In this document: in pieces, positions 1 through 64,000 of the stretch
Numbering within the stretch: the first letter of the stretch is position 1
How the letters are laid out: each line of letters begins with the position of its first letter
Source: Rhodococcus sp. 06-235-1A
GTDB taxonomy: Bacteria > Actinomycetota > Actinomycetes > Mycobacteriales > Mycobacteriaceae
Direction: 5' to 3'
Length of the DNA stretch: 64,000 nt
Assembly: GCF_002258785.1 (NCBI RefSeq)
Contig: NZ_NOYI01000008.1
Coordinates: forward strand, 248,001 to 312,000
Translations under genes and position numbers: made by a program
The notes under the pieces: model-generated
Told to the model about the DNA's origin: nothing
The model's database searches: none
What the model saw: only the letters and a program-made list of their open reading frames with translations

Positions 1-1
1 A

Positions 2-526
2 GTAGGCGCGCAGACAGTCGACTACCTCGGGTATTCGTTCGGGGCACGGGCCGGATTGGCGTTGACGGCGGCGGCTCCCGAGCGAGTGCGATCGCTTGCG
101 GTCGGCGGAGGTAGTCACGGCGCTCAGGCAGGCGCGTTCGACCGCCTCTTCTTCCCCGGGTGCGCAGATGTGTTGGAGCAGAGCGGCATGGACGGGTTTC
201 TCGAGGCGTGGAACAGCCACCGCATGTTCCCTATCGATCCAGGTACGCGAGCGGTGTTCTCCGCCAACGACGCTCAGGCCATGGCTGCGTACATCCGAGC
301 CTGTGACGCCGATCTCGGCCTACCCGACGAGGTGTTGCAGGGATTGACCCAGCCGTCGCTGTTCTACGTCGGCGGCGAGGACCGCACGAGACTCGACGAC
401 ACCCGAGCTGCCGCAGCGCTGGTTCCGAACTCCGAATTGCATGTCATCCGCGGATTCGATCATGCGACCACGATGGCCGCCTCCGCAGAAGTGCTGGATG
501 TCCTCGAACGGTTCTGGGACAGGTGA
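2..526 (+). CDS. alpha/beta-hydrolase family protein, 5' end cut by the window
   Basis: The open frame runs in from the left edge and ends at TGA 524-526, leaving about 174 residues. A GYSFGA nucleophile elbow (GxSxG, Ser as nucleophile) lies near the start of the visible part, and a GFDHATT segment near the C-terminus supplies the probable catalytic His. A YVGGEDRTR strand-loop between them suits the acid residue. This is the C-terminal two thirds of a typical 250-270-residue alpha/beta hydrolase. The substrate cannot be read from the sequence. It converges on the acyl-CoA synthetase gene, and both genes end in the same AGG TGA CGT context inside a long inverted repeat. Family assignment is good; function is unknown. 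Confidence 0.8.
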   Translation, partial: VGAQTVDYLGYSFGARAGLALTAAAPERVRSLAVGGGSHGAQAGAFDRLFFPGCADVLEQSGMDGFLEAWNSHRMFPIDPGTRAVFSANDAQAMAAYIRACDADLGLPDEVLQGLTQPSLFYVGGEDRTRLDDTRAAAALVPNSELHVIRGFDHATTMAASAEVLDVLERFWDR

Positions 527-600
527 CGTCAGCGTCCACTATTCGCCTCGAAAATCGGGATACCGGCTCGAACGGCACATAGTGGACAGCCACGTCACCT
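521..600. repeat. 22-bp imperfect inverted repeat spanning two convergent gene ends
   Basis: Arms at 521-542 and 579-600 pair over 22 positions except for a 4-nt block in the middle: aggtgacgt and gtccactat match exactly on each side. The loop is 36 nt. Each arm contains a stop codon, of the hydrolase on the plus strand and of the acyl-CoA synthetase on the minus strand. A bidirectional terminator is the simplest role, but no T-run follows either arm. A duplicated 3' end is the alternative. Confidence 0.6.
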
Positions 601-2283
601 CTTCAGCGCGGGGAACTGGTCGTCGCGCCACTCGGTCTCGAGCGGCCCCACGGCAGCGTCCTCGCGGGCACGCAACTCCACTCGGCGGATCTTGCCGGAG
701 ATCGTTTTCGGTAGCTCGAAGAACTCGATACGCCGAACCCGCAGGAACGGCGCCAGGTGCTCGCGTGCGTACTTCAGGATCTCGAATGCAGTGTCCTCGT
801 TGGGTTCCCAGCCCGACGCCAATGCCACATACGCCTTGGGGACGGCCAGTCGCGTCTCGTCGGGAGCGGGCACCACTGCGGCCTCGGCAACTGCGGGGTG
901 TTCGATGAGAACGCTTTCGAGCTCGAACGGGGAGATCTTGTAATCGGAGGCCTTGAACACGTCATCGGTACGGCCGACGTAGGTGATGTACCCCTCGGAG
1001 TCCCGCGATGCGACGTCGCCGGTGTGGTAGTAGCCGTCGGCCATGACAGCGGCGTTGCGCTCGGGGTCCCCGAGGTAGCCGGTCATCAGGTTGAACGGAT
1101 TCTGCGCCAGGTCGAGGCAGATCTCGCCCTCGTCGGCGAGTTCGCCGGTGGTGGGGTCGACGATCACCACCGGGACGCCCGGCAACGGCCTGCCCATCGA
1201 ACCGGACTTGAGCACCGCACCGGGCGTATTGGCCACCAGCGCAGTGGTTTCCGTCTGCCCGAATCCGTCGCGAATGTTCAGGCCCCACTCCCGCCGCACC
1301 GTGGAGATCACCTCGGGATTGAGTGGCTCACCGGCACCGATTGCCTCACGGAGTGAACCCCCGCCGCCGGCGAGGTCGGCTTGAATGAGCATGCGCCACA
1401 CTGTCGGTGGCGCACAGAACGTCGTCACCTCGGCGCGACGGATCTGCTCGAGCAACGCTTTCGCGTCGAACTTGCCGTAGTTGTAGATGAAGATGGTCGC
1501 CTCGGCGATCCATGGCGCGAAGAAGCAACTCCACGCGTGCTTGGCCCAGCCGGGCGAGCTGATGTTCAGGTGCACATCGCCCGGACGAAGCCCGAGGAAG
1601 TACATCGTGCTCAGATGCCCTACGGGATAGGAGATCTGAGTGTGTTCGACGAGCTTGGGCTTGCTGGTGGTGCCGGAGGTGAAGTACATCAGCAGGCGGT
1701 CGTCGGGCGCCGTGACGGACTCGAACGGCCGGGTCTCCACGGAACGAGCATCGGAGTAATCGAGCCAGCCGTCGTGTGCAGAGGTCGCGATACGCAGATA
1801 GTCGCCGGGGACGTCGTCGAATTTGTTTGCGTCCGAGGGGTTCACGATCACCGCGCGTGCATTGCCGCGCACCACCCGATCCGTCAGGTCCGCGGATCCG
1901 ATAGCGGTGGTGGTCGGCATCAGGACCGCGCCGAGCTTCATCACCGCGAGCATGGACTCCCACAGTTCCACCTGGTTGCCGAGCATCAGGATCACCGAGT
2001 CGCCGCGACCGATTCCCTGCTGCTCGAGCCACCGGGCAACCTGGTCCGAGCGACGCGCGATATCGTCGAAGCTGAACTTGGCCTCGCTGCCGTCCTCTTC
2101 GACGATCCACAGCGCGATACCGTCGTTGCCGCGTGCGATCGCGTCGAACCAGTCGATCGCCCAGTTGAACGTCTCACCGAACGACGGCCACTCGAAAGTT
2201 GCAACTGCACGGTCGTACTCGCCGTACGTATCGAGCAGTAGATCGCGTGCAGCTCGAAACGCGGTGTGTGCCGGCCCGGCCAT
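595..2283 (-). CDS. acyl-CoA synthetase (AMP-binding, acetyl/medium-chain type)
   Basis: This 562-residue adenylate-forming enzyme should activate a carboxylic acid with ATP and load it on CoA (or possibly an ACP). Visible core motifs are YFTSGTTSKPKLVEH (P-loop), the substrate-pocket strand SSPGWAKHAW, GFGQTETT, YHTGDVASRD, GRTDDVFKASDYKISPFE, and the C-terminal PKTISGKIRR lysine. The layout resembles the ACSM/acetyl-CoA synthetase branch more than long-chain FadD. I chose the ATG at 2283 because AGGAGG sits about 5 nt upstream; an upstream in-frame start at 2304 lacks this. The gene lies downstream of the broken MAT gene at the edge of the biosynthetic cluster. It could supply a starter acid or be unrelated primary metabolism. 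Family call is firm; link to the cluster is inference. Confidence 0.88.
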   Translation of the reverse strand: MAGPAHTAFRAARDLLLDTYGEYDRAVATFEWPSFGETFNWAIDWFDAIARGNDGIALWIVEEDGSEAKFSFDDIARRSDQVARWLEQQGIGRGDSVILMLGNQVELWESMLAVMKLGAVLMPTTTAIGSADLTDRVVRGNARAVIVNPSDANKFDDVPGDYLRIATSAHDGWLDYSDARSVETRPFESVTAPDDRLLMYFTSGTTSKPKLVEHTQISYPVGHLSTMYFLGLRPGDVHLNISSPGWAKHAWSCFFAPWIAEATIFIYNYGKFDAKALLEQIRRAEVTTFCAPPTVWRMLIQADLAGGGGSLREAIGAGEPLNPEVISTVRREWGLNIRDGFGQTETTALVANTPGAVLKSGSMGRPLPGVPVVIVDPTTGELADEGEICLDLAQNPFNLMTGYLGDPERNAAVMADGYYHTGDVASRDSEGYITYVGRTDDVFKASDYKISPFELESVLIEHPAVAEAAVVPAPDETRLAVPKAYVALASGWEPNEDTAFEILKYAREHLAPFLRVRRIEFFELPKTISGKIRRVELRAREDAAVGPLETEWRDDQFPALKR

Positions 2284-2352
2284 GAGTCCTCCTACGCAGA
2301 ACATCTGTGATGGCTATCACGTTCGACGGTAGGGGACACGCAGGTCGGTTCG

Positions 2353-3140
2353 CTACCCCCGGTTGGGGGTGACCCGCACTGCCCGAACGAATTCGGCGAC
2401 GCCCCCGGGATCGGTGATCTTGGTCGACGTGGGCCGCGGGTTCTCTCGGCGCGCCATCGAGGACAGCGCACCGGCCGGGGGCAACTCGATGCGGTGGTCG
2501 GCACCGATCTGCTGCAGCGTCTGCACGCACAGGTCCCATCGAACCGGTGCGGTGACGGCCGAGACGACGATGTCGGCAAACCCTGACGCCGTCACACGAC
2601 CGTTCGTACTCGAGATCATCGTGGCTACCGGCTCGGCGAACCGCACCTGCTCGACAGCCTCGGCAAGCTCCTCCTGCGCCTCGCTCATGAGGTCGGTATG
2701 GAACGCACCTGCCACCTTCATCTCGACAACCTTGACGTCGGTGGGCGGCTGGGCGGCCAGGGCAGCGACTCGGTCCCGTCGACCTCCGACCACAACCTGC
2801 CCGCCGCCGTTGTGGTTCGCCACCCGCACCCCGCCAGCGCCGTGAGCTCTCCGACCGAATGTCCGACGAACACCGTCTCGTCGGCGGGAAGTTCGGCCCC
2901 GCCGAGCGAGGCGAGACCGATCAGCGAGAATGCGACGATCAGCGGCTGAGCCACGGCGGTGTCGACGATTTCCTCCGCCGCCGCCTCGGTGCCGAAGTAG
3001 CGAAGGTCGAGCCCTGCCGCTTCGGAGAGTTCGTCGATCAATGCCGAGACGTCGCGCGCCTCGGGTATCGCGGGGTCACACCACGGTGCCAACATGCCCG
3101 GCTTCTGACTGCCCTGACCGGGCGCGACGATTGCAATCAT
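2353..3140 (-). pseudogene. malonyl-CoA:ACP transacylase (FabD-like), broken by an internal deletion
   Basis: An ATG at 3140 opens a frame with the FabD start (IVAPGQGSQKPGML) and the nucleophile motif GHSVGELTALAG near residue 92-104. It then runs into unrelated sequence. A second frame resumes at about 2829 with VANHNGGGQVVV, the catalytic-His region AFHTDLM and the normal C-terminus to 2353. The two parts total about 262 residues against the usual 300-310, and the missing stretch is the segment that follows the nucleophile, including the conserved Arg that holds malonate. This is a deletion of roughly 140 bp plus a frame change, larger than a typical sequencing slip. The active Ser and His survive on different frames, so no working enzyme is expected. 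The cluster would then rely on housekeeping FabD to charge its ACP. Confidence 0.82.
2355..2370 (-). terminator. GC-rich hairpin at the end of the broken MAT gene
   Basis: A perfect stem, accccc-ggtt-gggggt, begins inside the stop codon of the MAT remnant and lies about 70 nt before the acyl-CoA synthetase start. No T-run follows on either strand, so termination is only a possibility. Confidence 0.35.
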
Positions 3141-3158
3141 CGTTCTTCTCCCGTTCCT

Positions 3159-4109
3159 TCAGACGATACCGATACGCGACGCGGCGACGCCGGCCTGAAA
3201 TCTGCTCTTGGCGTCGAGATTGGACATCGTCTTGGCGATGTCACTGCGCACGGTGCGAATACTGACTTCGAGTTTACTGGCGATGGACTCGTCGGTAAGC
3301 CCCTCGGCGAGATATCCCAGGATTACCTCGTGGCGCGCCAACGCATTACGTGGAGTGTCGGCGTAGACGGCGCGACGTACCGGTTGAGCGGAGTTCCAGT
3401 GATCGGCCGATCGTGAAGCGAGATCGGTGACGCGGTCTTCATGGGAATACAAGTGCACCGAGTCGGGATCCGAGAGATTGATGGCGACACTTCGGTCCAC
3501 GATGACTGCGCGGTCCATCAGTGTCTTCGAGATTCTGATCTCGCAACCCATATCCATCAGTTCCTGAACAACCGATGTCAGCGCGGGAAGACTTCCGAGG
3601 GCCGATGTCCACAACATCTTCACCTTCATTCCCTTGCGCCGAGCCAGCTCCGCAATGTATGGAGCGTGCTCGAACGAGTGCGGTACATACACCGGGGTTG
3701 TGAATATCAACTCGCGCCGACCGGTTGCCACCAGCCGCTCCACCAATACCGCAGCTCGGTCGAGACCACCGACGTGCCAACCCGGGGCTATCGAGGTGAA
3801 TCCCTCGTGTTGCTCGATGACGTTCTGTATCACGCTCGGTGCGGCGACCAACTCCGATGCGTCACCCGTTTTGAACTGTCGCGCAACAAGAGTCGGAAGG
3901 GCAAGCCGTGGCTCGATGGCTCGGACGAACCCGGGTTCGTCGGCCGACGGGGCGACCATCCGCGAATTCTGCAGTGCACAGATATCGTCCACGACAGCGG
4001 AATCGTCCCGGGGCGACTGCGCTACCAGATCCGGCGGATTCCAGCGCGCACGCTTGAGCAGCGCACGATAGACCTCCTCGGTCTGCTGGTTGAAGATACG
4101 AATCCCCAT
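3159..4109 (-). CDS. LuxR-family HTH transcriptional regulator
   Basis: The 316-residue protein has a LuxR-type helix-turn-helix at its C-terminus, about residues 250-310 (GLTDESIASKLEVSIRTVRSDI). The N-terminal 240 residues are not a response-regulator receiver. They contain a strand-rich segment with EIRISKTLMDRAVIVDRSVAI, which resembles the phospholipase-D-like sensor fold of TrmB-type regulators. No phospho-acceptor pattern is evident. The start at 4109 has AGGAG about 8 nt upstream. It sits beside the biosynthetic operon on the same strand and is the only DNA-binding protein near it, so it is the natural candidate for cluster regulator. Ligand and targets are unknown. Confidence 0.8.
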   Translation of the reverse strand: MGIRIFNQQTEEVYRALLKRARWNPPDLVAQSPRDDSAVVDDICALQNSRMVAPSADEPGFVRAIEPRLALPTLVARQFKTGDASELVAAPSVIQNVIEQHEGFTSIAPGWHVGGLDRAAVLVERLVATGRRELIFTTPVYVPHSFEHAPYIAELARRKGMKVKMLWTSALGSLPALTSVVQELMDMGCEIRISKTLMDRAVIVDRSVAINLSDPDSVHLYSHEDRVTDLASRSADHWNSAQPVRRAVYADTPRNALARHEVILGYLAEGLTDESIASKLEVSIRTVRSDIAKTMSNLDAKSRFQAGVAASRIGIV

Positions 4110-4508
4110 CTGCCACTCCTAGTGTCTCGGACATCTCGTGTACCTAACACAATGTGCGTCGAACTTCTGGCGCATCGGTCGTGCGCCTGGAGCGAGGAAG
4201 AAATATGCATCTATTCGGTGAACGAGCCTGCCGAATTCCCCGACCCTTCTTCGTAAAACTGGCACAACTTCATGAAGAACGCGTGAACACCGAGTACCCC
4301 CCGGCTCGCGATCGGCGGCCACTCACCCAGCAGGTACGATCGGCGAACCATCAACAATATAGCCATCCAAACGACTTGCGGCAATGCAAGGAAGAGGTGC
4401 ACAAGGGCCCTGGAACGAGGTTGTCGATGCAACATTCGATAATCAATTCTTCCACCATTTTCAGTACTCGAACAGATCGCGATACATCGTCGAAAGGCTG
4501 CAATTCCA
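4110..4508. other. 399-bp intergenic region between the regulator and a membrane-protein gene
   Basis: This divergent gap carries the upstream regions of the minus-strand regulator and the plus-strand DUF3995 gene. It looks less GC-rich than the flanking genes. I found no gene I can support. A minus-strand open frame at 4211-4525 has one hydrophobic stretch and a weak resemblance to the DUF4389 membrane family, which may mark a decayed gene. Confidence 0.5.
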
Positions 4509-4973
4509 GTGAAGACCGATACCACCCGCTATTTCGCCGCCGCATGCATCATCGGACTGATCCACGCAGCGTTCTCCGGATACTGGGCTGCGGGCGGGCG
4601 GTGGATGCTCGGAACCGTCGGATCATGGGCCACCGAATGGGTCGACACCGACCCCACCACCGCACGCGCGGTGCTCGGCGGGCTCACGGTGTTCAAATTG
4701 GCCGCGGCCGTACTACCCTTGCTCGCGCTGCTGAACCGAGTTCCGCTGCGGCGCCCAATCTTCGCCATATCCTGGGTGGGATCGGTCGTGTTGATCGCAT
4801 GGGGCGGGCTCTCGTTCGTCGGTGCCGCCGTCGGCCTGATCGCGACCGCGGAGAATCGTGGGGTCAAGATCGGGCACCTGTTCTTCGACGGTGCGTTCTT
4901 TCTTTGGGGCACAGCGCTACTGGCCGGACTGATCCTGTCACGCCGAGCCGAACGACCCGCTCTCGCGCACTGA
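4509..4973 (+). CDS. DUF3995-type integral membrane protein
   Basis: The 154-residue protein starts at GTG 4509. Four hydrophobic segments are visible, about residues 8-27, 55-75, 84-108 and 124-143, with the GLIHAAFSGYWAAGGRW opening typical of DUF3995 proteins. No catalytic motif is apparent. It is the only plus-strand gene inside the left part of the cluster, so it may be a bystander rather than a biosynthetic or immunity gene. Function is unknown. Confidence 0.7.
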   Translation: MKTDTTRYFAAACIIGLIHAAFSGYWAAGGRWMLGTVGSWATEWVDTDPTTARAVLGGLTVFKLAAAVLPLLALLNRVPLRRPIFAISWVGSVVLIAWGGLSFVGAAVGLIATAENRGVKIGHLFFDGAFFLWGTALLAGLILSRRAERPALAH

Positions 4974-4981
4974 ACCACCTG

Positions 4982-5581
4982 TCATCGCATCGCCTCGTCG
5001 CCGGCCCTCTCACCGACCATCGACTCTGCCACCGACGCGATCGCAGCCAGAAGATCGCGTCTGATCAACGCACTCCCCGGGCGGATCAACGCCCAGTACG
5101 CAGCGAAGCGAAGCGATGTGCGGGTGTCGGTGGTGCAGACCCGCGTGCGCGTACAGAGCAGCGTTCCACTTCGATGCGGCTCGACGGTGAAGTTCATGAC
5201 CACCTTCGTCCACCCGGGCTCGTCGAAACTCTCGAATGCCGCCCGATCGGTTCGGGAGATGCCCGGCCGACCATTGCCGGAGAAGTCGTACCGGGCGATA
5301 TCGGCGAGCACCAACTCCGTTCCCTCGACGCGATCGATCTCGCGCGGAGCGAAGGCCTCCACGGCTGGCTTGTTCGATTGTGCAGCAACATTCTTGGACC
5401 AATCAGGGTCGATCCACGCCTTCGGACCCGACCGGAGCCGCACGAGCGCCATCGACATCGACAGGGCGTCCACCGGTGTCGCGTGCAGGGCATCCCACAC
5501 AGTCGATTCCGGCGCCGAGACCACCCGCCGGTGTGTCTCCTGCTGAGAAAAACGCGGCATGATCTGATCGATGAGAGTCAT
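4982..5581 (-). CDS. SRPBCC/DUF2867-like protein of unknown function
   Basis: The 199-residue protein starts at ATG 5581, which overlaps the stop of the mutase E gene by 4 nt (ATGA), so translation is probably coupled. An N-terminal RRVVSAPESTVWDALHATP segment, an ELVLADIARYDF strand and a long C-terminal helix suggest a START-like (SRPBCC) ligand-binding fold. The C-terminal YWALIRPGSALIRRDLL is distinctive. No catalytic residues can be named. Its place at the end of the operon, directly behind glutamate mutase, suggests a cluster role, for example binding a hydrophobic intermediate. That is inference only. Confidence 0.55.
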   Translation of the reverse strand: MTLIDQIMPRFSQQETHRRVVSAPESTVWDALHATPVDALSMSMALVRLRSGPKAWIDPDWSKNVAAQSNKPAVEAFAPREIDRVEGTELVLADIARYDFSGNGRPGISRTDRAAFESFDEPGWTKVVMNFTVEPHRSGTLLCTRTRVCTTDTRTSLRFAAYWALIRPGSALIRRDLLAAIASVAESMVGERAGDEAMR

Positions 5582-6861
5582 CGACTCGCCCCTTCCATTT
5601 CGGGTATGTCCGCCTTCGCCGCGACGGGTAGGTGCGGTACATCGAATTTCATCTGGACGTGGTGCAGATTGTCGAGCAATGCAGACGAGGACATCGCCGC
5701 GGTGACTCCGGTAGGCACCGGTAGTGGCATCGCTCCGATGGACGACCACTGCAGCCGTCCTCCGCCGTCGATCACTGCGCGGGCACGTCCGCTGTTGTCC
5801 GGATGCAAGCAGTAGGGAACGTCGATGATGCCGCGGTTCAATGCACGAACCAGGGCCACGTCGATGTCGCGGTGGCAGTCGAGAGCCCCCTCGACCAGGG
5901 CCAGCGCCTCGTCCTCGATACCCGAATCCAGTTGCGAGATATCAGCATCGGCAGCTCGAAGCCGTCCGGCAGCAGTCGCACTCGCATGCTCGAGCGCAGC
6001 GACATTCTGCTCGATCGTGGGGATCCGCTTCGACTCGGCGACGGTCTTCACGATCAGCCGTTCGGCCGATCCGTCCACTGCGAGTCGCGCGGCTGCGCCG
6101 AGCAGATCGGTGGCTCCCCCGATCGTCGTGGGATAGACACCCATGTAGGCGTACACAACCACATGCCATCGGATGTTCGGCAAGTATCGGGCCGCCAGAC
6201 GACGCAGAACCGTGAGTGCCTCGCGATCCTGCCTCTCGTCGGTCTGCTGGGCGTAGCTCAGCGAGACACTCGTCAGCCCGTGTCCGGCGAAGAACATGCC
6301 CTCGAGGATCGACACCGCGATCAGCAAGCTCGGAGGGCACAACTGCCCCATCAGACACCCCCCGAAGGTCTCCAGATGAGGGGTGCGCGTGGGCGTTCGG
6401 GCCGCGGCGAGGGTTTCACACGTTCGCGCCCAATCGGTGACTGCCTCGGCGATGGGTGTGCGGCCGTACGGCAGGCAGTAGGAGATAGGGCCGCCTTCGG
6501 TCGCAGTGAGCCCCACCTGCACCAGCCGTTCGACGATCGAGTGCGCCAGGGCCGATCCGTGCCGAATCTGGACGGGAAAACCAGCAGCCAGACTGTCCGC
6601 CAGCACCCGCTCGGTCACCGACGAATCGTGCGTCAGAATGGGGTACCCGTTCAAGTCGGATCCCGCTCGTACCGCCCGTGCGGCGGTATCGAGATCGCCT
6701 ACTCGCGTGAAGCTGTCGAGAGTGATCGTCCCCACCGTGGCGGCGTGGGCAGCGGCAGTCGCCGCCAGCCCGGTCCTCATGGTCTCCGGATCCGAAAATC
6801 CCATCCTCGGCTGCACCACAAGGGAATCGGACGAAGCCACGTACCCACCGAAGTCGTCCAT
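5578..6861 (-). CDS. glmE: methylaspartate (glutamate) mutase, E subunit
   Basis: The 427-residue protein matches the catalytic E chain of coenzyme-B12-dependent glutamate mutase, which with the S subunit interconverts L-glutamate and (2S,3S)-3-methylaspartate. Signature stretches are GGPISYCLPYGR, TFGGCLMGQLCPPSLLIA, the EGMFFAGHGLTSVSLSYAQQ barrel strand and VYAYMGVYPTT. Length is near that of other secondary-metabolism E chains and shorter than the clostridial enzyme (about 480). I take ATG 6861, which overlaps the S-subunit stop by one base (TGATG); a GTG lies one codon earlier. Similar mutases supply methylaspartate to NRPS lipopeptides such as friulimicin and to skyllamycin. Here the last NRPS module has an Asp-family pocket, so it is the likely user. 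Confidence 0.9.
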   Translation of the reverse strand: MDDFGGYVASSDSLVVQPRMGFSDPETMRTGLAATAAAHAATVGTITLDSFTRVGDLDTAARAVRAGSDLNGYPILTHDSSVTERVLADSLAAGFPVQIRHGSALAHSIVERLVQVGLTATEGGPISYCLPYGRTPIAEAVTDWARTCETLAAARTPTRTPHLETFGGCLMGQLCPPSLLIAVSILEGMFFAGHGLTSVSLSYAQQTDERQDREALTVLRRLAARYLPNIRWHVVVYAYMGVYPTTIGGATDLLGAAARLAVDGSAERLIVKTVAESKRIPTIEQNVAALEHASATAAGRLRAADADISQLDSGIEDEALALVEGALDCHRDIDVALVRALNRGIIDVPYCLHPDNSGRARAVIDGGGRLQWSSIGAMPLPVPTGVTAAMSSSALLDNLHHVQMKFDVPHLPVAAKADIPEMEGASR

Positions 6862-7331
6862 CACGCACCCACCGAGGTGAGTGCGTCGGCCGAATCCAGG
6901 AATCGTGTCAGACCGTCCAGATCGGACGCGTCGAGAAAAACGGAGTCGAACCCGGCGTCCAAGAGTTGGGCAGTGCGTTCGTGCCCGCTCTCACCCATGG
7001 TCGTCAACTTCCCACCGATGACCGCCGGCACGCCGCCGATCTCTGCCCTGATGCGTTCGATCAACCGCACACCATCGATGCAGCCGTGACCGTTGACCGT
7101 GCTGACCACCAGTACATCGGGTTCGATGCGCCGGCACGCCTGCACCACCACCTCGTCCGGTACGCACGGGCCGAGGTTGACTACCGTGTGACCGTGCTCC
7201 TCGAGGAGCAACGCCAGGAACACCAGGTTCCACGTGTGTGCGTCGGAGGACACCGTCGTCAGAACCACCCGCCGACCGACAGCCGGCACGGAAGTCCCCC
7301 CGCAGGCTCCACTCCCGCCCCCAGAGGTCAT
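6861..7331 (-). CDS. glmS: methylaspartate mutase, S subunit (B12-binding)
   Basis: From ATG 7331 the protein has 156 residues, the usual size of a mutase S subunit. The cobalamin-binding fold shows SSDAHTWN where the family has DxHxxG: the Asp and the cobalt-coordinating His are present, but Gly is replaced by Asn. A later GGKL strand-loop fits the lower-axial dimethylbenzimidazole pocket, and LVVSTVNGHGCIDG is the usual middle strand. The gene starts just after the DsbA-like gene and ends by overlapping glmE. The N-terminus is a glycine-rich GGGSGACG segment, which is duplicated upstream in frame; starting farther upstream would include both copies but would overlap the previous gene more. 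Together with GlmE it should make 3-methylaspartate. Confidence 0.85.
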   Translation of the reverse strand: MTSGGGSGACGGTSVPAVGRRVVLTTVSSDAHTWNLVFLALLLEEHGHTVVNLGPCVPDEVVVQACRRIEPDVLVVSTVNGHGCIDGVRLIERIRAEIGGVPAVIGGKLTTMGESGHERTAQLLDAGFDSVFLDASDLDGLTRFLDSADALTSVGA

Positions 7332-7352
7332 TCCGCAGGCTCCACTCCCGCC
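7300..7352. repeat. 20-bp direct repeat with 33-bp period at the glmS start
   Basis: The plus-strand sequence ccgcaggctccactcccgcc occurs exactly at 7300-7319 and 7333-7352. The 33-bp period is in frame and encodes two GGGSGACG blocks around the chosen glmS start codon at 7331. It looks like a recent slippage duplication. Confidence 0.8.
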
Positions 7353-7365
7353 GCCCACGACGCGG

Positions 7366-8091
7366 CTATCCGCAGCCACCGGCAGAGTCCGTGTCGTAAG
7401 CAACAGCTCCCAGCAACCGGTCGATCCGGTCGTCCTCGATTGCCGCGATACCGTCCGAGGACACGTCCACACCGGCAACCGAAAGATCGGTGAGGAACCA
7501 CTCCAACCGGTCGAGGCCCCAGAATCGCTGACGCTTGTTCAGGAAGTAGGGCACCCCGAAGATGTCGGAGTGGTAACCGTCGTACAGAGCGTCTGCGCCG
7601 GCGTCGCGCACGGTGTCGTCGTCGACCGCGGACGCGATCGCGGCGGGATCGAGCCCGGCGATCTCCGCTGCTCTACCGATCACGGCCGGATCACTGATGT
7701 CCTCGCCGCGTTCCCAACGCGCTGCGACGACGGCGTCGTAGAACTCCCATTGCCTGCCCGCTGCACGCGCCTGCAACCAGCCCAGGTGCGACGGTTCCCA
7801 CCACGGCGACATGTCCACCGGCCAGGTCATGGACAGTCCGTACCGTTCGGCGAGCCGTTTCGTATCCTGCAGGATGTACAGGTGCTTGGCCTTGCTCATG
7901 GGGGTGTAGATGATCTCGCCACCGCGTGCGGCCAACCGGCTCGCGGTGTTGGCGTCTGGCTCCCAGAACGGTACGAAGTCGAATGTCGAACGCGCAGAGG
8001 GGACTCGGCGATCGAGCTCGTGCATTGCGATCCAGCTGAACGGACTGCGAAACGAGAACCACACCTTCGGTGGCTTGGGCGCGCGTGCCAT
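7366..8091 (-). CDS. DsbA-fold isomerase-like protein (HCCA isomerase / kappa-GST type)
   Basis: The 241-residue protein has the DsbA-like thioredoxin fold of 2-hydroxychromene-2-carboxylate isomerases: N-terminal WFSFRSPFSWIA (family FDFxSPYSY), a helical insert, and C-terminal IFGVPYFLNKRQRFWGLDRLEW (family VFGVPxF...FWGqdRL). There is no CxxC, so it is not a disulfide oxidoreductase. ATG 8091 overlaps the thioesterase stop (TGATG). Proteins of this fold occur in reducing type II polyketide clusters, where they have been linked to double-bond isomerisation of polyene or cinnamoyl chains. That role fits its position among the type II genes, but it is inference from context. Confidence 0.78.
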   Translation of the reverse strand: MARAPKPPKVWFSFRSPFSWIAMHELDRRVPSARSTFDFVPFWEPDANTASRLAARGGEIIYTPMSKAKHLYILQDTKRLAERYGLSMTWPVDMSPWWEPSHLGWLQARAAGRQWEFYDAVVAARWERGEDISDPAVIGRAAEIAGLDPAAIASAVDDDTVRDAGADALYDGYHSDIFGVPYFLNKRQRFWGLDRLEWFLTDLSVAGVDVSSDGIAAIEDDRIDRLLGAVAYDTDSAGGCG

Positions 8092-9008
8092 CAGCGGCCC
8101 CCGAGTAGCTTGGTGCGCGTCTCGTCGTCGAACGTCGCCAGCGTGCCCGCCTCGGTGCCCCGGCTGACGGCGTAGCCGTGCACCACCGATGCGGTGGCGG
8201 TGTGGAACAGCGTGCCCCCGCGCTCGACGTACATGTCGATCTTGGCGGGGTACATCACGTCCTTGATCACCTCGTCGACTCGCATGACGGTGTGCAGCGT
8301 CTCACCCATCAGGGCGTCTTCGAGAAGCGTTATGCGAGAGCGTGATACCACGGGAATCCAGCCTCGTTCGGCCAGTACCTCCTCGATGGCGAGGCCCCGG
8401 TCGAACAGAAAGCGGTCCACCACTTCCTCGACCGCGCGCACGTAACCGGAGTGCTGCAGGCGCAGTGAGTAGTGGCAGTAGAAGTACGGGATCCGCCACG
8501 ACCACAGGAAGGCATTCGGGTCCTCGGACTTCAGCTGCGCCAACGTCTGGGGTCCGGTGGTGTCGAGCGAGGTGATCTCCGAGACCGCCTCGGCGACGGT
8601 CTCCGGGACGGAGGACCGCGGGGTGGTGTCCACCTCGTGAATCAGTTGCACCCGGGTCTTGCCGTTGAGCACGGTTATCGGGCCGTCACCTCGATCGACC
8701 GTCATGCGGACCGAGAAGGCCCAGCCGAGCTTGCGTTCGTCCCGCGTGACCTGGACCTTCACCTCGTCGTCGAGGTCGATGGTGTTGGGCAGCTGGATGG
8801 ACGAGTCGACGAACTCGACCCCGAGGCCGAAATCACGGTACAGCTTGGTGGGACCCAGATCTCGATCACGAAGATACTGCAGCACGCCCTCTTCCATGAG
8901 ATAGGTGAAGTGCTTGAATCCGATCCAGGTCCTGATGTTCGCGCCCTCGAAGCGGGGCCGCCCGACATACGTCGTCGTCTCGGTGGGCAAGTGTGTTTCG
9001 GTGGTCAT
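8091..9008 (-). CDS. double hot-dog acyl thioesterase-like protein
   Basis: From ATG 9008 the product has 305 residues, about twice the size of a single 4HBT hot-dog domain. The first half (about 20-130) shows WIGFKHFTYLMEEGVLQYLRD and the following strands. The second half (about 160-290) repeats the pattern with RIPYFYCHYSLRLQHSGYVRAVEEVVD and YPAKIDMYVERGG. Such proteins hydrolyse or hold acyl thioesters of CoA or ACP. In this operon it could free stalled acyl-ACP chains or release a finished chain. Which half is catalytic cannot be decided by eye. Its start lies 32 nt after the KS-like gene, with AAGGAC about 6 nt upstream. Confidence 0.75.
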   Translation of the reverse strand: MTTETHLPTETTTYVGRPRFEGANIRTWIGFKHFTYLMEEGVLQYLRDRDLGPTKLYRDFGLGVEFVDSSIQLPNTIDLDDEVKVQVTRDERKLGWAFSVRMTVDRGDGPITVLNGKTRVQLIHEVDTTPRSSVPETVAEAVSEITSLDTTGPQTLAQLKSEDPNAFLWSWRIPYFYCHYSLRLQHSGYVRAVEEVVDRFLFDRGLAIEEVLAERGWIPVVSRSRITLLEDALMGETLHTVMRVDEVIKDVMYPAKIDMYVERGGTLFHTATASVVHGYAVSRGTEAGTLATFDDETRTKLLGGR

Positions 9009-9040
9009 GTGCACGTCCTTCTCTTGTCGTTGCGGTGCGG

Positions 9041-9892
9041 TCAGGCGGCTCGCGCCAGCCACAATCGGGTTCTTCCGTCTTCGGAGTTCTCGCACACCAT
9101 CGATGCCGAGGACACCGGGTGTTGCCACATCCAGTTGGCCGCGACCGCGACCTGCAGTACACCGAGGGTCCCGTAGGTGTTTCCCACTGCGCTGACGAGA
9201 TCGACTCCGCCGGCGCCGAATTCGAGGTGGTCCGCCTGGGGCGCGGGATCGTCCAGTTCCACGGTCACTGTGCCGGGCGGCGGTGAGTCCACCAGCCGAA
9301 GAACCACACACGCCGATGCGGCCACCAGCGGAGCGCCGTTGACGACCTCTGCGACCGGGTCGGACGGTTCGACACCGACGACCACCACGCGGGTGGCTCT
9401 GCGGTTGTGCAGCATCGCTGCGGCAACCCGAACGGCGCTGTGGCCGCCGGTGATTCCCGAGCTGATCAGCAGGTTCGGACCCTGCAGCCCGAACCTGATC
9501 GCCAGGGACGAGGCCACCGCGTTGGGTGAGGCATTGGGCACCTGCATGGAACTGACATCGGATAATTTTCCTGCCAGAACCAACTCGTCCATCTGCGCGA
9601 CGGTGTCGACGTTGTTCAGATTGGAACTCACGATCACCGCGGTGTCCGCGTCGGCACCGGACGCTGCCTCCGGTACCGTGCCGATGTCGAGTCCGAGTGC
9701 CCGGTGCACCGCACAGGCGGCCAGGCGCGTAGCAGTCTCTTTGTAGAGCAGTCGCTTTCGACCGATGATCGTCTTGGCCGAGTCTGCGCCGATGGTCGAG
9801 TACTCGTCGGCCGCAGCGGCCAGATGAGCTTGTCCACCCAGGTCGAGGCCCGGGAGTTGCACCGCGAGTCCCTCGACCACCACCGCGCTCAT
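9041..9892 (-). CDS. short ketosynthase-like protein without catalytic Cys
   Basis: The 283-residue protein aligns with the N-terminal half of a thiolase-fold ketosynthase. At the nucleophile position the sequence is SSGITGGHSAV, so the catalytic Cys is replaced (Ile147 by alignment to the KS-alpha of this cluster). The downstream HGTGT and KxxxGH histidine motifs are absent, because the C-terminal half is abbreviated. It cannot condense by itself. Short non-catalytic KS partners accompany active KSs in aryl-polyene and related reducing type II systems, so it probably pairs with the adjacent intact KS, whose stop it overlaps by 4 nt. Residues 70-100 (SGADADTAVIVSSN) and GLQGPN keep the KS core fold. 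Confidence 0.75.
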   Translation of the reverse strand: MSAVVVEGLAVQLPGLDLGGQAHLAAAADEYSTIGADSAKTIIGRKRLLYKETATRLAACAVHRALGLDIGTVPEAASGADADTAVIVSSNLNNVDTVAQMDELVLAGKLSDVSSMQVPNASPNAVASSLAIRFGLQGPNLLISSGITGGHSAVRVAAAMLHNRRATRVVVVGVEPSDPVAEVVNGAPLVAASACVVLRLVDSPPPGTVTVELDDPAPQADHLEFGAGGVDLVSAVGNTYGTLGVLQVAVAANWMWQHPVSSASMVCENSEDGRTRLWLARAA

Positions 9893-11022
9893 GCCGGAAC
9901 CTGCACTAGCGTAACGGCATTGACGCCACCGAAACCGAAGGCATCTATTTGCACGATGCTGCCGCCGGTGCGACGAGGCGATCCGACGACCAGGTCGATG
10001 TCGCCGGCTTCGTCGATGGGATCGCTGAGTCCCACGATCGCAGGCACGCGGCGTTCGCGCAGGGCTTGGATTCCGACGGCGACGCTCATCAGCGGTGACG
10101 GTCCGGTGGTGTGCCCGAGGGCACCCTTGAGCGCTGTGACGATGGGGGCACTGCCGGTGAAGACGTCCACCAGTACCGCTGCTTCGGTCGGGTCGTTCAG
10201 TGCGGTTCCGGTGCCGTGCGCAACCACGAGATCGACGTCGGCGGCGGTGATGCCCGCCCGCCGATGAGCGCCCCGCATGGTACGTGCGATACCTGCCGAG
10301 TCCGGTGCGGTCTCGTGTGCTGCGTCGCAGGCCATTTCGGTGCCGAGCACTCGCGCGGCCGAACGGTCGATCGACGATGCATGCTCGGCGGACACCAAGA
10401 CCAGCGCAGCAGCGCCCTCACCGAGAAGCACTCCTTTGCGCCGACGATCGAAGGGCCGAACCCCGTCCGATGGGTCCTCGTGCACGCGGCCGATCGAGGC
10501 GATCATGGACTCGCTGGTGCCGTCGCAGGCGGCGACGATCACCACGTCCGCGCGGCGGGTCGCCAGATAGTCCTCGCCGATCGCCAGCGCGTGTCCCCCT
10601 GCCGAGCAGGCGTTGGTGACGGTGATGACCTCGATCGCGTCGGGGACGACCGCTCGCACGGCGCGGGTGAAGTGGAGATCGGGAAGGTCGAACGTCAGCG
10701 GCCGGATCGACGACGCCAATGCTCTTTCCACACCTCGCAATTCGCGCATGCTGGTGCCGACCACCACGACAACGCGGGCCGCCGACAGATCCAATTTCGC
10801 GTCCGCCACCGCGTCGGCGATCACCGACGTGAGCCAGCCGGCCGGTCTCAGGTCGCCCTCGGGACCGTCGCCGATCTGATACCCGAGGTGTACGTTCACC
10901 CGATCGCGGTCGTAGAACTCGAGCGGACGCAGAGCGGACTCCCCGGCGATCAATGCGTCGAACGTTTCCGCCTGGCCGCCCAGGGGACTGATCACCGCGC
11001 TTCCGGCGATGACATCAGCCAT
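9889..11022 (-). CDS. beta-ketoacyl-ACP synthase (second, intact KS)
   Basis: The 377-residue KS keeps a full Cys-His-His triad: TNACSAGG (Cys139), AHGTGT (His269) and KGALGHTTG (His304). It is shorter than KS-alpha (402) and diverges in the N-terminal third. It starts 8 nt inside the chain-length-factor gene and overlaps the degenerate KS, so all four KS genes are translated as one block. It could start the chain, as a KSIII substitute, or extend a different chain length with the degenerate KS as partner. The sequence does not decide between these. Confidence 0.88.
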   Translation of the reverse strand: MADVIAGSAVISPLGGQAETFDALIAGESALRPLEFYDRDRVNVHLGYQIGDGPEGDLRPAGWLTSVIADAVADAKLDLSAARVVVVVGTSMRELRGVERALASSIRPLTFDLPDLHFTRAVRAVVPDAIEVITVTNACSAGGHALAIGEDYLATRRADVVIVAACDGTSESMIASIGRVHEDPSDGVRPFDRRRKGVLLGEGAAALVLVSAEHASSIDRSAARVLGTEMACDAAHETAPDSAGIARTMRGAHRRAGITAADVDLVVAHGTGTALNDPTEAAVLVDVFTGSAPIVTALKGALGHTTGPSPLMSVAVGIQALRERRVPAIVGLSDPIDEAGDIDLVVGSPRRTGGSIVQIDAFGFGGVNAVTLVQVPA

Positions 11023-12139
11023 GATGGAAACCTCGGATCACAGCGGCGGCGACGGCGCCATCGGGCGAGACAGCGGTCAGCACGGCGGCCCGGCCGTGCA
11101 GTTCGGGGTCACGACGGTGGTGAGCGAGAATTGCGGACAGCGCGAGAGCGCCGGTGGCAGCGTGAGTTTCGCCATTGAGCAATTTGATCCTCAGACGCTC
11201 GACTCCAGGCAGGGCTGTGTCGACGCCGTCGGACTCGACCTCATCGTGCGCGGCTGTTCCGGTCTCGCCGGTGGCCACGATCCACACGTCCGAGCGGTCG
11301 ATTCCCGCGCGTTCGAGGGCGCGATCGATGACGCCGGCGAGTCCGGCCGAACGGATCCGCGCGTCGGGTCCGTAGTGGCCCACCTCGGCGGAAAGCAGTT
11401 CCGCGATAGGACCGTTCGATTTCGCGGCGGTCTCACTGTCGTCGCCGGCCAGCAGGAACGTCGCCGCACCCTCGCCTGCCACCAAGGGGTGCTCGCGATC
11501 CAATCCGAATGCGCCCCAAGCACGTTGCGGACTGAATTCTTCGACAGCTCCGGCCACCATCACGTCGCTGTATCCGCGAGTGATCGAGTTCCTTGCGTAG
11601 CGTAGCGCCTGGATGCCGGCCAGCTGACCGCCGGCGACGGTCGCATTGACCCCCGTCAACCCGTGCCAGATGGCGGCTTGGCCTGCGGCGCAGTTCATCA
11701 CCGCATTGGGGAAGGTTGCCGGGTTGACGAGATACGGCTTGGGTTGGGTCAGGGTGTCCCGGGAATAGTCGCTGGTGGACTTCTCGCTCCCGGTGGTGGT
11801 GCCGAGCACCAGCCCTACACGGTCCACCTCGGTTCCCGCCGAGGCCTGCAGTGCCTGCCCGCTCGCGATGATGCCGAAGCACGTCGGTCGGTCGAAGAAG
11901 CGGATGCCCTTGCGGTCGACGTGTTCCTTCATCTTGAAGTCGACGATGGCGAACCCACGCTCGGTGGGCAGTTCGTCTGCGAACATGGTCGATACGTCGG
12001 CCTCGGCCGACATCGACCGGGCCAGTGACTCTCCGAATGCGTCGATGCCGATTCCGAGCGGGGAGACCACACCGGACCCGTAGATGCCGATCCGGTCGGT
12101 GGCGGTAGTAGGAGTTCGACTGTGTACGTCGATGGACAT
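11015..12139 (-). CDS. chain-length factor (KS-beta)
   Basis: The 374-residue protein has the ketosynthase fold, but the nucleophile motif reads ATVAGGQLAG: Gln172 occupies the position of the catalytic Cys, the hallmark of type II polyketide KS-beta/CLF subunits. The HGTGT-like motif is degraded to ATGETGT and the second histidine region reads LLNGETHAATG. It follows KS-alpha by 7 nt, as in classical minimal PKS operons. The KS-alpha/CLF heterodimer should set the number of elongation cycles through the tunnel at the dimer interface. With a ketoreductase and dehydratases alongside, the product should be a polyene acyl chain rather than an aromatic polyketide. Confidence 0.88.
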   Translation of the reverse strand: MSIDVHSRTPTTATDRIGIYGSGVVSPLGIGIDAFGESLARSMSAEADVSTMFADELPTERGFAIVDFKMKEHVDRKGIRFFDRPTCFGIIASGQALQASAGTEVDRVGLVLGTTTGSEKSTSDYSRDTLTQPKPYLVNPATFPNAVMNCAAGQAAIWHGLTGVNATVAGGQLAGIQALRYARNSITRGYSDVMVAGAVEEFSPQRAWGAFGLDREHPLVAGEGAATFLLAGDDSETAAKSNGPIAELLSAEVGHYGPDARIRSAGLAGVIDRALERAGIDRSDVWIVATGETGTAAHDEVESDGVDTALPGVERLRIKLLNGETHAATGALALSAILAHHRRDPELHGRAAVLTAVSPDGAVAAAVIRGFHHG

Positions 12140-12146
12140 GAGCGAT

Positions 12147-13355
12147 TCACCCGACTTTCGCGAGCATGACTATGGCGTTGTTTCCACCGAAGGCGAAACC
12201 GTTGTTCTGCACCAGCCGCACGTCCGCGGAGCGCGCGTGGTTCGGTATCGGATCGATACCGTCCAGAGCCGGGTCCAGTTCGGTGAAATTGATTGTGGGA
12301 GGCATGAAGCCGTTGTCGATTCCCAGGCAGGACGCGATCACTCCGAAGCCACTGGCTGCACCCATCGTGTGTCCGAGCATCGACTTGATCGAACTCATCG
12401 GCGGTGGCGTGGAACCGAAGACACTCTTCATCGCTGCGGTCTCGGCTGCGTCGTTGGCCGGGGTTCCGGTACCGTGCGCACAGATGTAGTCCACGTCGGC
12501 GGCATCGATACCCGCGTTCTCGTGCGCCACCCTGGCACACGCGGCGATGCTTGCAGAATCCGGAGCCACCATGTGGATTGCGTCGCAGTTGACGCCGTAC
12601 CCGAGGACCTCGGCGTAGATGTGCGCGCCTCGTTCGGTCGCCGAATCCAAGGTCTCGAGAAAGAGTGCCGCACCGCCCTCGCCGGTGATGATGCCGGACC
12701 GGTCGACGTCGAACGGTGAGCATGCCTTCTCGGTCAACGCACCCAGACGATAGAACCCGGCGTGGGCCCAGCGCAGTACCGAATCGGCACCGCCGGCGAT
12801 CATGTAGTCCGCCTCCCCCGAAGCGAGTTGGTCGTAGGCGTAGCCCACTGCGTAGTTGCTGGCCGAGCACGCGGTGGCGATGGTGAGCGCTTCGCCCGTC
12901 ATACCGAGTTCGGTGTTGACCGCTTCCGAGATGCGGGCGCTCGGCACATTTCTGATCAGTGCCGGATCGATGTCGGCAGGTCCGTCGGCCAGGGCGGACT
13001 CGGCGATAAGTTCGATGGACCGAGTCTCACCGCCGGTGGTGCCCATGACCGATCCGGCCCTGTGAGTGGAGAGGAGTTCGGGCGCGATCCCCGCGTCCGC
13101 CACCGCCAGTCGCGCGGCGGCCGCAGCGAACAGACTCGCTCGGCCCCACTCGTTCTCGTCGAGGGTCGACAGGTACGAGGCCGGCACGAAATCGTTGACC
13201 TCGCCGGCCATGGTCGCCGGAAATCCCGTGGTATCGAACGCATCGATGGCCGAGATTCCACTGCGGCCGCCTCTGATGCCCTGACAGAAATCTTCGACTC
13301 CGATGCCGATGCTGGACACCGGGCCGAGACCGGTGATGACGACGCGGGTAGTCAT
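12147..13355 (-). CDS. type II beta-ketoacyl synthase, KS-alpha
   Basis: From ATG 13355 (MTTRVVITGLGP) the enzyme has 402 residues. The active site is complete: TACSAS (Cys163), AHGTGTPAND (His294), and KSMLGHTMGAASG (Lys324, His329). It performs decarboxylative condensation of malonyl-ACP with the growing acyl chain, together with the adjacent CLF. An upstream in-frame start would overlap the whole ACP gene and lacks KS homology, so it was rejected. The gene lies 4 nt after the ACP stop and is part of the coupled ACP-KS-CLF-KS-KS block. Confidence 0.93.
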   Translation of the reverse strand: MTTRVVITGLGPVSSIGIGVEDFCQGIRGGRSGISAIDAFDTTGFPATMAGEVNDFVPASYLSTLDENEWGRASLFAAAAARLAVADAGIAPELLSTHRAGSVMGTTGGETRSIELIAESALADGPADIDPALIRNVPSARISEAVNTELGMTGEALTIATACSASNYAVGYAYDQLASGEADYMIAGGADSVLRWAHAGFYRLGALTEKACSPFDVDRSGIITGEGGAALFLETLDSATERGAHIYAEVLGYGVNCDAIHMVAPDSASIAACARVAHENAGIDAADVDYICAHGTGTPANDAAETAAMKSVFGSTPPPMSSIKSMLGHTMGAASGFGVIASCLGIDNGFMPPTINFTELDPALDGIDPIPNHARSADVRLVQNNGFAFGGNNAIVMLAKVG

Positions 13356-13359
13356 CGCC

Positions 13360-13623
13360 TTACCAGCCTGCGCGCTCGGCGACGACGGCGTACACCGCGG
13401 ACAGGTTCTCCATTCGCGGCAGTTCGGTCTGTGGGATGTCGATCTTGAACTTCTTCTCGAGCTGCGAGAGAATCTCGATGGCACGCAGCGAATCGGCGTC
13501 GAGCTCCTCGGCGAAATGTGTTGTCTCGCCGACCTCGTCGGTCTCGACCTCGAGGATGTCGGCGACGATCTCGCGAATGTCTTCCAGGTACTCGGGTACG
13601 TAGGTGATGCTGTCGTTGCTCAT
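13360..13623 (-). CDS. acyl carrier protein
   Basis: The 87-residue protein is a free-standing ACP: acidic, helical, with the phosphopantetheine attachment motif DADSLRAIE (Ser45). ATG 13623 overlaps the stop of the dehydratase gene (ATGA). It lies between the dehydratases and KS-alpha, so it is the carrier for the type II chain and the likely donor of the acyl group to the first NRPS condensation domain. No phosphopantetheinyl transferase is encoded in the window, so activation must come from elsewhere in the genome. Confidence 0.92.
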   Translation of the reverse strand: MSNDSITYVPEYLEDIREIVADILEVETDEVGETTHFAEELDADSLRAIEILSQLEKKFKIDIPQTELPRMENLSAVYAVVAERAGW

Positions 13624-14252
13624 GATGTCTCCATTCCTGTTGTGGGTACTGCTGTTGTGGTGGGTTCTTCCGAGGGGTTCTGTCTGTCGGCCAGCGGTCG
13701 CAGGGCGACCAACATCGATTCGACCTCGGCTACGACCTGGCCTGCGACCTCGGTGTGACCGGAGAGAATTCCGAAGTCGCCCTTGAGGGCATCGATCCGA
13801 ACCCGATGCTGCAGAACATCTCCCGGGTACACGTGGGCGTGGAAGCTGCAGTTGCGGATACCACCGAAGACGAGGGTTCCGTCCCCGGCCGGTACCGATG
13901 TGCGCCACAGGATCGCTGCGGCCTGTCCGAGTGATTCGATGATCAGAGCGGCCGGGTAGGCGAAACGCTCGTCTCCGAACGCGTCGGCATCTCGCGGGTC
14001 TCGCGCGGTGTCGACGTAGTCGGCGATGTCCACGTAGCACGGCTCACTGGCGTTGACCGCCTTCTCCGCGACGATGGACTCTCCGACGGTCAGGTGTGGT
14101 ACTCGATCGACCAACAGAATCGGTGGCCGGTGTGGCAGGGTGTCGAGAATCTGACGGTAGGTCAGCGATCGGTCGGGCACTTCGGTCCCGTTGGGACGCA
14201 ACGGCTCCGCAGAGAGATCCTCATGATCGAGTGCGTCGAGCGTTGTGGTCAT
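13620..14252 (-). CDS. hot-dog dehydratase subunit with Glu but no catalytic His
   Basis: From ATG 14252 the protein has 210 residues. The FabZ opening is clear (TLPHRPPILLVDRV), followed by an insertion of about 15 residues. The active-site helix reads FAYPAALIIESLGQAAAIL, keeping the FabZ Glu. The GHFP motif that carries the catalytic His is not there; the aligned residues are in FGDERF. The C-terminal strand pattern (FGGIRNCSFHAHVYPGD) is normal. Alone it should be inactive. Since FabZ active sites are built across the dimer interface, it may complete a heterodimer with the neighbouring dehydratase. Start and stop both overlap neighbours by 4 nt. Confidence 0.85.
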   Translation of the reverse strand: MTTTLDALDHEDLSAEPLRPNGTEVPDRSLTYRQILDTLPHRPPILLVDRVPHLTVGESIVAEKAVNASEPCYVDIADYVDTARDPRDADAFGDERFAYPAALIIESLGQAAAILWRTSVPAGDGTLVFGGIRNCSFHAHVYPGDVLQHRVRIDALKGDFGILSGHTEVAGQVVAEVESMLVALRPLADRQNPSEEPTTTAVPTTGMETS

Positions 14253-14689
14253 CGGTCGATTCCTCCCATCAGCAGTGTCATTCGGCCGGCGGTGATGCCG
14301 TCGCCACGGATGCACTGCGCTTTGATGCGACGAGTCCCCTCGGGGTCGACGGGCTTGGGGTCGAGCACGTGTACGGCAACCTCGAATCGGTCACCCGGTT
14401 GCAGTGGCGCGGTGAACTGAGCGGACACCAGCACCTGCAATCGCGGTGACGACCCCGGCTCGCGGTCGATCAGCAATGCCCGCGCGGTCTGGACCACGGA
14501 GTCGATGGTGAACACCCCTGGGAAGATCGGTACGTCGGGGTAGTGGCCGGAGAGGTAGGGATCCTCGGCCGACACCAGCTTGCGGGCCCTGGCCCGATCG
14601 TCGGACATGTCGACCACGTCCAGGCCGATCACCGGCTCCGCGCGCGGTACTCGCACTCCGACATCGGGACGCGAAAGTGCCAGCGTCAC
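14249..14689 (-). CDS. hot-dog 3-hydroxyacyl-ACP dehydratase subunit with His
   Basis: The 146-residue protein has the FabZ-like motif SGHYPDVPIFPGVFTIDSVVQ: His49 is in place, and the acidic partner is Asp63 rather than Glu. A His/Asp pair is the arrangement of FabA, so a homodimer could work and might even isomerise. Pairing with the His-less, Glu-containing subunit encoded next to it is the other option. It removes water from 3-hydroxyacyl-ACP after ketoreduction to give the 2-enoyl chain. ATG 14689 overlaps the ketoreductase stop by 4 nt. Confidence 0.85.
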   Translation of the reverse strand: MTLALSRPDVGVRVPRAEPVIGLDVVDMSDDRARARKLVSAEDPYLSGHYPDVPIFPGVFTIDSVVQTARALLIDREPGSSPRLQVLVSAQFTAPLQPGDRFEVAVHVLDPKPVDPEGTRRIKAQCIRGDGITAGRMTLLMGGIDR

Positions 14690-15426
14690 AGGACCATCCC
14701 TCCGTCGACCTGAAGAACCTGGCCGGTGACGTAGGACGCACGGTCCGAGGCGAGGAACGAGACCACCTCGGCGATGTCCTCTGCAGTTCCGAAGCGACGC
14801 AACGGGATCGAGTCCTGCGCCTTCTTCCGAGCCTTCTCGCTCAGATCACCGGTCATGTCCGTCTCGACGAACCCGGGTGCGACGACGTTGACACGCACCC
14901 CGTAGCGAGCGACTTCCTTGGCGAGCGACCGACTGAATCCGTGGATCCCGGCCTTGGACGCTGCGTAGTTCGTCTGACCCACATTGCCGTACACACCGGC
15001 GATGGACGACACGTTGACGATCGATCCCGATCGGTTCTTCATGAATCGGTAGGACAACGGCCGACAGAAGTTGAACGTGCCGGTCAGATTGGTGTCGATG
15101 ACGTCGTGCCACTCCGCGGACGTCATCAGCGCCAACGGACGGTCCTTGACGATGCCTGCACAGTTGACCAGTACGTCGATCTCACCGAGCGCATCGACGG
15201 ATGCGTCGACGAACGCCTCGGCGGCGGCCCCGTCGGAGACGTCGCACGGGGCGTGATGGACTGCTACCTCGAATTTTTCGAGCTGACGCAGAGTCTCGGT
15301 GACGGCATCCGATTCGGTGCGGTAGCACAGTGCGATGTCGTGATCCTGCGCGGCGAGCTCTACCGCAATTGCCCGTCCGATTCCACGAGAAGCTCCGGTT
15401 ACCAATGCCTTTCGCTTGGAAAGCAT
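14686..15426 (-). CDS. 3-oxoacyl-ACP reductase (FabG-like, SDR)
   Basis: The 246-residue short-chain dehydrogenase has TGASRGIG for the dinucleotide, NCAG, and the catalytic set Ser141, Tyr154, Lys158 (TNYAASKAG). The length and the C-terminal SYVTGQVLQVDGG are those of FabG. It reduces the 3-keto group of acyl-ACP with NADPH, before the dehydratases act. AAAGGA precedes ATG 15426. There is no enoyl reductase in the cluster, so repeated condensation, reduction and dehydration should leave conjugated double bonds. Confidence 0.93.
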   Translation of the reverse strand: MLSKRKALVTGASRGIGRAIAVELAAQDHDIALCYRTESDAVTETLRQLEKFEVAVHHAPCDVSDGAAAEAFVDASVDALGEIDVLVNCAGIVKDRPLALMTSAEWHDVIDTNLTGTFNFCRPLSYRFMKNRSGSIVNVSSIAGVYGNVGQTNYAASKAGIHGFSRSLAKEVARYGVRVNVVAPGFVETDMTGDLSEKARKKAQDSIPLRRFGTAEDIAEVVSFLASDRASYVTGQVLQVDGGMVL

Positions 15427-15525
15427 TGCAAGTCCTTTCGTTGGTTCCTCCTCTGCGACGCTACTGGGGCGGTGGCCGTGAAATCCCCTGCGATGCAGCT
15501 TCCTGTAAGACCTTCATCGCGTGCC

Positions 15526-15747
15526 TCAACTGTGTGCAGGCACCGCCGGACGGTCCACCGGTTTCGGACGCATGTCGGTCCAGTTCTCTTCGACGTAGTC
15601 CAAGCATTCGGTGCGGCTCGCCGGCCCGAATGCGACGTCCCAACCGCCGGGGACGGCTGCGAACTGCGGCCACAGCGAGTGCTGGCCTGCCGCATTGACG
15701 AGCACAGAGAAGGTGAGGTCGTCGTTATCGAACGGGTTGGTGGTCAT
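15526..15747 (-). CDS. MbtH-like NRPS accessory protein
   Basis: The 73-residue protein is a standard MbtH family member: NPFDNDD start, FSVLVNAAGQHSLWPQFAAVPGGW, and C-terminal ECLDYVEENWTDMRP. MbtH proteins bind adenylation domains and are needed for their solubility or activity. ATG 15747 overlaps the last 23 nt of the upstream NRPS gene, so the two are made together. It is the only MbtH gene in the window and probably serves all six A domains. Confidence 0.96.
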   Translation of the reverse strand: MTTNPFDNDDLTFSVLVNAAGQHSLWPQFAAVPGGWDVAFGPASRTECLDYVEENWTDMRPKPVDRPAVPAHS

Positions 15748-18700
15748 GGCTGGTTTCTCCTCCTAGTAGGTGGGTCAGGTGTGCACCGATCCGGGCGATC
15801 GGTTCGGGTCGAGTCATGTCGTTGTGAGCAGCATCGATCTCGACGAACTCGATGTTCGACAGAGCGCCGTTCCATCGACGGCGTTCGGGAGCGGACGGCC
15901 CGTGATCGCGGGCGGCGGCGAATACCGTCGTCGGGCCGTCGTACCGCTGCGGCCGGTGCTGCGCAGAGAGCCGAGTGTTGTTCTCGAACACCGCTTCCAG
16001 TGCCCGCACACGATCGGCCGTCATGGTTCCCAACACCGAGTCCTGCTCGTTCAGACGTGCGGCGATGGCCTCCGGATCACCCACGGCACTACCGACATCG
16101 TCCGGTTGGACGCCAGCGACGGCAAGCAACGCCGCCCACAGCTCATCCGAGTCCACCGCAGCGGCGTCGGGGTCGGAATCGACCTTGGGGAAGGCGTCGA
16201 GCAACCCGAGAAGGCCGACCTCGTCGCCGGTTCGATGCAACTGCGCCGCCATCTCCTGCGCTACCAATCCGCCGAAGGACCATCCCACGATGTGGAACGG
16301 GCCGGTGGGTTGCACCTCGCGCATCCGGGCGATGTAGTCCGCTGCGACGTCCGACAACGTCTGCGGGAGCGTCCCGAAGCCGTCGAGCCCGGCCGACTGC
16401 AGGCCGTAGATCGGTACCTCGGCAGGCACGGCCCGGAGCAATCCGGAATAGGACCAGGCGAACCCACTCGCCGGGTGGATGCAGAACAGCGGGGGCCGCG
16501 ATCCTCCTGCGCGTAGCGGCAACACACAGTCGACCCCGTCCGTGCGACCTGGTTCTCCGAGCTCACCGGAGCCGCCGAACAGGGCGGCCAACTGCCCCGG
16601 TGTGGGCGCGGCGAACAGCGCACGCAGGCCGATCTCCATGCCCAGTCGTTCCCGGACCGCCTTCGTCAACTTCACCGCCAACAGCGAATGCCCGCCGAGG
16701 TCGAAGAAGTCGTCGTTCAGACCGACCCGGTCGGAGCCGAGGATCTGCTCGAAGATCTCCACCAGAACACGCTCCGTGTCGGTTCTCGGTGCCGCGTACT
16801 GGGTTCCGCTCGACCACGTAGGTTCCGGCAGTAGGTCACGAACTACTTTTCCGTTGGGAGAGAGGGGAATCGAGCGAAGGTTCACGACCGCCGACGGCAC
16901 CATGTACTCCGGCAGTACCCTCGCCACGGCCGCGCGCATTCGGGCCTCGGACATCCGGTCGGTGCGACCGGCCCGATCCGCGGTGTCGTCCTGCTGCACC
17001 ACGTACGCCACCAGTCGTCGATCGCCGGGTCGATCCTCACGAATCACGGCAGTGGCGGTGGCCACGGAAGGCAGTGCCGTCAAAGCAGACTCGACCTCAC
17101 CGAGTTCGATTCGGTAGCCACGCAGCTTGACCTGATCGTCGACGCGATGCAGGAACGTGACCGTGCCGTCGGCGTTCCAGTGTCCGACGTCGCCGCTTCG
17201 ATACATCCTGGTGCCGTCGGCAAAGGGGTCCGCCACGAACTTCGAGGAGGTCAGGGCCTCACGGCCGAGATATCCACGGGCCAGGCACGGGCCGGCGATG
17301 TAGATCTCTCCCGGCACACCGACCGGAACGATGCCGAGTGCCGAGTCGAGGACGTAGAACCGCGCGTTGTCCATCGGCGCACCGATCGGCAGGGGACCGT
17401 CGGGTACGACATCGCCTGGTGCGAGCATGAATTGAGAGCAGTTCACGGTCGTCTCGGTGGGGCCGTACATGTTGTACAGCGCCGTGCCGGGGTGCTCTGC
17501 TCGCCAGTCGGCCACGGCGGCACCGGTGAGAACCTCTCCGCCGAGAAGCAACTGCCGACTCGGTGAGAGTGACGGCGGCAGCGTCTTCAGCAACGGCAGG
17601 TGACTCGGCGTGGCTTTGAAGAACGTGCACTCCTGCTCCGCGAGCACCCGGACGTCGAACTCGTCGAGGCAATCGAGATCCACCGCCAGCACCGCGCCGC
17701 CACTCACCAGCGGAGTGAGCATTGCGGTGACACTGAGATCGAACGAGATCGACGAGTGCAGAACCGCCAGACCGCCGATCCCGTCGTAACTCGTTCGGGC
17801 GAAGCGCAGGTAATCGGCGAGCGAATAGTGCTCGATCACCACGCCTTTCGGCGTTCCGGTCGAGCCACTGGTGAAGATGACGTAGGCGGCGTCGTGCAAC
17901 TGCAGCGGAGCCGCACGATCGGCGTCGGTGATCTCACGGTGATCCGCTGATGCTGTGAAATCGCTTACGTAGGAGCCGATGTCGACGATTCTCGCGTTTC
18001 CGTAGCCCGCTGATTCGGATTCGGTGGTGACGATCGTGTGCGGATCGGTCTGTTCGAGGATGCGGGCGACTCGATCCAGTGGCGTCGACGCATCGATCGG
18101 GACGTACGCGGCACCCGCCTTCGCAATTCCGAGCACCGCGACGAACAGCTCCAACGAGCGACCGAGGCAGACCGCCACGTGGTCGCCTGCACCGACCCCG
18201 TCTGCGAGCAGCAGCCGTCCGAAACCGTTCGAAAGGTCGTCGAGCGTGCGGTAATCGATCTCGCGGCCGAGGTGGTACACGGCGGGTGCATTCGGGGTCC
18301 GCCGTACCTGATCGGCGAACAACTGCACCAACCCACGCACCGGCATGCTCGATCCGGTGGCGTTGAATCCGCGGAGCACCAACTCTCGCTCCTGCTCGGT
18401 CACCAGTTCCACACCGTCGACGATCCGGTCCGGGTCCGATGCCACTGCCGTCAGCAGTTGCACCAGCCGCGTCGCGATTGCGTCGATACTCTCGCGGTCG
18501 AACAGGTCGCATGCATAGTCGATGCGACCGGCCAGCCCCGACAGGCTCGGGCCCTCGGCGAGGTTGACCGAGAGGTCGTACTTCGCGACTCCCGTCCCGG
18601 TGGGGACTCCTTCCACTCGGACTCCCGGCAGCTCGAATGCGATCTCACGGTGGTTCTGGAACGCCAGCATCGTCTGGAACAGCGGGTGCCGAGCGACCGA

Positions 18701-19729
18701 ACGCGCCGGGTTCAGTACCTCGACGAGACGCTCGAAGGGAAGATCCTGGTGCGAGAACGCCGAGAGTGCAGTTTCACGGGCCCGCTCCACCAGCTCGCGG
18801 AATGTCGGCGCCCCGGAGAGGTCGTTGCGCAGCACGAGAGTATTGACGAAGAACCCCACGAGCGGTTCCAGTTCACGGTCCGTGCGGCCGTCGACGACGG
18901 TTCCGATGGGGATGTCGTCCCCGCCTCCCATGCGGCCGAGCAGCGCGGAGAGTGCTGCGGTGATCACGACGAACAGACTCGTATCCGACTGTGTCGCAAT
19001 ATCGGTCAGTGCACGGTGTAGGTCGGCAGAGACGACGAAGTCCACGCTGCCCGCCTCGAAGGTGGGTTCCTTACGACGTCGTCGATCGGTCGGCAGTGTC
19101 AGCTCCTCCGGCAGATCGGACAACGCTGCGCGCCAGTAGGCCATGTGCGGATCCGGGACATCCTCGCCCCCTTGGTTCGCCCCGTTCACCGCGCGCTGCC
19201 ACACAGCGAAGTCGGCGTACTGCACGGTCAGTGGAGTCCATTCGGGTGCCCGGCCCGCGCACCTCGCGGTGTATGCCTCGGCCAGGTCCGCGGCCAACGT
19301 GGTCGCGGATCCACCGTCGGTTGCGATGTGGTGCAACGTGATTGCCAGATGGTACTCGCGTGCACCGGAACCATCGGCATCTCCGACCGTCACAGTGGTG
19401 CGCATCGGCAGGTCCACCGTCAGATCGAACGGCACGCTCGCCGCGTCCCCCACCTGCGCCAGCGGGTCCGGGCCTGCATCCACGACGTCGAGGATCGGGG
19501 TGCGGTCGGTGCAGATCACCTGCGCCGGCTCACCATCGATCTCGGGGAACACGGTATGCAGGATCTCGTGCCGCGCGCTGACATCCTCGAGTGCACACCG
19601 CAGGGCGTCGATGTCGAGCGCTCCGGTCAATTTCAGGATCGTCGGCACGTTGTAGGCACCCGGCCTGGCGTCGAATCGCGCCAGGAACCACAACCGACGC
19701 TGGGCGTACGAGAGCGGCAGCACCGCTGG
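15725..19729 (-). other. NRPS module 6 (C-A-T-TE), Asp-family residue; 3-methylaspartate proposed
   Basis: The pocket D L T K L G M V N begins with the DLTK signature of Asp/Asn-activating domains, with Lys278 to bind the side-chain carboxylate. Glutamate mutase in the same operon makes 3-methylaspartate the likely substrate. The C-terminal thioesterase (GWSFGG, about 4810; AHNDM His near the end) releases the chain by hydrolysis or cyclisation on Ser or Dap. Boundaries are approximate. Confidence 0.7.
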
Positions 19730-22700
19730 GCGCACCACCGAGGTGAGCGATGCCCGGACCGCGGTGGCCGGACCCAGTGCCGCAGCCAGCGCGACCACGG
19801 TCGAATTGTCGAAGACCTCACGAATGCTCATCTCGATGCCGAGTTCGGATCGAATCCGGTTGATCAGGCGCACTGCCAGCAAGGAGTGCCCTCCGAGCGC
19901 GAAGAAGTCGTCGTCGATACCGACGTTCTCGGTGCCGAGCAGTTCGGCGAAGATCGAGGCGACCGATGCCTCCGCTGCAGTTCGCGGCGGAATGGTGGTC
20001 CGGCGTTCGGCACTCGGGTCCGCCGCCGGGAGAGCCGCTCGATCGACCTTGCCGTTGGCGGTGAGTGGCAGACGGTCCATGATCACGAACGCAGCCGGAA
20101 TCATGGCGGCGGGAAGCAATGCGGTCAGATGTGCTCGGAGAGAACCGGAATCGATGCCCCCGGCACCCTGCGCGACGACATGCGCGACGAGCATCGGCTG
20201 GCCGGACGGTCCGGTCGGGACAGTGGCGACGCAATCACCCACCTGTTCGTGCGATGCCAGTGCGGATTCGATCTCGCCCAGTTCGATCCGTTGGCCGCGA
20301 ATCTTGACCTGGTGATCGATTCGGCCGATGAACTCGAGCTGTTCGTCGGGTCGGTAACGCACCGTGTCGCCGGTGCGGTAGAGCCTGCTGCCCGGTTCAC
20401 CGAACGGGTCGGCCACGAACGTCGTCGCCGTGCGGCGGGGGTCGCCCAGATAGCCCAATCCCACTCCTGCTCCGCCGACGTACATCTCCCCCCCGGTTCC
20501 GGGCGGTGTCGATTGCAGGCCACCGTCCAGTACGTAGAGGGCAGTGTTGCGGATCGGGCGACCGATGGGAACCATTGCGTCGGAGTCGATTCGGTCGATC
20601 ACCGCATGGGTGACGTCGTCACTGCACTCGGTGGGACCGTAGGCGTTGACCAGTGCAATACCGGTGCGGTCGAGCCATCGATTGCACAGTTGTCTCGGCA
20701 GCGCCTCACCGGTGACGACGAGCCGTCGCAATCGCGGCAGCGCAGGCACTGCATTGCCGTCGTCCCAGTCGTCGAGAGCCGCCCGCAACAGTGACGGCAC
20801 CACTTCGAGAATCGATACCTCCTCTGCGGCAACAACACCGAATAGCTGCGTCGGATCACGGGCGATGTCGGCGTCGACGATGCGAACCTGCGCACCCACC
20901 ACCAGCGGTGCCAACATCTGCCAGATCGATATGTCGAAGCTCAACGGTGCGTTGGCGACGACGACGTCCTCGGGTTGCAGGTGCAGTTCCTCGACCTTGG
21001 AGAGCAGGTGGTTGATCATCCCGCCGCGGTGCACCAAGGCACCTTTGGGGCGTCCTGTGGAACCGGAGGTGAACAGCACGTACGCCGGGCGCTCGGATTC
21101 CCACTGTGGCCACGCAATCGACTGCGGGTCGATCTCCGATTCCGTGTCGACGAGGATCGGTAGGCCACCGGTCGCCCCGGCGAGCGCTGCCGCATGCAGA
21201 CGGTCCTCCTCGGTCGTGAGGACGAGCGCCGTTGCAGCGTCGCTCAATTGACCGGCCAATCGCTGTACCGGCGCACCGGGATCGGCCGGGGTGTAGACGC
21301 CGCCCACTGCGCTGATGGCGAGCAGTGCGACGACTACCGAGGTCCGGCGGCGGCTGCAGACGGCAACGACGTCACCGGCTCCGATTCCAGCGGCCCGCAA
21401 CCGCTGGGTCAGTCCGGCCACTCGCGCCGCCAGTGTGCCGTACCCGATCACTGCATCGGCGTCGCGAACCGCCGGCGAGTCCGGGTTCTCGCGCCCGATC
21501 GTGCGCACCTGCTCGAGTACATCGTGAACCGAGGACGCTCTCGCGGTGTTGTTCAGTCCCACTTCGAGGTAGTGCCGTTCGTCTGCCGTGAGCAACTCGA
21601 TGGCTCCGATCCTGACCTCGGGATCGGCGACCACACCGGTCAGCACCGCCACGAAACGTTGCACCAGCGCATGCGCAGAGGCGTCGGTGAGCAGGTCCGC
21701 CCGGTAGTCGAATCGAATGGACAACCCGTGCGGGGTCCCATCGACGACGCGTTCGGTGACGTCGAACGACAGGTCGAACTGTGCTGCGTGGGCATCGACC
21801 GCATCGATGGCCACCGACAGGCCGTGCAGATCGAGGTCCGCTGCAGTGTTGTTCTGCAGCACCAAAAGAACCTGGAAGAGCGGGTGGTGACTGTTCGACC
21901 GGACCGGGTTGAGTTCGGCCACCAGCTTCTCGAACGGCATGTCCTGGTAGGCGAAGGCACTCAGATCCCAATTGCGCACGCGGGCAAGCAGTTCCACGAA
22001 TTTTGGATTGCCGGACGTATCGGCGCGCAACACCAGGGTGTTGACGAAGAAACCGACAAGATCGCTCAGTGCTTCCTCGCCACGTCCGGCGACCGGCGAG
22101 CCGATGACGATGTCCTCACCGGAACCGAGCCGAGTCAGCAGCGCCGACAAGGCCGAATGCAGCACCATGAACAGGCTCGCTCCGCTGCCTGCCGCGATGT
22201 CGACCAAGCCGGCATGCACGGTGTCCGAGACTGCCAGAGTGATGGAACCGGCGTTGTGCGACTCTTCGGTGGCGATCACGTCGCTCCGTTGCCGGTCGAG
22301 CGGGAGATCGAGCGGGTCGGGGATTCCGGCGAGCGCGTTCCGCCAGAACGACGCGGCAGCGGAGAAGCGGGAGGCCGGATCGGTTTCCGATCCCATCGAA
22401 CGACGAAGCCACACAGCATAATCGGCGTATTGAACGGCGAGCGGTGGCAGTTCCGGTGCATGTCCTGCCACTCGCGCGTCGTACGCTGCCGACAGGTCGG
22501 CGGCCAGCGGGGCCATCGACCACCCGTCACCCGCGATGTGGTGCAACACCACTACCAGCAGGTGATCCTCGGGTGCGCACTCGATCAGTGCGGTGCGCAG
22601 TGGCGGGTCGAGAGCCAGATCGAATCCCTTCGCAACGATGGCCCGTGCGTCGTGGTGCGCTCCCGCGCTCGACACTCGCACCGTGTGCAGAACGGGCGCT

Positions 22701-25700
22701 CCGGTCCCGGCGGGCAGGATCACCTGGTACGGCTCGCCGTCCACCTCCTCGAATACGGTGCGGAGTACCTCGTGTCGTGCCACGACGTCGCCGAATGCAC
22801 GCTCCAGTGCCCCGACATTGATGGGGCCGCGGATTCGCAGACCGATGGGAATCTTGTACGGCGAGGCATCCCCGTCGAGTCGGTCCAGGAACCACATGCG
22901 ACTCTGCCCGTACGACGTCGGAATGTGCTTTGGACGCTGCACCGGGGCGAGTATCGACGCCGGATCCACGTCGTCGCCGAGCACCTCGACAAGTTGTGCC
23001 ACGGTGGGGTTCTCGAACAGATCACGAATCGTCGCTGCTCGACCGACCGTGGTGCGAATGCGTCCGATCAGCCTCGTCGCGGTCAGGGAATGACCACCGA
23101 GGGCGAAGAAGTTGTCGTCGATGCTCACGTCCTCGACGCCGAGGACGTCACCGAACAGTGCGCACAGCGTCGCCTCGTCCTCGGTCCGAGCCGCCCGGCC
23201 GTCGGCGGCACCGCGGTAGGTGGGCACGGGAAGTGCTCTGCGGTCCACCTTTCCGTTGGTCGTGATGGGCAATGCGTCGATCTCGACGAATGCGGCGGGC
23301 ACCATGTAATCGGGCAGTCGAGCGGCCGCGTTCCGAGCGAGGTCCTCGTGGTCGATCGCATCGGGGCACGTTGCCACGACGTAGGCGACGACTCGTTTGT
23401 CTCCCGGCCGATCCTCCCGAACGACGACGGTGGCGTGCTCCACCCCGGATTGAGCCGCGACGACGGACTCGATCTCGCCGAGTTCGATGCGGAATCCGCG
23501 AACCTTGACCTGATCGTCGGCGCGCCCGACGAACTCGAGGTCGCCGCCCTCCCGCCACGCCACCAGATCGCCGGTGCGATACATCCGCGCACCTGCGGGT
23601 CCGAAAGGGTCCGCCACGAACGATCCTGCGCTGCGTGCCGGTCGAGCGAAGTATCCGGACGCCACGCCGTGGCCGGCGATGTACAGTTCGCCGGCGACAC
23701 CGACCCCGCGTCGGTCGAGGTCGGGGCCCAGCACGTAGAGGCGCATGTTGTCCATCGGCGAACCGATCGACAGCACATCGGGAATGGGGTCCTCGGGACC
23801 GATACGACCACGGGTGGCGAAGGTGGTGGTTTCGGTCGGACCGTATCCGTCGGTGAAGACCAACGCCGGGTTCAGTGCCCGAACCGCGCGAACCGTGTCG
23901 GCGGGAACGACGTCTCCACCGGACCAGACCTCCTCGAGCACGGTGAAGCACTCGGGGTGGGTCTCGACGAGCACGCGGAACAGTCCGGCCGTCAGCCACG
24001 CTGCGGTCACCCGGTGTCGGACGATGGCGTCCGACACGACGTCGGTCGTCTGTCCGGGTAGCGGTGCATCGGGGGCGATCACGATCTGCTTGCCTCGCAG
24101 CAGCGGCACCCACATCTCGAAGGTCGAGGCGTCGAACGCGTGTGGGGAGTGTACGAGTACGCGATCGAACCGTGGACTGTCGAAGATGGTGTCGGCGACG
24201 AGAGCCAGAATGTCGCCGTGCCCGATCTCGACGCCCTTCGGGGTTCCTGTGGAGCCCGACGTGTACATGATGTACGCACCGTCGTTCGGTCCGACCGTCA
24301 CCACCGAACGCGGACGTCCCACGGACTCCGAATGTGCCTCGGGCACCGGTACGACGGTCGCACGGAAGTCGATGCCGCGACCGGCGACCGAGTCGTCGGC
24401 GATCACCACCCGCGCCTGCACGTCGTCGACGATGGCCTGGAGCCTGGAGTCGGGACTGCGCGGATCGAGCGGTACGTATCGCCCGCCTGCACCGACAACC
24501 GCGACAGTGGCGATCAGCAGTTCGACACCGCGGCGCATGCCGAGAAGCACCGGGTCGCCTCGTCGTATTCCGTTGCTGTACAACGTATCGGCCAACTCAC
24601 CCGCCGCTGCCGCAATCTCTGCCCTGGTGTAGACGTCGGTATCGGTCACCACGGCAACGGCATCGGGATCCTCGGCCACCCGATCCGCGAACACGGCACC
24701 CAGGCTCGGGCCGTCCACGGGACTCGGTCGGCCGGTCCCCCACGCGACGACGCGTTCGAGCTCGGCCGAGTCGAGTTCGGTGAGCACACCGAGATCGGTG
24801 TCGAATGCCCGGGAGTCGGCAGGGTCGGACAGAGCCGCCACGATGGTCGTCAGACGCCGCTCGACGGCGTCGACCACATCCATCGGGATCCGATCGACAC
24901 GGTGGTCGAGCCGAATCGACAGGTTCTCCCCCGGTTGCACGATCAGGGTCAACGGGTAGTGGGTGGCATCGTGCCCGACCACCGACTCCACCGTGAGATC
25001 ACCTGGGAGCGATGTCGATTCGGCGTCGATGGGATAGTTCTCGAATACCACGAGAGTGTCGAACAGATCACCGATACCGACTGCGGCACCGATGGCACCC
25101 AGACCCACGTGGCTGTACTCCATGACCCGAGACTGTTGCTCGGACAATGCCCGAGCCAGCGACTCGAAGGTGCGCTCGCGCTCGATCGCACTGCGCAGCG
25201 GGACGGTCCCGATGAACAACCCGACCATCTCCTCCACACCGTCGAGATCGTGTGGACGACCGGAGACGGTGGCACCGAAGACGATGTCGCTGCGGCCGGT
25301 CACCGCGGACAGGACCAGCGACCAGATCGCTTGCACAGTCGAGTTCACCGTGACACCGGCGCGTCGGGAACGCTCGGTCAACACCGCTGTCGTATCGGCA
25401 GGTATGTCGATCACCCGACTCGACACCACCGGGTACTTCGACACGGCAGCGGTGTCGGGGCCTGCGAGCAGAGTCGGTTCGGACAGTCCTTCCAGCTCGG
25501 CCGCCCAGACGCCGGCAGCACGGGCGCTGTCGGTCTCGGTTGTCCACCGCAGATAGTCGACGAACGCGGGCGGCACGGGCAGCGACTCGGGCGATCCGCC
25601 GTTGCCGTAGAGCCGGAACAGGTCTCGGATCAACAGCGGTGCAGACCAGCCGTCGAGCAAGAGATGATGATGTGTGAGAACGAGCCGGTGTGTGCTACCT

Positions 25701-28700
25701 GCTCGAACGAGAGTCCAGCGCAGCAGCGGCATCGACAGATCGAACGGGTGCGCGCGGATCTGCGCCAGAGTGGGTTCGAGTGCGGCCGTGTCCGCACCCA
25801 GGTCGATGAACTCCCACGGCACCGTCGCCCCGACCGGATAGACCTGAACCGGGCTCGACATACCCTCGTACCAGAATCGAGCCGTCAGATTGGGGTAACG
25901 CAACGCCATCGCGGCGGCGCTGACCCGTAGCAGCTCGGGATCGAGCGTGCCGCCGAGTTCGAGAACGAGCTGCACGCTGTAGAGGTCGCTGGTCGTATCG
26001 AAGGCTGCATGGAACAGCAGTCCCTGCTGCAATCCGGACAGCGGCAGAATTCCACCGCCCCGGACGTCGACGGTCTCGGTGACCAGATCCACTTCCTGCT
26101 GAGACAGCGTCACCAACGGGAAATCACTGGGAGTTGCGCCGCCTGCACCGGGCACCCTCGAGTGCGCGACCTGAGCCTCGAGCGCGGCGACGAACGCGTC
26201 GGCCAACGCGTCGACCTCGGTGGCGGAGAGCACCCGTGACGCCCAGGAGAACGACGCACTCAGATGGGGACCGTCGAGCTTGTCCTCGGTCACCAGCGTC
26301 ACCTCGAGCACGTGCGGCAGCGGTGCGGAGTCGTCGATTCCGCCGCCGATCACACCCGAGCGCGAATCGACCGACCAGTCCGAGACGTCCTCGCCGACGG
26401 TGAACCGCCCGAGGTAGTTGAACCCGATCTGCGGACGCTGCAGACGCGCGAGCGGCAGGACGGTCTGCGGGTTGAGATACCGAAGTAGCCCGAAGGTCTG
26501 CGGCGGAGGCAGCTGTCGCAGTTGCTCTTTCACCGATTTGAGGACCGCCGAGATCGACGGGGATGCGGCCTCGGGGTTGGAATCGAGCCAGTCCTGCGCT
26601 GCGTCCTTCGGCACGGAGACTGCGGCGGGCGAGATCGCAGTGAACCATCCGACGGTCTCGGAGAGGTCCGTGGTGTCGATGTCGTCATCGGCCGATCGGC
26701 CGTGCGCCTCGATATCGAACAGCGGGGTGGAGGAGTCGGTGGTGGCGGAGATGGCCACGGCCAGTGCAGCTATCAGGTTCTCCGAGATCGTCGTGCCGTA
26801 CAGCGTCGGCACATCGGTGAGAAGTCGGGCCGTCGTGGCAGTGGGCAGGGTCACCGTGCGGGTACGGACGGTGTCCACGGTGTCGAGGATCGGATCGAGT
26901 GCCGGTCTCGGAGCGGTGACGGGTACCAACTGGTCACCGACCGAGGCCAGTACGTCGAACCATCGACCGAAGTGACCGGTGGCTCCGGCCGCACGCTCGG
27001 CCAGTGTGCCTGCCCACTGGCGGAAGCCCGTGGACACCGGAGGAGGTGGAGCGGACTCGGAGGCGGCGGTGGCTCGGTAGGAGGCGGCGATGTCATCGAG
27101 CAGGATGCGCCACGAGACTCCGTCGACCGCAAGGTGATTGATGCACACGATGAGACGACCGGGACGGTGGCCGTCGGACACCACGACGAACTGCGCCATG
27201 ACGCCTTCGGCCGGACGCAACCGAGCCCGCGCCGCCATGGCCTCGCGGGCTATCACGGAGTCGAGGTCGTCGCCTGCATCGGCACGGCAGATCAGATCGA
27301 CGGCCTGCACCTCTCCCCTCGGTCGGACCTCGAGGCTCCACAGGCTCTCGGAGCCGCGATCGGCCTGCTCCACCGTCAGACGCAGTCGCAGACTGTCGTG
27401 CCGGTCGAGCACCATCTGCACTGCACTCGCCAGCCGGTCCGCGTCCAGGTCGGCCGGGACTGCAATGGTGACGGCCTGGCAGAAGTCGTCGACCTCGGCA
27501 CCAGTTTCGCGGAACCAGTGCATCGTGGGGGTGAGAGGAAACGGTCCGGCATCCTCGAACCGAGCCGGTGTGTCGGTGGCGGTCGCCGAAACGGACCCGT
27601 CCGTGGTCGAGCGCGCCACGGTGAGCGCCGCAAGAGATCGCGGCGTCCGGTTGTTGAACACGTCGCGCGGACCGAAGATCACGTCGGCCGCCTTGGCCCG
27701 CGAGACCAGTTGCATCGAGACGATGCTGTCACCGCCGAGATCGAAGAAATTGTCGTCCGGGCCCACCTCGTCGACCCCGAGGACCTCGGCGAAGACACCG
27801 CAGATCACTGCTTCGACGCCGACGGCACCGACCGCAGCGGTGGGACTCGGCTCGGTGGCGGTTCGCCGTGCGAGTAGTTCGGGGAGGTTGTCCGACAACT
27901 GCTGTCGATCCACCTTGCTCCCGTTGCGGGTCAACGGATATCTCGACACCGCCACGATGTGTGCGGGCACCAGGTAGTCCGGCACTCGTCGAGCAAGTAG
28001 AGATTTGAGCTCGGCCTCGCATGCGGTTCCGGAGTCGGTTCGGATCACCGCAGCCAATCGAGCCGGCCTGCCGGGCTCACGCACCACCAGGACCACGGCA
28101 TCGACGACGCCGGGGAGCGCGCCGATCGCGTTCTCCACCTCGCCGACCTCGATGCGATGGCCGCGGACCTTGACCTGATCGTCCGCACGGCCCACGTAGT
28201 GGGCGAGACCGCCGTCCCAACGAGCGAGATCTCCAGTGCGGTAGAGGCGTTCACCGCTGTTCGAGAACGGGTTCGCGACGAACCGGCCCGCCGTCGTGGC
28301 ACGCCGTCGCAGATAGCCGCGGGCCAGGCCGAGACCACCGACGTACACCTCACCCACATCTCCCTGGCTGACCGGTGCGAGCATCGGGTCGAGGATGTGC
28401 ACGGTGGAGTTGCGCACCGGTCGACCCAGCGGCACCGCTTCGCCACCGGCCAGTCGGTCGCTGATCGTTGCTGCGACGGTGATCTCGGTGGGGCCGTAGG
28501 CATTGATCAGACGTACTCGACCGGCCCAGGCGCTCACCAGCTCCGTAGACGTGGCGTCGCCGCCGACGATGATCGTCGTCGAGGAGGGCAAGGCCGTGTC
28601 GGTCGGGACGGTGGCCAACACGGCCGGGGGAATCAACGTGTGGGTGATGCCGCCGTCGACGAGCAGTTCGGCGAGCTCGTCACCGATGTGCGGCCCCGGC

Positions 28701-30706
28701 GGCGGAATCACCAGGGTGCCGCCCGATCCGACGGCGAGCAGAATTTCCAGCACGGACGCATCGAAACTCGGTGATGCGAACTGCAATACACGGCTCGTCG
28801 AGTCGGCACCGAATCGGTCCACGATCGACGCCGTGAACGAGGCCAGCCCGAGCGAGGACACCGCCACTCCCTTGGGGACGCCGGTGGATCCGGAGGTGTA
28901 GATCACGTAGGCGAGATCGGCCGGATCGCCGCAGACAGAACCCGTACCGTCCGGCGAGCTCGAACCACCGGATCCCCGCTGTCCGGTAGCGCGAATACCG
29001 GATTCGGAGACGACCGCGACCGGCACGGCGTCGGACATCATGAACTCGATGCGATCGGCCGGATACGACGGATCGATGGGGAGGTACGCGGCTCCGGCGG
29101 CGGCCACGGCCAGGATCGCGACGATCAGGTCCGCCGAGCGCGGCAGGACCAGCGCCACTACGTCGTCGGTTCCCACCCCGAGTTCGGTGAGAGTGTGTGC
29201 CAGCTCGGTCGCGCGGGCGTCGAGCTCACCGTAGGTCAAATCCACCGCCGATCCGTCCGCGGAGAGAGACTGCACGGCAACTGAATTCGCATTTTCCGCG
29301 GCGGTCCGCGCGAACAGCTGCGCCAGCGTCGGTCGATCCTGCGCAGTGGCAGTGTCCTGCGTGTCGTTCCACGCAGACCACAGACCGCGCTCGACATCCG
29401 ATCGAAGGTCGAGACCGGCTACCGAGATCTCCGGGTCTTCGCACAGCACCTCGAGAATCCGCCGGAAGCGATCCGCGACCAGCGCACCGTCCAATCCCGC
29501 AGACTGCGCGACGTCGATGCGAATCCGCAGCGTGTCCGAGGGAAAGGCGACGACCGTCAGCGGATAGTGGGTGGACTCGACTGTCTCGACTTCGCCGAGG
29601 GTCAATCCGTCGGCCACCGCGGTATCGGATTCCAGGGGGTAGTTCTCCACGACCGTCAGGGTGTCGAACAGTTGACCTACGCCGGCGATGCGTTGCAGGT
29701 CTGCAAGTTTCACATGGTGGTGCGGCATGAGTTCGGTCTGCTCGGCCTGGATGCGGCACAGCAGTTCCGACACCGTCTCGGTCGGGTCGAGGTGCACTCG
29801 CACAGCGATGGTGTTGATGAACAGTCCGACCATCGACTCCATGCCGCGTACCTCGGGTGGACGCCCCGATACCGTCGAGCCGAAGACGACGTCGCCGCGG
29901 CCGGTCATCCTGGCCAGTAACAGCGCCCAGGCCCCCGAGACGACAGTGTTCACTGTCAGGCCTCGGTCGCGTACGACACCGCGCAGTTTCGCGAACGATC
30001 GGGAGTCCAGCTCGAGCCAGTGCTGATGCACCGGACCGGTGCCTACGGTGTCGGAGGATGCCGTATCCGAGGATCTCGTTCCGGTGATCAGGGTCGGTTC
30101 GATGGGCTCGGCGAGTGCCTGCTGCCACGCGGCGGTGGCCGCTTCGGCATCTCGCCCGGCCAACCACTGCGCGTAGCCGCGTGCGGGTGGCGGATCTGCA
30201 AGCCCAGAGGCCTCGATCCCTTTGTCGTACAACGTGAAAAGCTCGCGAGCCAGTAGCGGCATGGACCATCCGTCGAGGATGAGGTGGTGATTGGTGATCT
30301 GCAGGATGTGCTGGTCCTCGCCGAGCCGGATCAGTCGCAGTGCGATCAGCGGCGGTGACCCGAGTGCGAAGTCCTTGTCCGCCAGTGCTGCCGCCTCCAG
30401 TGCTCGTTCGCGCTCGTCAGCGCCGAGCGCAGTCAGGTCCTCGGCGACCCAACGGGTCGGCGCGTCGCGGGTGACGACCTGTACGTAGCCGCCGGACTTA
30501 CGGGCCACGAACGCACTCCGCAGGGCGTCGTGCCTGCGGTGAAGTTCGTCGGCGGCGCAGCGGAGCCGGTCCTCGTCGAGGAGTCCTCGCAGCGGGAGCC
30601 GGACCGAGACCACATAGGACTGCGAATCGCCGGACAGCGAATGGAAGAGCAGTCCCTCCTGGAGCGGACTGAGATTCAGGATGTCTTGTACGCGTGGCTT
30701 GTTCAC
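15725..30706 (-). CDS. non-ribosomal peptide synthetase, modules 3-6 with thioesterase
   Basis: From GTG 30706 this is a protein of about 4993 residues. Domain order (landmark residues approximate): C3 HHLILDG 141, A3 605, T3 LGGDS 989, E3 NHLAVDG 1192; C4 HHLLLDG 1681, A4 2150, T4 LGGHS 2536; C5 HHIAGDG 2725, A5 3214, T5 LGGHS 3605; C6 HHIATDG 3794, A6 4280, T6 LGGHS 4671; thioesterase GWSFGG 4810. All C, A and T core motifs are intact. The start was chosen because AAGGA lies 5 nt upstream of the GTG and the gene begins 8 nt after the previous NRPS stop; the longer frame to 31012 overlaps that gene with no homology. C3 and C4 carry the PLQxG motif of domains that accept D-configured donors, matching the E domains upstream. 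Confidence 0.96.
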   Translation of the reverse strand: MNKPRVQDILNLSPLQEGLLFHSLSGDSQSYVVSVRLPLRGLLDEDRLRCAADELHRRHDALRSAFVARKSGGYVQVVTRDAPTRWVAEDLTALGADERERALEAAALADKDFALGSPPLIALRLIRLGEDQHILQITNHHLILDGWSMPLLARELFTLYDKGIEASGLADPPPARGYAQWLAGRDAEAATAAWQQALAEPIEPTLITGTRSSDTASSDTVGTGPVHQHWLELDSRSFAKLRGVVRDRGLTVNTVVSGAWALLLARMTGRGDVVFGSTVSGRPPEVRGMESMVGLFINTIAVRVHLDPTETVSELLCRIQAEQTELMPHHHVKLADLQRIAGVGQLFDTLTVVENYPLESDTAVADGLTLGEVETVESTHYPLTVVAFPSDTLRIRIDVAQSAGLDGALVADRFRRILEVLCEDPEISVAGLDLRSDVERGLWSAWNDTQDTATAQDRPTLAQLFARTAAENANSVAVQSLSADGSAVDLTYGELDARATELAHTLTELGVGTDDVVALVLPRSADLIVAILAVAAAGAAYLPIDPSYPADRIEFMMSDAVPVAVVSESGIRATGQRGSGGSSSPDGTGSVCGDPADLAYVIYTSGSTGVPKGVAVSSLGLASFTASIVDRFGADSTSRVLQFASPSFDASVLEILLAVGSGGTLVIPPPGPHIGDELAELLVDGGITHTLIPPAVLATVPTDTALPSSTTIIVGGDATSTELVSAWAGRVRLINAYGPTEITVAATISDRLAGGEAVPLGRPVRNSTVHILDPMLAPVSQGDVGEVYVGGLGLARGYLRRRATTAGRFVANPFSNSGERLYRTGDLARWDGGLAHYVGRADDQVKVRGHRIEVGEVENAIGALPGVVDAVVLVVREPGRPARLAAVIRTDSGTACEAELKSLLARRVPDYLVPAHIVAVSRYPLTRNGSKVDRQQLSDNLPELLARRTATEPSPTAAVGAVGVEAVICGVFAEVLGVDEVGPDDNFFDLGGDSIVSMQLVSRAKAADVIFGPRDVFNNRTPRSLAALTVARSTTDGSVSATATDTPARFEDAGPFPLTPTMHWFRETGAEVDDFCQAVTIAVPADLDADRLASAVQMVLDRHDSLRLRLTVEQADRGSESLWSLEVRPRGEVQAVDLICRADAGDDLDSVIAREAMAARARLRPAEGVMAQFVVVSDGHRPGRLIVCINHLAVDGVSWRILLDDIAASYRATAASESAPPPPVSTGFRQWAGTLAERAAGATGHFGRWFDVLASVGDQLVPVTAPRPALDPILDTVDTVRTRTVTLPTATTARLLTDVPTLYGTTISENLIAALAVAISATTDSSTPLFDIEAHGRSADDDIDTTDLSETVGWFTAISPAAVSVPKDAAQDWLDSNPEAASPSISAVLKSVKEQLRQLPPPQTFGLLRYLNPQTVLPLARLQRPQIGFNYLGRFTVGEDVSDWSVDSRSGVIGGGIDDSAPLPHVLEVTLVTEDKLDGPHLSASFSWASRVLSATEVDALADAFVAALEAQVAHSRVPGAGGATPSDFPLVTLSQQEVDLVTETVDVRGGGILPLSGLQQGLLFHAAFDTTSDLYSVQLVLELGGTLDPELLRVSAAAMALRYPNLTARFWYEGMSSPVQVYPVGATVPWEFIDLGADTAALEPTLAQIRAHPFDLSMPLLRWTLVRAGSTHRLVLTHHHLLLDGWSAPLLIRDLFRLYGNGGSPESLPVPPAFVDYLRWTTETDSARAAGVWAAELEGLSEPTLLAGPDTAAVSKYPVVSSRVIDIPADTTAVLTERSRRAGVTVNSTVQAIWSLVLSAVTGRSDIVFGATVSGRPHDLDGVEEMVGLFIGTVPLRSAIERERTFESLARALSEQQSRVMEYSHVGLGAIGAAVGIGDLFDTLVVFENYPIDAESTSLPGDLTVESVVGHDATHYPLTLIVQPGENLSIRLDHRVDRIPMDVVDAVERRLTTIVAALSDPADSRAFDTDLGVLTELDSAELERVVAWGTGRPSPVDGPSLGAVFADRVAEDPDAVAVVTDTDVYTRAEIAAAAGELADTLYSNGIRRGDPVLLGMRRGVELLIATVAVVGAGGRYVPLDPRSPDSRLQAIVDDVQARVVIADDSVAGRGIDFRATVVPVPEAHSESVGRPRSVVTVGPNDGAYIMYTSGSTGTPKGVEIGHGDILALVADTIFDSPRFDRVLVHSPHAFDASTFEMWVPLLRGKQIVIAPDAPLPGQTTDVVSDAIVRHRVTAAWLTAGLFRVLVETHPECFTVLEEVWSGGDVVPADTVRAVRALNPALVFTDGYGPTETTTFATRGRIGPEDPIPDVLSIGSPMDNMRLYVLGPDLDRRGVGVAGELYIAGHGVASGYFARPARSAGSFVADPFGPAGARMYRTGDLVAWREGGDLEFVGRADDQVKVRGFRIELGEIESVVAAQSGVEHATVVVREDRPGDKRVVAYVVATCPDAIDHEDLARNAAARLPDYMVPAAFVEIDALPITTNGKVDRRALPVPTYRGAADGRAARTEDEATLCALFGDVLGVEDVSIDDNFFALGGHSLTATRLIGRIRTTVGRAATIRDLFENPTVAQLVEVLGDDVDPASILAPVQRPKHIPTSYGQSRMWFLDRLDGDASPYKIPIGLRIRGPINVGALERAFGDVVARHEVLRTVFEEVDGEPYQVILPAGTGAPVLHTVRVSSAGAHHDARAIVAKGFDLALDPPLRTALIECAPEDHLLVVVLHHIAGDGWSMAPLAADLSAAYDARVAGHAPELPPLAVQYADYAVWLRRSMGSETDPASRFSAAASFWRNALAGIPDPLDLPLDRQRSDVIATEESHNAGSITLAVSDTVHAGLVDIAAGSGASLFMVLHSALSALLTRLGSGEDIVIGSPVAGRGEEALSDLVGFFVNTLVLRADTSGNPKFVELLARVRNWDLSAFAYQDMPFEKLVAELNPVRSNSHHPLFQVLLVLQNNTAADLDLHGLSVAIDAVDAHAAQFDLSFDVTERVVDGTPHGLSIRFDYRADLLTDASAHALVQRFVAVLTGVVADPEVRIGAIELLTADERHYLEVGLNNTARASSVHDVLEQVRTIGRENPDSPAVRDADAVIGYGTLAARVAGLTQRLRAAGIGAGDVVAVCSRRRTSVVVALLAISAVGGVYTPADPGAPVQRLAGQLSDAATALVLTTEEDRLHAAALAGATGGLPILVDTESEIDPQSIAWPQWESERPAYVLFTSGSTGRPKGALVHRGGMINHLLSKVEELHLQPEDVVVANAPLSFDISIWQMLAPLVVGAQVRIVDADIARDPTQLFGVVAAEEVSILEVVPSLLRAALDDWDDGNAVPALPRLRRLVVTGEALPRQLCNRWLDRTGIALVNAYGPTECSDDVTHAVIDRIDSDAMVPIGRPIRNTALYVLDGGLQSTPPGTGGEMYVGGAGVGLGYLGDPRRTATTFVADPFGEPGSRLYRTGDTVRYRPDEQLEFIGRIDHQVKIRGQRIELGEIESALASHEQVGDCVATVPTGPSGQPMLVAHVVAQGAGGIDSGSLRAHLTALLPAAMIPAAFVIMDRLPLTANGKVDRAALPAADPSAERRTTIPPRTAAEASVASIFAELLGTENVGIDDDFFALGGHSLLAVRLINRIRSELGIEMSIREVFDNSTVVALAAALGPATAVRASLTSVVRPAVLPLSYAQRRLWFLARFDARPGAYNVPTILKLTGALDIDALRCALEDVSARHEILHTVFPEIDGEPAQVICTDRTPILDVVDAGPDPLAQVGDAASVPFDLTVDLPMRTTVTVGDADGSGAREYHLAITLHHIATDGGSATTLAADLAEAYTARCAGRAPEWTPLTVQYADFAVWQRAVNGANQGGEDVPDPHMAYWRAALSDLPEELTLPTDRRRRKEPTFEAGSVDFVVSADLHRALTDIATQSDTSLFVVITAALSALLGRMGGGDDIPIGTVVDGRTDRELEPLVGFFVNTLVLRNDLSGAPTFRELVERARETALSAFSHQDLPFERLVEVLNPARSVARHPLFQTMLAFQNHREIAFELPGVRVEGVPTGTGVAKYDLSVNLAEGPSLSGLAGRIDYACDLFDRESIDAIATRLVQLLTAVASDPDRIVDGVELVTEQERELVLRGFNATGSSMPVRGLVQLFADQVRRTPNAPAVYHLGREIDYRTLDDLSNGFGRLLLADGVGAGDHVAVCLGRSLELFVAVLGIAKAGAAYVPIDASTPLDRVARILEQTDPHTIVTTESESAGYGNARIVDIGSYVSDFTASADHREITDADRAAPLQLHDAAYVIFTSGSTGTPKGVVIEHYSLADYLRFARTSYDGIGGLAVLHSSISFDLSVTAMLTPLVSGGAVLAVDLDCLDEFDVRVLAEQECTFFKATPSHLPLLKTLPPSLSPSRQLLLGGEVLTGAAVADWRAEHPGTALYNMYGPTETTVNCSQFMLAPGDVVPDGPLPIGAPMDNARFYVLDSALGIVPVGVPGEIYIAGPCLARGYLGREALTSSKFVADPFADGTRMYRSGDVGHWNADGTVTFLHRVDDQVKLRGYRIELGEVESALTALPSVATATAVIREDRPGDRRLVAYVVQQDDTADRAGRTDRMSEARMRAAVARVLPEYMVPSAVVNLRSIPLSPNGKVVRDLLPEPTWSSGTQYAAPRTDTERVLVEIFEQILGSDRVGLNDDFFDLGGHSLLAVKLTKAVRERLGMEIGLRALFAAPTPGQLAALFGGSGELGEPGRTDGVDCVLPLRAGGSRPPLFCIHPASGFAWSYSGLLRAVPAEVPIYGLQSAGLDGFGTLPQTLSDVAADYIARMREVQPTGPFHIVGWSFGGLVAQEMAAQLHRTGDEVGLLGLLDAFPKVDSDPDAAAVDSDELWAALLAVAGVQPDDVGSAVGDPEAIAARLNEQDSVLGTMTADRVRALEAVFENNTRLSAQHRPQRYDGPTTVFAAARDHGPSAPERRRWNGALSNIEFVEIDAAHNDMTRPEPIARIGAHLTHLLGGETSHDHQPVR
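19730..22929 (-). other. NRPS module 5 (C-A-T), basic residue; Dap proposed
   Basis: The pocket D I W E V T A D D has three acidic residues besides Asp235 (Glu278, Asp330, Asp331), which suits a cationic side chain. The SbnA/SbnB pair of the cluster makes 2,3-diaminopropionate, so Dap is the proposed substrate. No epimerase follows. Boundaries are approximate. Confidence 0.6.
22930..26054 (-). other. NRPS module 4 (C-A-T), valine-like residue
   Basis: The pocket D A F W W G G T F differs from the common valine code DAFWIGGTFK at one position. No epimerase follows and the T domain has LGGHS, so the residue should stay L. C4 follows an E domain and carries GLQQG. Boundaries are approximate. 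Confidence 0.75.
26055..30706 (-). other. NRPS module 3 (C-A-T-E), hydrophobic or aromatic D-residue
   Basis: The pocket reads D A L L I G A V A. It shares most positions with some tyrosine codes (DALVTGAVVK), but the call is weak. The A10 motif is NGSKVDR, with an extra Ser before the catalytic Lys. E3 has NHLAVDG; the second His, which is the catalytic one, is kept. Boundaries are approximate. Confidence 0.6.
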
Positions 30707-30714
30707 AGTGATCC

Positions 30715-33700
30715 TTACTCGAATACGAGGTCGTCTTCGATGTCGTCGATGTCGGCCTGGGTGAGACCGGAGATGCTCAGGTCCGAGGGTGTGGCTACGC
30801 CGACGCTCGCGTCGGTGCACAGGGTGGCCATCGCTGTGACGGCCTCCTGCCACAGGCGTGCGATCTCGTCCACGTCGTGTCGATCCAGCACCGTTGCGTC
30901 CCAGATCATCTCGAGGCGGAGATGGCCGGCCGTCACAGCACCGTTGATCTCGACGGTGTGCCGAAGGCCCGCGTCGGGGTGGGCACCGCCGGCAATCACG
31001 GTCGGCTTCCACAGGATGTCAAGGGAATCCGATCCCGTGCGGCCCAGGTAGTTGAAACACACTGCAGGCAAGGGGTATCGGCTCAGTTCCTGTTCGCCCA
31101 CCGGATCGAGATACCGCAGTGCGCCGAACCCGATTCCATTGTCGGGTGTGGCCCGCACCTGCTCCTTGACCGCCTTGATCGACGCCGCAAGGTGATCCTC
31201 CGAACGCAACAGTTCCGACCACGGCCGCATCGGCGTCCGAAGGCGTACCGGATACAGCGTGGTGAACCATCCCACGGTGCGCGAGAGATCGGTCCGCGGC
31301 ATGGACCGTCCGTGGCCCTCGAGATCGATGGGTATCGAGTCCGACCCACTCCACTCTTGCAGTGCCGCAGCCAGTCCGGCAAGCAGCACGTCCTGTGCGG
31401 TGCAGCGGAACATCTCGGGTATCTCCGAAGTCGATGCGGCGCTGACGTCCTCCGGGAATTCCAGGGTGAGGCTGCGCGCCTGTGCGACGGTACCCATCGG
31501 GCCCGCGATCGCATACGAATCCGGTGACCCATCGAGTGCCAGCACACTCCGCCAGTGATCGAGTTCGACTCGGCGCGAGCCAGGATCATCGGTGATCGAC
31601 CGCGCCCAATGGCGGTACGTGGTGCCGTCCTCGGTTGCGCAGAACTGTTCGAGCTCGGCCGCGGTGGTCGAACAATCGCCGACGAGTCGGTACGCCTGCT
31701 CCAGATCCGCCGTCAACGGTTCCCACGAGAGTCCGTCGACCACCAGATGGTGCGCGATCAGCGTCAGTTCCGATCGGGTCGCGTCCCACCGGGCCAGCAG
31801 CATGCGGCCCGTCTCGGGGTCGAGTTCGTCTCCGTCGGAGCGCGGATCGAGACTGCGTCCCGGCTCGCACACACTCACCTCGACAAGGTCGGCGGATCCA
31901 CGCGGAAGTATCTCGACACCACCGTCCGGCCTTTGTCTCATCCGCAGCACGGCGTGCCGCTCGACCACCGATTGCACTGCTCGCGAGAGCAACTGCGGCG
32001 TGGCGTCGGCCGGAACACGGATGCGGATCGACTGATGCAGTCCACGCAGTGCTCCGAGTTCGGTGAAGGCGGCCACGATCGGGGTCACCGGTACCGGACC
32101 GGTGGCCGGCCCGGTTTCGATGTCCATCTCTGCGAGAGGCGTTGCCAGCGTGGCTATTCCGCGCGGAGTTCGGCCGGTGAACACATCCGCGGGAGACAAC
32201 CGGAATCCGGCCGTCGCCGCGCGCCCGACGAGTGAGATCGAACTGATCGAGTCGCCGCCGAGGGCGAAGAAGTTGTCCGTGGCTCCGACGTCCGTTCGAC
32301 CCAGGACTCGCGCGAACAGGTCGACGACAAGTTGCTCGAGGTCTCCGACCGCTTCCTCGTGCGCGGACTGCGGTGCCACCGGCTGCGGTAGTGCCCGGCG
32401 ATCGAGCTTCCCGTTGGGGCTCGACGGCAGGGACTGCAGCACCACGAAGATCGGGGGGACCATGTACTCCGGCAGAGTCTTCGCCGCGAATTCCGCAACC
32501 GCGGCCGTGTCGAGGTCGGCTACTGCAACGTCGTCCTCGGGTGCCAGGTAGCCGACGAGCTGGGTGGCCGAGCCGACCGTGCGAGCGAGCACAGCGGCGG
32601 CCCGGACCGATCGATGTCCGGTGAGCACGTTCTCGATCTCACCGAGCTCGATACGCAACCCGCGCAGTTTGATCTGATTGTCGATGCGCCCGAGGTACTC
32701 CACGGCACCGTCACGGCCCCAGCGGCACAGATCCCCGGTGTCGTACATCCGTGCGCCGGGGGGCCCGAACGGATCGGCCACGAATCGGGTGGCCGTCAGG
32801 CCCGACCGCTCCACGTAGCCGTCGGCGAGCTGATCGCCGGCGAGGTAGAGCACTCCGGCGGCACCGGCCGGCACCGGGCGCAGGCGTGAATCGAGTATCG
32901 CCAGTCTGGTGTTCCACACCGGTCGACCGATCGGCACCACACCGCGCGTGACATCGGCCCGCGTGCACTCCCAGTACGTGACGTCCACGGCCGCCTCGGT
33001 GGGACCGTACAGATTGTGCAATGCCGGTGGCGTCGCCCCCTCGAAGAAGTCGAAGTACCGGGCGACCGACTCGGCCGGCAATGCCTCGCCACTGCAGAAC
33101 ACCCGAAGCACCGACGCCGACTGCACCGGATCGGTGGCGGCGAGAAACGCCGTGAGCATCGACGGCACGAAGTGCAGGGTGGTGATGCCGGTCCGCTCGA
33201 TCAATCCGGCCAGGTAGTAGGGATCGGTGTGCCCGCCCGGCTCGGCGACCACGATGGTCGCGCCGACCGCCAAGGGCCAGAACAATTCCCATACCGAGAC
33301 GTCGAAACTGGTCGGAGTCTTCTGCAGGACCCGATCCTTCGGGCTCAGGTCGTACTCGTGCTGCATCCACGTCAACCGATTGACGATGGCACCGTGCGAG
33401 ACCCGTACACCCTTGGGCCGCCCGGTGGAGCCGGACGTGTAGATCACGTACGCGGTGTCGCTCGACGACGACTCGGGCAGCTCCCGCGGTGTGCACACCG
33501 CCGCGCGTGCCAGCAGCTCTCCCAGATCGAGATACACGAATTCGCCTGCAGTGAAGCCCTTCTCGACGGCACCGATCACGACCGCCGGCTCGGCATCGCT
33601 CAGCACGAAGTCTCGACGCTCCTGCGGGAGCTCCGGGTCGATCGGGAGGTACGCAGCTCCGGCGGCGACGATGGCATGCAGCACCACCACCATGTCCGGT

Positions 33701-35269
33701 GATCGCGGCACCATCACCGCGACGATCCTTCCCCTGACCCCGAGGCCGTCGAGTTCGGTCGCCGTCCGTGCCACGCGCTCGGCGAACTCGGCGTAGCTGT
33801 ATCCGGTGTCCTCCGACACCACTGCCTGCCACGACGGGTCGACGGCGATTGCTCGATCGGATCCGATGCGCACCAGCTCGGTCAGGGTGGAGACGGTGAC
33901 CTCGTGGTCGGTGTCGTTCCATGCAGTCACGATGCGATGCCGCTCCGCCGGCGTGAGCAGGTCGATCTCGCCGCAGTCGACCTCGCCGCCATCATCGGAG
34001 ATGGTGCTCAGCACCAATGCAATTCGGTCCACGAGACCACGGACGAACGACGCGTCGACGGCGGCGGGCCGGTAGTCCGCCCGGATGGCGAGCCCGTCGC
34101 GTGGGTCGACCACGATCGTCACCGGGTAGTGAGTGGCGTCCACCGCGGTCATCGACTCGATCGGCAGGACCGACGCCGAACTCGACAGGTCGTTCGGGTA
34201 GTTCTCGAAGACCATCAACACGTCGAACAGCTGCCCGAGCCCAGCAGCACGCTGGATCTCCCCGAGTCCGAGGAAGTGGGCGCTCTGTCCGGCAAGATGC
34301 TCGCGGTGTGCGATCGACAGTAGTTGGGACACCGAGTCTGCCGGATCGAGTGCGATCCGGACCGGCACGGTGTCGATCAGGCACCCGACTATTTCGTCCA
34401 CCCTTGGCAGGTCGATGGATCGGCCGGAGACGGTCTTGCCGAACACCACGTCCTCGCGGTTGCACGAGTATCCCAGCGCCAATGCAGTGGCGACCTCGGC
34501 GACCGTGCTGACGGTCACCTTCGCACGCGCTGCCGCGTCCGTCAGACCCTGCACCTGGTGGGCGGGCAACACGAACGCCACCTGCTCGGTGGTGACGGGA
34601 TCGGAAGTGGCTCCGGGCCGGGCCAGGTCGGCCACACACAGTGGCTCGGCACCGCGCAGGCGCTCGGCCCAGTATGCCGCTGCCGCATCCAGATCCTGCC
34701 GAGCGCGCCACTGCAGGAACTCCCGCGGTGATGGATGGGTACGGCACCCCCGCTCCGACGGGTCGGTTCCGTAGGCCCCGAACAGTTGCTCCACGAGCAA
34801 CGGCACCGACCAGCCGTCGAGGATCGTGTGATGGCACGTCAACGCCAATGTGGTTCGGCCGGTTGCAGAGTGGATCAGCAAAAACCGCACCAGCGGGGGT
34901 GTATCGAGGCGAAACGGCCGGTCACGCTCGGCGACGAGTAGCCGCTCCACCACACCGGTGCCGGCAACATTCGCAGGCCCAGCAGTCTCCGGGCCGTTCG
35001 GAACGGTCACCGAGTCGAAGGACGCGTCGACGACGGTCGGCACAACGGCCACCGGCGTCCGCAGTCCGCTCCACAGGAAACCTGTTCGCAGGCCGGGGTT
35101 GTCGGCCAGTACGGTCGACACGGCCCGGCGCATGCGCTCGTCGTCGACGCGCGCGTCCAATTCGAACACGAACTGTGCCGTGTAGACGTCGGCCGAGTCG
35201 GCGATCGAGTGGAAGATGATTCCCTGCTGCAGCGGCGTGGCCGGCAGCACATCGGTGAGTCCGCGCTCG
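30715..35269 (-). other. NRPS module 2 (C-A-T-E), D-serine
   Basis: The pocket residues are D V W H F S L V D plus Lys. As far as I recall, this is the serine code of EntF from enterobactin synthesis. Surrounding sequence also matches the EntF type (VFCSGEALP, HNLYGPTEAAVDV). LGGDS and a terminal E domain indicate epimerisation to D-Ser. Boundaries are approximate. Confidence 0.88.
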
Positions 35270-38200
35270 ACCAGAGCTGAATTCAGGACCGTCTCGAGCT
35301 CTTCGGTGTCCAGTTCCACCACATCGAAGTCGCTCGGGGCAAGAGCGAGCCGTGGGTCGAGGGCGGCAGCACGGACGAGCTCGCTGCAGGCCTGCTGCCA
35401 TCGGTTCAGCACATCGGTGATCCACGCAGGATCGACGATGCGCGAGCACGAGCTCACGTGCAGCGTGAGCACGCCTGTGCTCGACGCGTATGCGGTGATC
35501 TCCACCGGGTGTACCGCCGAGACGTCGGCCTCGGTCGCCGGAACCGGCGCGAGCGCGTCGACGCTCCAGTCGCCCCCCTGCATCAGCCGTCCCAGATAGT
35601 TGAATCCGATCTGCGATGCAGGCGCGGATGCGAGGATCGGTGCGGCCACGGGATCGAGGTACCGCAGCAGCCCGAAACCCCTGCCGTCGTGCGGAATTGC
35701 GGCCAGTGCAGTCTTGACAGCACTGGTGGTGGCGATCACGGAATCGGCCGGGGCCAGAGCGATGGGATGCACGGTGGTGAACCAACCGACGGTCCGTGAG
35801 AGGTCGAGATCGCCACCGCGGCCGTGCCCTTCCAGATCGAGCACGATGTCCTGACCGAGCGCAAAGACCAACGCCGACAACAGAAGATCACCGGTGCTGC
35901 TGTGGGTCGCGGTCGCCGTCTCGACCAGCAGGGCCCGGGACAGATCGACCGGTAGATCGACACTGTCCACCCGGGTACGAGCGGCCGTGTCCACCCGCGG
36001 GTCGAACGCGTCGCTGACGATGCTGGGCGACGGCGCCGATGCGATGCTCTGCCACTTCTCGATTTCGGCAGTGCCCGGAAGCGGCTGCCGAGTGAGATCG
36101 GTGGCCCAGGTCGAGTAGGAGGTCGGGGCCGGCCGCACGATCGGTGTCGTTGCTGCGCTGATGCTTTCGTAGGCCGAACGAAGATCGTCGAGCAGCACGT
36201 GCCACGACACTCCGTCGACGGCCAGGTGATGCACGATCAGGATCAGCTCCGTCGGGCTGCGCCGAACACCGACGATCATGCGTCCGGTCGGCGGTGACAG
36301 CAGGAACCGGGCGGCTGCGCATTCCTCGTCGGTATCCGCGGTGATCAGCAACTCGAACTGGGGACCTGCTCCGACCGGGTCGATCTCCGCCACCGGTGCT
36401 GCAGAGACGGTCACCCGCATCCTGAGCGTGTCGTGGTTGTCCACCAGTATCCGCAGTGCTGCGCGGAGGTCATCGTTCGTCACATCAGCCGGAAGCGACA
36501 CCGACACACTCTGATTGAACGTCGAGATCGTGCCGTGTCGTTCGGCCCACCACTGCATCATCGGCACCGTCGGCACCGTGCCGGTTCGGTTGTCGTCGAC
36601 CACACTCCCCGCAATCGTCGACGCGGCGGCCAGACGTCGCGGAGTTCGCAGGTCGAAGAAGTGGCGAAAGGTGACGGCGCGGCCGTACTTGGAGATCTTG
36701 TCGATCGCGCTGATGGCCAGGATGCTGTCGCCGCCGAGTCCGAAGAAATCGTCGTCCACGCCCACTTCCCGGCCGAGTACTTCGCCGATGGCTGCGCAGA
36801 TCGCTTCCTCCGCCTCGGTACCGGGCGCCGACCGTACATCCGTGGTCGAGATGTACACCGGGGCAGGCAATGCGGCGATGTCGAGCTTGCCGTTGACGTT
36901 GGTGGGAAATGCGCCGAGTGGCACCACTGCCGAGGGGACCATGTACTCGGGTAGCGCCGACCTGCAGCGGTCGAGCACCTCGTCGACGAGGGTCTCGGAC
37001 TCCGTGGCCAGCACGTAGGCAACCAGACGTGGAGCTCCGCCCGGTCCGTCGGTTCGCGCCGTCACCACCGCGTCGGACACCGACGGGTGCGCACGCACCA
37101 CCGTTGCGATGTCGCCGGTCTCGATGCGGTATCCCCGAATCTTGACCTGGTTGTCGGCGCGGCCGAGGTAGCGCACGTCCCCCGACTCGGACCACACGGC
37201 GAGGTCGCCGGTGTGGTACATCCGTTCTCCGGCAACCACATCGACTCCGGTCGATGCGGGCAGCGCCACGAAGCGCGAGGCGGTCAAGGCCGGTCGACGA
37301 TGATAGCGATCGGCCAGTCCGGCTCCCGAGAGGTACAGGTCACCCATGGTGCCGATCGGCACAGGTCGCAGCGCCCGGTCGAGGATGTGTGCCCGTACCC
37401 CGCTCAGCGGCCGTCCGATCGGCGGGTCGGCGGAGTGCATCGCATCCGCGGACCGGTATTCGGCCTCGTCGGAGAACCAGGCGGTGGCGTACACCGTCGA
37501 CTCCGTGGGTCCGTAGATGTTCGCGATGCGAGCGCCGGGAACAGCGCGCGAGATTCGTTCTGCCACATGATCGGTCAAGGCCTCACCGGCCAGTACCACG
37601 GTGTCCACCTCGATCACCGCGTCGCCGCCGAGAACGGCTACCATCGCCGATGGCACCCCGGACACGAGTGAACCACGGAAACCGTTCTGCGCCAGCTCTA
37701 TCAGATTCTCACCCATCGTGACGGTACCGCCGACCGCGAGCGCGGGGAAGATCTCGAACACCGAGACGTCGAAGCACAGTGACGTGGCGCAGTACACCCG
37801 CGAGAGTCCCTGTGAACCGAAGGTATCGACTGCCCAGCCCACCAGGTTGCGCAGTGAACCGTGCGAGATCACCACGCCCTTGGGAACGCCCGTCGAGCCC
37901 GAGGTGTAGATGACGTATGCGGTATCGGAGTCCTTCGGGCGCTCGACGAGTACCGGACCGGTACCGACAGAGCTCGGGTCGTCGACACGCAGGGTCCTCG
38001 TCACGGCGTCCGAATGCTGCGCAGCTGCCTGTACCGACGCCCGCACCACTGCATCGGTACTCGAATGTGTCAGCACCACAGGCGGTTGCGCGTCCCGCAG
38101 GATGTGCGCGATGCGCTCGGCGGGATGCGCGGGATCGATGGGGACGTACCCTGCGCCCGCTTTCCAGGCTGCGAGCACGCCGACGATCATCTCGTCCGAT

Positions 38201-39774
38201 CTCGGCAGGGCGACACCGACGACGGAACCGGGGGTCACCCCTGCTGCGATCAGAGTCCGGGCCAACTCGTCCGATCGTTCGACCAGTGCGGCATAGGTGG
38301 TGCTGCGCGGTCCGGACGGAGAACCGATGTCGATCGCCGGGTCGAGGGGATGCGTCCGGGCATGCTCGGCGATGAGCGCCAGCGGATGATCGATGTCCGA
38401 CCTCGACGCCGTGCCGGCACCCTCGGCTCGGCCGACCGCGAACTCCGCGAGTCGGTGACGCTCGGCGGCGGGGAGGATGTCCAGAGCCGAAACCGGGTCC
38501 GAGAGCTCGGTGGAGATCAGACTGCGCACCACCGTGTGGTAGCGCGCCGCGATCGCCTGCGCCTCGGAGCGGTCGTACCCGGCCGAGTCGAAGTCGAGGA
38601 CGATCTCGACCCCGCCGTTGCGGCAGTCGAGCACGAGGGCCATGTCCTCGAACGGTCCACCGGCGAGGTTACGCACCTCTGCGCGCTGCGTCCCGAATCG
38701 TAGATCGCTCTCTCCCAGAACGAGATTGACCTGCACGCCGGTAACCGACGTTTCGGTGCCCGCACGCCGGCGCAGGTCCTCGTACCGGTAGCGCTGGCGC
38801 TTGGCGGACGTACGCAGGCCTGCATTCACATCACCGAGCGCGAGAGCGATCGACTCGCCGGTATCGAGTCCGACCGGCAGGGGGACGATGTTGGACACCA
38901 TCCCGGGAGTACTGCGCATCGACATCGAGCGATTGGAGGTGAGGAGAGCGAGTACGGTCTCGTTCTCACCGGTCGTGCGGGTCGACAGCACCGCCAGCGC
39001 AGTGACCAGAACGGTGGGCCAGGACACCGAGGCCTCGCGTGCGGTGCGGTGCACCCCGCTCAGCACTGCCTCGTCGAGCATCGAACGCAACCGGATTCGA
39101 CCTGCCGCCACCCGATGCGTCGGCGTACCGATCGCCACCGGTCCGCCGTGGCCGGCCAATCGCTCGGTCCAGTACCTGCCGTCCTCGGCGGCCGCATCGC
39201 TGTCGCACCGCGCCGCCTCGAGTTCGACGAGGTCCTCGATCGGACCGAAACTCGACGGGGAGATCGCCGAGCCCGACGCCAGGTCCCGGTAGATCGCAGC
39301 GACGCGATCCTGCACCAGGGTGACGCCCACTCCGTCGAGGATGCTGTGGTGATAGCGCTGGTACCAGAGGGTTCTGTTCTCGCCGAGGGTCACGATGGCC
39401 GAGAACACCAGGGGCGTCCGTCCGGGTTGCATCGGGACGGCCATGTCGGCCTCGATCCACTGCCGCGCCCTCGTATCGGAATCCGTGGTGTCGGAATCGG
39501 CCATATCGATCACGGGTACCGCGATTTCCGGGGCCGTCTCACGGTGCAGGACGTCCGCCTCGGCGACTGCAGTCACGATGGCTCGAGAGAGAAGGTCGAC
39601 ATCGATGGGCCCAGGGATGTCCACGACCTCCGCCAGAGCGAAGACTGGATTGTCTGGATCGAGCTGCTGGGCGTACACGATGCCGGACTGTGCCCTGGTC
39701 ATCACGGAGGTCGGCTGCGTTGCATCCGAGGCATCTTCGGCATCGGCGGTGACGGTTGCGGGCGATGCGTTCAT
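30715..39774 (-). CDS. non-ribosomal peptide synthetase, modules 1-2
   Basis: The 3019-residue protein opens the assembly line. Order and landmarks: C1 HHSILDG about 145, A1 625, T1 LGGDS 1013, E1 HHLAVDG 1183; C2 HHTILDG 1650, A2 2114, T2 LGGDS 2506, E2 HHLVVDG 2676, then a short acidic tail. A condensation domain before the first A domain indicates that residue 1 is N-acylated, as in lipopeptides and catecholate siderophores. No loading A or T domain precedes C1, so the acyl group must come from a separate carrier, most simply the ACP of this operon. The protein ends in an E domain and hands its D-configured dipeptide to C3 of the next protein. It is the first gene of the minus-strand operon. 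Confidence 0.96.
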   Translation of the reverse strand: MNASPATVTADAEDASDATQPTSVMTRAQSGIVYAQQLDPDNPVFALAEVVDIPGPIDVDLLSRAIVTAVAEADVLHRETAPEIAVPVIDMADSDTTDSDTRARQWIEADMAVPMQPGRTPLVFSAIVTLGENRTLWYQRYHHSILDGVGVTLVQDRVAAIYRDLASGSAISPSSFGPIEDLVELEAARCDSDAAAEDGRYWTERLAGHGGPVAIGTPTHRVAAGRIRLRSMLDEAVLSGVHRTAREASVSWPTVLVTALAVLSTRTTGENETVLALLTSNRSMSMRSTPGMVSNIVPLPVGLDTGESIALALGDVNAGLRTSAKRQRYRYEDLRRRAGTETSVTGVQVNLVLGESDLRFGTQRAEVRNLAGGPFEDMALVLDCRNGGVEIVLDFDSAGYDRSEAQAIAARYHTVVRSLISTELSDPVSALDILPAAERHRLAEFAVGRAEGAGTASRSDIDHPLALIAEHARTHPLDPAIDIGSPSGPRSTTYAALVERSDELARTLIAAGVTPGSVVGVALPRSDEMIVGVLAAWKAGAGYVPIDPAHPAERIAHILRDAQPPVVLTHSSTDAVVRASVQAAAQHSDAVTRTLRVDDPSSVGTGPVLVERPKDSDTAYVIYTSGSTGVPKGVVISHGSLRNLVGWAVDTFGSQGLSRVYCATSLCFDVSVFEIFPALAVGGTVTMGENLIELAQNGFRGSLVSGVPSAMVAVLGGDAVIEVDTVVLAGEALTDHVAERISRAVPGARIANIYGPTESTVYATAWFSDEAEYRSADAMHSADPPIGRPLSGVRAHILDRALRPVPIGTMGDLYLSGAGLADRYHRRPALTASRFVALPASTGVDVVAGERMYHTGDLAVWSESGDVRYLGRADNQVKIRGYRIETGDIATVVRAHPSVSDAVVTARTDGPGGAPRLVAYVLATESETLVDEVLDRCRSALPEYMVPSAVVPLGAFPTNVNGKLDIAALPAPVYISTTDVRSAPGTEAEEAICAAIGEVLGREVGVDDDFFGLGGDSILAISAIDKISKYGRAVTFRHFFDLRTPRRLAAASTIAGSVVDDNRTGTVPTVPMMQWWAERHGTISTFNQSVSVSLPADVTNDDLRAALRILVDNHDTLRMRVTVSAAPVAEIDPVGAGPQFELLITADTDEECAAARFLLSPPTGRMIVGVRRSPTELILIVHHLAVDGVSWHVLLDDLRSAYESISAATTPIVRPAPTSYSTWATDLTRQPLPGTAEIEKWQSIASAPSPSIVSDAFDPRVDTAARTRVDSVDLPVDLSRALLVETATATHSSTGDLLLSALVFALGQDIVLDLEGHGRGGDLDLSRTVGWFTTVHPIALAPADSVIATTSAVKTALAAIPHDGRGFGLLRYLDPVAAPILASAPASQIGFNYLGRLMQGGDWSVDALAPVPATEADVSAVHPVEITAYASSTGVLTLHVSSCSRIVDPAWITDVLNRWQQACSELVRAAALDPRLALAPSDFDVVELDTEELETVLNSALVERGLTDVLPATPLQQGIIFHSIADSADVYTAQFVFELDARVDDERMRRAVSTVLADNPGLRTGFLWSGLRTPVAVVPTVVDASFDSVTVPNGPETAGPANVAGTGVVERLLVAERDRPFRLDTPPLVRFLLIHSATGRTTLALTCHHTILDGWSVPLLVEQLFGAYGTDPSERGCRTHPSPREFLQWRARQDLDAAAAYWAERLRGAEPLCVADLARPGATSDPVTTEQVAFVLPAHQVQGLTDAAARAKVTVSTVAEVATALALGYSCNREDVVFGKTVSGRSIDLPRVDEIVGCLIDTVPVRIALDPADSVSQLLSIAHREHLAGQSAHFLGLGEIQRAAGLGQLFDVLMVFENYPNDLSSSASVLPIESMTAVDATHYPVTIVVDPRDGLAIRADYRPAAVDASFVRGLVDRIALVLSTISDDGGEVDCGEIDLLTPAERHRIVTAWNDTDHEVTVSTLTELVRIGSDRAIAVDPSWQAVVSEDTGYSYAEFAERVARTATELDGLGVRGRIVAVMVPRSPDMVVVLHAIVAAGAAYLPIDPELPQERRDFVLSDAEPAVVIGAVEKGFTAGEFVYLDLGELLARAAVCTPRELPESSSSDTAYVIYTSGSTGRPKGVRVSHGAIVNRLTWMQHEYDLSPKDRVLQKTPTSFDVSVWELFWPLAVGATIVVAEPGGHTDPYYLAGLIERTGITTLHFVPSMLTAFLAATDPVQSASVLRVFCSGEALPAESVARYFDFFEGATPPALHNLYGPTEAAVDVTYWECTRADVTRGVVPIGRPVWNTRLAILDSRLRPVPAGAAGVLYLAGDQLADGYVERSGLTATRFVADPFGPPGARMYDTGDLCRWGRDGAVEYLGRIDNQIKLRGLRIELGEIENVLTGHRSVRAAAVLARTVGSATQLVGYLAPEDDVAVADLDTAAVAEFAAKTLPEYMVPPIFVVLQSLPSSPNGKLDRRALPQPVAPQSAHEEAVGDLEQLVVDLFARVLGRTDVGATDNFFALGGDSISSISLVGRAATAGFRLSPADVFTGRTPRGIATLATPLAEMDIETGPATGPVPVTPIVAAFTELGALRGLHQSIRIRVPADATPQLLSRAVQSVVERHAVLRMRQRPDGGVEILPRGSADLVEVSVCEPGRSLDPRSDGDELDPETGRMLLARWDATRSELTLIAHHLVVDGLSWEPLTADLEQAYRLVGDCSTTAAELEQFCATEDGTTYRHWARSITDDPGSRRVELDHWRSVLALDGSPDSYAIAGPMGTVAQARSLTLEFPEDVSAASTSEIPEMFRCTAQDVLLAGLAAALQEWSGSDSIPIDLEGHGRSMPRTDLSRTVGWFTTLYPVRLRTPMRPWSELLRSEDHLAASIKAVKEQVRATPDNGIGFGALRYLDPVGEQELSRYPLPAVCFNYLGRTGSDSLDILWKPTVIAGGAHPDAGLRHTVEINGAVTAGHLRLEMIWDATVLDRHDVDEIARLWQEAVTAMATLCTDASVGVATPSDLSISGLTQADIDDIEDDLVFE
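35270..39774 (-). other. NRPS module 1 (C-A-T-E), unidentified D-residue, N-acylation site
   Basis: The pocket residues, read at the GrsA-equivalent positions, are D V F S V A I V Y plus the A10 lysine. I do not recognise this code with confidence. The T domain has LGGDS and is followed by a complete E domain, so the residue should end as D. Boundaries are approximate. Confidence 0.75.
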
Positions 39775-39966
39775 CTCGAGTGATCAGTCCCCCCGGCCAC
39801 GGGTCGGTGAAAGGTCGTGTGGCCTCGAGAGCCATGTTTGCGACGAGCGGGGTACCGGTGCAATGCGGTTGCAGCAACCGGTAATTGGCAACACGCGTCG
39901 CGGTCAGTCCGTGCAAAGCCCTGGCGAGTGGCCCCGCAGCGACGCTTCACTGTTCGTGTGACACCA
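39775..39966. promoter_or_regulatory. divergent promoter region with a 15-bp palindrome
   Basis: This 192-bp gap separates the NRPS operon (leftward) from the exporter/Dap operon (rightward), so it must hold both promoters. At 39866-39880 lies a perfect palindrome, cggttgc-a-gcaaccg, a plausible operator. A related ttggcaac follows at 39885. I could not fix -10/-35 boxes with confidence. Confidence 0.55.
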
Positions 39967-40932
39967 ATGATCGAGGCCGTAGGTCTCTGCAAACGATTCC
40001 CCGGATCCGCAGGCGTGATGGCGCTGGATTCGCTGAGCATCAGCGCCCGTGAGGGCACAGTGCTCGGCGTCCTCGGTCCCAACGGTGCCGGAAAAACTAC
40101 TACTGCTCGTATCCTCACAACGCTGCTCGACGCCGACTCCGGGTCCGCCTCGGTTGCCGGATTCGATGTGCGGACGCAGGCCCACGAAGTGCGACGCGCC
40201 ATAGGCGTCGCCGGCCAGTCCGCGAGCATCGACAACCGGCTCACCGGGCGGGAGAATCTCACCCTCGTCGGGGTACTCCGCGGGCTCGGCCGCAAGGGGG
40301 CCAAAGCGAGGGCAATGGAGATCCTCGACACGTTCGGTCTTGCCGATCGCGCGAACGACGTGGCCAAGCACTACTCCGGCGGCATGCGGCGGCGGCTCGA
40401 TCTGGCGGCCGCGCTCGTCGGACATCCACGGGTGCTGTTTCTGGACGAGCCCACCACCGGCCTCGACCCCACCAGCCGCGCCATGCTGTGGGAGTCGGTC
40501 GAACGCGAGGTCGCCAACGGCGTGACCGTACTGCTCACTACCCAGTACCTGGAAGAGGCCGATCACCTGGCCGACAACATCGCCGTCATCTCGGCGGGCA
40601 CGGTGGTGGCCGAGGGCTCGCCCGCAGAACTCAAACGACAGGTCGGCGGGGAGGTACTCCGAGTCGTCCCCAAGGACCCGAACCGCACCGCTGACATGGC
40701 CGCCATCATGGCAACCGTGTGCGGCCGAGAACCGACGAACGGAAAGCAGGGTCTCACAGTGCCTCTCACTTCCTCCATCGCGCAGGTCGCGCACGTTGCC
40801 GATCGGATGGTCGCCGACGACATCGAGGCCGCCGAGTTCGGCATCGACCGGCCCTCGCTCGACGATGTCTTCCATCAGCTCACCGCCGACCCGGAGTCGA
40901 AGGGTGCCCGAGAGCCGGTGGCAGCGCGATGA
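39967..40932 (+). CDS. ABC exporter ATP-binding protein (DrrA type)
   Basis: From ATG 39967 the protein has 321 residues: Walker A GPNGAGKTT, signature YSGGMRRRL, Walker B VLFLDEPTTGLDP and a C-terminal extension of about 90 residues typical of the daunorubicin-resistance (DrrA) family. It drives the membrane partner encoded next, whose ATG overlaps its stop. Such pairs export natural products and give self-resistance; the location opposite the NRPS operon supports that role here. A GTG 9 nt upstream is a possible alternative start. Confidence 0.92.
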   Translation: MIEAVGLCKRFPGSAGVMALDSLSISAREGTVLGVLGPNGAGKTTTARILTTLLDADSGSASVAGFDVRTQAHEVRRAIGVAGQSASIDNRLTGRENLTLVGVLRGLGRKGAKARAMEILDTFGLADRANDVAKHYSGGMRRRLDLAAALVGHPRVLFLDEPTTGLDPTSRAMLWESVEREVANGVTVLLTTQYLEEADHLADNIAVISAGTVVAEGSPAELKRQVGGEVLRVVPKDPNRTADMAAIMATVCGREPTNGKQGLTVPLTSSIAQVAHVADRMVADDIEAAEFGIDRPSLDDVFHQLTADPESKGAREPVAAR

Positions 40933-41714
40933 CCACCATGGTGAGCGACACCGGAGCTCTGGTCGGAAGGCAGATGCTGCATCTGGTTCGAGTTCCCGAG
41001 AAACTGCTGGCCATCGCCATCATGCCGGTGTCCTATCTCGTCATTTTCGGATATCTCTTCGGAGCGGCGATGTCGGTACCCGGCGGCAACTATCGCGAAT
41101 ATCTCATGGCCGGAATCCTGGCGCAGACCATGCTCTCCGGAATCACCTCCACCGGACTCGGGGTCGCCGACGATCTCAACGGTGGCCTCATCGACCGACT
41201 CCGCGCACTCCCCATCACCCAGACGTCGGTGCTGCTCTCGCGCACCGTGGCCAATGTGATGACCTCCGCGGTGTCGGTCGCCGTCATGGCTGCCGTCGGG
41301 CTGTTGATCGGCTGGAAGATCAACACCGACTTCTGGCATGCTGCAGCCGGTTTCGGCGTCCTACTGCTGTTCGGATTCGCCATGTCCTGGTTGGGAGTGG
41401 TGATCGGATTGATGCTCCGCACCGCGGAGGCAATCACCTCCGTAGCCTTCGTGATCGTGCTGCCGGTGACGTTCCTGTCCAACGCGTTCATTCCGCTCGA
41501 GGGGTTACCCGGATGGTTGCGCGTGGTCTGCAGTCTCAATCCGATGAGCTGGGTGGTTCAGGCGACCCGCGAGTTGTTCGGAAACCCCAGCGGCGCAGGC
41601 GCATCCGCCGTGGCCCCGACGCATCCCGTGGCGTGGGCGGTAGGACTCTCCGCGGCATTGACGGTGGTGTTCGCCGCACTGGCCGTGGCTGCGTACCGTC
41701 GGGAATCGAAGTGA
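40929..41714 (+). CDS. ABC-2 type exporter membrane protein (DrrB type)
   Basis: The 261-residue protein has about six hydrophobic helices (roughly 25-48, 58-80, 107-130, 140-165, 170-190, 230-252) and the ABC-2 family motif LPVTFLSNAFIPLEGLPGWLR before the last helices. It forms the membrane channel for the preceding ATPase. Start and stop both overlap neighbours, so the exporter and the Dap genes form one transcript. Confidence 0.92.
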   Translation: MTTMVSDTGALVGRQMLHLVRVPEKLLAIAIMPVSYLVIFGYLFGAAMSVPGGNYREYLMAGILAQTMLSGITSTGLGVADDLNGGLIDRLRALPITQTSVLLSRTVANVMTSAVSVAVMAAVGLLIGWKINTDFWHAAAGFGVLLLFGFAMSWLGVVIGLMLRTAEAITSVAFVIVLPVTFLSNAFIPLEGLPGWLRVVCSLNPMSWVVQATRELFGNPSGAGASAVAPTHPVAWAVGLSAALTVVFAALAVAAYRRESK

Positions 41715-42760
41715 ACGCCGCCCGCGGACACGGAGGTGCCACCAGCACCCAGACCGGACCGCGGACCGTAAACCTCGGGACCCGAACCTCGCTCGGGGAC
41801 ACGATCAACGAGCTACGGCCCGCCTACAGCGGATCCTCGGTGGTCAAACTGGCCCACGACAGCGTCGACCTGTTCGCCAAACTCGAATTCACCAATCCCA
41901 CCGGCAGTTCCAAGGATCGTTCGGCGTTCTGGATGATGCGTCGTGCGATCGCCCGCGGCGAGATATCCCCGGGCCGGCCGATCATCGAGTCGTCCTCGGG
42001 CAACTTCGCAGTGGCTCTCGCATCACTCTGCCGCGCACTGGGATTGGAATTCATTCCGGTCATCGATGCCAACACGAACACCAGCACCGAGAACTTTCTC
42101 CGAGGTGCCTGCGACAGAGTGGAGAAGATCAGCGAACCCGACGCAGGCGGCGGCTTTCTTCAGAATCGGTTGCGTCGCCTCGATCACCTGCTGGCCGATC
42201 TCGCCGGATTCTGGCCCAACCAATACGCCAATCACGATGCGCTGGACGCGCATTACACCCTCACCGCAGGCGAGATCGTCGACCGATTCGACACGTTGGA
42301 CTACGTGTTCGTCGGTGTCGGCACCGGCGGCACCATCTCGGGGGTGTCGAACCGTCTCAAGGAGGACTTCCCCGGAGTCACCGTCGTTGCGGTCGATTCG
42401 GTGGGCTCGGTCATCTTCGGCGGCCAGCCTCGCCGACGTCACATCCCCGGTCTCGGCTCGTCCATAGTGCCGGATCTGGTGCGGCAAGCGATCATCGACG
42501 ACGTGGTGATGGTTGAGGAGGCCGACGCCGTTCTGGCCTGTCACGAACTCGTCCGCAGGCACGGGGTCTTCGGTGGCGGATCGACCGGAACGGTGTATCA
42601 CGCTGTGAACCAGTACTTTCGGCATCATCGGCCGATGCGTCGCCCCCGTGTGTTGTTCCTGTGCGCCGATCGCGGCACCGCGTACACCGATACCGTGTAC
42701 GACTCCGGCTGGGTGCGCGATCATTTCGACCGACCTACATCGAACCAGGAGTTCTCGTGA
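41711..42760 (+). CDS. sbnA: 2,3-diaminopropionate biosynthesis enzyme SbnA-like (PLP)
   Basis: The 349-residue protein belongs to the cysteine-synthase fold. TNPTGSSKDRSAF holds the PLP lysine (Lys68), SSSGNFAVALA is the phosphate/substrate loop, and GVGTGGTISGVS the cofactor phosphate site. In staphyloferrin B synthesis SbnA joins O-phosphoserine and glutamate into N-(1-amino-1-carboxy-2-ethyl)-glutamate, the substrate of SbnB. The SbnB-like gene follows with a 4-nt overlap, which makes the SbnA assignment much stronger than plain cysteine synthase. GTG 41711 overlaps the permease stop; the longer frame upstream lies entirely inside the permease gene. Confidence 0.9.
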   Translation: MNAARGHGGATSTQTGPRTVNLGTRTSLGDTINELRPAYSGSSVVKLAHDSVDLFAKLEFTNPTGSSKDRSAFWMMRRAIARGEISPGRPIIESSSGNFAVALASLCRALGLEFIPVIDANTNTSTENFLRGACDRVEKISEPDAGGGFLQNRLRRLDHLLADLAGFWPNQYANHDALDAHYTLTAGEIVDRFDTLDYVFVGVGTGGTISGVSNRLKEDFPGVTVVAVDSVGSVIFGGQPRRRHIPGLGSSIVPDLVRQAIIDDVVMVEEADAVLACHELVRRHGVFGGGSTGTVYHAVNQYFRHHRPMRRPRVLFLCADRGTAYTDTVYDSGWVRDHFDRPTSNQEFS

Positions 42761-43800
42761 CCCATACGTTCTCCGTGCCCTCTGTGCACACTGCTCCGTC
42801 GATCCACACTGCGCCGTCGATGAGTGTGATCACCAAAGCCGAGGTGGACCGCGTCGTCTCCGAGGACCGTCCCGGTGTTCTCGATACCATCGCCGCCACG
42901 TATCGCGCCGTGGCAGCGGGCGATGTGGTGGTGCCGCACTCTTCCTTCCTTCGGTTTCCCGATCGGCCGAGCGACCGCATCATCGCCCTCCCCGCTTTCC
43001 TCGGATCCAGCTCACCTGCTGCGGGAATCAAGTGGATCTCGTCGTGGCCGGGCAATACCGCCGATGGTCGACCACGAGCATCGGCAGTGCTGATACTCAA
43101 CGACATGCAGACCGGATTCCCCTACGCGATGCTCGAGTCGTCGACGATCTCCGCCAACCGAACGGCAGCCGGGGCGGTTCTGGCCGCCGAACGGGTGGTG
43201 GGTGAACGACGGGCCGCGAAGGTCGCGATCATCGGTGCCGGCCTCATCTCGCGCACCTGCTGGTCGATCCTGACGGACCTCGGTTGGTCGATCGACGAGT
43301 TGTCCGTGTTCGATACCGATCTCGGTTCTGCGCGTCGGTTTCGGTCCGAAATCGACGATCCCGATCTGATCGTCACTGTCGCCGATTCCGCGGTAGATGC
43401 CTGCCGCGACGCCGATCTCGTCATCATTGCAACCGTGGCGGCGCAGCCTCACCTGCATGATCCGGCACTGCTCGACTCCAACCCGGTCGTGTTGCATCTG
43501 TCCCTCCGCGACCTGGCACCGGAACTGATCGCGGCGAGCGTGAACATCACCGACGACGTCGATCACGCCATTCGCGAACGCACGTCCTTGCACCTGGCCG
43601 AACTCGCATACGGTCACCGCGATTTCGTACGCGGCACCCTCGGTGAACTACTGGACGACCCGGTCACCTTCGACCGGTCCGCACCGATCGTGTTCTCGCC
43701 GTTCGGGCTCGGGGTCCTCGACATCGCGCTCGGCAGGTGGGTGCACGACCGGGTGACAGCGAACGGCGGCGGTCACACGGTCTCCGACTTCTTCGGGTGA
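42757..43800 (+). CDS. sbnB: 2,3-diaminopropionate biosynthesis enzyme SbnB-like (ornithine cyclodeaminase family)
   Basis: The 347-residue protein belongs to the ornithine cyclodeaminase/mu-crystallin family: SAVLILNDMQTGFPYAMLES, TAAGAVLAAE, and the NAD motif VAIIGAGLISRTC. SbnB oxidatively splits the SbnA product to Dap and 2-oxoglutarate using NAD. The C-terminal FSPFGLGVLDIALGRWV is typical of SbnB. The first 22 residues are extra and contain a small repeat (PSVHTA, PSIHTA). GTG 42757 overlaps the sbnA stop. Dap made here is expected to feed NRPS module 5. Confidence 0.9.
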   Translation: MTHTFSVPSVHTAPSIHTAPSMSVITKAEVDRVVSEDRPGVLDTIAATYRAVAAGDVVVPHSSFLRFPDRPSDRIIALPAFLGSSSPAAGIKWISSWPGNTADGRPRASAVLILNDMQTGFPYAMLESSTISANRTAAGAVLAAERVVGERRAAKVAIIGAGLISRTCWSILTDLGWSIDELSVFDTDLGSARRFRSEIDDPDLIVTVADSAVDACRDADLVIIATVAAQPHLHDPALLDSNPVVLHLSLRDLAPELIAASVNITDDVDHAIRERTSLHLAELAYGHRDFVRGTLGELLDDPVTFDRSAPIVFSPFGLGVLDIALGRWVHDRVTANGGGHTVSDFFG

Positions 43801-43836
43801 CCCCTTCTGTCGCGTGGGCGACGTCCGTCCTGGGCG

Positions 43837-45852
43837 TCAGGGGTGGCCGGAGTCGAAGAACGATCGAACGACCACCCGCAGCCCGAGCACGAACGAGACG
43901 AACAGGAGCGCGGTGCCCAGCACCGGATACAGCGGCACCGTCGACGTCAGCTGCGGCCCATCGGTACTGAGCAACAGCAGAATCGACCCGATAGAACCGG
44001 TTCCGGCGAGCACCGAGAGCATGAACTCCTGCGCCAACCTGGCGATGAACTGCCGGTCGGATCGATCCTCGAATATTCGGACCCCGACGGTGAACCGGCC
44101 TTCTTCGACCTGATCGACGATCTTGCCGAGCTTGCGGGGCATCCGGCGCAGGAGTGGCAGATTGGCGGCCATCTGGCTCTCGAGTTGCGATCGGACGAAA
44201 CTTCGGTCGAAGAGTCGACCCACCATCACCGCTCGTCCCCGCTCTCGCGCAACCGCGATCAGATCCAGATCGGGTGCGATGAGGGTCAGGGTGCCTTCCA
44301 CCGTGGCAAGCGCCCGAAACGCTGCAGCGATCTGTGGTGGGATCGTGAATTTCTGACGGATCACCAGCGAGATCAGGTCGCCGAACAGGCCGCTGTTACT
44401 GCGGCTCCCTCCGACCGATCCGCGGTAACGCACCATCAGTTCGCCCAGGCTGCGTTCGAGCCTGCGTTCTTCGAGTCCGTCCGGACGTCCGAGTAACTCG
44501 ATCAGGGCGTCTGCCGCGATGAGGGAGTCCTCGGAGTCGACTGCGTGCAGGAACAGTCCGAGCGACATCCGCGAAACGTCGTCGAGTCGGCCCACCGACC
44601 CGAAGTCGAGCAGCACCACGGTGCCGTCCTCGCGCATGAGAACGTTTCCGCCGTGCAGGTCCGCATGGAAGACCCCGGACACGATCATCTGCCGCAGCAT
44701 CTGTTCGAGGAGGTCGGATGCCAGATCGGCTCGATGCTCATCGGACATTCGAGCCAGGATCGACCCTGCGCGAGTGAGCGGAACACCGTCGATCTTCTCC
44801 ATGACCAACACCATCGGACTGCTGAAGTCGGAATACATGCGCGGAATGGAGTACGGGCTGGATTCGTCGAGCGTGGAACCGATCGCCAATGCGTTGTCCA
44901 GTTCGACGTCGTAATCCAATTCCTCCTGCAACGACGCCGCGAATCCGGACACCAGGGAGTCGATACCGATCGCTCTGGCCCAGGGTGCGACACGCTGTAG
45001 CCGGGCGGACAGGCCGGCCAGAATGTCCAGATCGATGGCGATCTGTCGACGGGCCGTCGGCCGTTGAATCTTGACCACCACCTCGGTGCCGTCCATCAGC
45101 GTTGCCGCGTGCACCTGCCCCACCGATGCAGCGGCGAGTGGCTCGTGGTCGATGCGTGAGAACACCTCCTCGATCGGCCTGTCCAACCCGTCGAGCAGGG
45201 TCCCTTCGAGAGACTCGAAGCCGACCGCCTGAGCGTCGGACTGCAGGCGGGACAGTTCCTCGATGTAGACACGCGACAGCAGTTCCGATCGCGTGGACAG
45301 TGTTTGCCCCAGCTTGACGAAGGTCACCCCGCCCTCTTCGAGCGCGCGGCGCAGCGAGCGCGCCGTGCGGCGCTGGTCGGCGTCGGTACCTCGCGCACCG
45401 AGGCGTAGGAACCGAGACAGACCGTGTCGGACGAGGATCGTCATGATCTGCCCGTACCGCCGTGCCTTGCGACGGCGGGCTCGCCAACCGAAGATCAACG
45501 ACATCGGGCCAGGAAGCGAGCCACTGGGTGCCACGGCTTCGAGAACCACCACCGCCAACAGGCCGAACAGGAATATCCAGGCCACCGTCAACACGGCCAG
45601 CAACGTCGCCGCGGCCGGATCGAAAAGCCTGCTGCCGTTCTCGGAATCGACCAGGTGCAGTCGGTCGGCCACGAAACTCAGGATCGGCGCACCGAACCCG
45701 ACCACTCCGATACCCACCACGATCGCGCGGACCCAACCGACCGGCACTCCGAGCGTCCGACGAGCCAGTAGCGCCAGCGCCGCAACCGATACGACGACCA
45801 GCGCTACCGACGCCAATGCGGTGAACACGATGGAGATACCCCCGGTAATCAC
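43837..45852 (-). CDS. ABC1/UbiB (COQ8-like) family atypical kinase, membrane protein
   Basis: The 671-residue protein has three N-terminal hydrophobic helices (about 8-30, 38-60, 82-108), an ABC1 kinase-like core and two C-terminal helices. Core motifs: KLGQTLSTR (KxGQ), AAASVGQVHAA (Ala-rich loop), VVVKIQRP, VFHADLHGGNVLM and LLDFGSVG. The family acts in quinone or lipid-related processes; the substrate of the actinobacterial members is not settled. It is convergent with sbnB and marks the right border of the biosynthetic cluster. Confidence 0.9.
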   Translation of the reverse strand: MITGGISIVFTALASVALVVVSVAALALLARRTLGVPVGWVRAIVVGIGVVGFGAPILSFVADRLHLVDSENGSRLFDPAAATLLAVLTVAWIFLFGLLAVVVLEAVAPSGSLPGPMSLIFGWRARRRKARRYGQIMTILVRHGLSRFLRLGARGTDADQRRTARSLRRALEEGGVTFVKLGQTLSTRSELLSRVYIEELSRLQSDAQAVGFESLEGTLLDGLDRPIEEVFSRIDHEPLAAASVGQVHAATLMDGTEVVVKIQRPTARRQIAIDLDILAGLSARLQRVAPWARAIGIDSLVSGFAASLQEELDYDVELDNALAIGSTLDESSPYSIPRMYSDFSSPMVLVMEKIDGVPLTRAGSILARMSDEHRADLASDLLEQMLRQMIVSGVFHADLHGGNVLMREDGTVVLLDFGSVGRLDDVSRMSLGLFLHAVDSEDSLIAADALIELLGRPDGLEERRLERSLGELMVRYRGSVGGSRSNSGLFGDLISLVIRQKFTIPPQIAAAFRALATVEGTLTLIAPDLDLIAVARERGRAVMVGRLFDRSFVRSQLESQMAANLPLLRRMPRKLGKIVDQVEEGRFTVGVRIFEDRSDRQFIARLAQEFMLSVLAGTGSIGSILLLLSTDGPQLTSTVPLYPVLGTALLFVSFVLGLRVVVRSFFDSGHP

Positions 45853-45941
45853 AGGTACCAGGATGTACTACACCCGCTGCTGGGCCAACCCGGCTCGCAC
45901 CCCTGTGTCGAAGACTTCACATCTCGGTCACACGCGATGAA

Positions 45942-47048
45942 TCAGATCCGATCGCCCGTCTCCGGGTGGAAGAGGTGGATCGCACCGTCGAGTCGAGTCA
46001 GACCGATGCTTTCGCCGATCTTGGCCGGGGCTCGCACTGCCGAACGCGCAACCAAGGACACCGGTCCCCCGTCGAGTCCCTTGACCTTGGGGTCGTCGAG
46101 ATGCGCGTAGAGGTAGGACTCGCTGCCGAGTTCCTCGATCAGATCGACCTTTCCCTCGAAACCCTCACCACCACCGTGCACGATGCCGAGCTGTTCGGGA
46201 CGTAGCCCGACGGTGACCTCGTCGAGACCGAGACTCGCGAGCTTGGTGAGCTCGTCGCGTTCGAGCGGCAGCAGGAAGCTGCCGATCTGCACTCCGCCCG
46301 ATCCGATGGGGACCGTCATCAGGTTCATCGCCGGCGAACCGATGAAGCCCGCGACGAATGCGTTGACCGGATGGTCGTACAGGTCTGTCGGAGAGGCGAA
46401 CTGCTGCAGTTTGCCACCACGAAGAACCGCGACACGATCGCCCATCGTCATGGCCTCCACCTGGTCGTGGGTGACGTAGACAGTCGTGGTGCCGAGCCTG
46501 CGCTGCAACGCCGCGATCTGTGTACGCGTCTGGACGCGGAGCTTCGCGTCGAGGTTGGACAGCGGCTCGTCCATGCAGAACACCTGCGGCTCACGAACGA
46601 TGGCGCGTCCCATGGCAACTCGTTGACGCTGACCGCCCGAGAGCTTGCCGGGCTTGCGGTCCAAGTATTCGGTGAGGTCGAGGATCTTCGCGGCCTCGGC
46701 CACCTTCTTCGTGCGCTCCTCGAGAGAAACACCGCGCATCTTGAGGGCGAAGCCCATGTTCTCCCCGACGGTCTTGTTGGGGTACAGGGCGTAGTTCTGG
46801 AACACCATCGCGATGTCGCGGTCCTTCGACGGTACCCCCACCATGTTCTTGCCACCGATCTCGATGGCACCACCGTCGATCTCCTCGAGGCCTGCGAGCA
46901 TGCGCAGAGCAGTGGACTTGCCGGAGCCGGAAGGCCCGACCAGAACGACGAATTCGCCGTCCTGAATGTCGAGGTCGAGTGAATCGACGGCGAGCTTGTC
47001 GGCACCTTCGTAGACGCAGGATGCCTTCTTGTACGTGATTGCAGCCAT
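45942..47048 (-). CDS. sugar/polyol ABC transporter ATPase (UgpC/MsmK type)
   Basis: From ATG 47048 the protein has 368 residues: GPSGSGKST, the LSGGQRQR signature, CMDEPLSNLDAKLR, THDQVEAMTMGDR, and a C-terminal TOBE/OB region of about 130 residues with VTVGLRPEQLG. It energises the two permeases encoded upstream. A longer frame runs through the permease gene and was rejected. The gene is last in the polyol transport operon. A close paralogue lies at 55988-57067. Confidence 0.94.
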   Translation of the reverse strand: MAAITYKKASCVYEGADKLAVDSLDLDIQDGEFVVLVGPSGSGKSTALRMLAGLEEIDGGAIEIGGKNMVGVPSKDRDIAMVFQNYALYPNKTVGENMGFALKMRGVSLEERTKKVAEAAKILDLTEYLDRKPGKLSGGQRQRVAMGRAIVREPQVFCMDEPLSNLDAKLRVQTRTQIAALQRRLGTTTVYVTHDQVEAMTMGDRVAVLRGGKLQQFASPTDLYDHPVNAFVAGFIGSPAMNLMTVPIGSGGVQIGSFLLPLERDELTKLASLGLDEVTVGLRPEQLGIVHGGGEGFEGKVDLIEELGSESYLYAHLDDPKVKGLDGGPVSLVARSAVRAPAKIGESIGLTRLDGAIHLFHPETGDRI

Positions 47049-47059
47049 GTGACCTTCTC

Positions 47060-47926
47060 CTACTTGATTGCGCCGAAGGACAGACCGCGCACGAGCTTGT
47101 TCTGCGCGAACCATCCGGCAAGGACGACGGGAAGTGCTGCGAACTTCGCAGCAGCGGAAAGCTGGGCCCAGTACAGGCCCTGGCCGGTGATGAATCCGAC
47201 GAGGTACACCGGAATCGTCTGGGCCTGAACGGCAGTGAGGTTGACGGCGAAGAAGAACTCGTTCCACGAGAAGATCACGCAGATCAACGACGTTGCCGCG
47301 ATGCCGGGGGAGACGAGCGGCAGGATCACCTCTCGTACCGACGTCCACAGCGATGCACCGTCCATGCTGGCGGCCTCGAGCAGTTCGCTCGGCACCTCGA
47401 GGAAGAACGAGCGCATCATCCACACAGCGATAGGAAGATTCATCGCGGTGTACAGCACGACCAAGGTCCAGATGTTGTCCAACATTCCGATGTCGCCCAC
47501 GATGACGTACAGCGGAACGATCGCCGCGACGACCGGGAGCATCTTGGTGGAGATGAAGAAGAACAGCACGTCCTTCGTCTTCTCGACCGGACGCAGTGAC
47601 AGTGCGAACGCGGCCGGAACACCCAACAGCAGAACGAAGATCGTCGAGACGACCGTCGCGAACGCCGAGTTCAGCAAGGTGGTGCCGATGCCACTCTCCA
47701 AGACCCCGCGGTACTGATCGAGGGTCGGCGTGAAGAACAGCTTGGGCGGATCGGAGTAGGCGTCGGCCTCCTGCTTGAAACCTGTGAGGACCATCCACAG
47801 CACCGGGAAGAAGAATGCGATGCCGGCGACCCAGGCCACGAAGGACCAGATGGACCCCGGGCCCCACTTGCTCTTGCGCTTGATCGGCGCGGCATTGGTC
47901 GACTTTTCTACAGTTGCGGTACTCAT
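47060..47926 (-). CDS. polyol/sugar ABC transporter permease (MalG type)
   Basis: The 288-residue protein has six membrane helices and the inner-membrane EAA loop (ELLEAASMDGASLWTSVREVILPLVSPG) that contacts the ATPase. ATG 47926 overlaps the previous stop (TGATG). It pairs with the MalF-type permease. The operon content (SorC regulator, two polyol dehydrogenases) points to mannitol, sorbitol or arabitol as substrate. Confidence 0.92.
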   Translation of the reverse strand: MSTATVEKSTNAAPIKRKSKWGPGSIWSFVAWVAGIAFFFPVLWMVLTGFKQEADAYSDPPKLFFTPTLDQYRGVLESGIGTTLLNSAFATVVSTIFVLLLGVPAAFALSLRPVEKTKDVLFFFISTKMLPVVAAIVPLYVIVGDIGMLDNIWTLVVLYTAMNLPIAVWMMRSFFLEVPSELLEAASMDGASLWTSVREVILPLVSPGIAATSLICVIFSWNEFFFAVNLTAVQAQTIPVYLVGFITGQGLYWAQLSAAAKFAALPVVLAGWFAQNKLVRGLSFGAIK

Positions 47927-48876
47927 CACGCTGCCTCCTCGGTTCCGCTGAAGCTCTTGAAGATCAGTCTCAGCGCCAGGGTGCTGACGATGATGGTGGC
48001 CACCACGGTGACGACACCCATGGCGGCGGCCTGCCCGATGTCGAAGCCGAGGAACGCGCGCTGATAGATGTAGAAGGGCAGGTTCGCACTGGCCACACCC
48101 GGTCCGCCCGAGGTCATCATGTAGACGGCGTCGAAGGTGTTGACGAGATAGATGGCTCCGAGAACCGCACCGAGCTCGATGAATCGGCGCAGATGCGGCA
48201 ACGTCAACTCACGGAAGAGCTTGACCGGACCCGCGCCGTCGACCCGTGCGGCCTCGGCGATGTCCTTGGGCATGGACTGCAGACCGGCGAGGATGAGCAG
48301 CATCATGAACGGAGTCCACTGCCAGATCAGGTTCGCCATGACGGCCGGTAGCGGGTAGCGCGAGACCCAGTCGATCTGATCCACACCGAACGGACCGAGT
48401 ACGAAGTTGATCAGGCCGAAGACCGGATCGAACATCGTGGTCTTCCAGATCAATGCCCCTGCAACCGGCGTGATCAGGAACGGCGTGATCAGCAGGGTGC
48501 GAATCAGACTGCGACCGATGAACTTTCGGTCCAGAAGCAGAGCCAGGAACAGTCCGAGGATCACCGAGATGATGACGGTTCCGACGATCATGATCACCGT
48601 GTTGAGGGCGACCTCGCGGAACTGGCTGTCCTGGAAGACCGCGACATAGTTGTTGAGCCAGTTGAACTTCTGTGAACCCGGCCGAACGAGGTTCCACGAC
48701 TGGGTCGAGTAGTACAGCGTGAACAGGAAGGGAACCTGAGTGACGAGGATGGCGAACACCATCGCCGGCAGCAGTGGGCCGCGGCGACGCCACCCTTCGG
48801 CTTTCGAGATCGTCCTGGGTCTCGGTACGAATTCCTCGGAATCGGCTACTGCCGAACGTGTTTCGGTGGTGGTCAT
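47926..48876 (-). CDS. polyol/sugar ABC transporter permease (MalF type)
   Basis: The 316-residue protein has a cytoplasmic N-terminal tail, six membrane helices and an EAA loop (DIAEAARVDGAGPVKLFRELTLPHLRRF). It overlaps the binding-protein stop by 4 nt and the MalG-type start by 1 nt, so the transporter genes are translationally coupled. Confidence 0.92.
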   Translation of the reverse strand: MTTTETRSAVADSEEFVPRPRTISKAEGWRRRGPLLPAMVFAILVTQVPFLFTLYYSTQSWNLVRPGSQKFNWLNNYVAVFQDSQFREVALNTVIMIVGTVIISVILGLFLALLLDRKFIGRSLIRTLLITPFLITPVAGALIWKTTMFDPVFGLINFVLGPFGVDQIDWVSRYPLPAVMANLIWQWTPFMMLLILAGLQSMPKDIAEAARVDGAGPVKLFRELTLPHLRRFIELGAVLGAIYLVNTFDAVYMMTSGGPGVASANLPFYIYQRAFLGFDIGQAAAMGVVTVVATIIVSTLALRLIFKSFSGTEEAA

Positions 48877-50225
48877 CCCTGGCCCTCCTGGTACGTCTTG
48901 CCGACCACTTCGGCGTACTGCTGCGCTTGTTCGAGCGCGTCCTGGACGCTGATTCGTCCTGCCACTGCGGCGCTGATCTGCTGACTGACGCGGGTCCCCA
49001 GGTCCTGGAACTCGGGAATGGTCAGGAACTGGACTCCGGTGTACGGAACCGGATCGACCGTGGGTTTGTTCGGGTCGGCGCCGTTGATCGAATCCAGGGT
49101 CACCTGACCGTAGGCCGCGGACGCCTCCTCGTACTCGGGGATCTCGTAGGTCGACAGACGGCTACCGGGAGGCACTCGCTCCCAACCCAATTCGTTACCC
49201 ACCTTGTTCAGGTACTCCTTGCTGGTCATCCACGAGACGAACTTCCATGCGTCATCGGGATTCTCCGACGTCTTCGGGATACCGAGTGCCCAGGAGTAGA
49301 GCCACCCGTTGTCACCCTTGACCGCCGACGGAGCCTTGGCGTATCCGATCTTGCCGACGACGTTGCTCGAGGTGGGGTCCTCCAACACCGACACCGCGGA
49401 CGTTGCGTCGTACCACATCGCGGTGTTTCCCTGCGAGAGCTGCGTGCCGCACTCACTGAAGCCACTTGTCGCTGCGCCTGCTTGACCGTGCTCGCGTACC
49501 AAGTCGACGTAGAACTGAACAGCCTGTTCCACCTCGGGGCTGTTGAGCTGCGCGTTCCAGTTCTCGTCGAACCACCGTCCGCCGAACGCGTTGATGACGG
49601 TATCCAGCGGGGCGAGCACTTCACCCCAACCGGGCTTGCCGCGCAGGCAGATACCCGAGACGTCGGGGCTGTCGAGCTTGGCTGCGGCGTCGGCGACTTC
49701 CTGCCAGGTGGGCTCCTCGGGCATCGTGATGCCTGCGGCTTCCATCAGATCCTTGCGGTACATCAGAAACGACGACTCGCCGTAGAACGGCACCGAGTAC
49801 ATGCTGCCCTCGTAGGACAGCGATTCCTTGAGCGTCGGGATGAAGTCGTCTTCGTCGTACCCGGGCGTGGCGTCGGCGTATTCGGAAAGGTTGGTCAGCC
49901 AACCGTTCTCGGCCCACTGCGGAGTCTCGAAGTTGCTGATCATCACCACGTCGAACTCACCGCCACCGGTCGCGACCGAGGCCGTGATCTTCGCGCGCGC
50001 CTCGTTCTCCGACAGCGACACGAACTTCAGATTGATTCCCGGGTTCTCCGCCTCGAACTCCGGAGCGAGCGAAATGGCGTCGGACATCTGCGAATTCGAG
50101 ACGATCGCAACGGTGATCGTCTTGCCGTCACCGTCACCACCGAACGAGCCGGCACCGGCGCATCCGGACAGCACCAAGGTCGTCGCGAGCGAGCCCGCGA
50201 GAACCACTTTGGGTAATACCCTCAC
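48873..50225 (-). CDS. extracellular solute-binding lipoprotein for polyols/sugars
   Basis: From GTG 50225 the product has 450 residues. It begins with a lipoprotein signal: a basic start, hydrophobic core and lipobox LSGC (Cys22). The rest is a family-1 type binding protein (FDVVMISNFETPQWAENGWL, SVPFYGESSFLMYRKDLMEAAG, GNTAMWYDATSAVSVL). It captures the polyol outside the membrane. AAAGG precedes the GTG, which overlaps the regulator stop (GTGA). Longer starts lie inside the regulator gene. Confidence 0.92.
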   Translation of the reverse strand: MRVLPKVVLAGSLATTLVLSGCAGAGSFGGDGDGKTITVAIVSNSQMSDAISLAPEFEAENPGINLKFVSLSENEARAKITASVATGGGEFDVVMISNFETPQWAENGWLTNLSEYADATPGYDEDDFIPTLKESLSYEGSMYSVPFYGESSFLMYRKDLMEAAGITMPEEPTWQEVADAAAKLDSPDVSGICLRGKPGWGEVLAPLDTVINAFGGRWFDENWNAQLNSPEVEQAVQFYVDLVREHGQAGAATSGFSECGTQLSQGNTAMWYDATSAVSVLEDPTSSNVVGKIGYAKAPSAVKGDNGWLYSWALGIPKTSENPDDAWKFVSWMTSKEYLNKVGNELGWERVPPGSRLSTYEIPEYEEASAAYGQVTLDSINGADPNKPTVDPVPYTGVQFLTIPEFQDLGTRVSQQISAAVAGRISVQDALEQAQQYAEVVGKTYQEGQG

Positions 50226-51247
50226 TGAAATACCTTTCCATTGGAGGTCGCCGTTGCTGGAGCTTGCGCAACGAGCCAACGTGCACTTTCGATATCGGTG
50301 ACCAAGATCGACGCCAGTCCACCCCGCAACGCACCGAGTAGCGCTTCGTGTTTGCGCTGTCCGCCGGTGACAAGCACAGCCCGATCGCAGGCTCTGATGG
50401 CGTCGAGTCCCACCGAGACGGTTCGCCCGGGGAGCGATCCTCCGGTGTCCTTGCCGTCGGCGTCGTAGAACCGTCCGCCGATCTCGCCCACCGCGCCGAG
50501 TCGACGCAATTCGTCGAGCACTTCGAGGTCGATGAAGCTGCCCTCGAACAACGTGGTGGACGTGGAGACGGGACCGATGCCGTACATCATCACATCGGCA
50601 TCGGTCCCGGATCTGAGAGCGCGCGAGATCACGGAATCCTGCTCCAGCGCAACCACTGTCGCCTGATCGGCGTACAGCGGCGCGTTGAGCCGGATGGGTG
50701 TCGCCTGCAGATATGCAGCGCACCGCCCGAGCGTGTACTCGACGCCGGTCTGATAGTCGGCAGACGTGATGGAGCCGTCGAGTTGAACCACCGCAGCACA
50801 TTTGGTGGACCTGGTCTTGAGTGAACTCGCGACGGCCACGGTTTCGGGTCCCCAGGTGAAGCCGAGAACATCCTGATCCTTGAGTCGACGCGAGAGCAAC
50901 GTCGCCGCTGCGCGACCCAGTGACCCGTAGCCGGCATCCGTGCCGTCGATGACGTCCGATACGACGAGTACCTCGGTCAGCCCGTAGCGAGACTCGAGTT
51001 CACGTTCGATGTCGGCGTGCACGGTGCCCTGCAGATCGTCGGGAACGTTGATCTCGATGGTGACGAGCCCCTGAGTGCGGGCCCGTGCCACCAGCCGTCC
51101 TGCCGTGGGGCGCGAGACGCCGAGCTTCACTGCGATCTCGGCCTGCGTGGCACCTTCGAGGTGGTACATCGTGGCGGCGCGCAGGGCCAGACGAAGATCC
51201 TCTCCGGACCGCGTGGACTTTGCCCCATTGGGCTCCGATCCGTCCAT
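50222..51247 (-). CDS. SorC/DeoR-family polyol-responsive transcriptional regulator
   Basis: The 341-residue protein has an N-terminal helix-turn-helix (about 30-60, ATQAEIAVKLGVSRPTAGRLV) and a long C-terminal sugar-binding domain of the SorC type (GLTEVLVVSDV, GFTWGPETVAVAS, GIGPVSTSTTLFEG, CDRAVLVTGGQRKHEAL). It probably senses a sugar or polyol phosphate or a free polyol. It is first in the transport operon, with GGAGG 5 nt before ATG 51247, and the inverted repeat at 51264-51298 immediately upstream is the likely operator. Confidence 0.92.
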   Translation of the reverse strand: MDGSEPNGAKSTRSGEDLRLALRAATMYHLEGATQAEIAVKLGVSRPTAGRLVARARTQGLVTIEINVPDDLQGTVHADIERELESRYGLTEVLVVSDVIDGTDAGYGSLGRAAATLLSRRLKDQDVLGFTWGPETVAVASSLKTRSTKCAAVVQLDGSITSADYQTGVEYTLGRCAAYLQATPIRLNAPLYADQATVVALEQDSVISRALRSGTDADVMMYGIGPVSTSTTLFEGSFIDLEVLDELRRLGAVGEIGGRFYDADGKDTGGSLPGRTVSVGLDAIRACDRAVLVTGGQRKHEALLGALRGGLASILVTDIESARWLVAQAPATATSNGKVFQ

Positions 51248-51263
51248 AACGCCTCCCCGCTTT

Positions 51264-51298
51264 GTGAGCAGATGCTCAGCTCGTGTTCATCTGCTCAC
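51264..51298. promoter_or_regulatory. operator for the SorC-family regulator
   Basis: Perfect 11-bp inverted repeat: gtgagcagatg at 51264-51274 and catctgctcac at 51288-51298, with a 13-nt spacer. A third half-site, tgctca, follows directly at 51273-51278 and forms a smaller palindrome with the first arm. The site lies between the divergent regulator/transport operon and the dehydrogenase genes, which fits control of both. Confidence 0.78.
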
Positions 51299-51303
51299 TA
51301 AGC

Positions 51304-51309
51304 TAACAT
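51304..51309 (+). promoter_or_regulatory. possible -10 box for a leaderless dehydrogenase mRNA
   Basis: The hexamer taacat ends 6 nt before GTG 51316. Transcription would then start at or next to the start codon, giving a leaderless message. The -35 region would fall inside the operator spacer. No Shine-Dalgarno at suitable distance supports the GTG otherwise. Confidence 0.35.
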
Positions 51310-51315
51310 TAAGGT

Positions 51316-52386
51316 GTGATCTACACAACACCCCCTCGCGCCCAGCGACCCGTGCCACAGTCCATGCAGGCCAGCGTGCTCACCGGCGTGCACGAGATCC
51401 GTCTCGAAGAGCGGCCCGTCCCCACACCCGCGTCCGATGAAGTCCTCGTGCAGGTCACGGCAGTTGGAGTGTGCGGATCCGATGCGCACTACTACCGGGA
51501 GGGACGCATCGGCGACTACGTGGTCGACGGTCCTCTCGTGCTCGGACACGAGGCTGCGGGCGTCATCGTGGCCGTGGGCTCCGACGTCTCCGATGCCCGC
51601 GTCGGGCAGCGAGTGTCCATCGAGCCGCAGCGCCCCGATCCCACCAGCGCACCGTCCCGCGCCGGCCGTTACAACCTGTGCCCGGCCATGGAGTTCTTCG
51701 CGACACCGCCCGTCGACGGCGCGCTCGCGGAGTACGTACTGATCCAATCGACCTTCGCGCACGACGTTCCCGACACCGTCTCCGACGAGGCCGCCGCCCT
51801 CTTCGAGCCGCTGTCGGTCGGCATCGCATCCGCCCAGAAGGCCCGCATCTCCGCGGGCTCTAGCGTGCTCATCGCGGGAGCGGGCCCCGTCGGGCTCGTC
51901 ACTGCGCAGGTCGCTCGCGCATTCGGTGCCACCGAGGTGATCGTCACCGACATCGACGCGTCCCGCCGGGCCAACGCAACGCGATTCGGAGCGACGCGGG
52001 TGCTCGACCCCGCCGCGGAGGACGTCCGTGCACTGACGGTCGACGCCTTCGTCGACGCATCCGGTGCCGCCCGGGCCGTGTTCGACGGCATCCACGCGGT
52101 TCGGCCCGCAGGCACGGTCGTCCTCGTGGGCATGGGCGGATCGGACTACCCGCTGCCGATCTCGCGAATCCAGAACCGAGAATTGCTGCTCACCGGCGTC
52201 TTTCGGTACGCCAACACGTGGCCGACCGCACGCGCGCTGGTGGCGTCGGGCATGGTGGATCTCGACGCGATGGTGACGGCGCGGTTCGGGCTCGATGGCG
52301 TCGAGGATGCATTGAACGCCGACAGGCAACCCGGAAGCATCAAAGCCGTAGTGATCCCAGGATTTTCGAAGGAGACGAACGCATGA
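51316..52386 (+). CDS. zinc-dependent polyol dehydrogenase (sorbitol/xylitol dehydrogenase type, MDR)
   Basis: The 356-residue medium-chain dehydrogenase has the catalytic-zinc ligands in GVCGSDAHYY (Cys), LGHEAAG (His, Glu) and LFEPLSVG, and a GAGPVGLVTAQVARAFGA NAD fold. The four-Cys structural zinc lobe is reduced to one Cys, as in sorbitol dehydrogenases. It oxidises a secondary alcohol of a polyol to a ketose. GTG 51316 is used here; ATG 51364 (MQASVLTGVHE) is an alternative start that better matches the family N-terminus but has no clear ribosome site. The stop overlaps the next gene start. Confidence 0.88.
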   Translation: MIYTTPPRAQRPVPQSMQASVLTGVHEIRLEERPVPTPASDEVLVQVTAVGVCGSDAHYYREGRIGDYVVDGPLVLGHEAAGVIVAVGSDVSDARVGQRVSIEPQRPDPTSAPSRAGRYNLCPAMEFFATPPVDGALAEYVLIQSTFAHDVPDTVSDEAAALFEPLSVGIASAQKARISAGSSVLIAGAGPVGLVTAQVARAFGATEVIVTDIDASRRANATRFGATRVLDPAAEDVRALTVDAFVDASGAARAVFDGIHAVRPAGTVVLVGMGGSDYPLPISRIQNRELLLTGVFRYANTWPTARALVASGMVDLDAMVTARFGLDGVEDALNADRQPGSIKAVVIPGFSKETNA

Positions 52387-53858
52387 AGTTGAACTCGCAG
52401 AACCTCGCCGACTTCATCGAGGACGTCGCGGTTCCGACGTACGACCGGTCCGAGGTGACGGTGGGCATCGTGCATTTCGGTGTCGGGGGCTTTCATCGAG
52501 CGCACCAGGCGATGTACGTCGACCGGCTGCTGCAGCAGGGGCAAGCGCTGGACTGGGGAATCTGCGGCGTCGGGGTACTGCCGGGAGACCGTCGAATGAA
52601 CGACGTCATGCAGGCACAGGACTGCCTGTACACGTTGGCGCTCAAGCATTCCGACGGCACATGGGACACCCGCGTCATCGGTTCCATCGTCGAGTACCTG
52701 TTCGCGCCCGACGACGCCGAGGCCGTCATCGAGAAGATGGCGGCCGACACGACGAAGATCGTCTCGCTCACCATCACCGAAGGTGGCTACAACTTCTCCG
52801 CCACCACCGGGGAGTTCGACTCGAACAATCCGGCGATCGTCGCCGACCTCACCGACGGTGCCGTGCCGGCAACGACATTCGGACTCGTCGTCGAGGCCTT
52901 GGCGCGTCGGAAGGATCGTGGCATGAAGCCATTCACGATCATGTCCTGCGACAACATCGAGGGCAACGGCCACATGGCGCAATCGACGTTCACGACGTTC
53001 GCGCGCCTGAAGGACCCGGCATTGGCCGATTGGATCGAAGCCGGAGGCGCGTTCCCCAATTCGATGGTAGATCGCATCACTCCGGTCACGACACCGGAAG
53101 TGACCGAACAACTTTCACTGCGCTACGCCATCGACGACCAGTGGCCCGTCGCCGGTGAGCCGTTCACGCAATGGGTGCTCGAGGACAACTTCACCCTCGG
53201 CCGTCCGCCACTGGAGGATGTGGGCGTCCAGGTTGTCGAGGACGTCACCCCCTACGAGCTGATGAAGCTACGACTGCTCAATGCCAGTCACCAAGCCCTC
53301 GCCTACTTCGGCTACCTCAGTGGCTACCGGCTCGTCCACGAGGTCTGCCAGGATTCGCAGTTCGCGGACTTCCTGCTCGCCTACATGGACGAGGAGGCAA
53401 CCCCGACGCTGCAGCCGGTTCCCGGCATCGATCTGAACGACTACAAGCGGACGTTGATCGAACGATTCTCCAATCCCGAGATTCGCGATACCGTCGCGCG
53501 CCTGTGTGCCGAGTCCTCGGATCGAATTCCCAAGTGGCTCCTGCCAGTCATCCGCAAGAACCTCGAGACCGGCGGCGAGATCACGCGCTCCACCGCAGTG
53601 GTCGCCAGCTGGGCCCGCTACGCCGAGGCGGTCGACGAATCCGGTGATCCCATCGACATCGTCGACCAACTGAAGGATTCACTCGTTCCGATCGCACAGA
53701 GTCAGCGCGAGAACCCCACTGCGTTCATCGCCAACCGCGCCGTGTTCGGCGACCTGATCGACAACGAGCGCTTCGTCGCCGAATACACGAAACAGCTGTC
53801 TTCTCTGCAGGAGCAGGGCGCGCGCGCAACGCTGGAATCACTCAGGTCGACTCACTGA
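52383..53858 (+). CDS. mannitol dehydrogenase family protein (long-chain polyol dehydrogenase)
   Basis: The 491-residue protein shows the family's nucleotide motif FGVGGFHRAHQAMY, the central TITEGGYNF, SCDNIEGNG and the catalytic Lys/Asn/His set in KLRLLNASHQALAYFG. It interconverts mannitol and fructose, or D-arabinitol and D-xylulose, with NAD; the sequence alone does not separate these. ATG 52383 overlaps the preceding dehydrogenase (ATGA). Two dehydrogenases of different specificity in one operon suggest more than one polyol is used. Its 3' end overlaps the convergent potassium-uptake gene by 17 nt. Confidence 0.93.
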   Translation: MKLNSQNLADFIEDVAVPTYDRSEVTVGIVHFGVGGFHRAHQAMYVDRLLQQGQALDWGICGVGVLPGDRRMNDVMQAQDCLYTLALKHSDGTWDTRVIGSIVEYLFAPDDAEAVIEKMAADTTKIVSLTITEGGYNFSATTGEFDSNNPAIVADLTDGAVPATTFGLVVEALARRKDRGMKPFTIMSCDNIEGNGHMAQSTFTTFARLKDPALADWIEAGGAFPNSMVDRITPVTTPEVTEQLSLRYAIDDQWPVAGEPFTQWVLEDNFTLGRPPLEDVGVQVVEDVTPYELMKLRLLNASHQALAYFGYLSGYRLVHEVCQDSQFADFLLAYMDEEATPTLQPVPGIDLNDYKRTLIERFSNPEIRDTVARLCAESSDRIPKWLLPVIRKNLETGGEITRSTAVVASWARYAEAVDESGDPIDIVDQLKDSLVPIAQSQRENPTAFIANRAVFGDLIDNERFVAEYTKQLSSLQEQGARATLESLRSTH

Positions 53859-54507
53859 ATTTCTCGGTGTCTCGAACCTGACCGGAGACGATGACGGTAT
53901 CGCCTGCGGCGATCACCGTGTCGGCCGTCGCGTAGGTGAACCCCTCGCCTCGGCGCTTCACCGCGACGACGGTCACTCCGTGCTTGGTGCGGATCCCGCT
54001 CTCGCCCAGTGTTTTTCCTATCAGCGAGGCCGGCGGCGACGTCTTCGCCATGGCGTAACCATCGTCGAACTCGATGTAGTCCATCATCCGACCACGTACC
54101 AGGTGAGCTACTCGCTTACCCATGTCGTGCTCGGGCCTGACGACGTGGTGTACGCCGATCTGGCTGAGAATCTTGGCGTGTGCGTTGCTCAGAGCCTTGG
54201 CCCAGATGGTCGACATCGACAGATTCACCAGAGCCGATGCGGTGAGCAGGCTCGCTTCGAGATTGGAACCGATACCCACGACGGCACGGTCGTACTCGTG
54301 CACCGACAATTGCCGAAGAGACTCCTCGTCGGTGGTATCGGCCACCACAGCATGCGTCAAACGGTCTGCCACGCGCTGCACTACGGCCTCGTCGCTGTCG
54401 ACGCCGAGCACCTCGACCCCCTGGTCCATCAGTTCCAGGGCGAGAGACTTACCGAAGCGACCGAGACCGAGAACGACGACGACATCGGAGGATGGTTTCC
54501 TAGCCAA
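53842..54507 (-). CDS. trkA: potassium uptake regulator, TrkA/KtrA type
   Basis: The 221-residue protein combines a Rossmann RCK-N domain (VVVLGLGRFGKSLALELM, GVDSDEAVVQRVAD, ADTTDEESL) with a C-terminal RCK-C domain (LIGKTLGESGIRTKHGVTVVAVKR). It gates the TrkH channel encoded just upstream in response to nucleotides. I chose TTG 54507 (LARKPSSDVVVV) because it overlaps the trkH stop and matches family N-termini; ATG 54567 would add 20 poorly conserved residues. Confidence 0.9.
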   Translation of the reverse strand: MARKPSSDVVVVLGLGRFGKSLALELMDQGVEVLGVDSDEAVVQRVADRLTHAVVADTTDEESLRQLSVHEYDRAVVGIGSNLEASLLTASALVNLSMSTIWAKALSNAHAKILSQIGVHHVVRPEHDMGKRVAHLVRGRMMDYIEFDDGYAMAKTSPPASLIGKTLGESGIRTKHGVTVVAVKRRGEGFTYATADTVIAAGDTVIVSGQVRDTEKFSEST

Positions 54508-55876
54508 TGAACGGCCTTTCCGTGGGAAGCGTGTAGCGCCGTCCGCGGTCGCGGGCGGCGAGGGCACTGACCAGAGTGATCGAACCGATGCGGCCCAGAT
54601 ACATCAGGACTATCAGAATCACCTGACCCCAGCCGGGTATTTGTGCGGTGATTCCGGTGGACAGGCCTACCGTCGCGAACGCCGAGACGACCTCGAAGAC
54701 AAGCACGTCGAGATCGAAATTCGTGCCGGCCAACAGCGCCACGACCGGCAGCATGACCAACGCGACCCCGATCAACGCGACGGTCAGCGCCTGACGTTGC
54801 ACGCGCGCGTCGATTCGACGACCGAACACCGACACCTCACGGTCACCGCGGATCTCCGCCAGAATGACGAACAGCAGTAGGGCGAACGTGGTGACCTTGA
54901 TGCCACCCGCCGTGCCACCGCTGCCACCACCGATGAACATCAGGACGTCGGTGACGAGCAGGGTCGCGTTGTCCACATCCGCATAGTCGACACTGTTGAA
55001 TCCGGCGGTGCGAGGCATGACGCCCTGGAACGTCGCGACGAGCATCTTGTCCCAGAAGCCGAATCCGCCCAAGGTCCTCGACCACTCGAAGAGCAACACC
55101 ACCGTCGGTCCGAGAATCAACAGAACCCCGGTGACCGACAGCGTCATTCGAGTGTGCAGTGACCATCGCTTGCGTGCCCGTACACCGCCGGCACGTGCGC
55201 GGAGGTGACGGGCGACCTCGAACAGAACCGGAAATCCGATGCCTCCCAACACGACCGCGATCAACAGCGGCACACAGATCCACGGGTCGGTGGCGAACCC
55301 GATCATGTTGTCGCTGAAGAGGGCGAACCCAGCGTTGTTGAACGCCGAGACGGCATGGAAGATCCCCAGCCACAGCGCGCGACCCGGTGGCTCGTCGTAG
55401 CCGATGACGAAGCGCGCCGCCAGGACGATCGCGACGACACTCTCGATGATCAGGCTGGTGCGGAACACACCGACGACGACACTTCTGACGTCGCCCAGCC
55501 CGGATGTGCGGACCTCGGCGGCCGCGTTGAGCCTGCTTCGCAACCCGATTCGATCGGCCAGCACCAATCCGACCAACGACGCGATCGTCATGATCCCGAA
55601 CCCGCCGATCTGGATCAGGCCGAGGATCACGCCCTGCCCGAAACCCGACCAGTACACCGGCGTGTCCACCACGATCAGGCCGGTCAAGCTGACCGCCGAG
55701 GTCGATGTGAACAACGCCTGCAGAAACCCGGACGCAATCCCGGACTCGGTGGCAGTCGGGAGCATCAGCACTGCTGCACCGACCAGGATGGCAAGTGCGA
55801 ATCCCGACGCCATGACCCGGACCGGTGTCGGCCGGAAGACCGTGGACCATCGCGATGCCGGGCGAGCGTCTGTCAC
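54500..55876 (-). CDS. trkH: potassium transporter membrane subunit, TrkH/KtrB type
   Basis: The 458-residue protein has the four membrane-pore-membrane repeats of the Trk/Ktr family. Pore loops are visible at TSTSAVSLTGL, HAVSAFNNAGFAL, MPRTAGFNSVDY and VSAFATVGLSTGI, each with the selectivity-filter glycine. It conducts K+ (often with Na+ dependence) and is controlled by the adjacent RCK protein. Its upstream gap (55877-55987) probably contains the promoter. Confidence 0.93.
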   Translation of the reverse strand: MTDARPASRWSTVFRPTPVRVMASGFALAILVGAAVLMLPTATESGIASGFLQALFTSTSAVSLTGLIVVDTPVYWSGFGQGVILGLIQIGGFGIMTIASLVGLVLADRIGLRSRLNAAAEVRTSGLGDVRSVVVGVFRTSLIIESVVAIVLAARFVIGYDEPPGRALWLGIFHAVSAFNNAGFALFSDNMIGFATDPWICVPLLIAVVLGGIGFPVLFEVARHLRARAGGVRARKRWSLHTRMTLSVTGVLLILGPTVVLLFEWSRTLGGFGFWDKMLVATFQGVMPRTAGFNSVDYADVDNATLLVTDVLMFIGGGSGGTAGGIKVTTFALLLFVILAEIRGDREVSVFGRRIDARVQRQALTVALIGVALVMLPVVALLAGTNFDLDVLVFEVVSAFATVGLSTGITAQIPGWGQVILIVLMYLGRIGSITLVSALAARDRGRRYTLPTERPFIG

Positions 55877-55962
55877 TCGGCAGACAGTACCGGTGGCAGG
55901 AGCCGCTTCGCGGCACGTGCACGAAACTTCGTAGCAGGGGTCGAGTTTCCGCTCACCTGCGC

Positions 55963-55987
55963 GTCAGCGCTCCACGTCAGCGCTCCA

Positions 55988-55988
<1 letters not shown>
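55963..55988. repeat. tandem 13-bp direct repeat
   Basis: The unit gtcagcgctccac occurs twice back to back (55963-55975 and 55976-55988), ending at the stop codon of the sugar ATPase gene. It contains the palindrome agcgct. Function is unknown. Confidence 0.7.
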
Positions 55989-57067
<1,079 letters not shown>

Positions 57068-57115
57068 GATGGTGGTCCCTTCACCGGCAGGAACGTGCCG
57101 GACGATCCAAGTGGG

Positions 57116-57133
57116 GTTCATATATGTGAATGG
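57116..57133. promoter_or_regulatory. putative operator, copy 1
   Basis: The 18-mer gttcatatatgtgaatgg contains a near-palindrome TTCA-n6-TGAA. It lies 49 nt upstream of the ATPase start and about 80 nt upstream of the divergent uronate dehydrogenase. The same 18-mer occurs at 60431-60448. The regulator is not in the window. Confidence 0.72.
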
Positions 57134-57215
57134 ATGCCAGAATGCTGACTTCGTTTAGAAGTATGTATTACTGTGATGCCCATTACAAGGTTGCCATCGA
57201 AGGAGTTCGAGAAGA

Positions 57216-58040
57216 ATGACCGACACCGTTTCACGAGTGCTCATCACCGGGGCCGCAGGCAACATGGGTGCGATGCTCAGGCCTCTGCTGGCGGCTCCCG
57301 GCCGCACGCTGCGCCTGTTCGATATCGCCGAGATCACCGACATCGATTCGGCCACCGAGGAATTCGTACAGGGTTCGGTCACCGATCGCGCTGCCGTGGC
57401 CGCCGCGGTGGACGGTGTCGATGCAATCCTGCACCTCGGGGGATTGAGCACCGAGGACTCGTGGGCCAACATTCTGTCGGTGAACGTCGACGGCACTCAG
57501 GCAGTCTTCGAAGCCGCGGTGACGCACGGAGTCACCCGTGTGGTGGTGGCGTCGAGCAATCACGCGGTCGGCTTCTGGACGCACGACGAGGCGGGCGACG
57601 CACCGCTTCCGGGTGACGCCGCTCCTCGACCCGACGGCTTCTACGGCTGGAGCAAGGCCGCGGTCGAAGCACTGGGCCGGATGTACCACGACCGCTTCGG
57701 CATCGACGTCGTCAATCTGCGTATCGGCTCGAGCTTCGACGCGCCGCCGAACTACCGTGGCCTTGCCACCTGGATGTCGCCCGCCGACACTGCCCGACTG
57801 ATCGAGGCGTCACTGTCGGACAGCGCCAAGGGTTTTCACACTGTGTGGGGCATCTCGAAGAACTCGCGCGCGTGGTGGTCCGGCAACGAGGGTGCAGAGA
57901 TCGGATACCTACCTCGCGACGACGCGGAACAGTTCGCCGAGCAGTTCCTGGCCGAACACGAGTGGACGTTCAGCGATCCGATCCTGCAACGAGTCGGCGG
58001 CGCATTCTGCGATCACCCGCTCGGCCAGCGGATGCGCTGA
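57216..58040 (+). CDS. udh: uronate dehydrogenase (NAD-dependent SDR)
   Basis: The 274-residue extended-type SDR has TGAAGNMG for NAD, DAILHLGGLSTED, SSNHAVGFW and the catalytic YGWSKAAVEALG (Tyr, Lys). Together with its length these match uronate dehydrogenases, which oxidise D-galacturonate or D-glucuronate to the aldaro-lactone. AAGGAG stands 10 nt before the ATG. The neighbouring sugar transporter, esterase-like hydrolase and enolase-superfamily gene fit an oxidative hexuronate route. Confidence 0.85.
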   Translation: MTDTVSRVLITGAAGNMGAMLRPLLAAPGRTLRLFDIAEITDIDSATEEFVQGSVTDRAAVAAAVDGVDAILHLGGLSTEDSWANILSVNVDGTQAVFEAAVTHGVTRVVVASSNHAVGFWTHDEAGDAPLPGDAAPRPDGFYGWSKAAVEALGRMYHDRFGIDVVNLRIGSSFDAPPNYRGLATWMSPADTARLIEASLSDSAKGFHTVWGISKNSRAWWSGNEGAEIGYLPRDDAEQFAEQFLAEHEWTFSDPILQRVGGAFCDHPLGQRMR

Positions 58041-58050
58041 CGCACCCTCT

Positions 58051-58105
58051 GCTCCACTCGACGTCCTCGGGCGGGGATTCCGCGCCGCGGACGGACGAGT
58101 GGAGC
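58051..58105. terminator. stem-loop between convergent genes
   Basis: Perfect 10-bp arms, gctccactcg at 58051-58060 and cgagtggagc at 58096-58105, with inner pairing cgtcc/ggacg. It lies in the 82-nt gap between two convergent genes, so a bidirectional terminator is likely. No T-run is present. Confidence 0.6.
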
Positions 58106-58122
58106 GCCTGTTGCAGTCCGCC

Positions 58123-59292
58123 TTACGAATACGTTGTGACGATCGACCCCAACGCGTCGAGCTGGGGTCGATTGACGAGACCGAGGTGATAGAGGTGCAG
58201 CTCGTTCGCCCCGGCGTCGACGGTCGCGGCCACATGCGCGGCCACCTCGTCGAGCTTCTTCGGCGGCAGTACCGATACGTAGGCACCGACGTCCACCCCG
58301 TCGCCTACGGCCGCGCGGGTTGCCTTCACCACCGACACCGCCTCGGCCGTTCCCGGCCAGGCCGACACGAGCACCGCATCGACATCGGCTGGCGCGGAGG
58401 CGGTCAGCGCAGGCGAAGGCCCGGTCTTCCACGGATCCGGGTGACCGTGCAGCGTCACGCGTGCCGACGGAGCCTGTTCACGCACGGCGGCAAGCACTTC
58501 CGCGCGAAGGTGATCGGCGTCGGCGTGTCGGACGGCGAGAACCGCGTCGATCTCGTCGGCGGCCAACACGTCCGTGATCGCCGCACCTGCAGGCAAGGTT
58601 CCGGCCGACAGGGCGTCGACACCGTCGCGCAGCTTCTGCGTCACCTCGGCCGAGTCGACGCCTCGCGAGGCCCACGCATCGAGCTCGCGCTGCGTGCAGC
58701 TGATCGACATCAGCGTGTCGCCGATGCCCGGGAATGCTCCGTCCGTCTTCTCGTGTGGTCCGACATGAGCGAAGCCCAGCTGTCCGCAGGCCTCGACGGA
58801 CACTCCGTGTACCTCGACGCCGCGGATCGCTTCGGCCGCGAGCGTGGCGCTGTACCGCACTATGTCGGGATGCCCTGGTGCGAGGGCATACCGATAGGCA
58901 TCTCCGAAACAGTTGACGACGGTTGCGTCGGGATGGGCGTGGCCGAGAATTGTGCTGTGTGTCAGCACGATCCAGGCGTTCACCAGAAATCCGGAGTTGC
59001 GCAGCAGGGCCGCCGCTTCGCCGAACGCATCCTCGGCCCCACCCCAATCGGCCGTACGCGCAGTGATCGTGTGCCCGGCCCAGGCCTCGGGCCGCACCGG
59101 CCGGTACAGCGCGGCGTGGTGGGCGTCGACCACCTTGTGCTGCGGATGCAGCGGGGTTGCCGCCCTGGTCGAGTGATAGGTCGCGGCGAGCGAGATCTCA
59201 CGCACCCCGAGCCTGCGGGCGCGATCGACGAAGTGAGGATCACCGAGTACGTCCCAGGGATAGGCGTGCGCGACGATGCGGTCGACGGTCAT
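58123..59292 (-). CDS. unassigned 389-residue protein in the hexuronate locus
   Basis: I do not recognise the family. The protein from ATG 59292 (AAGGA 8 nt upstream) has alternating strand-helix sequence like a TIM barrel. Notable stretches are SLAATYHSTRAATPLHPQHK, VNCFGDAYRYALAPGHPDI, EVHGVSVEACGQLGFAHVGPHEK and the C-terminal DAGANELHLYHLGLVNR. The many His, Asp and Glu in conserved-looking loops would suit a glycosidase- or isomerase-like active site. There is no signal peptide, so it should be cytoplasmic. The location between uronate dehydrogenase and an esterase-like hydrolase suggests work on a uronide or oligosaccharide. Confidence 0.55.
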   Translation of the reverse strand: MTVDRIVAHAYPWDVLGDPHFVDRARRLGVREISLAATYHSTRAATPLHPQHKVVDAHHAALYRPVRPEAWAGHTITARTADWGGAEDAFGEAAALLRNSGFLVNAWIVLTHSTILGHAHPDATVVNCFGDAYRYALAPGHPDIVRYSATLAAEAIRGVEVHGVSVEACGQLGFAHVGPHEKTDGAFPGIGDTLMSISCTQRELDAWASRGVDSAEVTQKLRDGVDALSAGTLPAGAAITDVLAADEIDAVLAVRHADADHLRAEVLAAVREQAPSARVTLHGHPDPWKTGPSPALTASAPADVDAVLVSAWPGTAEAVSVVKATRAAVGDGVDVGAYVSVLPPKKLDEVAAHVAATVDAGANELHLYHLGLVNRPQLDALGSIVTTYS

Positions 59293-59337
59293 AGCGGTCA
59301 TCCTTCGATGGCTGATTTGTTCGATAGAGAGAACTGA

Positions 59338-59353
59338 GTTCACACATGGGAAC
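59338..59353. promoter_or_regulatory. weak operator-like repeat at the hydrolase start
   Basis: gttcacacatgggaac has GTTC/GAAC arms and partly resembles the 18-mer at 57116 and 60431 (TTCAnAnATGnGAA). It overlaps the hydrolase start codon. It may be a third site of the same regulator or chance. Confidence 0.3.
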
Positions 59354-60362
59354 ACAATTCGAGCCCGGCTGTCCACGATTCGACCGCCGTGCGGCAATCG
59401 GGAAGGCCCTCGGAGTCGTCGACACCCCACCGCCCCGGCAGGTGACACGCGGTCGCACGTGGATACGCGACGGCGTCCGCGGAGTGGAACTGACCTGGAA
59501 CGACACGTCCGCGTGGCTGCTGACGCCTCCGGAAGCAGAGCACCCACTGCCGGCGATCCTGTTCATGCACGGCCACGACGGGATGAAGTTCTACGGAAAG
59601 GAGAAGGTGGCCGACGGTCCGAATGGCATCGCTCCCGGCATCGCCGCGCTGCGCGAGCACGGCTACGACGGCAGTCCGCCCGCGGCACGGCTGGTGGCAG
59701 CAGGTTTCGCGGTGCTGATTCACGACGTGTTCCCGTGGGGCTCCCGACAGGTGCCGTGGGAGCAGCTTCCCGAGCGGGCCCACCGGGCCGCTGCGCACCT
59801 GGAGGGACTGCAGCAATACGAGGCCGCCGCCCGCGAGCACGAGCACGGTCTGGCGAAAGCGGCTGCGCTGCGCGGTACTTCGCTGGCGGGACGGATACTG
59901 ACCGAGGATCTGACGGCGCTGCACGTACTGCGCGACTGCGCCGAGGTGGACGCCGATCGCATCGCCACGGCAGGATTCTCCGGAGGCGGAGCCCGCGTGG
60001 CGCACTTGTTGGCCTGCAGCGACCGACTCCGCGCCGGGGTGATCACCGCCTCGATGAGTACGTACGCCGACATCGCCGACGGGCATGCGGACGACACCAG
60101 CTGGCTGATGATCACCCCCGGCCTGCCCGCAGTATGCGACTGGCCGGAGATTGCCGGCTCCGCCGCTCCGACCCCACTACTGATCCAATTCGCCGAGCAG
60201 GACTCGCATTTCGGCTCAGCCGGAATGCGCGACGCCGAGGCATCGTTGCGTCGCGACTACGGATCTTCGAAAACACTGTCCACTGAGTGGTTTTCGGAGC
60301 CACACCGCTTCACCCGGGCGATGCAGGATGCTTCCGCGAGCTGGCTGAGCCTGCACGTGTGA
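59346..60362 (+). CDS. alpha/beta hydrolase, acetyl-xylan-esterase/dienelactone-hydrolase-like
   Basis: The 338-residue protein has LFMHGHDGMK (oxyanion region), the nucleophile elbow AGFSGGGARV, an acid region QFAEQDSHF and the late EPHRF His, giving a full Ser-Asp-His triad. No signal peptide is seen, so it acts in the cytoplasm. Similar enzymes remove acyl or methyl groups from sugars. In this locus it could de-esterify imported uronide fragments. Substrate is not known. Confidence 0.78.
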   Translation: MGTQFEPGCPRFDRRAAIGKALGVVDTPPPRQVTRGRTWIRDGVRGVELTWNDTSAWLLTPPEAEHPLPAILFMHGHDGMKFYGKEKVADGPNGIAPGIAALREHGYDGSPPAARLVAAGFAVLIHDVFPWGSRQVPWEQLPERAHRAAAHLEGLQQYEAAAREHEHGLAKAAALRGTSLAGRILTEDLTALHVLRDCAEVDADRIATAGFSGGGARVAHLLACSDRLRAGVITASMSTYADIADGHADDTSWLMITPGLPAVCDWPEIAGSAAPTPLLIQFAEQDSHFGSAGMRDAEASLRRDYGSSKTLSTEWFSEPHRFTRAMQDASASWLSLHV

Positions 60363-60372
60363 CCGGTCATGC

Positions 60373-60401
60373 TTGACAGCGCTTGTGACTGCCGTCATAG
60401 T
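60373..60401 (+). promoter_or_regulatory. sigma-70-like promoter for the sugar permease operon
   Basis: A consensus -35 box ttgaca (60373-60378) and a -10 box catagt (60396-60401, 4 of 6) are separated by exactly 17 nt. The repeat at 60431-60448 lies downstream of the expected start point, as a road-block repressor site would. Confidence 0.6.
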
Positions 60402-60430
60402 TGGTTCAGAAATTCACATAGAAGACGGTA

Positions 60431-60448
60431 GTTCATATATGTGAATGG
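60431..60448. promoter_or_regulatory. putative operator, copy 2
   Basis: Identical over 18 nt (gttcatatatgtgaatgg) to the site at 57116-57133. It follows the promoter at 60373-60401 and lies about 100 nt upstream of the permease start chosen here. A ttcacata half-match at 60413 precedes it. Confidence 0.72.
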
Positions 60449-60545
60449 CACAGACTTTCCACCGCCCGGCTCATCGGAGCCGGAAGAACCGCAAGACCCA
60501 TTCGCCGGCTCCCCGATCCGGCCCCGAACGCTTCGGAGCGTCCCC

Positions 60546-61496
60546 ATGGTCACCACCACACCACCCCGATCGGGAGGCACCCGCGCGCACAGCGCGTCCG
60601 CACCTCCCGTTCGGCCGAAACGCAAGCGCCGCATCTCGGCCCCGTACATTCTGATCGCACCGGTAGTCATCCTGCTCGCCGTGTTCATCTTCTACCCGGT
60701 CGGCAGCGTCTTCTACTACAGCCTGCAGTTCTACAACCCGACGACGCCGTGGGACAACGGCTTCGCCGGCCTGGAGAACTTCAAGCTGATGTTTGCCGAC
60801 GACCTGTTCTGGAACAGCCTGCTCGTCACCGCCAAGTGGGTCGGGGTACAGGTCGTCTTCCAGCTGATCCTCGGCCTCGGACTGGCCCTGCTGGTCAACG
60901 AGGTCTTCCGTGGACGCGGCCTGGCCCGAGCTCTGGTGTTCTCTCCGTGGGCCGTCTCGGGTGTCCTCACCACCGGCATCTGGCTGCTGATCTACAACCC
61001 GTCGACCGGATTGTTCAAACTGCTCGGCAACATGGGCATCGGCGACGGCACCGCCGCACCGATCGCCGATCCCGATACTGCGTTCTGGGCCACCAGCGTT
61101 GCCGAGCTCTGGCGCGGCGTTCCGTTCTTCGCCATTCTCATCCTCGCCGAACTGCAAAGTGCACCCAAAGACCTCTACGAGGCAGCCAACGTGGACGGTG
61201 CGAACCGCTGGCAGCGCTTCCGCTTCGTGACACTGCCGCATCTGAAGGCCGTGATCATCCTGTCGACTCTGCTGCGCGGCGTGTGGGAATTCAACAACGT
61301 CGACCTTCTCTACACCCTCACCGCGGGCGGACCGGCCGACGTGACAACCACGTTGCCGCTCTACGTCTCTCAGCTCGCGACCACTGCACAGGACTTCGGA
61401 TACGGATCGGCTCTGACCACCGTCGCGTTCGTCATCCTGCTCTTCTGCTCGATCCTCTACTTGCGCCTCAGCAAATTCAACAGCGATAAGGCCTGA
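60546..61496 (+). CDS. sugar ABC transporter permease (MalF type), hexuronate locus
   Basis: From ATG 60546 the protein has 316 residues, with GGAG 8 nt upstream. An in-frame GTG at 60441 would place the start inside the operator and add a Pro/Ser-rich tail, so it was rejected. Six membrane helices and the EAA loop (DLYEAANVDGANRWQRFRFVTLPHLK) are present. It forms the channel with the next permease. Confidence 0.9.
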   Translation: MVTTTPPRSGGTRAHSASAPPVRPKRKRRISAPYILIAPVVILLAVFIFYPVGSVFYYSLQFYNPTTPWDNGFAGLENFKLMFADDLFWNSLLVTAKWVGVQVVFQLILGLGLALLVNEVFRGRGLARALVFSPWAVSGVLTTGIWLLIYNPSTGLFKLLGNMGIGDGTAAPIADPDTAFWATSVAELWRGVPFFAILILAELQSAPKDLYEAANVDGANRWQRFRFVTLPHLKAVIILSTLLRGVWEFNNVDLLYTLTAGGPADVTTTLPLYVSQLATTAQDFGYGSALTTVAFVILLFCSILYLRLSKFNSDKA

Positions 61497-61501
61497 CGCA
61501 C

Positions 61502-62383
61502 ATGACCACTACTGCAGACCGTCCCGTCGTGGCCACACCGCCGCAGGACCACTCCGACAAGGTGCGCGTGCATCGCACCAAGCCCCGCATATTCAGTGTC
61601 GGACTCCCGTTGGCCGTCTACTTGCTCTTCACCCTCGTCCCGTTCTACTGGATGATCGTCTTCGCATTCCGACCCGCCGGTTCCAATTCGATGCTCCCCT
61701 GGCCCATCACGCTCGACCATTTCGACACCGTCTGGAACACCCTCGGTTTCAGCTTCTTCTTCAAGAACAGCCTCATCGTGGCAGGCCTGTCTCTCGTGCT
61801 GACCACCTTCGTCGCACTGGCGACCGGCTATGCATTGGCACGCTTCAAGTTCCGCGCCAAGATCCCCTTGGTGATGGCCCTGCTGTGCAGCCAGTTCGTG
61901 CCCGGCGCAATGCTGCTCATCCCGCTGTTCCAGGTGTTCCGCGAGATGGGACTGGTGAACAACCTGTTCGGCCTCATCGTCGCCGACACTGTTTTCCAAC
62001 TGCCCCTGGCGGCAATGTTGATGGCCGGCTTCATCTCTCAGATTCCCGTGGAACTCGAGGAAGCCGCGATGGTCGACGGCTGCTCACGCCTGAAAGCCTT
62101 CCGCATCATCATGCTGCCGCTGCTGCGACCCGGCCTGATCGCCGTCGGTTCCTTCGCGTTCATCGGCAGTTGGAACAACTTCCTGTTCGGCCTGATGTTC
62201 ATCAGCAGCCAAGACAAGTTCACCCTCCCAGTCGGATTGAGCTACACGATCGGTTCCTACAACGTCGACTTCGGCGTCCTCGCGGCCGGCGGACTGATTG
62301 CCGCGGTACCGGTGGTCGCTGTGTTTGCCGTCATCCAGAAGTACCTCGTCCAGGGCCTCAGCGCCGGCGCGGTCAAGGGCTGA
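61502..62383 (+). CDS. sugar ABC transporter permease (MalG type), hexuronate locus
   Basis: The 293-residue protein has six membrane helices and the EAA loop (ELEEAAMVDGCSRLKAFRIIMLPLL). It begins 6 nt after the MalF-type gene. The transporter has no adjacent ATPase gene and probably uses the UgpC-like ATPase at 55988-57067. Confidence 0.92.
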   Translation: MTTTADRPVVATPPQDHSDKVRVHRTKPRIFSVGLPLAVYLLFTLVPFYWMIVFAFRPAGSNSMLPWPITLDHFDTVWNTLGFSFFFKNSLIVAGLSLVLTTFVALATGYALARFKFRAKIPLVMALLCSQFVPGAMLLIPLFQVFREMGLVNNLFGLIVADTVFQLPLAAMLMAGFISQIPVELEEAAMVDGCSRLKAFRIIMLPLLRPGLIAVGSFAFIGSWNNFLFGLMFISSQDKFTLPVGLSYTIGSYNVDFGVLAAGGLIAAVPVVAVFAVIQKYLVQGLSAGAVKG

Positions 62384-62409
62384 TCATGACGTACGGAAAG
62401 AGAATCGAC

Positions 62410-63732
62410 ATGAATCGACGCACCCTGCTGCGCACGACCCTCGTCGGCGCGGTCGCGACGCTGGTACTGGCATCCTGCAGTTCCGAGACCGCACTGCCCG
62501 ACGGTGAACTCGGAGATCCGAACAGCGGCACCCTCACTTTCTGGGACAACAATGCCGGACCGGATCGAACCCCGTTGTACGAGGAACTGATTCGACGTTT
62601 CGAGGATGTCAATCCCGGCATCGACATCCAGTACGTCGGGCTTCCCTCGGACAGTGCCCAGCAGAAGTATCAGACGGCTCTCGCCGGTGGGTCGGCTCCC
62701 GATCTGGGGATCGTGTCCACCGCGTATCTGGCGCCCCTCGTCGCGCAGGATGCCGTCATTCCGCTCGACGATTTCGTGGCGTCCTCGCCACAGAAGGACG
62801 AGTACGACCCGAAGATCATCGAGTCGGCGATGGAGTCCGGTGGCGGTGAAAACCTGTACGGCCTGCCGTTCACCAGCAACAACGCAACGTTGTGGTATCG
62901 AGCCGACTGGTTCGAGGAGGCCGGCATCGAGCCCCCGGACACATGGGACGAATTCTACGACGCCGCAGACGAACTGACCGACAAGTCCGAGGGCCGCTAC
63001 GGGTTCACCATCCGAGGCGGTGCCGGTTCGATCTACCCGTTGCTGCAGCACATGTTCGCCACCACCGGCATCGACAACTTCTTCGACGGCAGCGAATCCA
63101 CCGTCAACCGACCCGAGATGGTGCAGGCCATCGAACGTTTCGCCGCCCTGTACGACGTGGACACCCCCACCGCCGACGTCAACAACGGTTTCCCGCAGAT
63201 GGTCGCCAGCTTCGGTGGTGGCTCGGTGGCGATGATGCAGCACAACCTCGGATCGTTGAGCAATCACCGCAAGGCCCTCGGCGACAACGTCGGTGCCGTC
63301 GCACTGCCTCGCGCGGACAACGGCGTCCGTACGGTGATGACGGACCCGTTCCCGTCCTACACGGTGTTCAAGAGCAGCAAGCATCAGGCTGCGGCCTGGA
63401 AGTTCCTCGAGTTCATGACCTCCTCGGAATCGCAGGCCTACTGGAACGAGAACGTGGGGCAGATTCCGGTCAACGCCGCCGCTCGCTCCGCTCCCGCCTT
63501 CCAGGCGATGCCGTCGGTGCAAGCTGCTCAGGCCGCCCTCGACGATCCGGAGACGGTGCTGGTCACCCCACCGGACTACCTGCCGGATTTCGGCAAGATC
63601 GTCCAGGTTCAGATGCTGGGCCAGTGGCAGAAGGTCCTCATCGGGCAGCTCAGCGCTCAGGACTTCGCCGACGACTTCGCCGAGAAGCTCGACCGCTCCA
63701 AGGCCAAATACGATGCCCGACAGGGTAAATAG
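62410..63732 (+). CDS. extracellular sugar-binding lipoprotein, hexuronate locus
   Basis: From ATG 62410 (GGAAAG 9 nt upstream) the product has 440 residues; ATG 62386 is an in-frame alternative. An RR-containing start, a hydrophobic core and the lipobox LASC (Cys23) mark a lipoprotein. The mature part is a family-1 binding protein (LTFWDNNAGPDRTPLYEELIRRFE, GLPFTSNNATLWYRADWFEEAGI). It delivers the sugar to the two permeases. Confidence 0.92.
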   Translation: MNRRTLLRTTLVGAVATLVLASCSSETALPDGELGDPNSGTLTFWDNNAGPDRTPLYEELIRRFEDVNPGIDIQYVGLPSDSAQQKYQTALAGGSAPDLGIVSTAYLAPLVAQDAVIPLDDFVASSPQKDEYDPKIIESAMESGGGENLYGLPFTSNNATLWYRADWFEEAGIEPPDTWDEFYDAADELTDKSEGRYGFTIRGGAGSIYPLLQHMFATTGIDNFFDGSESTVNRPEMVQAIERFAALYDVDTPTADVNNGFPQMVASFGGGSVAMMQHNLGSLSNHRKALGDNVGAVALPRADNGVRTVMTDPFPSYTVFKSSKHQAAAWKFLEFMTSSESQAYWNENVGQIPVNAAARSAPAFQAMPSVQAAQAALDDPETVLVTPPDYLPDFGKIVQVQMLGQWQKVLIGQLSAQDFADDFAEKLDRSKAKYDARQGK

Positions 63733-63745
63733 GGGACTCATCGCC

Positions 63746-64000
63746 ATGTCAAGCGTCATCACCGAGGTTGCCGTCCAGGTCTTCAAGACCGAGGCTCGCA
63801 CCGCCGTCGATTCCTACGGGCATCGACACCCGGGGCCGTCCGTCCCGACCACCCAGGCACTGTTGCGCATCACCGATTCCGACGGCGTCAGCGGCTACGT
63901 CCTCGGCAAGACCAACTACCTGCGCGAAGACCAAGTGGAGCAACACTTCCGGCCGGTCATGATCGGTACCGACCCGTTGCACCGCGAGGAGATGGACCGC
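63746..64000 (+). CDS. enolase-superfamily enzyme (mandelate racemase type), N-terminal part
   Basis: Only the first 85 residues are in the window. They match the capping N-terminal domain of mandelate racemase/muconate-lactonising enzymes (VAVQVFKTE, LLRITDSDGVSGYV, HFRPVMIGTDPLHREEM). The catalytic barrel lies beyond the right edge. Behind uronate dehydrogenase, an aldarolactone cycloisomerase or aldarate dehydratase would be logical. Confidence 0.75.
   Translation, partial: MSSVITEVAVQVFKTEARTAVDSYGHRHPGPSVPTTQALLRITDSDGVSGYVLGKTNYLREDQVEQHFRPVMIGTDPLHREEMDR

Follow-up and report, generated by a model that had tools for sequence, protein, structure and literature searches.

A conserved Rhodococcus gene cluster joining a reducing type II polyketide synthase to a six-module peptide synthetase, with an N-acylated hexapeptide as its predicted product

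The gene clusters for cinnamoyl nonribosomal peptides (skyllamycin, WS9326A, kitacinnamycin and epoxinnamide) carry ketosynthase/chain length factor (KS/CLF), ketoreductase (KR), dehydratase (DH), acyl carrier protein (ACP) and isomerase genes beside a multimodular nonribosomal peptide synthetase (NRPS), as described in PMC6510318 and PMC9321520. Two or three KS/CLF pairs and isomerase-dependent elongation are the mark of cinnamoyl-lipid polyketide synthases (PKSs) (PMC9381841, PMC6510318), and the isomerase is reported in sky and cal and in none of the remaining type II PKSs that PMC6510318 compares. Epoxinnamide is assigned two KS/CLF pairs, a KR, two DHs, an ACP and an isomerase; homologues of the ring-closing and oxidising enzymes Kcn17-19 and YssX are reported absent there, and the formation of its benzene ring is said to need further research (PMC9321520). 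Skyllamycin pairs a cinnamoyl group with beta-methylaspartate (PMC13194151). The youssoufene and globisporamic acid PKSs (ysf and gla) likewise have isomerase-dependent elongation and several KS/CLF pairs, three in each case, and gla has LuxR regulators and one NRPS gene (PMC9381841). For Rhodococcus, a cinnapeptin-like antiSMASH hit is given for R. indonesiensis T22.7.1 (PMC11303147), and no link to skyllamycin appears in the accessible part of PMC10100589.

The window, by which we mean the whole stretch of 64,000 nucleotides from Rhodococcus sp. 06-235-1A that was analysed, contains a conserved cluster of about 43 kb in which a two-pair, isomerase-containing reducing type II PKS is combined with a six-module NRPS. 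Its product is probably an N-acylated hexapeptide, likely with a cinnamoyl-type cap, composed of a D-Ala-like residue, D-Ser, a further D residue, Val, 2,3-diaminopropionate (Dap) and 3-methylaspartate (MeAsp). The features of cinnamoyl-containing nonribosomal peptide (CCNP) clusters found here are a polyene-type KS-CLF, a second KS/CLF pair, KR, DH and ACP genes, and an NRPS with a first condensation (C) domain of the acyl-accepting type. Unlike the cinnamoyl peptide clusters named above, the Rhodococcus cluster has a hexapeptide plan and a Dap supply, and lacks a P450 and a CLF2-adjacent alpha/beta-hydrolase. A LuxR-type gene is present, as in gla, whereas two KS/CLF pairs and a six-module NRPS stand in place of the three pairs of ysf and gla; to our knowledge, ysf makes no peptide. 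No published account of the cluster was found in the CC-licensed literature, in which a survey of 51 CCNP clusters (PMC6510318) was covered in part.

Layout and conservation of the cluster

The original prediction placed a hybrid cluster at 4982..43800. Its named parts are present there with the biosynthetic core intact, but the conserved block is wider, about 2353-45852. One operon, running from 39774 down to 4982, encodes NRPS1, NRPS2, an MbtH-like protein, a KR, two DHs, an ACP, two KS/CLF pairs, a double hot-dog protein, an isomerase and a glutamate mutase, while a divergent operon encodes an ABC exporter and SbnA/SbnB. From NRPS1 through orf1 there are 16 genes, each overlapping its neighbour or separated from it by no more than 102 bases, so that the description as a near-continuous operon holds. 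The KS/CLF/KR/DH/ACP, NRPS and mutase genes listed at the outset are all there; that list had omitted the second KS/CLF pair, the double hot-dog protein, a 2-hydroxychromene-2-carboxylate (HCCA) isomerase-like protein, MbtH, a DUF3995 protein and a protein of predicted SRPBCC fold. The flanking, regulatory, export and accessory genes are as follows.

2353..3140, minus strand: FabD-like malonyl transferase gene, broken, in two frames (two overlapping ORFs; weak Acyl_transf_1 match of the C-terminal piece, 27.9 bits, under the gathering score of 32.7)
3159..4109, minus strand: LuxR-type regulator (PF00196)
4509..4973, plus strand: DUF3995 protein (PF13160, at its cut-off)
15529..15747, minus strand: MbtH-like protein (PF03621, 95.7 bits)
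39967..40932, plus strand: ABC exporter ATPase, DrrA-like (TIGR01188, 319 bits against a cut-off of 312.45)
40929..41714, plus strand: ABC-2 exporter permease (PF01061)
43837..45852, minus strand: ABC1-family (UbiB-like) kinase, a member of the conserved block (PF03109)

KS1 of the cluster is present in three of 37 genomes of the genus; the relatives compared with the window are G015 and G020. Alignment with G020 puts the limits of the shared block at about 2408 and 45897, interrupted by short unaligned gaps, and the LuxR gene (3159-4109) and the ABC1-family kinase gene (43837-45852) are members of it. The LuxR-type regulator (at E up to 1e-20) and 89-100% copies of the kinase were found only in the three cluster-bearing genomes of the 37, two others having 38-39% relatives of the kinase. 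All 23 genes tested between the window and the diverged copy in G020, a set from which the broken FabD-like gene was left out, have dN/dS values of 0.05-0.23, which is purifying selection; the cluster is therefore more than a chance assembly. The DUF3995 protein, for example, has 79.9% identity in G020 and a dN/dS of 0.149. Gene content, the order of domains and the active-site motifs are read directly from these genomes, as are conservation and selection. Just beyond the conserved block, at 595-2304, lies a free-standing adenylating enzyme with MbcS as its best match. An antisense ORF at 4154-5815 (plus strand) matches no family and was dropped as a gene.

Decay of the cluster, with no product in the present strain, appears very unlikely. 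The FabD-like gene is indeed frameshifted, with about 140 extra bases at the break in both G015 and G020. However, all other block genes are open, G015 and the window show few differences, the diverged pair is under the selection described above, and a housekeeping malonyl transferase could stand in for the FabD-like enzyme of the cluster. The self-acylation reported for the kitacinnamycin ACP (PMC9321520) also counts against decay.

Type II PKS genes and the acyl cap

The genes predicted to form the acyl group are listed here together with orf1.

4982..5581, minus strand: orf1, predicted SRPBCC/helix-grip fold (AlphaFold2 pLDDT 85.2)
7366..8091, minus strand: cis-trans isomerase, HCCA isomerase-like (PF01323)
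8091..9008, minus strand: double hot-dog protein of acyl-ACP thioesterase fold (PF13279)
9041..9892, minus strand: CLF2, short chain-length-factor-like partner without the active-site Cys (PF00109, partial)
9889..11022, minus strand: KS2, ketosynthase with Cys-His-His (motif reading)
11015..12139, minus strand: CLF1, chain length factor with Gln for Cys (AGGQ motif)
12147..13355, minus strand: KS1, reducing type II PKS ketosynthase (TACS, HGTGT and GHT motifs)
13360..13623, minus strand: ACP (PF00550; DADSL)
13620..14252, minus strand: DH2, FabA/FabZ-like, Glu kept, His of GHxP absent (PF07977; FAYP...IIES)
14249..14689, minus strand: DH1, FabA/FabZ-like, His motif present (PF07977; GHYP)
14686..15426, minus strand: KR, FabG-like (TIGR01830, 314.1 bits against a cut-off of 297.75)

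The best solved relatives of KS1 and CLF1 are the two chains of one complex, 6kxd_A (E 1.4e-116) and 6kxd_B (E 1.6e-38), which we take to be the polyene KS-CLF of ishigamide. This structure is cited as a typical KS-CLF complex (PMC10698177). In a KS tree of 49 rows, kept after CLF rows and rows of fewer than 290 residues had been removed and three rows added, KS1 is placed in an 11-row clade with support of 98/97, and each locus in that clade also has KS2 and CLF2 together with genes for the hot-dog protein and isomerase. KS2 forms a 12-row clade (100/100) with its counterparts from G020 and from 10 loci outside Rhodococcus. At the KS1-clade loci the isomerase adjoins the hot-dog protein; relatives of the isomerase also occur outside that clade, among them in L019 and G643, which have no KS2/CLF2 in the stretch covered. 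The model of the double hot-dog protein (pLDDT 82.8) has acyl-ACP thioesterases as its best Foldseek matches, a likeness at fold level only. Missing beside CLF2 is the alpha/beta-hydrolase gene that seven of seven loci tested by Pfam, and by eye also L015 and G700, carry in the interval from CLF2 to the hot-dog protein, G396 being outside the count; its absence speaks against the cinnamoyl reading.

Two solved relatives of the isomerase were found at E up to 0.001, both named HCCA isomerases, and no CxxC motif was seen on motif reading; on these grounds a function of this DSBA-domain protein as a disulfide oxidoreductase was rejected. Some of its homologues carry the database name 'DsbA family'.

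By analogy, the second KS/CLF pair and the isomerase would place this reducing type II PKS in the cinnamoyl-lipid subclass, because together they correspond to the published gene set of kitacinnamycin, youssoufene and epoxinnamide; a cinnamoyl or Z-polyene cap thus seems likelier than a linear polyenoyl chain. The N-(polyenoyl) acyl group originally proposed, without sight of the second pair or the HCCA-isomerase-like protein, is probably wrong in kind. A plain all-E polyenoyl chain, the isomerase and second pair merely tuning its length or geometry, would agree with the proximity of KS1/CLF1 to 6kxd in the PDB, with the occurrence of the isomerase without KS2/CLF2 in L019 and G643, and with the failure to recognise an aromatising enzyme in the cluster. 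Among the annotated genes of the block there is neither a P450 nor a recognised ring-closing enzyme, and no enoyl reductase. We nevertheless regard the plain chain as unlikely, given the constant company of KS2, CLF2, hot-dog protein and isomerase in the KS1 clade and the distribution of the isomerase reported in PMC6510318. Still less credit, indeed very little, is given to a cyclopentenone-like cap, in which KS2/CLF2 would act like the cispentacin KS-CYF, AmcF-AmcG, with one C2 extension and closure of a five-membered ring, the ring that AmcF-AmcG makes (PMC10698177). In NCBIfam, KS2 matches AmcF best (173.6 bits) and CLF2 matches AmcG best (42.7 bits), and DH2 and the ACP weakly match AmcE and AmcB, but all of the Amc matches fall under the curated cut-offs (325 for AmcF, 80 for AmcG), and the conserved block lacks a free-standing adenylating enzyme in the role of AmcH. 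Moreover, AmcF is the top family for KS2 in four of five other loci tested, so that the resemblance is a trait of the entire second-pair clade.

The orf1 protein, of predicted SRPBCC fold, is a candidate for acyl-chain tailoring. A spurious ORF was rejected, since orf1 is conserved with a dN/dS of 0.135. The Pfam profile search gave no match, and the Foldseek matches are weak, the best being uncharacterised structural-genomics proteins; plant ABA receptors, WhiE ORFVI (target TM 0.44-0.50) and the TcmN aromatase/cyclase (0.37-0.43) are among the others, and the structure search is informative at fold level only. That the cluster represents a compact cinnamoyl-peptide branch, in which orf1 replaces the known ring-closing enzymes and the product is an acyl-hexapeptide with free diamino acid and methylaspartate, is a doubtful proposal. 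We know of no other cinnamoyl peptide with this charge pattern.

Peptide synthetase and amino acid supply

The peptide would be assembled by two NRPS proteins, and its Dap and methylaspartate supplied by two enzyme pairs.

5578..6861, minus strand: glutamate (methylaspartate) mutase E subunit, MutE (PF06368, 255.6 bits)
6861..7289, minus strand: glutamate mutase S subunit, MutS, B12-binding (PF02310, run on 6861-7274)
15725..30706, minus strand: NRPS2, C-A3-T-E-C-A4-T-C-A5-T-C-A6-T-TE (domain profiles, motifs)
30715..39774, minus strand: NRPS1, C(starter-like)-A1-T-E-C-A2-T-E (domain profiles, motifs)
41756..42760 (start approximate), plus strand: SbnA-type enzyme, 2,3-diaminopropionate (TIGR03945, 382.9 against 349.95 bits)
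42820..43800, plus strand: SbnB-type enzyme, 2,3-diaminopropionate (TIGR03944, 386.4 against 326.9 bits)

The six modules of the original prediction were recovered as six A domains, six carrier domains with GGxS, six C domains, three E domains and one TE. The motif (H/N)HxxxDG is found in the six C and three E domains and GWSFG in the TE; the A10 motif reads NGK in five A domains and an unusual NGSK in A3, in all three genomes. The nearest solved chains of C1 are 7c1k, 7c1h, 7c1p and CDA synthetase I, other than those of the control domains C5 and C2; chains of the 7c1k type and CDA synthetase I are presumably acyl-accepting starter C domains. The modules for residues 1-3 each contain an E domain and the last three do not. 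As hand-read from nine code positions, which both relatives share save for one I-to-V change in A3, residue 2 would be Ser, residue 4 Val, residue 5 a diamino acid and residue 6 Asp or MeAsp; residue 1 reads Ala-like. With the C/E layout, the sequence X1(D)-D-Ser-X3(D)-Val-Dap-MeAsp stands as a prediction, now with an Ala-like X1.

Both SbnA and SbnB lie above NCBIfam equivalog cut-offs, in agreement with the Dap pathway first assigned. Of 13 A domains with an SDD signature (ECSDD or ETSDD), 9 have sbnB within 20 kb, as against 2 of the 16 other A domains (P 0.003); for ECSDD taken alone the counts are 7 of 11 against 4 of 18 (P 0.048). The groups were chosen after viewing the data and comprise 29 A domains among the matches listed, with L083, the Rhodococcus copy, left out; four of the 11 ECSDD-type domains have no sbnB nearby.

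The assignment of MutE and MutS to glutamate mutase is upheld by their Pfam families, yet both fall short of the NCBIfam equivalog cut-offs (137.5 against 390.1 and 59.1 against 110). MutS has the motifs DxH and SxVxGHG, and in the alignment MutE keeps R100, R149, E171, Y177 and Y181 of 6h9e, R66 being beyond the aligned span; roles of R66, R100, R149, E171 and Y177 in glutamate mutase are given in PMC10947579. By sequence, the pair is a glutamate mutase relative that would work like it.

Proposed pathway and place among known systems

From these genes we infer every substrate, the acyl structure, any cyclisation and the function of the cluster. A polyene would be made by KS1/CLF1 working with the ACP, the KR, DH1 and DH2. 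The isomerase would convert one of its double bonds to Z, and further C2 units would come from KS2/CLF2. Ring closure and oxidation of the Z-polyene would follow, through an enzyme outside those recognised in the cluster, a gap that counts against the cinnamoyl reading. The starter-like C domain of NRPS1 would transfer the acyl group to residue 1. Dap would come from SbnA/SbnB, and methylaspartate would be formed from glutamate by MutS/MutE. Release would fall to the TE, perhaps giving a depsipeptide via D-Ser, and the ABC pair would export the product.

The Rhodococcus SbnA/SbnB pair stands beside a type II PKS-NRPS set, as it does in L019, G700 and G643. Among 23 other genomes checked, five have sbnB no more than 30 kb from a KS1 relative. 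The idea that the cluster is unique in pairing Dap genes with such a PKS was therefore rejected. G700, of the same class, shares the PKS core, an orf1-like gene beside an ABC pair, SbnA/SbnB, a LuxR-like gene and MbtH within about 30 kb, but differs in having the alpha/beta-hydrolase, in a first A domain that reads Ser-like, and in the absence of a mutE match over the 72 kb covered, where the cluster reaches the contig end. A mutE gene was found in 6 of the 23 genomes, on a contig other than that of KS1 in four and more than 1.8 Mb from KS1 on the same contig in two, with one genome (G713) in about 820 contigs and the G700 cluster cut by its contig end. A search for glutamate mutase beside KS1 elsewhere gave no match in 9 of 10 genomes, the tenth being Rhodococcus sp. 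1168. The claim of a unique set thus survives in narrower form: all three parts were seen together only in the cluster-bearing Rhodococcus genomes, but pairs of them are known elsewhere, since skyllamycin has cinnamoyl and methylaspartate, and sbnB lies close to relatives of this PKS in other actinobacteria. The novelty is a combination within a known peptide family and not a new type of chemistry.

With two KS/CLF pairs, no CLF2-side hydrolase and no recognised ring-closing gene, the cluster offers a lean system for finding the ring-closing enzyme. If the product is made, it would bring cinnamoyl-lipid chemistry into Rhodococcus and would join the cinnamoyl-type PKS, Dap and methylaspartate routes in one small hexapeptide system.

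Organisation of the cluster and of its peptide assembly line

The window is a 64 kb part of contig C35 in a 6.1 Mb genome, and its NRPS genes and the genes divergent from them are arranged as follows:

39774-30715, minus strand: NRPS1, modules C-A-T-E, C-A-T-E
30706-15725, minus strand: NRPS2, modules C-A-T-E, C-A-T, C-A-T, C-A-T-TE
plus strand, the first gene starting 192 bases from NRPS1: DrrA-like ATPase, ABC-2 permease, SbnA, SbnB

Domain reading gave six modules in total on the two proteins. The C, E, carrier and TE domains have their motifs, and the adenylation core motifs A3 and A5 are likewise present. The A10 motif is NGK in five adenylation domains and NGSK in A3 (position 27934, in NRPS2), in the window as well as in the near-identical (G015) and diverged (G020) Rhodococcus copies. 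NRPS2 is followed on the same strand by genes for MbtH, KR, DH1, DH2, ACP, KS1, CLF1, KS2 and CLF2, and the operon ends with a double hot-dog protein, an isomerase, MutS, MutE and orf1; neighbouring genes overlap or lie no more than 102 bases apart. The six-module NRPS, the near-continuous operon and the divergent operon with SbnA/SbnB and an exporter, all part of the original prediction, are confirmed; the cluster extends somewhat beyond what was first described.

Manual reading of the A4-A5 region gave nine code positions for each adenylation domain.

Adenylation-domain codes and the substrates we presume for them
A1, DVFSVAIVY, Ala-like
A2, DVWHFSLVD, Ser
A3, DALLIGAVA
A4, DAFWWGGTF, Val
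A5, DIWEVTADD, diamino acid
A6, DLTKLGMVN, Asp/MeAsp

These codes are consistent with the predicted Ser, Val, Dap and MeAsp at positions 2, 4, 5 and 6, while the first residue, previously left as X, now appears Ala-like. G015 and G020 have the same codes, save that A3 of G020 shows V for I, even though NRPS1 is just 66% identical between the window and G020. In the PDB, the closest chains to the first condensation domain, C1, are of the 7c1k type or belong to CDA synthetase I, which we take to be starter domains; for the two controls, the closest are 5u89 and PCP-C didomains (C5) and microcystin synthetase B and PvdL (C2). For comparison with A5, 29 adenylation domains of other loci were grouped, once the data had been seen, by an SDD signature: 9 of 13 that have it are no more than 20 kb from an sbnB gene, against 2 of 16 others; four ECSDD domains have no sbnB nearby.

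SbnA and SbnB, the proposed Dap supply, both score above their equivalog cut-offs. In the putative glutamate mutase, MutE scores 137.5, below an equivalog cut-off of 390.1. MutS keeps DxH and SxVxGHG, and in alignment MutE keeps R100, R149, E171, Y177 and Y181 of the solved enzyme, whose arginine claw consists of R66, R100 and R149, with E171 and Y177 as contacts (PMC10947579). The MutE homologues listed comprise two near copies (96% and 79%) and others 49-60% identical, many of them named methylaspartate mutase.

The type II PKS and its predicted acyl product

The nearest solved structures to KS1 and CLF1 are the two subunits of 6kxd. Both KS1 and KS2 keep Cys-His-His; CLF1 has Gln in the Cys position and CLF2 lacks the Cys. 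A tree built from 49 KS rows places KS1 in a clade of 11 (98/97), every locus of which has KS2 and CLF2 together with the hot-dog protein and the isomerase, and KS2 in a 12-row clade (100/100) comprising the same loci and G396. A further KS occurs in the stretch read of six of the nine non-Rhodococcus loci of the KS1 clade (L010-L015), unlike in the Rhodococcus clusters. Other loci carry an alpha/beta-hydrolase between CLF2 and the hot-dog protein (7 of 7 tested with Pfam, and by reading L015 and G700), whereas only 32 bases separate these genes in the window, with no such hydrolase, and G020 is alike. In L011-L014 (Streptomyces and Wenjunlia, about 14470-16360) hydrolase and double hot-dog domain share one frame; of these two halves, just the hot-dog one is present in the Rhodococcus clusters.

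The predicted fold of the hot-dog protein (pLDDT 82.8) resembles acyl-ACP thioesterases (best Foldseek E 4.2e-13), with LnmK lower in the list. That of orf1 is SRPBCC/helix-grip (pLDDT 85.2); its Foldseek matches are weak, the best being uncharacterised proteins, followed by WhiE ORFVI (target TM 0.44-0.50), TcmN (0.37-0.43) and plant ABA receptors. These matches make orf1, at the level of fold only, a candidate for ring formation or binding. Distant relatives of it (26-27%) occur in L016 and adjoining the ABC pair of G700.

The isomerase lacks CxxC, and both of its solved relatives bear the name 2-hydroxychromene-2-carboxylate isomerase, as do most named proteins among 120 homologues listed, some being 'DsbA family'. 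Beyond the KS1 clade it was found in G396, L019 and G643, while the parts of G041 and G180 that were read showed none. Cinnamoyl-lipid PKSs are described as generally holding two or three KS/CLF pairs with isomerase-dependent elongation (PMC9381841), and a published search by KS, KR and isomerase turned up 51 putative cinnamoyl peptide clusters (PMC6510318). The epoxinnamide acyl group was assigned to two KS/CLF pairs, KR, two DHs, ACP and isomerase, and a ring-closing homologue was not found there (PMC9321520); the window set matches this core gene for gene, by family. The linear polyenoyl cap originally predicted is probably wrong in kind: two KS/CLF pairs with an isomerase make a cinnamoyl-type or Z-polyene group likelier, and the reading from gene content should move to it.

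In L015, a Streptomyces philanthi symbiont, the PKS genes are split over frames, with CLF1 and hot-dog in pieces, which looks like decay. Actinomyces gerencseriae DSM 6844 (L017) has a two-pair, isomerase-type PKS near adenylation domains. Planctomycete MAGs (L020-L022: Brocadia, Kuenenia and one other) have a KS1 relative of ~42% identity adjoining a second KS-like protein and a hot-dog dehydratase. L025, a MAG whose label, Rickettsia typhi, looks doubtful, has a type II KS and KR.

Conservation, borders and distribution

The window is 97.5% identical to G015 across 53 kb and about 73-78% identical to G020, in four pieces from ~2408 to 45897. Synonymous difference per site from G020 is 0.30-0.64, and dN/dS is 0.05-0.23 in all 23 genes tested, the FabD-like gene being left out, which indicates that cluster function is being kept. 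That gene (2353-3140), the sole one seen broken, is frameshifted in the window; G015 and G020 have ~140 bases more at the break.

High-identity copies of the edge genes, encoding LuxR and an ABC1-family kinase, are confined to the three cluster-bearing genomes among 37 of the genus; kinase relatives at 38-39% occur in two others. The ABC1/UbiB-family kinase gene (43837-45852) travels with the cluster, and since its product weakly matches the NCBIfam macrolide-binding ATPase, it may serve in binding or self-protection. KS1 was found in 3 of 37 genus genomes at E <=1e-100; a limit of E <=1e-110 gave 6 of 401 genomes in the family and 21 of 394 in the class, always counting the genome of the window.

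The original claim of a unique gene set holds in part. This type of PKS has precedent beside Dap genes, because 5 of 23 genomes (G643, G700, G544, G685 and G651) have an sbnB gene no more than 30 kb from a KS1 relative, as does L019. The cinnamoyl group and methylaspartate likewise have precedent together, as skyllamycin contains both, the latter as beta-methylaspartate (PMC13194151). A mutE gene was found in 6 of the 23 genomes with KS1 relatives, none shown near KS1 (contig ends limit G713 and G700); in another set, of nine non-Rhodococcus genomes, mutE had no match. The triple of cinnamoyl-type PKS, Dap genes and methylaspartate mutase was seen only in Rhodococcus among the genomes compared. 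For another Rhodococcus, a cinnapeptin-like antiSMASH match has been published (PMC11303147). Judged by its genes, the cluster appears to belong to a known family, and its product is a predicted one.
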